From: Utricularia gibba | Taxonomy: Eukaryota; Streptophyta; Magnoliopsida; Lamiales; Lentibulariaceae | NCBI GenBank assembly: GCA_002189035.1 | Contig: CM007989.1 | Span: 3,658,001 to 3,722,000 of the forward strand | DNA length: 64,000 bases | Direction of reading: 5' to 3' | Shown: positions 1 to 64,000 of the stretch, one piece after another | Layout of the letters: the number at the start of each line of letters is the position of its first letter | How positions within the stretch are numbered: the stretch's first letter is position 1 | Position numbers and translations under genes: made by a program | Notes under the pieces: generated by a model | Told to the model about the DNA's origin: nothing | Seen by the model: the letters and a program-made list of their open reading frames with translations, nothing else | Database searches by the model: none

Positions 1-1
1 C

Positions 2-60
2 ATTGCTGGTGGACTTCTTGACGGAAGTAATGGGCTCTGGAATCCTAAACATTTCATCGG
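2..60 (+). pseudogene. SEC31-like WD40 exon, cut by window edge
   Basis: The first 60 bases read in one frame as IAGGLLDGSNGLWNPKHFIG and end at a good donor (GG|GTGAGT). This resembles the early WD-repeat stretch of plant SEC31 (IAGGL-DG---LWNP---IG), the outer-coat protein of COPII vesicles at ER exit sites; in that family the exon also ends inside the Gly codon, as I remember it. The next SEC31 exon is not found before the oppositely oriented NLR starts at 393. It is therefore either a truncated gene copy or a gene whose intron holds the NLR. Upstream exons would lie outside the window. Confidence 0.5.
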
Positions 61-392
61 GTGAGTCTAAGTTGAATCTGGTATACGTTGGAAGCTCTTT
101 TTTCTGCGTTCCTGATGTTAATTCTACTGCTTTACGGATGGAAGTTTTCCTTTTGGTTCCCGATTGCAGTTAAATTCAATAGCTACCGAAGCTGGGGTAG
201 GCTATCTTTGGAACTCTCTGGGGGACCCTTGGAGTGATCTGGGGCTTTAGACAGCACAGCAGAAAACGCAGCAGCCAACAGAAGCCTGAATCTGTGAGAA
301 GTAAAAGATGATGATATGAGGACAAAGCACTTGTTGAAACACATCTTGATGATGCGCCAAAGAAGCGATGTTGTGAAAATAACCTGTTGTTT
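61..392. other. Non-coding stretch between SEC31-like exon and NLR
   Basis: No conserved coding sequence seen. It begins as the intron that follows the SEC31-like donor and probably ends as the 3' UTR of the minus-strand NLR. Confidence 0.4.
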
Positions 393-3300
393 TCATCTCA
401 AACTCAAGGTCTTATAAACAGAAGTTCCATCAATCTCCACACAGGGAATTCCCGATATTTTTCCCCAGTATTCTCCCCTGTCTTTCACACACTTGTACTT
501 GAGGGCTTCACAGTCACTTATTTCCAGATGCCACAGTTTTGCCAGCACTTCTTCACTTGGCAAGATCCCGATTTTGGTGCAGTTCATGATCGATAGATAC
601 CGAAGCAACTTCAGATTATCGAGCACCTTTGCAAGGGTAGTCAGTTTGGGGAATCTGGCAATGGAGCACCGTATCAGCGAAGGAGGGAACAGATGGCTAC
701 CGTCATCGCTGAGCTGCTGAAGGTCTTTGAATCCTCCACAAATGGAGAACTCCTTAAGAGACGAGAGTGTGCTGAGACCCCACTGCTTCAGGGGCTTCAA
801 TTTCTTGGAATCCAATACTCTAAGAGAAGATAAGTTTGGAGGCAGATCGAAGTTGGGAAAAATTGTGAGACTTGGACAACTCTGTATCTCAAGTGACAAG
901 AGAGAGGTCATGTTGCTTGGCAAGGACTTGATCTTGGTGCAGTCTTCAATGTGAAGTGATCTGAGGCTCGATGGCAAGCCCTTCTCTGGGAAATGTTTAA
1001 TGCTATGGCAGCTCGATAAGTGCAACTTCACAAGGTGCTTGAGTTCATATAAATGGTGACCAAGATATTTGAAGTTGCTCCAGTTGGATGAACTGAGATC
1101 TTCTAGCAGCATTCTCCCTTTCCCTAGTAGCATATTCTCTGAAATAGGTTCCAGTTGGCTGCAGTTTTTGATACCAAGTTTCCTGAGAGCTATGGGGAGG
1201 ACACACGTCCATTTCTGCAACGACGAACAATCCTTTATTTCTAGACGTTCAAGGTAGAAAATGTTGCTTGGGAGGGACTCCACAGCATTGCAACTGAGAA
1301 TCTCAAGGCGTTTAAGTGAGGAAGGAATGCCAGGGAAAGTGACTAACTTCATACATTTTTTGATGATCAGCTCCCTTAAAAAGCCGAGGCTGCTCAACTG
1401 TCTTGGAAGAAAGGTCAAACTTGGACAGTGAAATAGTTCTAGGACTTCGAGATTGCACGGAAGTTGTCTTTCACCATATCCCAAGGACACGAGCTGCAAA
1501 CAGTCAATGATTATGATTCTCCTTAGGCGGGTAAGTTGTCCTTGTTCAATTCCTTCTGACCAGAGTGCCAACATTTCATTGCAGTTGCAACATTCTAATG
1601 CCTCTAGCGCTACCAAAGACTCTACAAGTTCCTTTGGAAAATGGAGTAGCCCTGAAACAGCCTCAATCTTCAGATACGTCAAGAGGTTGAGGCTCAAGAA
1701 ACTTAGAAGCAGTTCCTTACTGCAGTCCTCGAGATCCAATTTACTCAAAACAGGAAAAGCCAACGGAGAAATAACCATTAACTTGCCACATTTGGTTACA
1801 GCAAGGTCTTTCAGATGAGTGAACTCTATGCGAACGCCATCAGCACTATAAAACCCAATCCATTCTCTCCATTGGGGCATGTCATCAAACCTCAGACTTT
1901 CCAGCTTTGGAAATTTCCTATCTGTACCAGTGCCGTAGAACTCCTCTCCAATGCGTCTGATGTTCGGCAAATTTCCTATCCGTAGATGCTTAAGGCCTGG
2001 AAGCTGTCCCAGAGGTGGTAAAGAATCACATTCCAAACAATTGAGGATGCTGACACGAGATAGTTTAGTATAGGAATGGTCTCCCATCCAAGTAGGGAAT
2101 TCCCTAAAGAACTCAACCTTCAGGCTTCCTATGTTTACATGAGGTTGCAGTTGTTCTATCAAAATTTTTTCAGATTTCTTATCTGGAGATTGATCACTTT
2201 CAGCTCCCCAAGCCAAATGTAAGTCTTCAAGTAAGTGCTTCGATCTTAGATGTGCTTCCATGATGCCTGGATCGCCACACACATTCTGCAACTCAAATAT
2301 AGCTAATGTACCTCGTAAACACTTGAGCCCCCGCATTTCTTTCAATCCAAACATGCCCTTTTTCAGGACTATTTTTGGCAATGTTTGCAGGCTTTCTAGT
2401 TGACCAATCTCAACAGGCATGTCTTTCAGTTGATCAGTGCCTGTGTTGTCAAAATGTCGCAATTTCAACAGGTTTCCCAAGGATCTTGGCAACTTACATA
2501 TAAAGCGACAGTTACGGATCGACAGGATCTGTAAATTGACCAACTTTCCCAAAGATGCTGGTAATGCCACTATTGAAGTCCCAGACAAATTAAGGTAACG
2601 CAGATGTATCAAACTGCATACTGAGCTGGGAATTTCTGTAATGGAGTAACCACTGAGGGATAGTACTCTCAAGCGATGGAGTTCAGGAATTAGCTCAGCC
2701 AATATCCTGTTTGACAGATAGTAAGGGGCACAGCCTTGTGAGACTTCGACCGGCATTGGTAAGAATGTCCTCAACCCTTTTACTCTGTGGAAATACTTAA
2801 ATTTTTCGAAAACTTCATACTCATGACGAATGAAAGAAGTGTGACGAGCCTCCATTGGCAACTTATCCTTTGCATCCATTTTCTCATCCAGGCAGTAGCA
2901 GATCCCCCCAGCAACAAATTGAGCTAGTTCATTAATAAGGTCATGCATGACAAAGGTTGAAGCATTATCACCCGAGGTTTGGAAAAATGATCTCGACAGC
3001 AACTCATCGAAGTACTGAGACCCCTTATTTTCTTGATCATCTTGCCCTTCCAAGAAGCCTTCTGCCATCCATAGATGTACAAGCTCATTCTTGTCAAACT
3101 TATAATCCTTTGGAAATATGGAGGTGTAAGCAAACAAACGCTTCAAGTGCAGAGGGAGGTGATAGTAACTTAATCGAAGAGCTGGAATGACTGGGACGCC
3201 TGGAAGATCCCATATATTGCTCTGTGCCACATTCTCCCACTCTTCCTTGGTATATTTTGTGCGAAGAAGGCCACCCAGTGCCATTGCTGCAAGAGGCAAA

Positions 3301-4394
3301 CCTTTACACTTCTTGGCAAGCCTCACAGTAACATCTCCTAGTTCTGCATCAGCTTTCCCAGCATGACGAGATAGGATGTTTAAGCAATCTTGATCATCCA
3401 GCAGTTTCAGATTGTGCACCAGATTTAAACCAGGAGAAGCAACTAAGGACGCAACATCTTCGCTACGAGTTGTTACTATGATCTTGCTCCCGGCAGGGCC
3501 AAACCGGAAGGGACTGCACAGATCCTCCCATAGATGGTAGTCAACATTCCAGACATCATCCAAGACGATGAGAAACTTGCTGTTAGACAACTTGTCCTTC
3601 AGAGTTACCTGAAGAAGATTCAAGTCCAGAGAGGTAGTTACTGTCTCTGTTACAAACTCGTAGATCAACTTGGTGATTCCAAATACATTAAATTCTTCAG
3701 ATACATAAACCCAAACCCTCACATCAAAGTTTTTCTTCACAGCTGCATCATTATAAACAAGTTTGGCAACAGTCGTTTTGCCGATGCCTCCCATTCCAAC
3801 AATGGGAATGATGGAAATAACATCACTGCTCCCAAGCAGATCCTCGATGATTGAATCTTTGTCTCTGACTCTACCACACACAAAGGAGTCTACCAAGGAA
3901 GTTCTAGGAACCCTTGTGGTTACAGATTGATCACAGGAACCTCCACCATTGTTCTTCAAGTTCAACTTATCTCCCCACTTCCTAATCTCCTGTAACCTGT
4001 TGTTGATCTCCTTTATCCTTGTCATCATGTTCTTATTGAATATGGGTGTTCTACTGTTGAAAATGGGAATGCGGTTCGATACCATCTGCAAATTAGACTC
4101 TTTGATCCTCTCTTGATGCTGAGTCTGGACTCGAGTTTTAATCTCATCCAAAATATCATCCAAGTCATAAGCAATGTTCCTGAGTTCGGACAGCCATTTT
4201 TTTACAAAGTTCACAGTAGACTGCTTTTCCTCAGCATCAGCAAGAATACCTTTGATTAATTCCAAGCTTTGATTCAACTTGTTGAAAGGATTTTCTACTC
4301 TTTGTCTGCGGGCCAGTGCATCAAATGCCTGAGAGGCCAACTCCTGAACTAAAGCTTGAACAATAGCAGATAAAAAGATCTCGCCCACAGGCAT
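393..4394 (-). CDS. CC-NB-LRR disease resistance protein, RPP13-like 1 type
   Basis: Intracellular immune receptor of 1,333 residues in one uninterrupted exon. A coiled-coil head opens MPVGEIFLSA, typical of the RPPL1/R1 group, with an EDVID-like DLDDILDEI near residue 77. The NB-ARC domain has the P-loop GMGGIGKTT (about 200), kinase-2 FLIVLDDVW (about 274), RNBS-B GSKIIVTTR (about 302), GLPL (about 365) and MHD (about 483), so ATP binding and switching look intact. The RNBS-D block reads LFAYTSIFPKDY, with Leu and Thr where the family often has Cys. Leucine-rich repeats fill roughly 550 to 1,320 and should sense the pathogen effector or its host target. No TIR or RPW8 domain and no integrated decoy is seen. 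It stands alone in this window, without a paired NLR. The start is the first ATG of the coiled coil. Confidence 0.95.
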   Translation of the reverse strand: MPVGEIFLSAIVQALVQELASQAFDALARRQRVENPFNKLNQSLELIKGILADAEEKQSTVNFVKKWLSELRNIAYDLDDILDEIKTRVQTQHQERIKESNLQMVSNRIPIFNSRTPIFNKNMMTRIKEINNRLQEIRKWGDKLNLKNNGGGSCDQSVTTRVPRTSLVDSFVCGRVRDKDSIIEDLLGSSDVISIIPIVGMGGIGKTTVAKLVYNDAAVKKNFDVRVWVYVSEEFNVFGITKLIYEFVTETVTTSLDLNLLQVTLKDKLSNSKFLIVLDDVWNVDYHLWEDLCSPFRFGPAGSKIIVTTRSEDVASLVASPGLNLVHNLKLLDDQDCLNILSRHAGKADAELGDVTVRLAKKCKGLPLAAMALGGLLRTKYTKEEWENVAQSNIWDLPGVPVIPALRLSYYHLPLHLKRLFAYTSIFPKDYKFDKNELVHLWMAEGFLEGQDDQENKGSQYFDELLSRSFFQTSGDNASTFVMHDLINELAQFVAGGICYCLDEKMDAKDKLPMEARHTSFIRHEYEVFEKFKYFHRVKGLRTFLPMPVEVSQGCAPYYLSNRILAELIPELHRLRVLSLSGYSITEIPSSVCSLIHLRYLNLSGTSIVALPASLGKLVNLQILSIRNCRFICKLPRSLGNLLKLRHFDNTGTDQLKDMPVEIGQLESLQTLPKIVLKKGMFGLKEMRGLKCLRGTLAIFELQNVCGDPGIMEAHLRSKHLLEDLHLAWGAESDQSPDKKSEKILIEQLQPHVNIGSLKVEFFREFPTWMGDHSYTKLSRVSILNCLECDSLPPLGQLPGLKHLRIGNLPNIRRIGEEFYGTGTDRKFPKLESLRFDDMPQWREWIGFYSADGVRIEFTHLKDLAVTKCGKLMVISPLAFPVLSKLDLEDCSKELLLSFLSLNLLTYLKIEAVSGLLHFPKELVESLVALEALECCNCNEMLALWSEGIEQGQLTRLRRIIIIDCLQLVSLGYGERQLPCNLEVLELFHCPSLTFLPRQLSSLGFLRELIIKKCMKLVTFPGIPSSLKRLEILSCNAVESLPSNIFYLERLEIKDCSSLQKWTCVLPIALRKLGIKNCSQLEPISENMLLGKGRMLLEDLSSSNWSNFKYLGHHLYELKHLVKLHLSSCHSIKHFPEKGLPSSLRSLHIEDCTKIKSLPSNMTSLLSLEIQSCPSLTIFPNFDLPPNLSSLRVLDSKKLKPLKQWGLSTLSSLKEFSICGGFKDLQQLSDDGSHLFPPSLIRCSIARFPKLTTLAKVLDNLKLLRYLSIMNCTKIGILPSEEVLAKLWHLEISDCEALKYKCVKDRGEYWGKISGIPCVEIDGTSVYKTLSLR

Positions 4395-5245
4395 CCTGAT
4401 ACCGCTCTAAAAATCAACAACCAATGATCTGATTCATAGATGCAGTCAGCAAACTCTTCACAGTCAGTCACTAATTAAGTATTCTCTTCAGTAAGACAAG
4501 GGGTTTTCAAATTGTGTGCCAGCAAAGTCAACTGGTTCATTCCTCGAGATAAATACGAAAAACCAACATTGGCAGCTGAGATTCCAATCAAAAGGAGCAA
4601 AAACTAATAAATGAGCCAAAAAAGACAAGATACCTACCCAGTTTCCACAAGGAAAGCATCTTACGGAGGACGGATTATTACCTACAGCATTAAAACATTG
4701 CTGCTCATCTGCAAAAGTGCTCAAGGGCAAAGCATTCTTGATAAGATCCTCGACTGTGGAAAAGATCTATACAGCAGAAAGTCAAAGTTTTGGCTTTTCA
4801 ACAAAGTTGGGCAGTGACATTTTGTTGATTATTCTTACACAAAATAAAACAAGTGGATGGCAACAAATAGACGCCAATTAATTCATTATATGTAAGATAT
4901 AAAAAATTATTTTGATTTATGAAGAGTTGGGAACCAAACCATCCCATTCAATTATTATCTTTGACCTATTATATTGGTCTTCATTTTAATACATTCGCAT
5001 GTTAGTGTTGGTGCAGGGTGGCTCAAAAGTGGAGTTTGAAGAAACGTACTCTAAAACAGTTGTCATCCACTGAAAAGAACAGATAAGAGTCAGCAAAGAG
5101 GTTGCTAACTTAGCTGGCACAACAGTAACCAGAACTATAAACTTTAACTTTCGTCATTGCCCTACAGAAACCATGGAGAGAAAGGCGAGCTCATAACGGT
5201 GAAGTGCAATCCAGAAAAAAAGTTGAGAAGCCATGCTGAGATAGT
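4395..5245. other. Spacer: NLR leader/promoter and GFAT 3' region
   Basis: No conserved coding sequence on either strand. It should hold the promoter and 5' leader of the minus-strand NLR and the 3' UTR of the minus-strand amidotransferase. Confidence 0.5.
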
Positions 5246-9254
<4,009 letters not shown>

Positions 9255-9681
9255 GATGCAGTTGTGATCGAATGAGAGGAAAAGGGATTGCTGAGACACA
9301 AACCCCCCAGATTCAAAAAAAAAACGTTGCAGAAATCTCAGGGAATACGAAGCTAAAATGAAGAGTTTTGCATCAAGGATCAACGCGGCGCTGACCAATA
9401 CGAAAGCTCTGGCTGACCATCACGGTTATTACAGCATCTCCTCCCCCTCTGTTCCCCAGTTACCACCTACTGTACGCCTGCCTATTCGAGATTAAATAAA
9501 TATATATATAATATTTCTATTTATTTTCTTAATTTTTAAATATTATTTTTTTACAACACTCCTATTGAAGCCCACAGTTTTAATGGCCCAAAATGGAAGC
9601 CCAATACCAGTAGATCCTTATCTCTCATTTGGATATGTCACTGCCTTCCTTTCTCCGGTCATTGATCACTTGCAAGCTCCC
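9255..9681. promoter_or_regulatory. Short divergent promoter region, GFAT / plastid L1
   Basis: Only 427 bases separate the two start codons, so both 5' UTRs and the core promoters must lie here. A TATA-like AT run (atatatataat) sits near 9500. Shared control is inferred only from the spacing. Confidence 0.55.
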
Positions 9682-11797
9682 ATGGCGTCCGCCGGTGCAC
9701 CACCCGCTTTAAGTCTCTCTCCGGCGCATCGTAGGGAATCTGATCGCGGTTTTCCGGGAGCGTCTACTGTAACGTTTTCGAGGCCAACAAGTGAAAAGGC
9801 GATCTTTTTCACTCCCGCGAGGATTTTCTCTCTGTATCCATTGGTTCTGCAGTGCGGAGGGGCTTTCGATGGCCGTGCGGTGAAATCCATTGCCGTTGCT
9901 GCTTTAGCTGCGGAAGCTGAGGTGGACGATTCTGTGGAGCAGGAGAAAAATGAGGGTGGTTCTGTTGCCGTTGCTACGAAGCCAAAGACAGGCAAGGCTG
10001 CGCTGCCTTTGAAACGGGACAGGGTAAGAAGTCTGGCTTTATACAGTGTGCTGTATATGTTGCGCTAGTCTTGTGAGTGTAGTATCAATTATTGTGATGT
10101 TTGCTGTACTCCGACGGGTTAATTACTGGCTCGATCGTACATTCCTCTGGTTAAGTGGGCGCATTCTAGGAAATTACGTGTCCCTACTGCTTGAATTTTC
10201 GGTTTGCTACAAGCTGGAAAAATGTTTTGTTTCTCTGATGCATCTGCAGGTTTTAGTCATGCATGTTTTTTCCGGAAGTTGCTAGTTTTGTCTTCGCATT
10301 ATGCTGTTTCGGCCAGTTGGTTAATTAAATGTGTCTTCCAGTTGGTTAATTAGCTGTTTCGTTCAGTTTGCGATCCATAATATCGACCTTTAGTTACTGC
10401 ATTTTGATGTCAGGGCTCAACTAGAATCCTTCTAGTCCCATGTCTAGCTGTGTCGTCCGTTGGTTAATTAAAAAATCCTTTTTGTGTTGACTCTAACAGT
10501 CGAGGTCCAAGAGATTTCTGGAAATTCAGAAGTTAAGGGAAAACAAACAGGAGTATGAGCTCAAGACTGCAATATCATTGCTAAAGCAAACAGCAAGCAC
10601 CAAGTTTGTCGAAACAGTTGAAGCCCATTTTCGCTTGAATATTGATCCAAAGTACAATGATCAACAACTTAGAGCAACTGTGAGTATCCTGAATGACATG
10701 CTCAGATTGAATGCATTGTTATGCCAGTCTGATAGTAATGAAACTTATATTTGTAGGTGAATCTACCAAGAGGCACTGGTCAAATAGTTAGAGTTGCTGT
10801 TCTCACACAGGGTAATTCTCATCTGTATAGCGGTCCTAAATTTCTGAAAGGAATATGCATGGATTTAAAGATTTCATACCAGCTTTCACTTGTTTCTACT
10901 AACGTAAAACATGGTGTCATGGTCTTTCTGGGCTCATTTATGTGCGGTTAATTCTTTTATACAGGTGAAAAGTTCGATGAGGCAAAAAGTGCTGGAGCAG
11001 ATATAGTTGGCGGCGAGGACTTGATAGAACAGATAAAGGGAGGATTCATGGATTTTGATAAGTTGCTTGCGACACCTGATATGATGCCCAAGGTATCATA
11101 TGCTGCTTTGTATGTAGCCTCTGGTTCACATTCTCCCTAAATGTATTCCTGCAGATTCGTAGATGGCATTCTTCTTTTTAGCTGTTTCCCGCACCTCTAA
11201 ACATACTTTTCTTTCTATTGATAAGGTCGCAAGTTTGGGAAAAATCCTCGGGCCACGAGGGCTCATGCCAAACCCGAAGGCTGGCACAGTGACCACAAAT
11301 GTACCACAGGTGCAGTTTGGATCCTTTTTACCTTTCTCCCCTAGATTATGATCCCACTTGGAGTCAACTGTCTCCTTCAGCCAATTCATCATCATCTAAG
11401 TTCGTTTGTTACTTGAAGTTTGCTATCTGAATGTTATTAAATGAGAATGAACCACAGGCTATAGCGGAATTCAAGAAAGGGAAAGTTGAGTATCGAGCTG
11501 ATAAAACTGGGATAGTTCATTTGCCTTTTGGGAAAGCAGATTTTTCAGAGGAAGATCTCACTGTAAACTTTCTTGCTGCAGTGGTGAGCCTTAGAATCCT
11601 CTTCTCCTCACGTATTCTTTGTTCCCAACACATGCTTAATGGACAAGATATTCGAATAAATTTTGCAGAGATCTGTAGAAACAAACAAACCTTCAGGTGC
11701 TAAAGGTGTCTACTGGAAAAGTGCACATATATGCTCGTCGATGGGGCCATCCATTCGGTTGAACATCAAGGACATGCTAGACTTCAAGCTTCTTTGA
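9682..11797 (+). CDS. PRPL1: 50S ribosomal protein L1, chloroplastic
   Basis: Nuclear-encoded plastid ribosomal protein uL1, which forms the mobile L1 stalk that guides release of deacylated tRNA from the E site. Seven exons (9682-10023, 10500-10679, 10757-10811, 10965-11092, 11226-11309, 11458-11583, 11669-11797) join to 347 residues. The first 75 or so residues are rich in Ser, Ala and Arg and look like a transit peptide. An acidic linker ([16 protein letters not shown]) precedes the conserved body. L1 signatures seen are [48 protein letters not shown] and [13 protein letters not shown]. The chosen ATG ([11 protein letters not shown]) starts the transit peptide; an open frame upstream has no better ATG. 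Its 3' end faces the UPF0114 gene, with 199 bases between stop codons. Confidence 0.95.
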
Positions 11798-11996
11798 GAC
11801 AGTGTACATCGTGTAAAGTTTTGTTTGAACCCCTCAAGGAATCTTCTGACGGATAAATTGTAGCACAGAAATGATTCATCAAAACAGAGCAATGAATGAG
11901 TCTCTTTTATCCAACTACTGGCAGCTGAATCTTCTATTGAAAATTATATTGTTTCAAAGGAATGCATGCAAAGAAGTGGAGCCAATGAAATGCACT

Positions 11997-13545
11997 CTAC
12001 ATGTATTTGACGTCTGGCTCAGATTTGTGCAGATTGTGAAGAATATACAAGGAAGCTGATGACAAGAATACACACAGTGAGTAGCTTAACAAGTCTAGGC
12101 CTGTTGAAATTGTAACCATTTTGCTCCTTTCAAACATTTTCACCAGAAGGATCATCACTATGATATGCCCCACTTTAGTTTTCAGCTCATCAAGTGAGCT
12201 GATCTTCATCCACTTTGGCCTCTCCTACAGAAACAGATTATGCTATTTTCAAGCCTAGATCATTACATCAAAAGTTTCCATAACAAAATAGTGTGGTACC
12301 TTGAGTGCAAACATGCCAAATAATGAAGAAACTTTGAGTGCACGATCCACAGGAGGAGGTACATCGTGGGGGACATTGGAGATGAACAGACCATACAATC
12401 CCATACCAAATATCAGCATCACAGTCCCAGCAAGATACACATCTGCTGTTCGTGATAGATCAGTTGCCATTGCAAACATTTGAAAAGAGAACATATGAAG
12501 GGAAAGGTTTCGAGATTTCATGCATTCCTCATTTACATTGCGGAGTAAAAAAACCCAAAGAAACCTGGGGTGGGAGAAGAATTTGCAGAGGTTCAATAAG
12601 CTTTTTACCGATGGCTTCTACCAGTCTAAGAACCATCTTTCCTGTAAGAGCTCCCTTGACACAACTACTCCAGTATACTTTATATGCATCAACAATGTAA
12701 ATGCATCCCTGCATAATAGAGGGTTTGCTTCTCATTATCCTTGCAGGCATATTGACAATGAGGTACGAGTAAGCAGATGGGATGCCTGAGAACATACATT
12801 GAGAAAGCACAGCAAGGAACCAGCTAACGAACCCCCAACCGCAAGAAGTGCCAAAAACCGAAAGTCAAAGATAACCTGCTTTGTCAAAAACATTTATAAA
12901 AAGTAAGAAGCTGAAAATTAGTAAAAACAGGTCACAGAAATGAGCCTAGAAATCCAGCTGTTGCAGCATAAATTAAGCCTCTTATATCCTCATTCATGAC
13001 TAACAACATGATTTCACACGGAACACTTACTGCAAAATCGTACCAACCTCACAACCTCATCCTGAAACCAATAACAGTCAGTCATACATTAATCTAGATG
13101 AAGAGTGCCTTTATAAGGTAATACTTCAGAACCATGCAAGAATTGCACCTCATTGGTTAAGAACACGGGAGAAGCCCAAAGGCAGTCAACAACAATCTAA
13201 CTCATCCACTAAAACAATCAAAGGAAAAAAAAAACCACTTACTCTTTCGATCGTGGATTCAATGGGTTGTACCAAACCCATAAAAGAGTTACTACTCTTC
13301 GGATTTTCCAAGGCATGATTGTAAGAGAAGTCCATTGAATTGACAGATGACCCTTTTGCTGAAACATTAAAATTTTCAGCTCTCGTGGGAATTTTAGGTT
13401 CTTGAGATGATGTTGAAGGAGAATGAGTAGAAGAAGAAGAACTTGAAGAAGCATACAAAGTCAAGCACTTTCTGGGAACACTCTGTGAAGCTGCAAAGCG
13501 GCATAGATAATTTGCGAGAACAGGGGAAGAGAAGGTAGGCATCAT
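11997..13545 (-). CDS. UPF0114 family membrane protein, probably plastid
   Basis: Protein of unknown function in the UPF0114 (YqhA) family, found in bacteria and plants. Five exons (13545-13243, 12875-12798, 12708-12609, 12442-12300, 12224-11997) give 283 residues. The Ser-rich N-terminus of about 90 residues looks like a transit peptide. The conserved body starts at STIERVIFDFRFLALLAV and has about four hydrophobic segments, including LAGTVMLIFGMGLYGLFI, VGHIIVMILLVKMF and LLSYSLCVFLSSASLYIL. A conserved polar block, KERPKWMKISSLDELKTKVG, precedes the third. The frame stays open upstream of the chosen ATG, so a longer N-terminus is possible. The first intron contains a cleanly bounded 31-nt pseudo-exon, described separately. 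Confidence 0.88.
13031..13061 (-). other. Possible cryptic (poison) exon in UPF0114 intron 1
   Basis: In gene orientation a 31-nt block is flanked by a pyrimidine-rich TTTCAG acceptor and a consensus GTAAGT donor. It is not needed: exon 1 joins exon 2 directly in frame. Because 31 is not a multiple of three, its inclusion would read into TGA within the first few codons of exon 2. Confidence 0.3.
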
Positions 13546-13820
13546 GTTTACCAAATCCTGAAAGTCGGTTGGAGAGCAGGAAAATGGAGTTCTTAAAGCC
13601 AAACTCTTGTGGACTGAAAAAGGTGATTTTTTCTCACCTAAATAATTCTGCAGCAACCCATATCTTTGAACGGGGTCGGCTGAGCGCCACGTGGATACCA
13701 ACGGTTTTTCAAACTTCCCGTCACTTCCAACAGAGAAAATTGGTCATTCAAGCTGCAGAACCAAACCGCTCCCCAAACTAACTGTCAACTAAACTGGAAT
13801 TTTGTCAAAAATATTCTCAG

Positions 13821-13945
13821 TCATGTCTTTTCTAATGGGAACAAAAGGGAAATGAGAAATGTGATGATTTTCGTAAAGATCCTGACATCAATTAATCGCA
13901 ATGGTGACGCCCCATTCATGTCTTTTCTAATGGGAACAAAAGGGA
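13821..13945 (+). repeat. Perfect 30-bp direct repeat, two copies
   Basis: Bases 13821-13850 and 13916-13945 are identical (tcatgtctttt...aaaaggga), with 65 bases between them. The second copy runs into a GGGA/GA microsatellite. It looks like a local duplication. Confidence 0.9.
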
Positions 13946-13967
13946 GGGAGGGAGAGAGAGAGAGAGG
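13942..13967 (+). repeat. GGGA/GA microsatellite
   Basis: A purine run of three GGGA units followed by GA dinucleotides. Confidence 0.9.
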
Positions 13968-15272
13968 TTGCGACAAGTGGCCTACTGGCCCGAATGCTTT
14001 GATTACTTCCAGGAACTCCAGCGCACCCTGGTTTTTCGACTTGAAGAAAGAGGAAGCTTGAAATCCCCTTTCTTACCACACACACACAAAAAGAATATAT
14101 ACCCGTGGCACGTGGCGAAGATCCATTACACCTCAACAAACCAGGCAGCTCCTCCGTCACCTTTATTCTCTCCCCACCTTTCCGATCATTCTAAATGCTA
14201 ATTTATTCTCATGGATTTTTTATGTCTTGTCATGCATTCCCTGGAAGTGCTGTTATATCTACTACTATTCTTCCCAGTGCTTGTCGTACTCTGTTTTTTG
14301 TTTTCGAATTTATTTCTTCATCCGGGTCAGGTGTCAGAAATCTCATTTGGAATTGGTTTTTGGGTAAGAAAACCGAAAGCTGAAGCTTTACTTGTGTGTT
14401 GAATTGGTTTGACGGGTTCTGGCCATGGATACTGTGGTAAAGGTTGGTTCTTTTCCTCTCAATCCATATAGCTTTTTTGATTCTAGATCGTTTCTCTGCA
14501 ATCGTGAAGAAGGGATCTGTGTGTGATACCTTCAGCAGGAGATTGTGGAAGTTCATGTGCGTTTAGAATGATGAACACTGGAACGCATCATTTGACTTTG
14601 TCGACAAAGTGGAGTTTTTGAACACAGCCTTTCATGCTCTTGTTGCATCCTAGAGAAGACGGTGTTGAATGTTAGAGATTAGTGAAATACAAACATAGTT
14701 TTGTTTGAAGCAATGCCGCTGGTTGAGAAGCATGAACAGAGGTCCCCGTGGTCTTTTTGTGGTTGCAGAGAGTGATTGTATTGCAGTTTGGTTGTTCGCA
14801 GGAGCCCAATTTAAGACGTTTGTTGCACTTTATTGTTCAAGATCCATCTCCAGAGGCGTTCCCGATTAAGGATAGTATTGCTCGAAACATGAATCTCTAT
14901 GACGGATGCACTCCTCTGGAACAAAAAGTTCATTTTTGCACTGGCTGCATTTTCTCATCTAATCTATAGATCCTGATTGCATGCCTTCGAATGCCAATGG
15001 CATACGGATGCAGGATACACACTTTTTAGTTAATGGCTACCCAATTTCGCTCCCTACATCAGTAGAATCCAAGTCCATTTACTGCAGATTTGTTTCATAG
15101 CATACACATAAGCCCCCTCAAAAAAGAAAAAAGGAAAATCAAGTCGGATTGCAAACAGTGTAAGTAGCGTGCTTTATTGACATTCGTCCAGGTAGAGCAA
15201 GTACCAGCACACGAGAGTCTGCAGTGCATGTTCAAAGAAAGCAGAGCGTTTTGGCTGCTCGATGGCGGGAGC

Positions 15273-18200
15273 TCAGCAATAGAACATCACCCTCTTGACG
15301 TTATCGCGAAGCGGAGGCAGGGCTCTCACAGCAGGAGCACCACCGGAGCCCGAGCCCCGTGTGCTTCGTGCGCCAACACCACCAGCACCACGTCCAGCAG
15401 CCGCACTGGACATGGAGCCACTGTCAGAGGTTTCAGGCTCCATGTAGAAGCGAGCGCGGAATGCAGCAAGGTGGGCATAGTACGCAGGAGGCACTGCAAT
15501 CAAAGCCACAAAGATTTCATCGTACGCACAAACACATGCAAGAGGCGTGGATGTTGTCTACAAGTTGATACATACCAATGGAAACGGAGCGGGTACACCT
15601 TGCGTAGCTGTAGACCAAAATTTAATGAAATTAAGAGTGAATGACAGCAACGATTGCACATTGTATAATAGGAACAAATCTCACGTGTAACAGAGGTTGT
15701 TAGTCAACGTCTGCAGAGCATCGGCCGAGAACTTGTTTTCATCCCACAAAACATGATAATGTGCGGGGCGGCTAGTACCCTGTTATTGAAAAGTGAAACT
15801 ATCTCAGCTATTGAGTTATTCCAAATAAACACACAATAATTAAAAAAGAAAACACGCTTTACCTGTATCCCAGCATGGCTGCAAAGGTAGAAATCGAACT
15901 CAGTAGGATGGCAGATCTTGGAGTCCACAACAGTACCTGAATGGTTTTAAATGCCACAGGTATGTTAACAGTCACTAAATCGGGGTAAACAAAACAAGAA
16001 TGGCGTAGTGAAGCATACCAGGTAAAATATTCCCACTCTTGTCAACTGATCGTCTATCGTTGTGGTTGCTTGCAAAAAGGCGAGTATGGTGGCGCTTCTG
16101 AACCACAACAAACGTAACAGTGGGCTGGTAGTTTGATTCAAGCGATGCACAGGCCTGAGGTTGGATGTAACCGAAGTCACTCGAATGACCTACTTATATT
16201 GAAGCTTAAGGAGCAATGAACAACTCACCTTTCGTATGGCATCAAGTTCATGGAGTAAAACTTGATAAAACTGCCCTTCACTAACACCATCCCTGAAGGA
16301 GCGTAACATGGCAAAAAATTATATGGTATGCCAACATTCCAGCCTTGTGATGTTAAATCTCTAAAGCTATTACCGATAAAATATAATTCTCTGAGGCTTC
16401 TGCCCAGTAGCTTTACGGAAGGATATAAGTAGTTCCCTGCCAATGCACCAAAAAGTCAATATTAAAGTCCAAGAATATGCATTGAGCATTCAAATTTGCT
16501 AAAAAAATTAAATGCATACTTTATCATGCCGCCATGCACTAATCCCTTGACAGGATCCTGCCATGTCTTGTACAGGTCTTGTATGAGCTCTTGCCTGTGT
16601 GCCTGGGCTGACACTAAACCCGCATACTTCGTAACTTCAGGCCAATCTTGAGATGCAACCACCTTATAAGAGGAAGGAGTGAAGCATAAGAAACTACAAA
16701 AGTTCACTTAAAAACTGTAAATTTTCAACATACTGCTGCAATCGACGGACTAGAATCTTCCCCAGGATGTGGATGTGTAACATCAGCACCAAAAATGATA
16801 GTTGGGCGTTCACTGACAATAGGTATGCGCAGTGAAAGTGCATCTCGAAGAACCGTGTTCCTTCCTCCAACCTTTACATTTATCTTCAATGACACATTGG
16901 CTAGGTACTGTTTGTTCAGCTTGAAAACATGCTTCTGAAGACAACATTGTGAAACAATGCCAAGATCTGTTTCACAAATCCGCTTCAAATCACCTGTGGA
17001 AATCAGCTGAGTTACACACACCTTCAAAAAATTGTGTTTCAGAAAAAATAGCTACCATATAGGGACCCATTGTTGTCAGGAAGCAGTACAATCAGCAAGT
17101 CAAGCTCCTTTCTCTCAGGTGGCAACCTTTGCATTGCGTCATGGTATCTTGCCTTGAGAACTTTCTCGAGTTGATCAGGTTTTGCGGAGATAACAGGGAC
17201 AATTGGATCAGGATTAAAATCCTGCATGCAAAAACTGCATTTTCACCTCGAAAAGTAAATACAAACCAAACACAAAATTTGCATACCATTCCAGACGTAA
17301 TGCACATTTGGACAAGTTCGCGGCAGAAATTGCGTGCAGCAATGTCTTGAATATTCCTTGCGAAGTTAATGCATGTCCAAGAATTTACTGTGCCACCATT
17401 TACCACCCTCTACATAATGCCATCACATCAAAAAATCAGCAAACGTGATAGTAATAAAGAGCGCCATGCAAACAGGAACTGATGCAACATATGCGAAGCA
17501 CCTTGTTCATCATATTCCACTGCCCCACCACTGGAAGACAGTCTTTTTCTCGACCAGAATCATGATACTTTAGCTGCAAAAGAAATAAATAAATCAGAAA
17601 GAGAAATCTAGACAAGTCAAAACTGATTTTATACTTACCCACGGAGGAGGCAAAACACGAGCCTCAACTTGGGCCAAATTTGGACTAATTTTTATTCCAA
17701 ATTCCACAGCATACGGGTCGTTATCATAAGAATTGTGCTTTACAGTCTGTTAAAAACTTATAAAATACCATCAGAACAATTCCATTAATTGAAGGTGATT
17801 CCATATGTATGCAACTATAATAAAGGCAACTAACATCATGTATGTCTTTCTCCCTTTCATGGGGACGTTGGCAGGTGACCTTTAACAAGGCAGTGATCTG
17901 TTTTTCATTTAACCTTTTGGAGTATCGCTGCCCTTGAACGATCTTGCAAACCTAGTATAACAAAAACACAACAGTGAACAAGAGCACAATGCATTTTCAT
18001 CAGACTACGGGATCACAAACCTCCATTGGAAGATAATTAGGCCTCTGAGTGTTGCCAACTTGAAGACACGGCCACTGTGTATGCTGAATAACAAAGCCAT
18101 ATGTCTCACGGAAGTATTCAACCACAGACTTCATAGTTCCTCTTTCATCAACACGAAACCTTGACATCAAAAAGAATTCCATGAACGCAGGTAACTGGTT

Positions 18201-20005
18201 AAGATTGAAAAAAAAAGGGCTCTAATATAATAGTTCGCACAAAATTCGTAACATAATTGACCAAAAAGCATGTGCCCACCTCTGCATGGAAGCAAAAACT
18301 TTCGACAAATTGGTCCCAGATATCTAATCAATTTTTTCGGTAATCAAATTGGTCCAAGAGATCTAAGATAATCAAAAGCTTACGTTAATTCTCGTGTTGC
18401 CTGAGATGTTAAGCCAGAAATGCGGTACTTCCTCCGCATATTCCCCCGGTGGGTAACTTCAACTTTAATGCCTCTTAGAGCCTTTTTGATCTGAAAAAAA
18501 AAAAAATCAAATGAGTATCACCCAGTTCTATCCAACTGTGAATTTCGATATCAAAATAAGAATGGACTCATCTTTTCTGACCTTAACACGATCAGCATCA
18601 GACAAAGGTCTACCTGACACATCCCTATTCAGCAACTTTGCAACAAAATCAATCACTGGAAGTGGTTCAATAAAAGCAGTGGACGACATATCTGTCAAGG
18701 AAAAGGAGATGGATGATAACTTGAAAATTCAGAAAACCAACAATCATATTACAAACGACTGGAGATGCTGAACTCACCTATATTCAATGACAAACCCATC
18801 TGTGTGGGTCGGATACTTTGATAAAAACCACGCCAACTTTCAAGTCCATCCCCCAAAGGCTGCCTTGTACCCAAATCCGGGGAATAAAAAGATCGTCCGA
18901 CTGGACAGTAGCTGGGACTGAAATGATCATGAGTCATTTTAAATAGTCTGTAATTACTAATTTCAGTTATTTAAACCATACCGTTTGGTGGGGAGTTCGC
19001 GTAAAACAATATCCAAGACCTGCAAAGCCTCCTGGGGTGCATCTGCTTGTCTTCCTTGTAAAAACATTGCCAGATGGTGCAAGTCTGCACGCGCTGCAAA
19101 CTTGATCACCACCTTGAAATCTCTCTCCCTCCTGCATTCAAGATTTGAGGTACACGGATATCATGAGACGAGATGGAATATGATTAAAAACAAGTGAAAA
19201 TATGTAAATTAAAAAGGACAAAGACCTGACACCGCCTTGGCCATCATCTTCATCGACAAGGGTGATCTTGAATTCCTTTAAAATAAAGGGCAGTGGCCCT
19301 GCAGTATACAGACTCTTCCTTCCATCATATGCAGGAAGCCTCTTTCCCAGGTGAGAATCCTTGTAAAGCTTCACCAGTTGCTGAATGACAGCTCGATTCA
19401 CTCCACGTGATGTCACCTCAGGCGTAATTGTGACCTGAAAACAAGTTAGCCGTGCTCGACGTTACACTACTAATGTAGTCGACAAGAGAGAGTGTAAAAT
19501 ATAAACAACTTACATCATACTGATGAAAATCCTTATCAGGCAACTCGGCAAAAAAGTGGTTGGCCTTCACCATGCATCTAATACCATCGACACCCTTACC
19601 CGGCCTTGGGGGGAATCTAATGGACTTGCTTGAAGCAGGCTGCATCTGTTGCTGCAGTTTACTTTGATGTGTCGGATCCGCCAACTCAACAGAAACGGGT
19701 CCAGTGTCCCGAGAAGAACTTGCCTCTCCATATGTTTTATGTTCAACTACAGGTTTGTAAGCGGACTGTGTAGCTTGGTGCAGGTCCGGAGCCGCTGGTC
19801 TAGATGACCCACCAGCAACCTGGTACTGCTGAGCAGGCGCCCCCCGTCCACCTCCGCCATAGCCTCGTGGAGGGCCCCGGCCTCGCCCACCATATGGTGG
19901 CTGCTGGAATGGAGGGCGCTGACTGCCACCCCGCCCACCGCTAGCTTCCTGAGGCTCGGATCCCTCACTGCTTCCAGGTAGGTCGGTTCTTCGCTTCCTC
20001 ACCAT
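15273..20005 (-). CDS. AGO1: ARGONAUTE 1, miRNA slicer
   Basis: Core of the plant RISC: binds miRNAs and cleaves or represses target mRNAs. Twenty-one exons join in frame to 1,006 residues; the first is 20005-19514 and the last 15493-15273. The start MVRKRRTD, the Gly/Arg/Gln-rich N-terminus and the C-terminus NVKRVMFYC are AGO1 hallmarks. The PAZ part has [12 protein letters not shown] upstream and [24 protein letters not shown] has [31 protein letters not shown] (first catalytic Asp), [10 protein letters not shown] (glutamate finger), [13 protein letters not shown] (second Asp) and [16 protein letters not shown] (catalytic His), so the slicer tetrad is complete. A miR168 site lies in exon 1. 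Nothing is broken; all intron phases agree. Members of the same clade such as AGO5/MEL1 are less likely because of the start and the miR168 site. Confidence 0.96.
19771..19791 (-). promoter_or_regulatory. miR168 target site in AGO1 exon 1
   Basis: The plus strand here matches the known miR168 sequence (recalled) at 18 of 21 positions, differing at miRNA positions 2, 17 and 21. Positions 3-16, including the 10-11 cleavage centre, pair perfectly with the AGO1 mRNA. The site encodes PDLHQA, where the Arabidopsis site encodes PELHQA. It supports the conserved feedback in which AGO1 loaded with miR168 limits its own mRNA. Confidence 0.9.
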
Positions 20006-21793
20006 TGCTCCTCTGCAACTAAAAAGGAAAAAAAAAAAAAAACAAATCCAATTCAAAGTGCATACACTATCATTAAACAAGAGATATACAGAATCCCCGT
20101 TCCAATTCAAACACGATCGCACAAAAAACCCAGCACAGAAGTTCTCAACGTGAAAAACAGTAACTTCAGTGCACATCCACCATTCCGGGCTACAAATTTC
20201 AAATCAAGCCGAGAAACCAAAACCACAGCACAAGCGCAAACAACAACCATTAGATCTGGAATCAAGTTGACGCGAATCTGAAACAATCTACCTTCCGCCA
20301 CCAAAGCTCTAATCCTCTGTCAAAACCCTAGTCAAGAGGGAACTGCAGCCATAAGGAAAATAAAAAACTGACTTCCAATATCGTAAAAAGTAGGATATAA
20401 CCAAGACGGAGAGGGGGTATACTTTTATAATGCGCCTTTAAAGTACACAAAATAACAAAAATGCCACAGCGTGTGCTCCCATGAAAAGACAACTCAGTCC
20501 CTTTCCATGTTTTGGGTAAATTACACTTTCTACCTTTCAAAACCACATATTACACTTTCAGTCCTGTCCTCTTTCGACGCCTTCAACCAGCGCAAGCACA
20601 CGCTCATCCACTCTTCTATACAATCCACGCTTTTCTCATCTCCAAAGACAACATCTCCTCTGTGTGGCAGTGGGAGGATCCTCAACAGTTGACAGGGAAT
20701 CCGCTTTCTGGACGTTGTTATTTTTGAAGGAAAAGAGGTGCGACAGAATGGGCAGTTGCAGGAATTACGCAAGAAGGGCGGGGCCTATGCGTAATAAATA
20801 AAAAAGTTCCGTGGAGCGCATTGGGCACAGTGAGGGGGACTTGACCCACATGATTGTCCACTACCGGTCTCGATTCGTGCAGACCGGAGGAAATGGAGCG
20901 GGCAGGGGCAGCCGCGGATGCCCGTTCCGTGAGGGCACGCGCCACGGGACGAGGCCACGTTGCCACGCGCTAGCTGTGCGCGTGAGGGTTGGTGGGCGTG
21001 GCGTGAATGACGGGTCAGATCCCTCTCTGGATTTACTGCCGCAGACCTTGTAATAATAAACCCTATTTTATCCGCTGGGCCCCCTCTTTGTAATAAAATC
21101 CACTCCCTTGCCTTGCTTTTGCTGAGGACGACGGAGGAAGTTGTTTGTGGTATGGAATTGGAAGCGAACGGCAAGACGGTGGAAGCGAGTCGCACTGACA
21201 CGCCGGGCGTATCCATAAATGAATTGGGGGAAATTGGCGCCGTGTCGCGATCCGCGTTGGGAGGGAAAGGTGTTGTAGAACCCTAGTAGACATATCTTAT
21301 CTGCAAGAGAGCCGCGTCGCGCTCCGTGTCGCGCTGGGAAGTAAATTGGCCCTCGAAGGGGTCCCTTCTGCAATGTGAATTTCGTTGGCCCATCGGGACC
21401 ATTTCCGGTCGAGCTTGGAAGCCACAGACCTTCACTCTCAGGCATGGCTGTAATTACAGTGCTGTCGGAGCGCACCGGATTCCGCTTACACTCAAGATCA
21501 AGAGTTTTTTGTATAAATTATATGGCATTTTGAGATTTAATATTGTTTATTTTAAAATGAGATGAATGTGGGTAATTTAGGGTTTTTAAAATTGGGTATA
21601 AAAATATCTTTTTTATTTAAAATTTGGAATGTAAATGGGTATGATAAATAAACGAAATTATTATTGTGGTGATTTTTGGGAATGGATAAATAAGGGATTT
21701 GGTGCGAGTAGTTTTTATTTAATATTTTTGGGTTTTGTTATTTGAGTTTTTAATTCCATATTTATTGACATTTAATTTTTTGGGCATTTGCAG
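20006..21793. other. Divergent spacer, AGO1 and DHHA1 gene 5' regions
   Basis: Contains the AGO1 5' leader (a poly-pyrimidine tract just before the ATG, in gene orientation, suggests a 5' UTR intron), a GC-rich block around 20880-21010 and an AT-rich, intron-like block 21490-21790. The unplaced first exon of the DHHA1 gene should lie here. Candidate short coding starts are at 21152 and 21444, but neither is proven. Confidence 0.5.
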
Positions 21794-24128
21794 GTACAGC
21801 GTAATGATGTCCGCGGTAGCTCGCTGCTGCCGGCGGCCGGGAAAAGGTGTGCGGTGCTGTATCACTATCCGTGCCCCGACGGCGCGTTCGCGCACTTGCG
21901 GCGCATCTATATTTCTCCAGTTTGCGGAGCTCCGCGGCACCACCTCCGATGTTCATTCCGAACACTGTATATTCTCCCCTGAGGTCCCCCTTCTTCCCAT
22001 ACTTGAAAACTGCACAAATCTGCTTCCTTTTTCTTTGCTCGTCCGTGATTTACGGTGCTTTTTTGTGTTTGCAGAACTGAGGATTTACCGCTCGACCAAC
22101 TCGGCAGCGTTTACCTCCTGGATTTCGTGGGCCCTCCTGGGTTCATCCAGCAGCTGTCCCCTAAAGTTGGAAGGCAATTAATTATTGATGTTCCCCAATT
22201 ATTCTGCTCTTAAAGATTATTGGTTGGCTTCATTAATGGTTGTTGATATTGAGACCGATTCCGAAAATGAGAGTTGTTTTGGTGAATTGTGAAATTTATG
22301 GACCCAAACAATGGAAACCTTGTTGTGAAAGATGCCCGGTGTCAGTTTTCTTGATTTGGGATTCACTGATGGTTTGTTTAGACTAATCCTGGGGGTTTAT
22401 GCGAGACTTTATTTGGATTCCCACCAGCTTAAGGAAAGAGAACACCGTGACACGTGTTTTAGTGGAAAGATCATACTTTTTTCTTTACATCCTTTTGTTT
22501 GTTATTAAAGTCAAGGTACTGGACCTAAATCTGATAGGGGAATGGTGTATTTTTATAATAAGCTTATGGCTTCCTTCCCCCTGCATGTGTATCTTATCGT
22601 TTTTTTCTCGATTGGATCGCAGGGTTGTGGTCCTTGATCATCACAAAACTGCACTAGAAATGTTGGGATCAGGGATAGAAAGTAGTGGCAATATTACCAA
22701 AGTTATAGATATGGGGAGGAGTGGAGCCACCATCGCTTTTGACTATTTCAAGCGCAAACTCCTTGGTGGGAATTTGAACGGTGATAAAAATGTTGCCTTT
22801 GAGGAATTTCAAAGAGTACGGAGGCTTTTTGAATATATTGAGGATGCAGATTTGTGGAGGTGGAAACTTCCTAATAGCAAGGCATTCAGCTTGGGACTGA
22901 AGTATTTGAACATTGAATTTGATGTGACATCAAATCCATTCTTGTTCCAGCAGGTAACTCGTCGGTGAATCTCGGAGATACATGAAAATGCTATCGTTAG
23001 GAAATACTGCCCCTAGCACTGAAACATCAGATTTGGACTTCGTATGTTTTCCTGTTGAATAATGTATGACATTGCGTACGACTGAGTCTCAAAAGAATTG
23101 TCCCTTCATCATATGATGTGCAATCATCATCTTATGAGCCTGCATGTTAAGAAGGATTGGTCAGGGAAAAACTATATTCCATAGCCAGACAACATCAATC
23201 ATGCTCAGCGTATCATTAGTGGCTTGTAGTTAAAGTTGTATACTTTATAGAATGAGAATGCACCAATTTAGGTGAAGAAAATTCTCGATTTCACTGTGTT
23301 TGGTTTGGGAAATAAATGTTAGAATTTTGGTTATAAACAAGGAGCAATTCCTTTTTGTAAATTCTTACAGAAGCTCCTGTCTTGCATAGGAAAAGAACTT
23401 CAATGAATTTATTACATATGTGGAAAACCCTGCTAGTATGCTGTAAACAACCTGTATTGTTTTTTTTCTTCAGCTGCTCTCGCTTGACATCGAAACAGTC
23501 ATAAGCCAGGGCATGTCAAGCTTTGATCGCTATCACAGAATCATCAGTGAAGCTCTTGAGACATCCTATGCGATTAGTCTTGGTGGTGGAGTTTTTGGTC
23601 ATTGCCTGGTAAACTATTGATGACAAAAAATCATGTTTTCTTGTACATCTCAGGCAGTTGAGTTGCATTTCATGATCTTCATTTTATTGTGGATTCAGGC
23701 TGTTGAAGTTGATGCTTCTGTCTCTGAGTTGAAAAGCGAGATTGGCAATCAGCTGGCCGCTAAGAGCCTCGAAAAGAACTTGAGGTTTTCACTTTTTATG
23801 TGTATCATCATGTTTACTTGTTTCCGGTTTTTAAACATAGTTTCAACGTCATTATAGAGGAATGGGAGCTGTTGTTTACCGAGTACCACAGCTTCAATGT
23901 GATGGAATGCTGAAAGTCAGCCTCAGGAGTTTAGGCACAGAGGATACCACCACCATATCTCAGGTACGTTCTGCTAATAAAATTTGTTGTGCCCATCTAC
24001 CATACCTCATTTGATGTTTAATGCAGAAATACGGAGGTGGGGGTCATCAGAAGGCTAGTTCATTCATGATAAATGATGAAGAGTTTCAGAAGTGGAAGGT
24101 CTGCACAAATGACTCGACCTTGATTTAA
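21794..24128 (+). CDS. DHHA1-domain protein (5' end unresolved, one frameshift)
   Basis: Relative of DHH-family phosphoesterases; the plant member's substrate is unknown to me. Exons: 21794-21983, 22075-22173, 22623-22953, 23474-23608, 23699-23784, 23858-23963 and 24027-24128. Motifs: AVLYHYPCPDGAFA (metal-site Asp), VYLLDFVGPPGF, VVVLDHHKTA (the DHH box) and a C-terminal DHHA1 segment ending KYGGGGHQKASSF, which should bind substrate. In the first exon the frame changes between DGAFA and LAAHLYF at 21892/21893; one extra G would join them as homologues have it. No in-frame ATG precedes the first exon, which begins at an acceptor (TTTGCAG), so an upstream coding exon is needed. The intron after 22173 uses a GC donor. 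Confidence 0.8.
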
Positions 24129-24608
24129 GATGCAGTCTGGCTCTATCCTTATTTTTGTGTCTGTATTTCATTATTGCTGGTTGATGATAGTTAATTTTTC
24201 AATAAAGAGATTCATTCGCTCAGAGCCATGGACCCCCACCCACAAAGTCGCATGGCAGAAGAACTGCAGTTGTTCCTGATCTGATCTCATGTTTAGTGGG
24301 GGCTGGGGCCTCATGTTGAGGACAAGAAAAGTGATTAGTCTGTGTCCTGTTGCGCCTTTTGGAAATGATCTCAATTTATGTGATAGATTCCAAAGAACAA
24401 ACAGGAATTCCCAAAAGAGAAGGCTCCAATAGTGAAGGGCTTATTACAATGATCCAAACATCACAAAGACATTCCATGGTGAGGGTAAAAACCAAATCTT
24501 TTATAGAGTAGCATCGTAAACTGGCTGCATCAGCCAAAAGTAATAGAACAGAAAGGGAAAGAAAAAAAGATAAAGAAAGCTAAGTACAGTTGAGAATTCC
24601 TTGTGCTT
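24129..24608. other. Convergent 3' spacer
   Basis: Holds the 3' UTRs of the DHHA1 gene and of the NAC gene. No coding sequence recognised. Confidence 0.5.
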
Positions 24609-26561
24609 TTAGTTTATGAAATTCAGCTGAGAGACCTCTTCACCACACCAGACATCATCTGTGATGAACTGCATCCATGATTCATCTTTGTTCTCGTCTC
24701 TATCTTCTTCCTCTATGTTGCATATCGTGGATGATGATGCTAAGGGAAAGTCTGGAGACTGCGTCTCATGCTCTGTTGGGTACATTGGCCCTTGCATGTA
24801 GTCAAGAAACGACAGGTCCCTGGACAGCCCTTGCTCTTCTACTTCTGAGATCAAAACATTTTTCTTGAAAACGCGGCACAATGCATATGAATCCTGCAAG
24901 ACGAATTTTATACATGCAACGTCACATTAACTTCAGTGCTTCAGACAAATGATATCCATATCAACATATGTAAAACCAAAAACAAGGTTCTGTGATGTTG
25001 GCTTGTGGGGAGGGCTGCGGGAGAATAAAGTGAAAAGTTGGCCGACAGGGCACCTTCTTACAAAAACGAAAGTGGGGTAATGTAACTTTTGGAAATAAAC
25101 AAAAATAATTTCCTTATAAAGAGAGCATGATTCCTACAAGATCAGGGGAATATGATGAGCACAAAAGCAAAAGGACGCAACGTGTTGATGATTGGGCGGG
25201 GATGCATGATAAGATCAGGTGTAGCCTTACGAAAGAATTGCACTTTTGTCTCAACCCCCTCCCTACCCCCCCTGAAAGACAAAGTGACACCAAACCATGT
25301 CACTCAAGAGATCTGTGTGTGATGCCTCTGCAAGAAAAGAATCACATAAAACTCATATTTGCTGTTTCCTATGTCTATATTCGTAGACATATTCAAGAAA
25401 AAATTGTGAAAGTTCTTACAACATTTAAATGTGTAATCTCAGTGATCATGCACGAATGAGCAATGCCATGCAGATCATGATGAAAATAAAAATTCCTGCA
25501 GATGATGACAAGAATAAAGTACACAGGGACAGACATGTGGGCTTGTGGTTTTGAGGCAGGAAGACACGACTGCACATGGATAAAAGCTAAGGCATGATGT
25601 TCTTTTGTATCTGCACTTCTATGAAAGTGAAAAGAGGTAGAAAAAATAGAGAAACAAATGCTTTTTTTCTCACTGTGAATCAGGGGCTGGAAATCAGTGC
25701 TTTTAAGGTCAAATGGTGACATTGTAAGAGTTATCATAACCATGGAGAAACATAAAGCGGAGGGAAAGGAAGAGGTGAAGATAACAATTTCTATGACGAA
25801 GACGCAAGGTTTCTGAGTTTCATGTTTTTCATGGACTCCTTTTATTTGTTTGAAATTGCTTTACCATAGTGGTGGTTAAACCATACGAGCTACCTGGATT
25901 CCAGAGGCCTCTTCCATGTCCTTATCGTCAAGACGATACTCGTGCATCACCCAATCAGTCCTTATTCCCTGTGGTGCTCTTCCTCTATAATAAACAAGAG
26001 TTTTCTTCATGCCAACAGACCTGTTTTGGCTAGTCACTCTCCTGTCCTTCCCTGTAGATTTCCAATATCCTGCTCGAGTGGCACGGTTCGTACGGAACCC
26101 ATTTGGGTACTTCCGGTCTCTAGGCCCAAAAAAGTACCACTCCGGATCTCTACTAGGCAAGAAAGATTTCTCTTCAAGAAAAAAGTACATAAGAATCAGT
26201 TGATGAATTGCCTTGACACTGAAAACAAACCTTAGCTAGCATGTCGAATGCACATATCCAGCAATGAATTTTCTAGTTTTTCTCTATCCAACGTTGCTTA
26301 TATCATCCCTAACATGCATAATATACATTCCATTACATCATAACAGCATAAGACTGGTATGTTTTTTCATGGAAGCAAGAGGAAAAAAAATTTCTTCTAC
26401 TCACCAGCTAAATCCCAAGGCTCACATTTGTAAAGATCAACTTCAGGTATAATATCAAGCTCAATTTCTAGTCCATGGATTTTCCTTTTGAGATAGTAGT
26501 TCACCAGCTCTTCATCAGTGGGGTGGAACCTGAAACCGGGAGGTAGTCCGACTGGAGCCAT
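24609..26561 (-). CDS. NAC-domain transcription factor (NAC020/045/086-like)
   Basis: Plant DNA-binding regulator. Three exons (26561-26405, 26171-25894, 24893-24609) give 239 residues. The NAC domain fills about residues 1-150: [20 protein letters not shown] (A), [15 protein letters not shown] (C), [20 protein letters not shown] (D start), STGKDRRV and [23 protein letters not shown], with [11 protein letters not shown] at its end. The sequence is closest in my memory to the group with NAC020, NAC045 and NAC086, which act in phloem sieve-element development. The C-terminal activation region is only about 80 residues, acidic, and ends VSQLNFIN. There is no membrane anchor. The second intron is about 1 kb. 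The ATG matches the conserved family start. Confidence 0.93.
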
Positions 26562-27174
26562 GATCACGAGCAACGTCTGCTGTGCAGCATCTCAACTACT
26601 AAGAACAGAAGAAAGAAAACCAGACCAGTTTTGAGCCATTGATCCGAAGGTGTACTTATACCAAGGGATCCCCTTGAGACCATTTAAACTTTTTTTCTTT
26701 TTTAGATTCTGAGAAGCGTTTCCTGAAAGCCCCTTGTCTCAATACGAATGAAAAAAGGAAAATGAGATCACAATTCCATAAACTTGCAGATAATTAGTCT
26801 TCACTGTTTATCAGCTTCAATAGAACTCTACTTTCACATGATGACACTCAGTGTTTGCTTTATTGACTTTCACCAATCAAACTCAAAAGACATTAACAGT
26901 GGCAAGAATTTACAAAGACCATTCTTAAGCATTGTTGTTGCATTTGAAAAATAAACTGCAGTAAGTGAGCTGGCTCCATCTAAATAGTCCACTTTCCACG
27001 CCACTCACATTGAAAAATCGCATTGTGATTACAATACAACATTACATTAAAGACTTTCATAGAAAGTCACGCATGCTATTGCTGCCCTCATTTATTACAT
27101 TTTAAAAGCATAACACGTCCTTGTGGTTTTCCATTTACTACATACATTGTATTAATATGTAAACAGAAGAAAGG
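26562..27174. other. NAC promoter and CNGC 3' region
   Basis: No coding sequence recognised; it should hold the NAC 5' leader and promoter and the channel gene's 3' UTR. Confidence 0.5.
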
Positions 27175-30100
27175 CTACCAACTTGATAACATCCTACGGT
27201 TCAATCGTTTCCTCCAGTACCTCCACCCAACTTGGATCCTTATGGCTGCTTGCGATCGATAGTATGGTGATTGGTACCTTCAACAAAAAAAAATTATAAC
27301 TTGTATTGGATCTAGTCTTTAGAGCAATTATTTGTTCCAAATTCCTATTGTTGACATGAGGAGTGCACCTTATAGCGCTTTGGACTCGAGGGCTACTCAA
27401 GAATCTGGAAAAGAGGCTGGTGATTTCTTCAAGATCTGGACATCGGAGGACAAACGCTTCCACATTCGTGAGGCATCTCAAAATCCTATTGCTAAGCAGG
27501 ATTCGAGGTCTCTTCCAATCTGGGAGACAAGCATTCATTTATGTTAACTTCATTGATGGTGGATCGATTACCTACGAGGGAAGGAAGAAAGAGTGGGACT
27601 TGCGAGTGTACCTCCTCTTAAAGATGAATTCTCAAGGCACCAAGTGAGGAGTTCTTCTCCACAGACATCGCCTTCTGTCAACGGAACAACGATCTGATCC
27701 TCTCCGATGCTCTCCATCTGGCCACGGATGATGAACACCATTTTGTCAATGATGCCACCTTGGAAGAATATCTTGCCTCCTTTGATAAATGTTCTTGTCC
27801 GTAGTCGTTCACATATGGCGTCTATGATCACATCGTCCAGCAGTTGGAAGATCCTGACCTGCCACCAAGAGAAACGAATTCTAGACTGCACTTATGGATA
27901 AAGTTTCAAGTTTCCTTTTTGGAATGACTAACTCTCTTCACATATTTGAAGAGATGGCGTCGAATGTCTCGCTGAAGGTCTTCAGGCAGATTCTCCATCA
28001 ACCCTTCTTCATCTACTCCACGAGTCGCCGCCCAGTAAAAGCGTTCTGCATCTCGAACTTGCCTGCACGACGTGGCATCTAATTGAAGTTAGTGTCACAT
28101 GGAAGAGGAACTGAAACGTCTTAGAAAGGGACCTGCGGAGATCTTCCGGCAAGCGACGGTGTCTCATCCACTGCTCGACATCACGATGTCTTAAGGACAT
28201 TTCTAATCTCCTGATAAGAAACAACTGAAACTGTTCGGATTTTCTAGAGATGAAAAGCTACGACACACCACTCGTAGTTTTCATACCTGCGGCCAAGAGA
28301 TTGGAGAAAGTTCTGCATGTTACCGATGAGCAGAGCAAAGAGCAAGAGCCCGATTCCAATGATCAACATGGTAAAAAGCACTTCCCAGACGAAGGAACTC
28401 GGAGCTTGATTCCCAGCAAGTGTACTGATTTGCTAGCAAAACAGCAGGAGATGTAGAGTCTAAAAGAACACATGCAGAAACACGGCAGAAATACATACCT
28501 GGAAACCCCAGAACAGAGAGTATATGTATCTTGTGATGACACTTCGTTGGGTGGTTAATAGAATGCCATTTTGGTAAATCCCATAGGCGAAGGTCCCTCC
28601 TACTGGTACAAAACAAGCACTTGCATTGCTATTATTCACCCAGCTTCCCCAAGTCGCATCCTTTTTAAACCCCGGAACGCCACCATGCCCACAGTCAATG
28701 AATTGCATGCAGTTTGCAATGCCGGAGGTGTGGCATGCATCTCTAAGGCACTGGTTCACTCTCTGGGAGAAGGGAAAAGAAAAATAAGACAGAAATGCCT
28801 TAGAAATCAAAGTTATGACAAGGGAGCCAACCTGTACAGCGAAAAGGTACCAGCACGAGCCTATAACATGACCAGCAAGAACAAACATGAGAAGATTAAT
28901 GATAAAGTTTGACCATGCAGACTCAAATATGAAGCCAGTTGAAGACTGTCCAGCTAACAGAGGAAAAAATCTGTACAGCCTTGGAATATACTGTGCGAGG
29001 ATGGCTGTGCGGAGAAGATTTTTTGCATAATTTGCACCAGTATCGCCTATGGAGCGAGGTAAAATCAATAATATGATGATCTGGAGATTGCATCAAAGCA
29101 TCAATGGTTAAAGAAAATATCAAAAGTGTAGGATTGCAGCAGGGTAATACCTGGGGAAGAGGCAGAACAACAAAGAAGTCGAGGATAAAATATCCAGAGA
29201 GATACTTCTGAGCAATTTTTTTAGGGTCATCCACCAGAGCTCCTGCACCCACAACTTTAGACTCTGGCGCAACATAAGCTAACCTAAACTGCAAACAGAA
29301 CAAAATGGGATAACTTGTATGAACCTAACCTGCAGAAGTTGGAAACACACCACTAGAGGGCAGTTACCTGAAGTAGAATATTCAGAAAGTATATGAAGTC
29401 ATTCAAGGTTCGCCAGATTACGAGTGCTTTTGTAAGGGGCCAATCTAGAACTATGCACTTGTTAACCTTCAAGGGAGAATAGGCTACAAGAACTTAGAAT
29501 CTGGCACTAACTTCAGGAGGTAAAATGCCACTAACAAGATAAGCATACCTGATTCGTTAAGAGCAGGAAGAAGAATAAGGGTCAACGAATATGGCGAATA
29601 AACAGGACACAACTAAGAACTTGTTCCACCTCTGTATAATTTTTGCATGAGGATTCATAACACCAGGGATACAAGACCGCATGAAAAGGCACATTCTCCT
29701 TGCGCACCCCCCTCCATCTCCCTGTAACAGATTATGGTACTGCAGAAAAGTTGGAGACTTGAGATTAAAATAAAATCCACATGACGGCACTACATGGTGC
29801 ACAGAGCAACACGAAATCCACATACATTTGCAGCGAATATATTTAGAGCACTTGAACGGTGTAAGGAAGGCCGATCATGGTAAACTGTTGGACACAATGT
29901 ACAGTAAGGATCATTGCACATTCCTAGTTGCCCAGATCTGATAAGATTGTCACTCCTGACTTCATTAGTGTCCACTGGCCAGACTCTACCGCTCGCTCCT
30001 GTTTCTAGAGTCGCCTCTAAAGCATGTTGCTCCAAGGCTACAGAGTGTGGCTCAATGGAGACCTCATGATTATGGCCAGAATAAAGAGGGGCCGAAGCTT

Positions 30101-30236
30101 GTCCGCGACCTCTCAGTGGTCCAGTAGAGCCCTCTGAGTTGTTCTGCTCCGAAGCATCCATAGTGTTCGAACGTAGAGTCATTGAAGCACTTCTGAACCT
30201 AGGCGTATTTGAGTCCCCCCGATTAATTGGTCGCAT
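27175..30236 (-). CDS. Cyclic nucleotide-gated ion channel, CNGC20-like (one frameshift)
   Basis: Plasma-membrane cation (Ca2+) channel subunit; the CNGC19/20 group works in immunity. Twelve exons: 30236-29826, 29721-29549, 29466-29368, 29288-29151, 29080-28832, 28762-28499, 28432-28287, 28210-28133, 28062-27933, 27858-27612, 27519-27369 and 27277-27175. With one restored base they give 729 residues. The N-terminus has the group's Cys-rich block LGMCNDPYCTLCP. S1-S6 follow; the pore filter is AGNQ at about 450. Then come RHRDVEQWMRHRRLPEDL (C-linker), a cyclic-nucleotide domain with MVFIIRGQMESIGED and GEELLTWCLE, and a calmodulin-binding IQ motif AAIRIQVGWRYWRK at the end. Exon 2 contains a stop in S1; one extra T in CCTTA (about 29577) restores DPLFFFLLLTNQ. 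The ATG at 30236 is the likely start, but a short upstream exon is possible. Confidence 0.9.
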
Positions 30237-33200
30237 TCTTATGTATTTCCTCTGACTATGAAGCTTTCCTACACAATCTGTGAATGAGAAAGATACACAG
30301 GCGAGTGATACTCTGGTCAACGCAATATCTTGGCCAAGAATGCAATATGCACTGCTAAATAAGCATTCCCAGATTACTTCTGCTGATCTAAACCCAACAT
30401 CCACCACTTGTTGCGGAATTCAGTCCTTGAGGATTCACACATAAAAGCCGTAACATGCTTGAACGAAGCGTCAAAGTTCGGCCTTTTCTTCCTCTGAAGA
30501 TTAAAAAACAGGCTGCCGTACTAAATTCTACTGGAACTGTGATATGGTCAGGAAGCATCAAAGAAACCCATTATCTACCTATACAGAAGAAGAAGAAGAA
30601 AAGAAGGATACATACCTGAGAAGTTAACACAGCCGGAAAACGAAAAGGAGCAAATCAAGGTTGTCCCACTCCCACGGCCCCAGCTGAACAAGACCCGGCA
30701 ACTTGGACCAGATAAATTTATCAACGGAAAAGACGGGGTAAATGTAAGAAAGCACACAAGTTGGGAAAGCGCACTGGTGTGACTCTCCAAGCGCCTGCAC
30801 ATAGGCACACACACACACATACACGGACGGGTATCCGTGTTTTCTGGTTTGACCGGTGGCGGGGGTAGGGGCAGGGGAGCGATAGGTGTTGACTTTCTGA
30901 TCATTTTGGCTTCGGAACTGAACATCCGGCATTCATTGCTATTTGCTAGTGAATGTTTTTTACTTGCGTAATTGCGTAGTGGGACATATGAGCCCTTAGT
31001 CTACCAGAAGGAATACAATACGGGCTCCATATTGGGCCGGTTCATGTGGGCCCAACATAACAGCCATGCCATTATGGCACAGCACAGCACCACACAATCC
31101 ATATTTGGTAAGTATGCTTACCCATTTAAACGCATGTGTATTAAAAAATATATTTTAATAAATATATTCTTCAATATAAATGCGATTTTTTTAAAAAAAA
31201 TTCAATCATATATTAAATCTCTTATTTTATGTGAATTTTGTTAATCAAATACGGTTTAATCTTTTTAACATGTTTTTCTTCTATTTTTCCATAGTATACT
31301 AAAAAAAATAATATAAAATCATAGTCAATAAATAAACAACCATTATATTTAAATCTAAGGTTAAACTCATAATTCAATCCATAGAAATCGCAATTTTTTG
31401 GATTTGATTCAGTAAAATCATAAATCTAACCGTCGAATCAAAAAAAAATTGGTGATATCATAATTTTTTATAAAAAAAAATTGAAATTTAAAAATTGAAT
31501 CTAATTCAGTGTATTATAAAGATAGTTCAATTCAAAATATAAATGGTGCCTTTGACCCTTATCAATGTCCGTCTCCCCCGTACTACTAATGAGGCGTGAG
31601 CAAACCCAGATGAGATGGTACCAGTACAGGAATGGATGATATTTTATAAATCTATCCATTGTATCTTTCTTTCTCTCTCGCACAGTAAAATTATTTTTTT
31701 TCACATGGGATATTTACTTTTTTCACATACTAATTTCACATTGGGTATTTTTTTTTTTTTAAAAAAAAACCCAAGCTCTTGTCTGTTAGTAGGCTTCTTT
31801 TTTCAGTGACGTGGAGACTCACTTGTTAAAATTAAAGATTTAATGAGTAATATAAACATATATGAAATATAAATATATAAAAAATATGAATCATATTAAA
31901 AAAAATATTAAATTCAATCAATTACTAATAATATACAATCGCTTCTCTCTATAATAGTTGTTATGATGGTAAACCTAGTAGACTTAAGACTTGGACTGGA
32001 AACCAAGGAAGGCACCCTCTGAGTTTGTCCAGGTGAGATGGTGAATCCAAGAGGGTTGAATTCAGATTAGCAGTTGCTTGGTTTGAGGGTGGATTCTGGA
32101 GTCTGAAAGTTAGGTGGAACTGGCGACCTGTTTCCCCATCAATCTCCTGCATATCATCGCAATCAACTGAAGGTGAAGCATTAGCAGACCTGCCTGCCCC
32201 TTAGCCTCCAGCATTAGGTGGAAAACCAATATATTATATATACTAACACACAGTAACAGGAACAAAGGAGTGCCCACCCGGTAGGCCAACCGTCAAAAAC
32301 TCAAGGCTGCTTCCCCTAACTGACAAAAAATCTTCCTCCCCACCAAACGCTTACGCCTGCCTAATTAAACAATACCGATAGACATAGATAGGCAGTGTTA
32401 AAATTGAAGATTCGATGGATCGAATGAGTTGAAATTCTAAGTATTCAAGAAATATGGATTATATTAAAAAAAAATATATTATTGACAATTTATAATTTTT
32501 TATATATTTGAATATTTTATTTTCAAAATATCAATTTGAAAAGAGGATGGATGATCATTGTAGAATGTTCTTGGGTTAAAAAAAGAGAACTAAGTAGAGA
32601 GAGAATACTTGATCAACTGCGTGGTGAGGTGGTTGTCGCAGGTCAAAAAAGGAGTTGAAACAATCACCATACCAAGATGCGAGTTCAAACCTGAGGACTT
32701 GATCAAAAGCCAATATGTATTTGTGTGACACGTGTGTGCCGGAGAGCAGAACCCGTTTCTTCTGATGCCGTCTTCTTCAATTCCTGTGTGTTGTGTGGCA
32801 CCCTGACCCTTCAAACCCTTCCTGCTAAAGAAATCAGCTCCTGCTTATCCTCCTACTCCCAACGTACTACTTTACAAAACCCATGTAATAAGAAAGAGTT
32901 TCACACTGACTCCTGGGATGGTTTCATTACCGGGTTCCTGGTTCTTTCTTACACAGGCTTTGGCATGGTAACTGGTAAAGAGGAGTAGGTAATGTTGATG
33001 GGGTGTTGTTAAAAGGCGTGTGACTTACGGGATTTAGTTAAATGGTTGCATCATCAGTCAGTGTGCTGGTCTGTCTAAATCCGCCCCTAACGGAAAACAC
33101 TCGTTTATCTAACTTCTACTTGCCTCCACATCTTCTCCTTATATGTGGACCTCGTCTCCTATCCTTTCTACCTCTTTTTTTTATTTTCCACCCTGATGCT

Positions 33201-33296
33201 TTTTTTCTCTTCGTCTTCTTGTCTGGATCTTTAGGGTTTTTGGGGGATGATCATATACTGGGAGTAGTTGCTCTCACGTCTAGATTGGAAGGGGAG
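30237..33296. other. Long AT-rich spacer
   Basis: Starts with the CNGC leader (splice-like sites and an AAG repeat near 30588) and ends with the MYB leader. From 31100 to 32600 it is AT-rich and degenerate, with two diverged copies of one AT-rich segment. The reading frame 32152-31961 (-) is open for 63 codons but matches nothing I know. No gene supported. Confidence 0.5.
31823..32480 (+). repeat. Diverged pair of AT-rich segments
   Basis: About 31823-31910 and 32395-32480 share tgttaaaatt-aagatt at their left and aaatatg-at-atattaaaaaaaa at their right. The middles differ in length and sequence. They may be remnants of a small non-autonomous element; no clear terminal inverted repeats or target duplications were seen. 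Confidence 0.35.
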
Positions 33297-34305
33297 ATGG
33301 TGTGTACTAGGGGCCACTGGCGGCCGGCGGAGGACGAGAAGCTCCGGCAGTTGGTCGCCAAGTACGGACCGCATAACTGGAACGCTATAGCAGAGAAGCT
33401 GCAAGGAAGATCAGGTGAAGATTTGTTCCTATTTGGACAAGAAAGATGGGATATTCAACTTCACAGTTTTCTAGGGTTTGATGTCCACCATCATCTTTAT
33501 CTCCACCGTATAATATTCTGCAGTGTTCCTTGTCATTCCAAATGAAAATCACGAATTTAGTCATCGAATACTGTCTTTGCGGAGTGCCTTCAATCGTTTG
33601 TGCATTTCCTAGTACTTTTCATTTCCGGATGGTGACAGTTGAGATCTCGTTATCAGGGAAGAGCTGTAGGCTGAGATGGTTCAATCAGCTGGATCCTCGG
33701 ATCAACCGGAGCCCCTTCACCGCCGGAGAAGAGGAGCGGCTGCTGGCGTGCCACCAGATATACGGCAACCGGTGGGCGGTGATCGCCAGATACTTTCCGG
33801 GGCGCACCGACAACGCTGTCAAGAACCACTGGCATGTGATCATGGCAAGAAAATGCAGAGCCAAGTCCAAAAGCTACAACACTTCCAGTGAGCAGCAGCG
33901 ACCCCATAACACCAAGCTTCATCACACCATCGTGCATCAAGGTAAAATCCAAATCTCTGTGCTCATAATAACTCAAACAAAAGCAATTCATTGCATCCTT
34001 CTGACAACATGGGCCGCCATGAATTCTGCCACACAGAAATTGTGTCGGTGGCAGCATGTCGGATAGTGTCTGTTCAGTCCCATTCCAATACACCATTAAA
34101 AAGTGGTCTCTCACTGATGCCCTGGAATCTTCCATCTGCAGACAGAAGCAGTAAGCACGTGCGGTTTTATGACTTCCTACAAGTAAGGAAAACAGAAGCA
34201 GATGGTGATGAGGAGGAAGCAGAGTGGAGTAGCCAAAGCAAGAAGGCTGCGGTGCAGTTCATAGACTTCTTATCCCTCGGAAGCAGCTCTTCTTCATCCC
34301 TGTAA
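33297..34305 (+). CDS. R2R3-MYB transcription factor, subgroup 21-like (MYB52/54/105)
   Basis: Nuclear DNA-binding regulator. Three exons (33297-33414, 33657-33941, 34142-34305) give 188 residues. R2 reads [15 protein letters not shown]...[12 protein letters not shown] and R3 [14 protein letters not shown]...[25 protein letters not shown]. The spaced Trp residues are complete, with the usual Phe replacing the first Trp of R3. [11 protein letters not shown] and [14 protein letters not shown] are typical of subgroup 21, whose members act in secondary-wall and organ-boundary development. The tail has VRFYDFLQV and ends [15 protein letters not shown]; the FYDFL block fits the subgroup. It is shorter than most relatives (about 240-250). 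The first intron splits R2 after GRSG, a standard position. Confidence 0.93.
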
Positions 34306-35056
34306 GTGTGCAAACAGACAAGATTCTTCATCTTAACCCGTGTCCGAAGAGTGCTGGTTTCGATGAAATGAATCTGGGGATGAAAAGCAGTTTTCAACAG
34401 CAGGAGTACAGGCACATAGCAACTCACTCCATCTCTTGATGTTTGGTGTAATGTAACGATCAGACAATTATCGCTGATATGTCTGTAATGACTTTTACAG
34501 CAAAAGGATTTGACCAATAAGAAAGAAAGCATGCAAGATGATTAGTTTATGAGTGCTTTTGTAGGCATTTTCTGGATGGGATTTATTGGAGTGTATTATA
34601 AAAATTGGTTCAAAGAAATTAATCTATGTATAAAATTTTGATGGTAACATGTGAGAGATAAAAATCAGATTATCATTTTACTAAATGACTTGATTTATGA
34701 AGCGTAAATTAAAATGTGGATTTTTATTTAATTTTATAATTAAAAATAATATTCTAAATTTCCGTTACATATTTCATAATATTTTAAAATCGAATTTAAT
34801 CCATATTTCGATTTATTTTAAAAAATATTGAATTTTATTCAAAAAATAATAAATAATTTCGAATTTAAACTTGGCTTTTAACCGGCCCACACGTGCGAAG
34901 CCCAGATGTAAGATTTGCTGGCCCATCAACATTTCTCTGATTCTCACACGTGCGTCACAGAGGTTACATTTTTCCCATAATAAACAATTTTTGTTTTTCA
35001 GAAAAAAAAAAGAAAAGGAAACACCTGGACGTGGGCCCCAACACCTAGTAGCTGCT
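34306..35056. other. AT-rich convergent spacer
   Basis: MYB 3' UTR followed by a strongly AT-rich stretch (34560-34870) and the kinase 3' region. No coding sequence recognised. Confidence 0.5.
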
Positions 35057-38000
35057 TTAGGATGATATGGGTTCATACGGGTATTGCAACCAGGGGTGCT
35101 TCAGCGCCTCCGCAGCCGACGGCCGCTTCTTCGGGTTCACTTCCAGAAGGTGGGCGACAAAATCCACGAAGCCCTGATCGCCCATCGGCAGCCGGTGCTT
35201 CAGGGACGACTTCTTGGGTATCAGATACTCCAGTCTATTAGAGTCCTGGATGCAGAGCGTTACAGAAAAGATCAGGCAGGCGCAAACATTAACCTCTCCA
35301 TTCAAACTGCAACAAGGAGTTAAGGGAGTCACCTGGTTTCTTTCGTAAAGCATGTGGTTTTTGGTGAAATATTTGTACGTATCTTTTCCTCTCCTCAGGA
35401 TCTCTGGTTCGATTGGCCCAATAATCCCGATTACTCTGGCAAGCAGAGTGGCAGGGGAGTCATTTTGGAATAGCACCTGCAGTGATGAGGGAAGAGAAGA
35501 ACCAACCATGGTCAGATGATATTGGGACTGGGGAGAGATGCAAACTAGCACAACTTACGTTGCCTGTACAGAGTTCTGCCAGGATGCAACCAAGAGACCA
35601 AATGTCAATCTTTTTATCGTATGGAAGTCCTAAAATGACTTCCGGTGCCCGATACGATCTAGATTGAACATATGAACAAAGATGGTCTGTCTCAAAGCAA
35701 CTACTTCCGAGATCAATGACTTTCACCTCGCATCTACTGTAACTTTTCACTAGTATATTCTCTGGTTTAAGGTCACAATGGATGAGGCCAAGGCCGTGAA
35801 GGAATTGAAGAGCTTCCAAGCACTGAATTGTGATTGACTGCACAACGATGACCCTATTAAAAGCAGAACTCACGATGCAGAAAAGTGACTGCCATAATGG
35901 AAACGAACCTGTAACCTTGGCATTGTGAAGTAGACCTCTCCACCAGATTCTCGGTTAAATTTATGGAACTCGTACAGGTTTGCTTTAAGCAATTCACATA
36001 CAATCAATAGATGTTCCTGCATACAAAACAATCATGCTTGTCAGCAGGATCACATGGCATACACGTCAAGATCAGAGAATTATGGTGCTTAGGATCACTT
36101 ACTCGATAATAGAAGTAATCATATAACCGAAGAATGTGATGCTTGTCACCAGGATCATGCTTGTTTACATATTTTAAAAGCTTTATTTCGTCAAGGCTCT
36201 GGTCAAAAAAATCCTTGTTGTTCTTTATTACTTTCACACAGACATCCATGCCAGTGTGCAAATCATGCGCCTGAATAGCCTTACTGAATGCGGCTGACCC
36301 CAGATATTCAGTGACATGATAGCGCCCAGCGATGACAGAGTTCAAAACAACATGAAAATTCTTGTCCTCCTCAAATCCAGTCCTGAAGAAAGTTCACGGA
36401 TTAAATTCACTGGACCTGAAACTTGATGTTTGAATCACATGGAATAACAGCCCCTACAGTTTCAGAGGGGGAAGCACTTTGACTAAAGAATAAGAAGCAA
36501 AAATGGTCACAGCATCCAGCGTAAAAACACGGACTTCAACGAAGTAGCTGAACAAAATAGTCCATACCTGTTTTTCCTGTGTACAATCTTCAAATAAAAG
36601 GTCTCAAACTCTTCCTCTTGTGCTCGTATTTGCTTCACTTGCTCTTGCACAACAGCAGCTTCTTCATCTTCCAAAGATGCTGCAGAATCGCCAATTCTTA
36701 AAACTGCTCCCTTTGAATCATCTTCCCTTGCATGTTTTTTCTCACAATGATTTGAGCAAGAAGAAGGGCTAGAAACAGCAAATTCCCCTGCATTATCAAG
36801 TTTTTCAGCCCTATGGCTTTTGGTTGGAAATGATTCACTGCTTTTATGCCTCCATGAACCAGGCATATCTTCATTAGCTATACCATCTTCATCATTTTCA
36901 TCAATGGCAGCGGCATTACCCCTTATTGACAACAAAGGTTTGCTTGAGCTTTCAGGAAGCAACCCCTCATGTCTAGCATGGGGAATGAGAACCCACCATC
37001 CATATGCCTTTTTGCAAGGGAATACGCATATTGATTTTCTGCATTATGTCTAATAGTTGAATTTGTCTCGTTTTTTGAGTTATCACTGACAGACTTATCC
37101 AACTCATCCTGTCGACATCCATATGTAGCAACGCCAACATCACGATCCAAGTAATACTCTAAATCACCTTCATGACTTCCTCCAACCAAACTTTCATGTG
37201 CTTCACTGCCTATATCAGCAACATCGCTGTTGATTCCTACCCCGATTGACCTGACTGAACCATGTTGATCATCATCAAGGTAGACATCCCCAGGGTGCAG
37301 CCGCTCGCATTCATTGACAACACTTCCTTTACCAAGAATAACGAGTTCATTTGTCTGGGTGACGAAGCCTTGCCATACAGGTTCTGCTTGCATCAAAATC
37401 AGTTCCTCCGGATCCATCAAATGACCATCATAATTGCTTAACTCACTTTTGTTGTTCCTTCTACACAACTGAGTTTTGGACATGCCAACAGGATCATCTG
37501 ACTGGACAACAGAATCAATATTTTTGGACTGGAAAGACTGCTCCCCAGAGATGTATGAATCTTCTTCAGCGAATGACTGATCATCTTCATCATTTTTACT
37601 CTGCCTCCTTTCTTGAGGGTTCGGAATATCTCTGTGCCCTGTCTCTTTTTCATTCTCACTGGGTAATCAATTTCATGAGCCAGAAACCAGGTCTCGTCTT
37701 CAATAGGCTGTCTCATATAACCAACATCATCTTCATCTTCATATTCATCCGAGTCCCAATATTCATTATAGTAGTCAATTTTCTCACTGACTCCATTGCC
37801 CATATTTGCAAAACCAGAAACAAGACCAGATGCATCCTCAGCAATGCTGTGACTTATAGAAAGCCATCTACCTCCTCCGAGCATTTTTCCTGAGCCATCA
37901 TTGATAAAAACAAGAAAAGTGGCATAAAAATAAGAAAGAGCTTTTCATAAAAAGAATTACTTTATTGCAGATACAAGCTAAAATATACAACTCGCATCAA

Positions 38001-39407
38001 CATAAACTTCTTAAAGCTTAACAAGTGAAAGGACCACATCATCAAATGGGCACTCCATCATTCATATGAACCATAGCATCAGAGAAAAACCTATACTAGA
38101 CCTTAAAAGTTAATAGCCTCAATGCTAGTCTTAATTCAATAGCTTCTTTTTTTAAAATATTAAGATAACATTATACTTGAAATCATAGAGTCCTTGGTTT
38201 CAAAACTGATTTTAGGCAAACCTGAGGTGTTGATTTCTTGGCCAACAGGCATATCCAAGAATGACCCGACATGAAGAGCATTTTCCCCATTCGCTATCTT
38301 AGGAACCGGTCCTTCCTGGTCATGTTTCTCATCCCAATGAATATTGAAAGGTTTCTCTTCAGACTTGAGCTTCACTGGTGGAAGTCTTGGGAGCTCTTCC
38401 CGTTGACTCTCAGACACACGAAAATCCTTTAGCTCATTGCTCTGGGTCTTCCCAAAAAAAAGGGCTCTTCCAACCTCATCCATTTGCTCCTTTATGGCTG
38501 CTCGAATCCCATCAAGCTCTGGTTTCCCTTTTCCATCATTTTTATCAACAAGAGGAGGCACGCCATTGAAACTGGTTGAGGTGTCTTCCTTGGAGAAGGG
38601 AAAAACGGTTTTCACTGAACATCCTTTCATTAGGTCTTGTGAATTCGCATGGACATCAATTCTGGAGCATGAATTCCCAATAATGTCATCTTTCACGCAC
38701 ATGTTATTTGGCTTCACCAACTTGTCAGCTAACTTGCATTCAAGTGTATCATACAATCGTCCAGAAATTGGATTACTAGTATTTCCAGGCCAAGAGAGTC
38801 TCCTTTCACTGAGAAAACTCGAACTCTCAAGTGGATTTTTACGCACATTGGCACTACCCAAGTTTTTATATGAATTTGGCCTGGCCTTCCCAGACACCTG
38901 GGGTTCCAAATTATCATCATGATCCAGTGCAACTTGACCATTCATCATCCCATAGTCCCATGGATACAAATCCAATTCATCATCATCAGAACTCCTGGAG
39001 AATGTAAAGTTCTTATCACTAGTGCCAACACTTGCATTGACCTTATTATGCTCACCTACTGTGCTATAGACCATCCACTTGTTCTCCAAACCATTTTTTC
39101 CAGTAGCGCAGTCAACTTCCTTCACAATTAGCTCCTTGGGTGCCTCCACACCACCTGATGCCGCTGAATCCTTTGGATTTTTCACAGTATGCCTAGCGCT
39201 GTTGTTTGAATCTTCTTCCACAACAGTGGCACCATCTGTGTTGTTTGATATGATCCCTGACTCCTGATCTGAAATAATTAGCTTTTTTAGGAATCCATTC
39301 GACGCTGATCTGTTATCCAGTTCACCTCTCAGTGCAGCCTCGGCTTCAGTGAATTTGTTGTTTCTGAGGAACTCCAGCACAACATCCACGGGATTTGAAT
39401 CAGCCAT
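35057..39407 (-). CDS. Plant-specific DYRK-type protein kinase (two frameshifts)
   Basis: Serine/threonine kinase of the plant DYRK group that includes At1g73460 as I remember it; its substrates are not settled. Seven exons: 39407-38222, 37889-36568, 36382-36103, 36016-35909, 35837-35559, 35476-35333 and 35245-35057. With two restored bases they give 1,169 residues. The N-terminus has a LisH-like helix ([18 protein letters not shown]). A long acidic region follows ([16 protein letters not shown]). The kinase domain covers about 850-1,165: [12 protein letters not shown] (Gly loop), [12 protein letters not shown] (ATP Lys), [10 protein letters not shown] (catalytic loop), VIDLGSSCF (DLG) and [16 protein letters not shown], whose Tyr is the DYRK autophosphorylation site. 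Exon 2 changes frame at about 37662 (CCC, expected CCCC) and 36964 (GGGG, expected GGGGG, gene strand). The catalytic domain is intact. Confidence 0.9.
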
Positions 39408-40654
39408 ACATACACATACACACCGAAGAAGCGCATACAACAAAGGCGCTAGGAACACCACTCTGCCACACGGCCCACGCCTGAAAAGAAGGGAAGCAAA
39501 AAGAAGGAACCAGAGGTCCCTAGTTCAACACCCATTTAAGTACACTGAACGCTAACTATCGAACGTGCAATTTCCAGGATCCACCAGGACTATGCAACCA
39601 AAATCCGAATTATAAGAGCGAAATACATATATACAAAAATACAGAACATCATTACACTCAAGTTGCCGGCACGGAAACAAGGTAAGAAAACAAGAACGAG
39701 TAGCAGAAAGTGGACTGAGAACAACAAAGAAACAAGGAATTACTCCAGCATTCAAAAAATACCGTGCTTGACAAGAAACACCGAGGAGATTTCAGAAAGA
39801 TCTGCTCTTTCTTCCTAAACCCTAAGACATTACCCCAAATAGCTGAAATGGGAACAGAAGGAGCCTCGTAACGAACTGAAGTTGAAAACTTACAGATCGA
39901 CAAAATGTCGCAAGGGGAATCCCCAGTAGCTGCTGCTGAATGCATTCCTGTTCCTGCTCCAAAAACGACAGCGAACATCCCAATTCAAAACTCGTCCACC
40001 TCTATTTTCACTTTTTACCACACAAAGTTACTTTTGTTTTGGAGGTAACTGGACAAGGAAGACTTCGGCGAGGCGAGTGTAATAAATAGATCTCGCTCCG
40101 TACTGCTTCTGCAAAGCAACAAGAGCAATCCCAATTTTTAGGTCATAATGCCCATGCAAAAACATGAAGACGTGGAAAATAGCATATGGAAAGATCTCAT
40201 TTTATATGGATGATAATGGGCTTATGGCCCAAACATGGCCCAGATGATGTAAATGGGCTTCCCCATCAAGTCGTTGCTAGTCACGGGATCACCTTCCGAT
40301 TCGTGCCGCTCCGATCGGCTTTCTTCCTCCGGTGGCGTTTGCAGGTGCGCCTTTGTGTTTTCTGGTGTGACGGAGAATCATGTGTTGCGGGCCGGCGCTG
40401 GTCATGATTTGAATCAGTGTGTGAAGGAGCATTGTCGAATACCCTTAATCCTTCTTGTGAAATGTGGTCATTGTCGGTTGCATTGGAGAAAGCAATCTAT
40501 GGGTAGTTGTCTCTTAATTTGATTGGTTGGCAAGCATCGATCACATTCAATCAATTGTTTCATTGATGATTTGAATGAAAGCGTTCTTCCAGACTTTTGT
40601 CTTGGGGAATTCGACGGCGTCTTGCGTAGGAACAAGGTTTAATCTAGAACGTAA
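39408..40654. other. Divergent spacer, kinase and isomerase 5' regions
   Basis: Contains the kinase leader (probably with a 5' UTR intron, as pyrimidine tracts before the ATG suggest) and the promoter and leader of the arabinose-5-phosphate isomerase. No other coding sequence recognised. Confidence 0.5.
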
Positions 40655-41982
40655 ATGGGGTCTCTCTCCAACCAATCAGCTAATGCCGGTGAAGTGAAGG
40701 GATCACCGGAGGGGAACGTGGATCCTACCCGTTTGCTCGATCTCTTCAGATGCCAGCAGAAGTACATCAATCATTTCTTCCAGAATCTTGATCTCTCCCA
40801 GACGCTGATCTTCGCGCAAACGCTCTTAAATGCTAAAGGTACCGTTTTTTTCTCCGGCGTTGGGAAATCCGGCTTTGTGGCACAGAAAATTTCGCAGACA
40901 CTCGTCTCCCTCGGAATCAAATCTGCGTTTTTATCCCCGTTGACGCACTTCATGGAGACATCGGCATTTTGACGGCCATGGATTTGTTGGTTCTTTTCAG
41001 TAAGAGCGGCAATACAGAGGAGCTTTTGAGACTTGTTCCCTGTGCTAAGGCGAAGGGAGTCTATTTGATTTCTGTGACTTCTGTGAAGCCTAATGGTTTG
41101 ACGGGTGTTTGTGATCTGAATGTGCATTTGCCGCTGGAACGTGAGCTTTGTCCTTTCGATCTTGCGCCAGTGACATCGACGGCGATTCAGATGGTTTTTG
41201 GGGACACGGTGGCGATTGCACTTATGGAGGCGAGGAACTTGAGCAAAGAAGAGTATGCTGCTAACCATCCTGCTGGGAGGATTGGAAAAAGTTTGATATT
41301 CAAGGTGGGGGTTCTTTCCTTTTATAGCATTCCGCTTGATTTGCATTTGGTTGGAGATTTTCTTGAAGAAACATTGATCATAAATGTCACCATTACTGTA
41401 TTCGGTGTTACCATGATTCCTTTAAACGTCATTCCTGAGTAAGAGCTTGTGTTAAGAAAAAGGCAATTGCAGAAAAGATTGCGACATGCAGTTCTTTGCA
41501 TTTGGTTTCTGTGAAGTCCTCTTATGAATCTAATCAACAGGTAAAGGATCTTATGAAGAAAAGAGAAGAGCTCCCCATCTGCGGGGAACATGATCTGATC
41601 ATGGATCAGCTGGTGGAGCTGTCAAGCAAGGGCTTTGGCTGTCTTCTTGTAGTAGACGATGACTATCACTTGTTGGGCACTTTCACCGACGGAGATCTAC
41701 GGCGAACATTGAAAGCGAGCGGTGAGGCAATCTTCAAGCTGAAAGTTGGAGAGATGTGCAACAGGTACACAAATCAAAGCGCAATAGTCATCACTGATAC
41801 CCAGCTAATATGGAATCGATTTCAGGAACCCGAGAACCATACACCCTGAGGCAATGGCAGTTGACGCAATGCAGAAGATGGAGTCTCCACCATCAGCTGT
41901 GCAGTTTTTGCCAGTCGTCAGTGGGGACAATGCAGTGATTGGTATCGTTACATTGCACGGCTTGGTCTCTGCTGGCCTCTAG
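40655..41982 (+). CDS. SETH3: D-arabinose 5-phosphate isomerase, SETH3-like (one frameshift)
   Basis: Interconverts ribulose-5-phosphate and arabinose-5-phosphate, the precursor of Kdo, which in plants goes into rhamnogalacturonan II of the wall. Three exons (40655-41304, 41541-41764, 41826-41982) give 343 residues once a base is restored. The N-terminal SIS domain has [35 protein letters not shown] and [22 protein letters not shown]. Two CBS domains follow ([13 protein letters not shown]..., [14 protein letters not shown], and [11 protein letters not shown]...[14 protein letters not shown]). In exon 1 the frame breaks in TTATCCCCGTTGAC (40935-40938). A fifth C gives [15 protein letters not shown], the family sequence; as written the protein stops after 105 residues. 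The [11 protein letters not shown] fits the family length. Confidence 0.9.
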
Positions 41983-42458
41983 TTTTCCATCGTAAAACTA
42001 CATCCTTCTGTTATTCTTGGTATTCTTTCATACTTCCAAAAAGAAGAAAACTTTGAATCCAGAAGTACTTGTCAATGGCCTGCCTTTCTTAGCATGTGTA
42101 TGTACTGCAGTTTGCTATGTTCACTTTCATTTGAGAAAAGTCTGTTTTTAACATGTTAATTAATCATACCCAGTTGTAGCCATGAAGGTCAGTGGTCGTC
42201 CTCACAAGAGTTTCTTCCATGGCATTTGTCGTGTCGCCTCCATATAAACTAGGGTTCTTGGTCGTCGAGGTCAATTTGGAGATAAAATATATCTTAAAAA
42301 TGTAATCTTGAAATCTCTATATAATCCAAAATGTAATCTTGAGATCTGTATGTAATGACTTGACTATCTATTTTAAAAATCATTGTCTGAAAGATCAGCT
42401 GATTGACGGAAAACTGCTAAAATTTGTTATCAGGATGAAATAGAAGCAACAGAATTTT
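41983..42458. other. Spacer between isomerase and YaaW-like gene
   Basis: Isomerase 3' UTR, then AT-rich sequence with a short internal duplication (tgtaatcttgaaatctctat and a near-copy about 30 bases on). No gene seen. Confidence 0.45.
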
Positions 42459-44564
42459 ATGGAGTGTGTTTTTTTGCAGTCGTCACGGCGGCCGCCGCTA
42501 ACCGGCGCTGCGCCTCCGTATCCTCTGTTGTCTGCAATTTGCAGAATCGAATCCTTCGAACACGGGAAGCCTTCGACTCTGGCCTTTCGCGCGTTTCCAG
42601 TAAGTACATCTGACTTTTTTTGTCTCAAGCTCCGAGTGTTGCCTCCTCCGCGAACTGATAGAAGTTTTTGACCTGAAGCTTCTGCAGACTTCACCGACGA
42701 TAAGCAGTTACAGCATTCTTGCTTCAAGGGTCCCGTTAAGGCCTTCCTTTGCATTCATTTCAAGGAACTCTTATGGTATTCGTCGAATTTCCTGCTAATT
42801 ACCTGTTGCTTTTCTTCTCTGTGGGGAAAGGTGAAGTGTAGGTTTTGCGTATTGCTATTCAAGTTACTATGGCTTTTCCTGCCAGAGGGCCAGAGCAGCG
42901 ACGTGTACGACCAAGAGCTCCGATCAGTTCTTGAACTTGCCACCGACTCAGAATTATATGAACTTGAAAGAATCTTATTTGGTGCCAGGTGATTCATATT
43001 TATATTTGAAACATGGTGTTCCGTGGGAATTGTGGGTTCATTTTTGCTTGCTGATGCCAAGCTATTACCCTGTGCAGCTATTTCAGTCCATTGTTGAAAT
43101 CAATTGGACAGAGAGCTGATGTTGATCATATCATGATTGAGGAAGATCCAGATGAGAGGGAACGTTTCATTTCAATGCTGGAATCACGATTTTTTTATCT
43201 CGCAGCTGATGCACGGTCAATATTGAGGTCATTTTGCCACTCTTGCTGGATGCTGCTGAAAGTGTGCTGCTGTATACATGGTTTTTGAATGAATAGGTTT
43301 TCTACTCTGCATCCCTTGTTTCCCCAAGATCAAAATCTGGTGTTCTTAATATTTCAGGGGATGGAGACCATCATACAGAAATGTGTTGCTTGGAGTGAGA
43401 AAAATGTTGAATATACCTTGTTCTGCCAAGCTATCCTCTGAAGGTCTGGAAGTCGAGATTTTTCTTCACCTCACGAATTACTCAAGGTAGACGTGGTAAC
43501 TGAAAAGGAGCCTGTGCTGTTTTACACTACATGGCTTTCCAATCAACATCTTGGCATTACCTACTTTCCTTTCTTTAGTGAAGAAAGTGGATTGTTTAGT
43601 GGAGCTGAAGATAGCTCAAGGAACCGTGGTGCATCTAATAACCTCGAGCTAGGTCTCAGCCAGTGGAAGCTACAAAAACTTGCAGGTCTAGGAATCGGAG
43701 CAGCAGAGCTCCGTGCAGTAATGCTGAAGGTTCAGTTTGATTCTCTGTCGGTTGTTTAGCCTACTACCCTTCTGCCAACTTAATTTTCTTGCTTTTTATA
43801 CTGAAGAGTGGGGGAGTGCTTGCGGTAACGCAACTACTGGAACTGGTGAGGCACTGCACCTTGATCCATATAGATTCAGGCTTACTCTGAGAATCCTGAA
43901 GCAGCATAGCTGCATGTACCTCACTGCAGTTTGGAGGCAGGTTGTCAGGGAAGATGGCGTTGGAACTAGCTAAGTATCATACGAAGAAGGAACTGTTGAA
44001 GAAGGTTTGAACACGGTATCGCGTCTGGCTGCATATTAGTTACACGCTCTTATGTAAAGCATTCGCCTTTGATTTCAGTGTGGGCAGTTGGCGGCGATCA
44101 ATCTTGAATCAGCAGCAGCATTGGTTGCTGCTAAGCAGGTGCCTTGTCGTTCATACATTTTATGCCCATTTTACATTACTTCAGTTTACAGAAGCTTGAT
44201 TCTTGGACACAGGGGCTGAAAGCTGCCGCACTTCGATATCTGGGGCTCAGGAGCGTCGCCCAGTTGCTCGGGCCGCTGTAAGATCATCCGTTCCTGTGTC
44301 ATCGTTTCGTGGTTTTCCGGCGATGATTGATGGGTGTGTTTTGCAGGATGTGGGGCAACTTGTTAGCAGATTTAGTCATCCAGATGCTTGGAACAGACCA
44401 TGCAAGGATCCTGAGAGCCATTTACGCTTTGGCTCAGGTAACAGCACACCCCTCCACAGATTCAGACTGCCCTGAAACCTCAAAGTTGGAATTTTTCACC
44501 CCTTTCTCGGCGTTTCCAGATACGAATCTACCGCTCGCACGATACATCGTCGGACAGAGCTTGA
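42459..44564 (+). CDS. Plastid-targeted YaaW/DUF3944-like protein, function unknown
   Basis: Conserved plant protein without an assigned role. Twelve exons (42459-42599, 42688-42775, 42886-42988, 43078-43227, 43358-43486, 43579-43729, 43807-43845, 43930-44004, 44079-44138, 44213-44277, 44347-44437, 44520-44564) all join in frame to 378 residues. The first 75 residues, rich in Ser, Arg and Pro, look like a transit peptide. The conserved body runs from DVYDQELRSVLELATDSELYELERILFG (as two blocks) through FSPLLKSIGQRADVD, ESRFFYLAADARSILRGWRPSYRNVLL, LELGLSQWKLQKLAGLGIG and a helical C-terminus (AQLLGPLMWGNLLADLVIQMLGTD) ending ALAQIRIYRSHDTSSDRA. Relatedness to bacterial YaaW is from memory and less certain than the gene model. 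The second frame of exon 2 was chosen because only it matches both splice phases. Confidence 0.82.
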
Positions 44565-46790
44565 ACTGGGCTCAAAGGGATCAAGAAATCCAGCGACTCC
44601 CCGTCCACGCTCACTCCGGCGAGACGGTCAGCAGTCTGCTACATTATGGGCTCCTTTTTAGACCGTGTGTGGCCCAATGGGCTCGACAAGTTCTGAACAT
44701 GACGATGACCACCGCTAAATAGAAAGCAACGTGTGGTGTGGGACCCACACCTTCCTAATTTGTATAGTCCTTTTCCGCCTACGTCATCTCTGGGGGATAT
44801 TTAACATGATAAAATTATAATACCAATATTTTAAGTTTCGATTAATATAAATAATTTAATGCATAAATTTAAAAATTGCAAAAAAAAAACCTTCAAGTTA
44901 CTAAAATATTGTAATTAAGATTCAAATAATTTTCAAAATTTTTAAAAATTAAACTAATTCATGATGTTGTGAATCGTTTTTTATTTCAAATCCAACAATA
45001 TTTTGCATTAAAGTTTTTCGTATTTGCATATGAATTTCAATGAATCAAACGATATCCCTGTTAAGTTTATATCACGTTTGTGTATCGTATAATTCAAAAT
45101 ATTGATGGTTATATCGCGTTTATATCTTATATGATTCAATTTGATGATGATTATATCACGTTTCATATAATGCACTGTTATAATGTCTTTAAGATCAAAA
45201 CTATTTAGTTTTGCTAAAATAAGGAATCTATGATGTAATTTTATAAGTTTGGAGTACAAATGTTTATAAAAAATGTAAATTGAATGATATATATTGAATT
45301 TTGAAACTTGAAAATTAAAATATTTATATTAGTAACTTGGATGTCGCCCACTAAATCCACCCTATTTAATATATATTTATTTTGTTCAAGTACACCCTAA
45401 TTTGCAAAGTAAATAATAAAAAATAAAAAATTGTGTAATAATGTTTCGGAATCATAAGTTTCAACTCTAATGTAATGGGAAAGTAAACTGATTAAAAAAA
45501 ACATATTTTTTATTAAATAAAAAAGTCAATAAAAATGGTGGGGCCCATGGAGGCCGGCATTTAGGCACGCTTCAAGGCTATCTCTGCCCGTCTTCCCGTG
45601 GTAGATAGGCTATGCGGATGGACATATTTATTAGATTATCTGCTATATTTTTTTATTTTAAATGGAATTTAATAAACAATATAAATATGTAATAATAATT
45701 TTTAATGTGTAATACTTTTTATAGTAAGAATAAGACAACTTCACACCGTTGTCGTGTCGTGGTTGACCCGTCCCATTCCCTCCTCGTTTTTTTTCTTTGG
45801 CGCCAATGTCCATGCATGCATCTATTCATGTCCCCTGAAAAATTTATTGATGTGGTTGCATTATTTTCTTGAATCGCAGACTATTTGTAATTAAAAAAGT
45901 TTAAAAAAAGTTACAAGTTGAAGCTATTACACAAGTGGAGAAGCATATAGTACAATAATCGTGTTCTGGAAGATGGATATAATGCAATAAAGTATTGAAA
46001 AGGGTATTCATTTGGTGTTGTTAATTTATCGCAGCGGGAGATCCATTCCAGTGTCGGTTTTTTCTCATTTACTGTGGGTCAGGTAAACTTGTTCTTTGGT
46101 GAAGGATTATGTTTTGTTTTTCAGACGGGGTTTGGTTTCTGGTTGGGGAGATAATGGGTGTTGGATTCAGTTGGGGGGGATTCGATTTTTTTAACTTGAT
46201 TTGATGGGTTTAGACATTAGCGATGCGGGCTTGTGTAAAGTCTGTGCATTCATTGTTGTGGGATTTCTTATTGGTTATCTTGAATTGTTGTGGGGTTATG
46301 TACTGTGAAGATCTTGGAGAAGTTTTAGATTTTATATTATCATGCATTGTAAAGAATCCATTTTTAATTTGGATTCGAGCCGTGCTCTCTCAGTCCCAGA
46401 ACAATAAGCCAGAAATCATTGTCCCCACATTCTTGATTTCTTTATTTGTACAACTGCCAAAGGAAATGCCTATCATGCAATATTTTATACGGGTGGATTA
46501 TTTAACTCTCTAGATGTCCGGATTCTTTATCAAGTGGGGAGATTTTCAATCGGTTTTTTTTGTCATTGCTTGATGCGATGAGATTCTCGAGGATGAGTTT
46601 TTTCAAAGCCGTATCCCACTCTGAGTTGCTGTTCTGAGATTGATTTATTATGCTCGTGTTGTGAACCCTCACCTGTGCTTGGACTTTGTGTTCTGATTCT
46701 TGTTTTTCTCTGGTTGAGTAATCTTTTCAGCGTTTTTCATCAACTGGATCTGCTCTCTGCTTGGCGCTGTGCCCCCAGAAGTTGAATGAG
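44565..46790. other. AT-rich spacer and JAZ 5' region
   Basis: Strongly AT-rich from 44800 to 45760, with a 42-bp tandem repeat. From 46000 to 46777 the composition is like a 5' leader and intron ending in the acceptor GCCCCCAG at 46777. The usual first JAZ3-type exon (a MERDF-like start) was looked for and not found. Confidence 0.5.
45067..45180 (+). repeat. 42-bp tandem repeat, about 2.7 copies
   Basis: Units start at 45067, 45109 and 45151, each with ttatatc(a/g)cgttt, spaced exactly 42 bases. Copies are diverged, and the third fades after about 30 bases. Confidence 0.7.
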
Positions 46791-47838
46791 ATGCTGTGGT
46801 CATTTTCAAACAAGAGCTCTGGTCCTCAGTTCTTATCTTTCAATGGCTCTCAAACTGAAAGGGCTATGATCCATTTTGATTCTCTCCCGTCATCTCGATT
46901 CGATATCGATGAATCCGATAGCAACAATTATCCTGCATCACAGGTAGCCTATGAGACTGACTTTCTTTTTGGAAGGATCTTTGTTTAGCTAATAGCTAAT
47001 AGCATTTTTCTTGATTATCTCTATTGTTTGTCGAACTCAGATAGCTTCGATTCTCGAGAGACGAGGGGGTCTTCCATGTTCAGCCACAACCTCACTTCCC
47101 ATTCACCGTTCCCTGCGTCTTGGTCAGAATCCGCTCATTTCTTCAACTCCACAGCACCATGCCGGAGTTCCGGCAATGACTTCTGTTTGTCTTAAAAGCC
47201 CTTTTGTCGCAACAACAGATGTAAGGTATGATATTAGCGTTTCTTGTGGGCTAGTCTTTTTACTGTCGGCAGAATGCGCTCGATTTCTGTTTCATAGAAC
47301 AAACATAGACGGGTTTGGGGTTTATCTTTATTTGGGTTTAGAAATTTAACAACAAGCAGCTTAAAGCATTCGAAACCCGCTTTCTGTTCTTCCCAGGAGT
47401 GACTCTAAGATCTCAGCAGCTCCCTCCGGCCAGCTAACGATCTTTTACAATGGCTCTGTGTCGGTCTACGACAACATTAGTCCTGAAAAGGTGGTTCCCC
47501 CCCGAATCCAACATGCTTCTCAGATGGGTTGCGTACACTCTCTGATGGTGTTGTTGTGGTTGCAGGCTCAGGCGATCATGTTACTTGCCGGGAACGAAGC
47601 TCCTGCAGCGGCTCCCCTCACTGCCCCTGAACCGGTGACATCCCGATTGACGTTGGCTCAGCCTCGCTGTTCACATCTCGAATCCAACAGCCATGACTCC
47701 GGTGCTACCAAACGCTATGAAGTTCTTGATGAGTGCCGCCTGATGCATTCCAAGGGAGTTTTTGTTGTTCCCACAAGACAGTTTTCAGGGGCCGTTTCGC
47801 AATGCCGCGGGTTTATTGAAAAACGCCGGAAGATATAA
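46791..47838 (+). CDS. TIFY/JAZ protein, TIFY6B/JAZ3-like, degenerate Jas motif
   Basis: JAZ proteins repress jasmonate-response MYC factors until COI1 removes them. Four exons (46791-46943, 47041-47225, 47397-47490, 47566-47838) give 234 residues. The start region WSFSNKSSGPQFLSFNGSQ resembles the JAZ3/TIFY6B block WSFSNKVSALPQFLSF. The TIFY (ZIM) domain is intact: QLTIFYNGSVSVYDNISPEKAQAIMLLAGN in two exons; it should bind NINJA and other JAZ proteins. The C-terminal Jas motif, normally like SLARFLEKRKER followed by a PY tail, is reduced to SQCRGFIEKRRKI and then a stop. So MYC/COI1 contact may be weak. The ATG at 46791 is the first in frame after an acceptor; homologues have a further upstream exon, not found here. 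Confidence 0.8.
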
Positions 47839-48331
47839 CGAGAATAACGATGATGTGAGTAGTGATGGATCAGAAAGCTGTTTCGTTGTTTAGGATGGAT
47901 GATGAAGATGGCTGAGTTGGTTGTAGCGGCAAGAGATGACCAACAATTCTTTCTTCATAATCTGGACCAATAATTCTTTCTTCATGCGAAAATAACACAT
48001 CAAATCGGGGAATTTTCCGATGCACCTGAACATGGCCCGGTTACCATACATTGATGGGCCTAGAATACAATGCAACCCATTCTAAAAGTGGACCCTTGGA
48101 GCCACATTTGTTGGTTTTCGCTCAACTCATTGCCTTCTTCGTGGGCCGTGGCTGCTCCAAGACGAGTTCAATCGTGGCGCGATTCAGCAAGTTTCAGTCT
48201 CTGATTTCATTTCAGTGAAAAGATGGCAACGGTTGGTTGCTACGTTCCGGGAGAGGATAACATTTGGGCATAAAGTTAAGCAATGGGTGCCGTCGCTTTT
48301 CCTTGTGAAGCTGAAGGAATTACCATCAGCG
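47839..48331. other. Spacer between JAZ and CBBY genes
   Basis: JAZ 3' UTR, then the CBBY promoter and leader. The CBBY frame is open upstream of 48332 to about 48215, but that part does not look like a transit peptide. Confidence 0.45.
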
Positions 48332-49876
48332 ATGGCAGCAAACGCCATCTCTCCTCCACTCACAGCGTCCCCAAAGAGCTTCCTCACCGATCAGACACAT
48401 TGGTCGCCGTCGCTTTCCTCCTCCGTGCGTCTCGGAGGCTTACGATATTCCCATCTGCCCATCAAGACAAGAGCTTTGAATCGAAGGGGTGGGTTCAGGG
48501 GAACGAAGCGCATCGTTTCCGCTTCGCTGTCGGCTCTCCCCGAAGCCCTTTTGTTCGATTGCGATGGGGTTCTGGTGGACACCGAGAAAGATGGCCATCG
48601 CGTATCGTTCAACGATACCTTTGATGAGGTACTCACTTCTGCCCCCTTTCTATGTTTGAGCTGAAGGCTGGTGCTGATTGAACTTCACATTCTGAAACGC
48701 AGAAAGAATTGGGAGTTACATGGGATGTGGACTTGTATGGAGAGTTGCTGAAAATTGGGGGAGGAAAAGAGAGGTAATTAATGAGCATTGAAGGTGAATG
48801 CTACCTCAGTTGGCCTGTTTTCACTCTGCTTACTGTAATGTGGATCCAACATAACATACTTTGGATCAGGATGACTGCTTACTTCAACAAAGTCGGCTGG
48901 CCGGAAAAGGCGCCGAGGAGCGAAGAGGAAAGAAGGGAGTTCATAGCATCACTTCACAAGAGAAAGACACAGCTTTTCATGGTACTAATAGAGAAGAAGC
49001 TGCTGCCTCTTCGCCCTGGAGTCGCGAGGTAAGCCCCTACAGATCTTGATTCATTCAGCTTTTGTAGATAATTTGCTTGTTCGTTGTTCTCTGGCAGTAA
49101 TGTCTGTAGCCTTCAACAGATTAGTTGATCAGGCTCTGGCAAGTGGAGTTAGAGTTGCTGTCTGCAGTACTTCAAATGAGAAAGCAGTATGATAATCAGG
49201 CTCCTTTGTGTATAATGCTGCATGAGAATCTAACTCAGGCGAACCTTTTTTTTTTTGGCATGTTTCATAGGTCTCTGCTGTAGTGTCATTCTTGTTAGGA
49301 CCAGAACGAGCAGAGAAGATCCAAATATTTGCAGGAGATGTTGTTCCTCGTAAGAAACCGGATCCGGTAAGACTCTGATCCTACAAAGGACAGTTCTTGA
49401 TGTTAAATAAAGCATCAGAATCAAATGCAGAAACCTTATGTGTATCATACTTCACTGCAGGCCATTTATCTCCTAGCTGCAGAAACTCTCGGAGTTGATC
49501 CTTCCAGGTTTACTCTTCACTTGAAGAAGGCGAAAGCATCAAAACCGTGATCAATTCTAACATGGGGCTTCCTGTTTTACTGAACGCAGCTGTGTCGTAG
49601 TGGAAGACAGTGCCATCGGTCTTCAAGCTGCGAAAGCAGCAGGCATGAAGTGTATAGTTACAAAGAGTGGGTAAGTAGATCAAAGCTTAAACCAAACCAT
49701 CCAAACCCTGTTCTTGTTGTTCTTGACTCGTTCTGCATCTTCTCACTTTCAGGTACACCGGTGATGAAGATTTCGTGAATGCAGATGCAGTTTTCGATTG
49801 CATCGGTGACCCACCGGAGGAGCGCTTTGACCTATCCTTCTGTGGTATCCTTCTCCAGAAACAGTTTGTTAGTTGA
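48332..49876 (+). CDS. CBBY: CBBY-like HAD phosphatase, chloroplastic
   Basis: HAD-family phosphatase; the Arabidopsis homologue removes a phosphate from xylulose-1,5-bisphosphate, an inhibitory Rubisco by-product, in the stroma. Eight exons (48332-48628, 48703-48773, 48870-49028, 49120-49186, 49271-49366, 49461-49507, 49590-49670, 49753-49876) join to 313 residues. The first 70 residues, starting MAANAISPPLTASPK, form a plausible transit peptide. HAD motifs: LLFDCDGVLVDTEKDGHR (I, nucleophile and acid Asp), VAVCSTSNEKA (II), VVPRKKPDPAIY (III, Lys) and CVVVEDSAIGLQAAKAAGM (IV, metal Asp). It ends GILLQKQFVS like the family. No frameshift is seen. Confidence 0.93.
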
Positions 49877-52539
49877 TGACCAGCACTCACATTACACAAT
49901 CCATGAATCCAGTTACATACAACACCATCGAAGCAAATCTTACCATAAGAAGCATCCTCTTAAGTTGGCGAATTTAGCAGTGAAACAACAACGATCAATG
50001 AACTCCATGTGGATGATATACTAAGGTCTAACCCAATCCAACCGATTTGCCTTACACTGACGAGTTTTGAAATTTTGAACAACTTCCTCAGACTGTACAG
50101 GCCGAGTAATTTATCCACCCGGTCCAAGATCAACACCTGAACAACGCATGATCGCACACATTCAATCCCGACGGAATACTCAACTCCGACCGGAGTACCT
50201 ACGCGGAGTGATTTCGATTCGTTAAACCGGAGACGCCTGTCCTTCGAGCTCTCGAAGAATCGGCAGAAAACCTGCAAACGCACGTCGGCTGCAAAAGAAG
50301 AAAATTGGTATAACCGTTCCATAAATATTTTTATTAAAAAAATTAAATGCATTTTTCCTGTGAGTTTGGGCCTGGCCACAGACACTAGGTAGAAAAAGCC
50401 CAATTTAGTTTAAACGGCTCATTTCGGCCCGGCCCATTTAAATGAATCGTCTCTACAATCTACATCCCATCTCTGTGCTTGATCCCAGACAAATTGAAGT
50501 TGGCTTTTGTCTCTCTTGTGTTTTGTCTGAGAACAGAGTAATTCCATACAAAATGTGTTTTGTTTTCAAGATGTGGGGGGAGTGCGATGGATGACGGGTC
50601 AGATCACCATGTGCATATGGCCCACGCCAACCCAATCGACAAGCATCATGTGCTCAAATCGCCCCCTCAGGTCAATTCTGTACCTCACTTGTCCTTCAAT
50701 TCGTGAAAGCAATCAAACTCACAATGCAATGTGACCACCCTTCTGCAAGTGCACTTATCGGAAACTACACTCCCACAAGGCAAGGCGTCAGAAGAGAGAG
50801 CTGAGTTGAGAAATGGCCACATTGTGTTGTTCTTCCTGCTGCAGCAGCCCATGTAACTGGAGTGATCGTGCTCCAAACAGTGAAATGATTTTTTTGTAAT
50901 TAGGCAAGTTGGTGGAGAGGTTTCGGTGTCAGCATCCATCAAGAAAAGGAGGGTAGCAGACACCTAACATGCCTCCCTTTGAAAGGGTATCACCCAACCT
51001 CTTCACAACGTGCAGCCTACTACCTGCGTTTCTCTGGTGTGACTCGTGCTTGTCGTTGTTACATTGTGTCTGCTCGTCGTATCAGTGTTTTGTGCACATG
51101 GGGTTCATGTGCATTATAGCCATAGGTTTAGAGCATCATTGAGGAGATGTAATAAGGGGAATCGATGCATGTGTGAGAGTTTCTGACATGGAAATCCGCA
51201 GAAGCGGACAGGGGGAAATGGGAGGGGATAGCGGCGGCTACAAGATCCACATGCGTTTTTCTCTCTTCAACTTGTTAAATTGAATGGATTTGGATTGGGA
51301 TTGGGATTGGATTCCCACGCACACAGACTATCTATTTCCATATTACAGCACGCACGTGGTTGTTTGTCTTTCCCTGAACCAATCAAGGGGTTGGCTGCAG
51401 TCACTAACTGCTTTTGTGGGTCGAATGTCCCTCTCCTAGTAAACAACGAGTCCCCATTCAATCCCCTCCACGCAAGTAAACCAGATAACTCGCAGAAGAA
51501 AAAAATCACTTCCGCGATCGGATTCCATAGAAATGAACACTGAGATGATGGTAGCAGAGGCCGATCCATCGGAGCGTGGGGAGGGGAGGATATATGTCGG
51601 GGGAGGCAACGGAGATCCGCCACGTGGAAAGATATGACGCCGGAGTGATTGGCTAACCATCAGGGCGGGATTGGCGGTTCTTATTTATGCTCCGGAGTTG
51701 GACTTTTGTGACAGACAGTCCATGTGCGTGGGGGGGCTGTCCTTTCAATTTTTAACCGACGCATCGAACCGGAAAAGTCCAGAACATTAAAAACACCCCA
51801 ACTCTTCTAGACTGGGACTCGTCCCCTTCCTCGCCGCAAACTTCACCATTACAGAACATGTATGGCGATAGAATCCACAGGCCGAGGTAAAAATACAACT
51901 GGTTTTCTCTGCGCCCCAGATCACGGGGTTTAACTTCACAGCGCCGGAAGTACCTGAGCCACCCGCACCTCCGTCGGTGGAGGCAAAAGAATGTCATAAT
52001 TGAAACCGTTACCCGGTGGCAGTAAAAAAAAAGTCGACCCACGATGCTTAAAGTTTGAATTCGGTTGGAAGTAGGTAACCGTTTTACGTGGCATGAATGA
52101 TGGCGATTAAAAGAGCCATTTTTTTCTTCAGTCAAAAGACGATCGCCACTTGCAGGCGTCTCCGCCTCGGCCCACGTTACCGTCAAGGCGGATCCCGGTA
52201 ACAGTGTACAGATACGCAGTAAATGGCTGTGTAGTAAACTTCCAAGGTTTCGGCGGCAAATGGAGAAAAAGAGGAAGATGATGATGATGGGGATTCATCA
52301 AGTGTGGGGCATTCTCTTTCAACCGCAAAACCCACGCACAGTTGAGGAGTGGGCACTCTCGTCGTAGGGTATGAAGAAGAAAGTTAGCACAGAATCAGTG
52401 CGTGGGGCTACGCCCTGACTCCATCTCTTATTTTAACTCAATAATTTTTCTGTCTTTATAAATTGCGGCTTCGTCTTCTTTATTCCGCAGTCCCCGGTGT
52501 ACCCGCTCACCAGTTTCTCGTCTCCCTCCATTTTCTACT
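49877..52539. other. Long intergenic region
   Basis: No gene recognised. It should contain the CBBY 3' UTR and the pectate lyase promoter. A short GATTGG-like simple repeat lies at 51283-51311. Open frames such as 52186-51752 (-) have no conserved motifs. Confidence 0.5.
51283..51311 (+). repeat. Simple repeat, (ggattt/gggatt)n
   Basis: About five imperfect hexamer units of the form tggatt/gggatt. Confidence 0.7.
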
Positions 52540-54148
52540 ATGGGAGTTTGTGGGCAGTTACTGCTTCTTCTGGCTGTCTTCCTCACTGTTGCGGTCGCCG
52601 CCGAGGCTGCAACTGCTCGAGACCCTGAGGTCGTCGTTGAGGAGATCCACAGGAAGCTGAACGAGTCGAGGAGGAAACTCGGGTTTCTGTCTTGCAACAC
52701 CGGGAACCCGATCGACGACTGCTGGCGGTGCGATCCGAATTGGGAGAAGAATCGCCAGAAGCTAGCGGATTGCGCGATCGGGTTCGGGAAGGACGCCATC
52801 GGAGGCCGTGACGGGAAGATTTACGTCGTGACGGATTCGGGGAACGATGACCCGGTGAACCCGAAGCCGGGGACGCTCCGGTGGGGAGTCATCCAAGAAG
52901 AGCCGTTGTGGATCATCTTCGCTAGAGACATGGTGATTCAGCTGAAGGAGGAGTTGATCATGAACTCGTTCAAGACGATCGACGGCCGTGGCGCTAGCGT
53001 ACACATAGCCAACGGCCCATGCATCACTATACAGTACGTGACCAACATCATCATCCACGGCGTGCATATACACGACTGTAAGTCCGGCGGGAATGCAATG
53101 GTGCGGGACTCCACCAAGCACTACGGCTGGAGAACCATTTCCGACGGCGACGGCGTGTCCATCTTCGGCGGCAGCCACGTCTGGGTGGACCACTGCTCCC
53201 TCTCCAACTGCAACGACGGCTTGATCGACGCCATCCATGGCTCCACGGCGATCACCATTTCCAACAACTACATGACCCATCATGACAAGGTGATGCTTTT
53301 AGGCCACAGCGACACATACACTGAAGACAAGGGCATGCAGGTCACCATTGCCTTCAACCACTTTGGGGAAGGCCTGGTGCAGAGAATGCCAAGGTACCCT
53401 CTACCCATTATCATCGTCATCATCATCATCCATTCCTGACTGATCACGACGCTACTCGTCGGCGATGTTTCAGATGCAGGCATGGCTACTTCCATGTGGT
53501 GAACAACGACTACACGCACTGGGAGATGTATGCGATCGGAGGAAGCGCAGCGCCGACGATCAACAGCCAAGGCAACAGGTTTCTTGCTCCGGATGACAGA
53601 TTCAAGAAACAGGTGAGATGAGGTTAATTTGCTGAGTGGGGTAGTTGATTGGATTCCTTATGAGTAAATGAGGGTAGGCCATAGCCATAGGGCAGGTAGA
53701 GTAGAGGGATAAAGAGAGAAAACATTCCAGCACAAAAAGCACACAGTGTGAGACTATAGCAGATGTGGGTCAAAAAGGGGAATTGATGAAAGACCAGGGA
53801 CTAATTAGCAATAACGGGATGATGACTTCTTTTTTCAAAGCTCACATAAAACAGACCTGCCCTGCACGCCGGGGCAGCTAGGTACAGCATGTATTGGGTG
53901 CATTACACTGCGTCCTGGTTGAGTGCAGGTGACAAAGCATGAGGACGCCGCCGAGAGCGAGTGGAGAAACTGGAACTGGAGGACGGAAGGGACTTGATGC
54001 TGAACGGAGCCTTTTTCGTGACCTCAGGAGCCGGCGCGATCTCTAGCTACGCGAGGGCCTCTAGCTTGGGGGCGCGCCCTCCACTCTGGTGGCCTCCATA
54101 ACCTCCACCGCCGGCGCACTCAACTGTCGGAAGGGTGTCCGCTGCTAG
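52540..54148 (+). CDS. Pectate lyase (two frameshifts in last exon)
   Basis: Secreted, calcium-dependent enzyme that cleaves de-esterified homogalacturonan in the wall. Exons 52540-53393, 53474-53612 and 53929-54148 give 404 residues with two bases restored, the usual plant length. A hydrophobic signal peptide ([17 protein letters not shown]) is followed by [13 protein letters not shown]. The PL1 parallel-helix body has [57 protein letters not shown] (Ca-binding Asp residues), [14 protein letters not shown] and [14 protein letters not shown] (catalytic Arg region). The last exon starts [21 protein letters not shown] and then hits TGA. Adding G to GGG (53989-53991) and C to CCC (54077-54079) gives DLMLNGAFF... 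and the conserved end [10 protein letters not shown]. The enzymatic core is unaffected. Confidence 0.9.
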
Positions 54149-54599
54149 CCACCACCGTTGTTTTGATGGGGCACTCCCGTTTTCCATTTTTTTTTTAAAG
54201 AAGTTGCTTTTGAGTTCCCAAGGGGGAAGGTACGTACAACCTCGGCATGCCATGTTTCAGACCAAAGACGGTTGCATTTGGTTCCATGGAAGGCATGGGC
54301 TGCAGCGTTGATTATGTGTATAAGTAAGTACACCAGTTTGTGTTTGGTGCTCGGTTTACTGCGATCAATCCAATGAAGAAGAATTTGTAGATTTTGCGGC
54401 AGTAAGGAAAAAAAAACCGCATTGAAAGAGTAAATAAAATGGCAAAGGATTCAACGCCTGGCTAAGAAAGGCGCCTTGCCTGTGTTCTCTAACACCGGAT
54501 ACGAATGGATGGTGGGTCAGCAAGGAACTTCGTGTCCGTTTTCATACAATGGGTCATACAGCTCCCACGGGTAGTTCTGGCGTCTGCGGCTTCCATATG
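54149..54599. other. Pectate lyase 3' region
   Basis: 3' UTR and spacer; no coding sequence recognised. Confidence 0.4.
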
Positions 54600-55310
54600 C
54601 AAAACACTCGATATCTAGGAGGGAGACCGAGATTCCATCTCCGGCGGAGGAACAGAATGTGAAACTTTGGTATGCGGGAATCCTCGGGCGAGCGGGGTGC
54701 GCTGGATGAATCCCGATTCGGAGCTCATTTGCTCGAACGGAGATGGAAAGGAGAAGCATGTACATTGTGAATCTTCGCTTATCCTTGTAGACGTCGGGCT
54801 GGTCATAGGAGGGGAATCGAATTGCGCTGCCGTTAAGGAGGTGAACGTACGGTCTCCGTGGATCCAGGATCAAATTTCCTTGCCCAACTACGTTTTATGT
54901 ACACTGCATTTGCCAGAATTCGGACTGGAAATGGATCGATTGCATGACTCGAAATAATTTCCTTCACGAGACCCTTCGTTGTTGTTTCCTTCTTGACTGG
55001 CCCATGGTTTCTGCCACTTGAACAGCCTACGCAGATGAAACTGTGCTTTTGTTTCAAAGAATGAAGCTTTGAAAATCGACTTGAGCCGAAGCTAACTCGA
55101 AAGAGCGTGTTGATAAACCGACCGCTTCAAGTTTGGGGCACCCGCCTGCGAACATCCGGTCGCCAATGTGCGACGAGCGGGAGAGTAGTTCTCAGGCATT
55201 ATTGAAATACAGAAACCGAGGAAAGCCATCAAAGCAAAACATTTCGCTTTGTTAAGGATAAAGCGACATCCGTTTTCGAATGCTATTGTAATCTGAGGGC
55301 ACAGCAGCTG
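54600..55310 (-). pseudogene. Serpin pseudogene, heavily frameshifted
   Basis: Plant serpins are protease inhibitors. Reading the minus strand, pieces of one serpin appear in order but in changing frames: ITIAFENGCRF (about 55265-55300), QVDFQS (about 55075), KGLVKEIISSHAIDP (54930-54980), ILANAVYIKRSWARKFDPGS (54855-54920), LLNGSAIRFPSY then KDKRRFTMYMLL (54760-54845), and SESGFIQRTPLARGFPHTKV (54665-54735). These match the GLIKE-, LANA-YFKG-W--KFD and DKR-FSMY blocks of the family. Several frame changes, an internal loss between the LLNG and KDKRRF blocks, and no recognisable N-terminal helices or reactive-centre loop show a true relic, unlike the single-base breaks elsewhere. No intact neighbouring serpin is present. 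Confidence 0.75.
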
Positions 55311-55684
55311 CTCTGCCCATGAATGCACTCCGGCGCTGAGATAAGACGGTGGGAGGCATTTTCCTGATCGCCGAATAAACTCGTGAATCGCTGGAGGCGA
55401 AGCAGAAAAATAATTATAACTAAAATTCTTCCAGCAAAGAGGTTTTACAGCGCAGAGGAATACCATCAGCAGTCTGTGGAGAAGGGTAGAAGAAATGGGA
55501 AGAAACAGTCATCAGATGCTATGATTGGTGCTTCTTTATCCTGAATGCCAAGTATCAGGTTGAAGTGGTTTTGGAAACAATTCTGTATGAATGTTTATGA
55601 TACATCTATTCATTGTGTGAGGGGTTCCAGCACTTGTGCAAGTTTATCAGAAAGGCCCTTGGAACATATGAGCTTCTTAGTGTT
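55311..55684. other. Spacer, possible decayed serpin N-terminal region
   Basis: No clear coding match. An open frame (55466-55092, -) overlaps the serpin relic but is mostly unlike it. The protease 3' UTR should lie at the right end. Confidence 0.35.
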
Positions 55685-56980
55685 CTAGAGTTCATCCTGT
55701 GATAGTGTGTCTACTGGTATTTGAGGATTGTTTGAGTTCTTGACAGGATAAGATGCTTCCATGGCAATCCCGCATCGACCTTCTTTTTCTTGGACTCCAC
55801 GTTCGATACGAATGTAGCCTTTTTCTCCCCACTCAGCACCCCATGAGTTCTTCACTATCCAGTACTTAGTTCCATCCAGAGTTGTACCGTAGCCCACAAT
55901 TGCAACTCCATGGTTCAGCTCAGTCCCACAGCTCCCTGTAAATACCCCCTGAGAAAAAAAAAAAGGATCGTTGTGCAGGCTTTGTAGGGTGGATAAACTT
56001 GCCTTCTTATGGTTTACCTCCGAGTAGAACTGGAAATCTGATCCTCCTGCATCTATGGCAACTGCGATAGGATGATGTGCCACTGCTTTCAGTAGGTGAT
56101 CTTCATTATTTATTGGAACAGTCTCATGCCCATCAATTGTCACAACAGCAGAGTTCTGTGTCAAAACAAATAATCACTCATACAGTTAGAATGGAGGTGT
56201 GCTGGAAGATCAAGGATTCAGCTTCTCCCATTTTACCTTTTTTGTGAGATTGTGACACCTTCCCCGTATGCCCTTGTATGGATAGCTGGTATCTGCTGAA
56301 AGACCACCATTGTTTTTTATATACTCAAATGCGTACTCCATGAGTCCTCCATTACATCCATGGTTGTGCTTTCTGTCACAATCAATAAGTTCTTGCTCTG
56401 ATAAGGAAACCAGCTTCTTTGTTTTCAGATGGTTTATTCCTTCAACTGCAACTACAGCTGCAAAAGCCCAGCAGCTTCCTGCAAAGGGAATCCAATAAGA
56501 TTATTCATGTTCCTAGTAATAAAAAGACACCATGCACAACTCATTACCACACTGGCCCTGATCTTTGACAGTGGTGACAGCTCCCTTCTTTCTCCAATCA
56601 ACTGAGGTTGGAAGACTTGCTGCATCCTGGCACATGAACGTCTCATTTTCCTGTATGCTTCCTTTCAGCATCCGATGATGCTTGATCTTCGATCCGGTGT
56701 AGACAGCTGCAAACTCGTGGCTGGTCATATCTGCAAACTTGTTAAGCTTTAGCTTGTAAGGGCTCTCCCTCTTGTTGAAACTGTGCACATAGTGAACATT
56801 GGCTTTGAAAACGTTATAGCGCAGGTGCTTCTCTTTGATGCTTCTCGCAACCGTGTAGTGGCTTCGCCATCTCTCATACATTTCCCAAAGCTTCTCCTCT
56901 GTTTCGAGCTCCATCTCATGGAAATCAAAGCTCTCCACTAGAGTAAGAGAGAGGAAGATGATCAGGAGAAAGGTTCTCAT
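55685..56980 (-). CDS. Papain-type cysteine endopeptidase with C-terminal QDEL (CEP-like)
   Basis: Proprotease of the KDEL-tailed CysEP type, which is held in the ER or ricinosomes and acts in programmed cell death and seed reserve use. Four exons (56980-56548, 56478-56237, 56155-56018, 55948-55685) give 358 residues. A signal peptide ([17 protein letters not shown]) is followed by an I29 pro-domain with an ERFNIN-like helix and [11 protein letters not shown]. The mature enzyme starts near [14 protein letters not shown]. Active site: GQCGSCWAF (Cys), [11 protein letters not shown] (His) and [16 protein letters not shown] (Asn), all present; [13 protein letters not shown] is typical. The tail reads VDTLSQDEL before the stop, QDEL instead of KDEL. 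The ORF could be extended two codons upstream only from a TTG, so the ATG is firm. Confidence 0.93.
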
Positions 56981-57716
56981 TTGCAAAAAGGATGCAACTT
57001 AAGGAACAGAAGGTGATCCCTTTATAGAGGAAAGTCTCAGAGAGGCGGATCCATTTGAAAGACACAAACTTAAACTTGACACTTATCCAGATGCCTGTCT
57101 TGGGAGGTTTTGACATGATGTGGTTACAATACCAGAAGAAAATCGAACAGTAAGTTACAATGGAGGCTGTGTGTGATTACTTGTGAAAAACACAATAACT
57201 TGTAGTGACATCACCACACTTTACCTCAAAAATCAAGGATTACCGAACTGTGCTCTGTAGCGCGGTTAGGTAGTTCATATGTAGACACCACAACTTCATT
57301 CCCTTCACGCCAAAGTTTCTGCTACTTGCTGCAAAGTTTCTTTCTTGTATCTCTATCTAAATAGTAAGCACAGCTCATCAAAAAGTTGCCTTGTGAAGAG
57401 TTCATCACCTTGAAATGGAAACGGCATTCGTAAAAGAATGGCCTCCCCTGTAGTTTGCATGTGCTGCAGAGCGATGTTTCCACCATGTCTGAGTATTCCC
57501 ATGTTCAGAAAAGTTTTTTTTTTTTCTGTTGGAACTGGTTTTTCATCATTCATTAACTGGTTTTATTCTGTTTTCCTGTTTTCATTGGCACCAAGCTTAG
57601 GAAAATGGCTTACCTGAACAAGATATAAATGAGAATCCCTATGAAGTCTGAGCAAGAAATACAAATAAAGAGTTTTGGCCGTGCAAAATGATGAGTAGCA
57701 ATGCCTCTTGGTCATC
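56981..57716. other. Spacer, protease promoter and CP31 3' region
   Basis: No conserved coding sequence. An open frame of 66 codons at 57553-57353 (-) is unmatched and probably lies in the CP31 3' UTR or downstream. Confidence 0.45.
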
Positions 57717-59141
57717 TCAGAAACCACCGCGCCTTGGCCGGTCCTCTGCGACATTGACTCTGATTGCCCTCCCATCCAAGTTCTGCGATTCATTCATGGA
57801 AAACCATCAAAACCCAACATTTTAAACGGCTTGATTTCAGTCACATTGCATTACTATCATAAGAATGGTAAAAATTGAGCACTGAGAGATGGAGCATCTG
57901 TGCAGCAAGACAGCAATGATGGAAATGACGTTGCTTATCAAAAGGAAAAATGTATACCTGTCCATCAAGATTAGCAATGGCATCATTCATTTCAGATTGG
58001 CTTGCCATCACCACGAAGCCAAAACCACGTGATCTCCCAGTCTCTCTATCAGACACCACCCGAGCACTCAAGACTTTCCCATGCTCACTAAAAAGTTGTT
58101 CCAGGCGGTCATCGTTGACACTCCATGGCAAATTACCAACGTATATTCTGTTTGAACTTTCAAAAACCCGGGGAGGACGCTCAGCCTTTGATCCTTTTGG
58201 AGCAGCTTTGCTAACTGTTAGAAATCTTCCACCCAAATCCTGTTTGAAAGAGCGATGAATGAATGAAAACATCACTGTGCACATGTGAGTCTGATTCCTA
58301 ATACATTTTGCACCGAATGTTTCTCAATATTCTGCGGTGTCCCATATAAAAAAAACTGGCTCATAGGCACAACATTTTGAAGATAAAACACCAATCTCAA
58401 TATAGAACTCACATATCGGTGGAACATTTCGACAGCCCTCTCAGTTTCTTCAGGCGTGCTCATCGTCACAAAACCGAAACCTCTGCTCCGATCAGTATCT
58501 CTGTTGTAGATAACCTGTAAAGCCACAATCATCCCAAGTTTAAACTCAGCAAGTTTCATATCCTCTACAATATTTCCCATCATATTGTAAAACCACTGAA
58601 TCTCAGGCAAAGTTTCCTATGCGACGAAAAAAGGCAAACAACGAAGCAAGACGCGATCTTTCATACTTACCTCGGCAATTTCCACCACGCCAGCCTCCTC
58701 AAAAAGCTTAGCCAGGCCCTCGCTATCTACATCATATGGCAAATTTCCTACATAAATCTTCAACTCCTCCGATGGCTCAGCAAACGCATCGCCCTCCTTT
58801 GCGTCCCCTGCATTTTCGTCTTGCCCCTCAGTCTCATTTTCCGGCCCATCCCAATTGAAGCTCCCCCCATACTCTTGCTCTTCCAAAAGAACAGGGCTGT
58901 TTTCCTCACGCTGAGCCGCTATCACCGCAACTCCCACGATGGGCTCCTGCTTCTTCAGAAAAAACATAGAAGGGAGAGAGAGCGAACAAGAGAGTTGCAG
59001 TTTAAGGGGTTTGGCGGGAATCGCGACATGCGTCTGCGAGTAGGGAGCTTTGGAAGCAGTAAACGGCGATGGCACCGATGTTAGACATCCATTTGTCGCC
59101 ATTGACACACAATTCACCACAGACCTCGCCGCACAAACCAT
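57717..59141 (-). CDS. CP31: Chloroplast ribonucleoprotein CP31-like
   Basis: Nuclear-encoded plastid RNA-binding protein; CP31 proteins stabilise plastid mRNAs and support C-to-U editing. Four exons (59141-58671, 58514-58413, 58239-57958, 57782-57717) join to 306 residues. A transit peptide of about 70 residues is followed by the acidic region typical of CP31 ([20 protein letters not shown]). Then come two RRMs: [10 protein letters not shown] (RNP2) with RGFGFVTM (RNP1), and [10 protein letters not shown] with RGFGFVVM. The end [21 protein letters not shown] matches the family. The upstream frame lacks a better ATG; a second in-frame ATG at about 59102 (MATNGCL) is a possible alternative start. 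Confidence 0.93.
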
Positions 59142-59973
59142 TCTCCGCAGTTGCGCAGTCCCCCCTGAAGATTTACGCACAAATGATGAATGAACGGGAA
59201 GGAAAACAGATAGATGGATAAGGAGAACCGGAAGCAGAGAAAAAGGGCTGCTCTCTGGAGAAAACGCGGTACCAATTCCCCTCCAGCTATTTCGGGCCTC
59301 CCGCAGTCTTCTAACCTTCTCCGACGACTAATGGGCCTATTTTCTTAAATTGGGCCTGCAACCTTTTTTATTATTCTAAATTGTATCAATATATTTTTAA
59401 TAAACATATTTTAAATATATATAAATTGTATAATATTCTAAATTAAGTTTTTAAAATTCATTTAATTACTGAAGAATAAGAATAAAAAATAAATGATCAT
59501 TTGTTAATAATTATTGTAAAATATTTATTATGCACCTAAAAAGTATAATATTATTTTAAAGTTTATATTTTTAACAAATTCTTAATTTTAAGACACGCGA
59601 TAAACACAAATAAATTAAATATATTATTAATTAAATTATCTTAATTAACTAGAGAATTTAATTTATGCGCCTTGCCCATTATTTCTTTCCCTTGATATAT
59701 TGAAGAGCCTACTATGTACTGTGTAGGCACCTAGTGACATGATCTACGCAGCTATCGCATGGAATTTGCTTGCCTTCTGGTCCTGGTGTGTTCAAGGGTC
59801 AGAAGTCAGATGTAGAAACAATACCTTCGTTCCCAGTTTCAGTTCCACAATCTGTGCTTCATCCAGGGAGAGTGCAGGTACTTCTTTTCATCCTGGACAC
59901 TGAACTGTGAGCTTCTTCTTCTGTTTTGGACATGGATATGGGTATATGTATCCTGTGAATTGTGGCAGGAAAT
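59142..59973. other. CP31 promoter and AT-rich spacer
   Basis: CP31 leader, then a very AT-rich block (59360-59660). A possible 5' UTR intron of a small gene lies at 59878-59968 (CAG|GTACTT ... GGCAG). Confidence 0.45.
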
Positions 59974-60183
59974 ATGCAGCGGTCGACGACTGCGAGGCCG
60001 TCGGAGGAGTTCATGGTGAACATCACCCCCACGGTGGTTGTGAAGAGCCCAGGTTTGAAGGAGGATCTGTTGCCGTCATTCAACGATGGCAGCATCATCA
60101 TCTCCGATGATGCGGAGAAGAAGGTGATTCCGGCGAGGCCTCCATTGGGGAGAGAGCCGTTCACTTCATCCCACTGGTTTTGA
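59974..60183 (+). CDS. Small hypothetical protein, 69 residues
   Basis: An ATG follows a plausible splice acceptor by five bases and opens a frame of 69 codons starting MQRSTTARPSEEFMVNITPT and ending GREPFTSSHWF. It has no signal peptide, membrane segment or domain I know. It could be a real small gene with an intron in its leader, the last exon of something larger, or chance. A shadow frame on the opposite strand is also open. Confidence 0.3.
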   Translation: MQRSTTARPSEEFMVNITPTVVVKSPGLKEDLLPSFNDGSIIISDDAEKKVIPARPPLGREPFTSSHWF

Positions 60184-63092
60184 TAGTCTGTGGCTTGGTT
60201 CTCTGGTGGTTCTCGGAGCCTGCTTCTTTAGATCACAAGTCAAACATACCATAAATACGGCCTGCAGTAAGAAGGAAACCTGGTAACACAACGGAAAATG
60301 CAATGAATCTGTGCGATTCCAATTCAATTTGCAATATGAAGGGAAATATTTGCAAAATGAAGAGAAATCTGCAATAATCTGTGTGATTCCAATATCAACA
60401 TCAATGCATATTGCCATAGATTCTATAGAAAAATTATCGATGCAATGGCAGTCAAAGCCGAGATGATTATCAGCATAACTAGTCATTTGCAGAATAGCAG
60501 GGAAGAACATTCTGATTGTAGACCAGCTAATGAAGAGAAGACGTATCTGTAATAACATAGTGTCATGGAAATAAAGGTTATGCCGACAAGTGAATCAATA
60601 GCAATAAAAAAGAAAAACGGATCAGTAGTAGACTGCAGACAAGTGATTGCAGAGTTGCAGTTTAGCTTTATCCTTGTCTCAGTTGGTATCGACATATAGG
60701 GCATGCTGAAAGCACTTGTTTACATACGCAGCATGTCTGCGTGAAAGTAGAAGAAAGCAAAACAACCACAAAAGAAGCGAAAGCACTTGGGAACCACTTT
60801 GTTCAACAATGGAGATAGCCACTTCAATAACTAGAGCAAATGATGTTGGACCTGTGGAAACCAGGAAAATTAGGTGCTGCCTTCAGTTAACACTAATGAG
60901 GAGAACACGTGCACAAAACCTGCAAGCTGTAGTACTAGTTCTTTCTACTGCATCGGTGCTTCCTCCTCGACAGAATCTCCCATCAGGACAAAAGCTTAAG
61001 ACTTCTAGGTCATGTGTGGAAGCTGCAATGCTGGAATTCGAAGAGAAATGTAATCTATTCCTAAAAGATTCAAAACTCCAAACTTCAAGGAAAATGCCAT
61101 CTCCGAATCCAAACCAAGGAATTAGATTATCCTCATCAAATCTGGATAGGCTTCTTCTAATTATTGAGATGGCTTGTTCATACGGGTTTTTCTCAACACT
61201 GATGTGACGAAAGCTTCTCCGATTAAATGACCGAATACCTAAGCAAAAAAGACCTCTTGTATCTCACCAAGTCATTTGCACCATCAAAGCAATGCCGAGT
61301 TAAAAGTGTTCATAAGTACACCTCCACTCATTGCTCTTGGTGACGTCAATACCAACAATCAAGTGAGAGGATTCCAGGCCATCTCGAGCAAGTGCGTCAC
61401 TAACCTGTAGCAATTACTCATTATTCAGAAGGAGTTCTGATAGCTTCCTCGAAGCAAAGACGACCCAAAAAACATTTCAATGCTCTAGTCTTCTAATCCT
61501 GACCCTTATGGTATACAAAAACATTGACACACCATTTACCTCATCCAGGGAATTTTAATTGTCACCTATTCTTTCCCTCCAGTCTTCTATTGAACTCAGT
61601 AAACGAGCCATCATAGATTGGAATTAGACATCCATGGTCATAAGCAGTCAAGGGCTCGGGATCATCGGTATGAGTGGCTGATATTTCCACACGAATTTGA
61701 ATCCGAGGCAAAAGACGATACTGAATCGATCTTATCTTTCTAAAACTCTTCCCACCCATAAGTTCTCCGCAGCTTGGATGATTCAAACAAGAACATCAGA
61801 ATGCAACAAAAAACCCCTCTAAATATTTTTTTTAAGAAAAGGAATTAGAACTCCAACCTACTCCTCATACGGATATGAACACTGCTAAAAAAATGCCTAA
61901 AGAGTCACCGAAAATCTTCCAACACGTTTCTCAAAGAAAGACGCACAATGCACAATCTAGCATCCCATTTTCCACTGGAAACAGAGATCTACCTTACGAA
62001 GCAGGACACATTTTCTCCACGATCAACATCGACTCCAGTCAAATATGAGCGAAGAAAACTCTAGACGAATGCTGAGGACGCCACATCAGTAGAAAGCGAA
62101 GACATTCGAAGCCTGGAGGGTTCCAGGAGAAATTTTCAAAGAATTCTGGAGCGCGGGCAGAATTTCGAAAAGACAAGGGACGTGGAGAAAAGAAACTTCC
62201 AAGAGTAACGAGCCCGGCCCATTAATGAACGCATGAGCTAACCCAAAATAAACGTCTGAGCCGACGTCATGGGCTTCAAATCCCACGAGCCCAGTAAATC
62301 AGTCGACGTCAACACGACTTTTTTTTTTTTTTTTCAATGGCAACGCATCAACATAACTAAAAAGTCTTCGCCTTCCAGCCGTTAGCTTTGAAGTTTTGAG
62401 CTGGGCCTCTGATAAAAGAAAAAGAGATGCTCAACTGAATGTGTTGCTGGCTGTAGCGGTTCATCGCTCTGCCGGAGAATTGGAATCGGCGGCAGGTTAA
62501 AGGCAAGGACAGAACAAGCAAGCGGTAAGCGTATGGTAATATTGATTTGTTTGGTTTATTAGCGACCATGAGGCGTCTATTCGTCGTCGGGTGCTTCTCC
62601 AATGAATAAAGTGCACATTTCAACGGAGCTATTCTCGTGTCGTCGCATTCCTAGCTGCGATTTTGATGATTTAATATTCCACGAATCTGTTGAATTATAG
62701 TGGAGAATTTTTCCAGGAGTTCTGTGATGATCATCGACTTCTTTTTAGCCGTGCATTTATTATCTTTTCAGCACTGATACTAGCCATTGAGTTATTTAAT
62801 TCAAGGATCGGTGGAAATGTCAAACTTGTCGGCCAATAGGTTATGTGCTTCACCAGAATGGCTTTTTAATGAGCCAAGAGTGTTTGACTGGGGTTCGTGG
62901 CCCATCTCCTAGGTAGTATGTGAAGCCACTTACCATTAAAAAATTCTTATAGTGGCGTTGAATTTTTTTGTCGTTTGTCCTGTTTAACTTTTGCTGGTGC
63001 TATAAAGTTGTTTCATCAGATCATCAGTTTCACCCCTCAAGATCAGTTTTTTCTTCCTTCTTTTTTTTCAAGTTTGTGCAGATTAAGAAGGA
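60184..63092. other. Intergenic, no confident gene
   Basis: Holds an unmatched open frame on + (60809-61207 from its ATG, about 132 codons, starting MEIATSITRANDVG) and one on - (61786-61562). Neither has a motif I recognise. A poly-T run lies at 62320-62335. The last 400 or so bases should be the NRT3.1 promoter and leader. Confidence 0.45.
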
Positions 63093-63766
63093 ATGGAGAT
63101 GACCCGGAGTTTAGTTCTTCTGATCCTTGTTTGCTGTCTGATTCGTAGTGGTGGCGCTGTTACCTTCTCATCTTTGAAGGATAGCCTAGTTGTCACTGCT
63201 TCACCCACTACTGGACAAGGTAACATGCTTCTTTCTTCTAGGTTGGCAATTCTGAAGCTTTTTAATAATAACATCAAATCGAATCTGCAGTGCTGAAAGC
63301 AGGGGAAGATGAAATCACAGTTACCTGGTCATTGAACGAAAGTCTACCATCTGGGATTGATTCTGATTACAAGCAAGTGAAAGTAGAGCTTTGCTATGCA
63401 CCAATCAGTCAGGTGGACCGTAAATGGAGAAAAACAGCAGATGATCTCAGCAAGGACAAGACTTGCCAGTTCAAAATTGCTGCCATACCCTATACCTCTT
63501 CCAACAACACCTTCACCTGGACCATCACGAAGGAAATCCCTACAGCTACATACTTCATCCGGGCTTATGCTTTGGACTCTACTGATCAACAGATTGGGTA
63601 CGGACAGACCACAAATCCAAAGAAAACCAGCAACCTGTTTGAAATAAAAGGGATCTCTGGGCGCCACGCCTCCATAGACGCTGCTGCTGCTTGTTTCTCT
63701 GCTTTCTCCATCTTCTCCTTGGCTGGATTCTTTGTGCTGGAAAAGAGAAAAGCCAAGGCTCAGTGA
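63093..63766 (+). CDS. NRT3.1: High-affinity nitrate transporter-activating protein NRT3.1/NAR2
   Basis: Partner subunit that brings NRT2 transporters to the plasma membrane and makes high-affinity nitrate uptake work in roots. Two exons (63093-63219, 63291-63766) give 200 residues, the family length. A signal peptide (LVLLILVCCLIRSGGA) precedes VTFSSLKDSLVVTASP. The conserved extracellular body has VLKAGEDEITVTWSLNES, VKVELCYAPISQVDRKWRKT, KDKTCQFKI and ATYFIRAYALDST. A single C-terminal membrane helix (ACFSAFSIFSLAGFFVL) ends in a basic tail, EKRKAKAQ. No defect is seen. Confidence 0.95.
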
Positions 63767-64000
63767 TCCTCCCCTACAGAAACGTTTTCCACACAATTCT
63801 ACAGGTCTTTGAGGCTCTAGAGTAGGCTGTCATAAGCATAATACCAGTAGCTGCTGGGATGCATAATGGGAACTTGCCAACTTCAGTAGTCTCGCTTGTT
63901 GTCAGTAACCTAATAAGGCACCTGAAGAAATGCTTTGCTTTGCTTTTCTTCGGCAGCCTCATGTGATGGGGTGCCAGTTCATGTCATGTACATAATATGT
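63767..64000. other. NRT3.1 3' region to window end
   Basis: Presumed 3' UTR; no further coding sequence seen. Confidence 0.45.

Follow-up and report, generated by a model that had tools for sequence, protein, structure and literature searches.

Single-base losses in five genes of a Utricularia gibba window, very probably long-read consensus errors

Five genes with broken reading frames

The window, by which we mean the whole stretch of 64,000 nucleotides that was analysed (C1:3658001-3722000), sits far from either end of an 8.5 Mb contig in an assembly totalling 100,091,633 bases in 516 contigs. It probably originates from a PacBio-only assembly of Utricularia gibba, whose genome has been reviewed as a PacBio HGAP assembly with a contig N50 of 3.4 Mb (PMC5793159). 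Five genes lose their conserved frame at seven sites, and each break is present in the letters of the window when these are translated in three frames, with one frame change per site and an open conserved frame on either side. At seven of seven sites the frame jump corresponds to exactly one missing base; at none would a base have to be removed. A previous sequence-only reading had claimed seven one-base deletions in five genes, without exception deletions, and three-frame translation bears this out on both counts. Its further claim that nearly all of them fall in runs of identical bases stands for six of the seven breaks, which lie within or next to G/C runs three to four bases long, and fails for the one at 21892. 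Two other genes in the window served as controls: an NLR gene of 1337 amino acids (396-4406, reverse strand) is an intact open frame, and translation of an AGO1-like gene (around 15275-20005, reverse strand) found no frame break.

The first broken gene encodes a DHHA1-domain protein (21804-24128, forward strand). Three-frame translation places the loss of one base at position 21892, where the protein reads ‘PDGAFA’ and continues in another frame as ‘ALAAHLYFS’; the site is a single G between C's and lies outside the homeolog coverage. The first ATG of this gene is also out of frame with the start of the conserved domain (21804-21835, mismatch near 21830), possibly because of an eighth one-base loss or because a first exon lies upstream. 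A CNGC20-like ion channel gene (27600-30240, reverse strand) was delimited by translation, homeolog alignment and dN/dS and has one break. It falls at a GGG run (C on the coding strand; 29579-29581), where ‘FAIFVD’ is followed by ‘PLFFFLLLTNQ’, and both translation and a one-base gap against a paralogue on contig C416 indicate that the run is one base short. The same three approaches defined a DYRK-type kinase gene (35060-39406, reverse strand) with two breaks. For the first of these, near 36964, translation and alignment give an interval only (36963-36983, with a CCCC and a GGGG run inside it) and the exact base is uncertain, because the surrounding region is poorly conserved; the second is a GGG run (37661-37663) that translation and DNA alignment show to be one base short. 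Between homeologs dN/dS was 0.18-0.35 for the DYRK gene and 0.13-0.32 for the CNGC20-like gene, the latter range leaving out the nine codons just past the break, which are too few.

A SETH3-like arabinose-5-phosphate isomerase gene with a SIS domain (40655-41981, forward strand; exons 40655-41304, about 41541-41764 and about 41826-41981) breaks once, at a CCCC run (40935-40938). The protein reads ‘KSAFLS’ before the run and the conserved sequence resumes in another frame. The pectate lyase gene (52540-54148, forward strand; exons 52540-53393, 53474-53612 and 53929-54148) breaks twice in its third exon. At a GGG run (53989-53991), one base short by translation and by comparison with two paralogues on contigs C321 and C451, ‘WRTEG’ is followed by ‘DLMLNGAFF’; at a CCC run (54077-54079), one base short by translation and DNA alignment, ‘SLGAR’ is followed by ‘PSTLVASIT’. 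Splice sites of both genes read as intact. The coding length of the SETH3-like gene is 1031 nt, one base off a multiple of three, and that of the pectate lyase gene is 1213 nt (1214 nt if the base after the stop is included), two bases off. Exon lengths had been said to become multiples of three only after correction in four genes, which holds for these two, the ones that were recomputed.

Homeologs cover six of the seven sites. At four of these the window lacks a base, and DNA alignments with paralogues or homeologs from the same genome place a one-base gap in its copy at 29582, 37661, 53991 and 54078; one site is ambiguous, and the loss in the SETH3-like gene is common to both copies. Its homeolog (C321:1662800-1664700) lacks the same base, and the sequence downstream is under strong purifying selection, with dN/dS between the copies of 0.07-0.16 downstream of the break and 0.36 upstream. 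For the pectate lyase gene the comparison of homeologs gave dN/dS values of 0.14 for the first exon and of 0.05-0.31 for the segments of the third. A homeolog of this gene (C321:1671400-1673500) has one-base losses of its own, matching window positions 53235 and 54136.

Recurrence of the losses across the assembly

The same defect was seen in genes far from the window. In about 43 genes of the GRAS family, frameshift-aware alignment, together with DNA alignment to close paralogues, identified about 15 one-base losses, mostly in G/C runs, or roughly 1 per 3.3 kb over some 49 kb. No clear one-base gain was seen in the less-decayed GRAS genes in the middle of contigs. In several paralogues the missing base belongs to the stretch of C's coding for the GGPP motif. 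Six decayed or poorly aligned loci (L024, L034, L035, L038, L042 and L043) and one at the low-quality end of contig C414 (L033) were left out of these counts. A single long open frame was found at 26 GRAS loci, one of which (L024) later turned out to be in the wrong frame, the gene being broken. The apparent break of another (L031) is an intron.

The gene for PRP8, a core spliceosome protein and indispensable to a living plant, is one base short at three places within some 7 kb of coding sequence (C412:498001-511000), and essential genes are thus affected as well as dispensable ones. The assembly has a single match to the PROCN domain and we found one copy of the gene. Its junctions, each short in G/C, are GCCCC|AGACC, ATACCC|GT and CCATGG|AG; when the protein is joined over the first of them it aligns without gaps to PRP8 chains in the PDB. 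Homopolymer context and a bias towards loss characterize the window sites, apart from the context of 21892, and the three in PRP8, and GRAS genes likewise. Wherever a coding loss could be placed clearly, in about 17 cases (6 in the window, 3 in PRP8 and 8 in GRAS genes), the lost base is G or C. The density of frame breaks in the window, which we estimate at about 7 per roughly 20 kb of coding sequence, matches the rest of the genome. Other test sequences were discarded: U6 snRNA, tried as a non-coding control, has too few full-length copies, and the breaks seen in the second-largest RNA polymerase subunit fit introns. A plastid-type rpoB on contig C516 lies within an open frame of 1085 amino acids.

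Loci that were assembled twice differ mostly by small indels rather than by substitutions, as long-read errors would predict. Contigs C87 and C412 show 0 substitutions and 11 small indels in 6488 columns, and C177 and C451, compared over 9816 columns, differ by 3 substitutions and 13 indels. The same GRAS gene is intact on C422 and broken at the end of C414, with 0 substitutions in 1179 bp; over a longer stretch these two contigs differ by 17 gap openings and 10 mismatches. The end of C414 (3443900-3445070) is dense in small deletions relative to C422, as is expected of low read depth. It tells against this reading that, of the 24 indels in the first two pairs, only 6 leave the copy on the longer contig the shorter of the two. 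The redundant contigs are mostly short, and errors are likely to be denser there.

Natural alleles differ mostly by substitutions. One pair, C316 and C412, with 11 substitutions and 4 indels over 6.1 kb, does look like a true second haplotype, and one might suppose that the breaks are heterozygous or clone-specific variants, a minor or defective allele having entered the assembly. However, we found no further allele of any gene in the window in the assembly, the indel-only pairs are unlike usual alleles, and such variants would leave both the bias towards deletion of G or C and the losses in PRP8 unexplained. We therefore regard allelic variation as a hardly credible source of the breaks.

Origin of the frame breaks

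Utricularia gibba is a plant with recent genome duplications and heavy gene loss, and one or more of the seven losses could therefore be real. Extra copies that are being lost after duplication might carry such deletions as early inactivating mutations. Duplicated blocks of the window region are present at C321:1659906-1673176, C416:156449-175866 and C3:72415-75890, and their gene content is complementary, as such decay would have it: the SETH3-like gene, the pectate lyase gene and traces of the DHHA1-domain gene were retained on C321, the CNGC20-like and DYRK genes on C416. For several of the broken GRAS genes there is a close paralogue that is intact. A few GRAS copies show heavy decay, and three (L024, L034 and L042) look truly decayed. 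Against decay, the clean breaks in GRAS genes, PRP8 and the window are all one-base losses, whereas decay also predicts substitutions, stops and larger indels. In the window genes we saw no further stops when each side of a break was read in its own frame, and the splice sites of the SETH3-like and pectate lyase genes read as intact, unlike the additional lesions of a pseudogene. The frame is conserved on both sides and dN/dS is low (0.05-0.36 in the flanking segments that could be measured), with no sign of relaxed selection after a lesion. Decay is not a sensible explanation for PRP8, present in one copy found, since a living plant cannot be without it, and it does not account for contigs of the same locus that disagree with each other. 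Real gene decay thus appears very unlikely as the cause of the seven breaks.

Because contig pairs differ by indels alone, because the losses recur in other genes including PRP8, and because both sides of the breaks that could be measured show purifying selection, we favour assembly error over decay. From the sequence data at hand, the seven breaks are very probably errors of a long-read consensus that was polished insufficiently or never with accurate reads. What we infer in this reading is the platform used for sequencing, the identity of the species and whether it holds at each individual site. The consensus step would call runs of G or C one base too short, and this would happen genome-wide, at roughly one frame break per 3 kb of coding sequence; intact genes would thereby appear frame-shifted in the assembly. 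An uncorrected long-read consensus had already been proposed for the window, and the redundant contigs, the GRAS and PRP8 losses and the selection on both sides of the measured breaks all speak for it. The earlier wording is refined in two respects: the defect is genome-wide and not peculiar to the window, and the clear coding losses are of G or C.

A point that runs counter to assembly error is the loss shared by the two SETH3 homeologs, which could be an old, real deletion. The sequence downstream of it has remained conserved after the duplication, and for this reason the shared loss is best read as one run miscalled in both copies. That some of the losses, above all this shared one, are real and old, with slippage or frameshifting at short runs of G/C yielding the proteins, seems extremely unlikely. 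A broader form of the idea holds that the bases are truly absent throughout and that the frame is restored during expression by transcriptional slippage or programmed frameshifting. The low dN/dS downstream of the shared SETH3 loss would fit this, as would the GRAS paralogues that are short at the same GGPP-coding run. However, the indel-only differences between redundant contigs extend into non-coding DNA, for which a coding- or expression-level mechanism cannot account, and runs of two to four G or C are poor slippage sites. Hence restoration of the frame during expression has next to no probability in our view, and consensus error is the reading that we retain.

Known parallels and meaning for gene-loss studies

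Consensus error would here be an artefact of a well-known kind, unusual only in its density and its preference for G/C. Homopolymer and indel errors of long reads are known to fragment genes (PMC12007338, PMC7671305, PMC9262707), and the likeness extends to single-base deletions tied to short runs, their genome-wide spread and the pseudogene look of the affected, intact genes. In contrast to these errors, every clear coding case here is a G or C, and the runs often count just two to four bases; paralogues and redundant contigs, not reads, served to estimate the density. In Trypanosoma brucei, frame breaks in the reference reportedly vanish with an improved assembly (PMC8445201). The assembly in question was allele-specific and that of a diploid, whereas the window here is without a second assembled copy. 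In the literature other than the assembly's own paper we found no report of indel errors in this assembly.

If the density holds, a large share of the genes in this reference would carry a false frame break, and tallies of pseudogenes, lost genes and truncated proteins drawn from this assembly would have to be checked against accurate reads. U. gibba is studied for its gene loss and small genome, and the artefact is relevant to such counts. Redundant contigs, when compared, and essential genes present in a single copy offer a test that needs no reads, as was done here. A truncation of DCL3 in U. gibba has been published, backed by 5′ RACE (PMC8333044). A one-base error was considered as its cause and rejected, the locus on contig C213 having no helicase coding sequence in about 6.5 kb upstream. 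At this likely DCL3 locus (C213:2753200-2763199) the PAZ and RNase III parts are present, in agreement with the published truncation.
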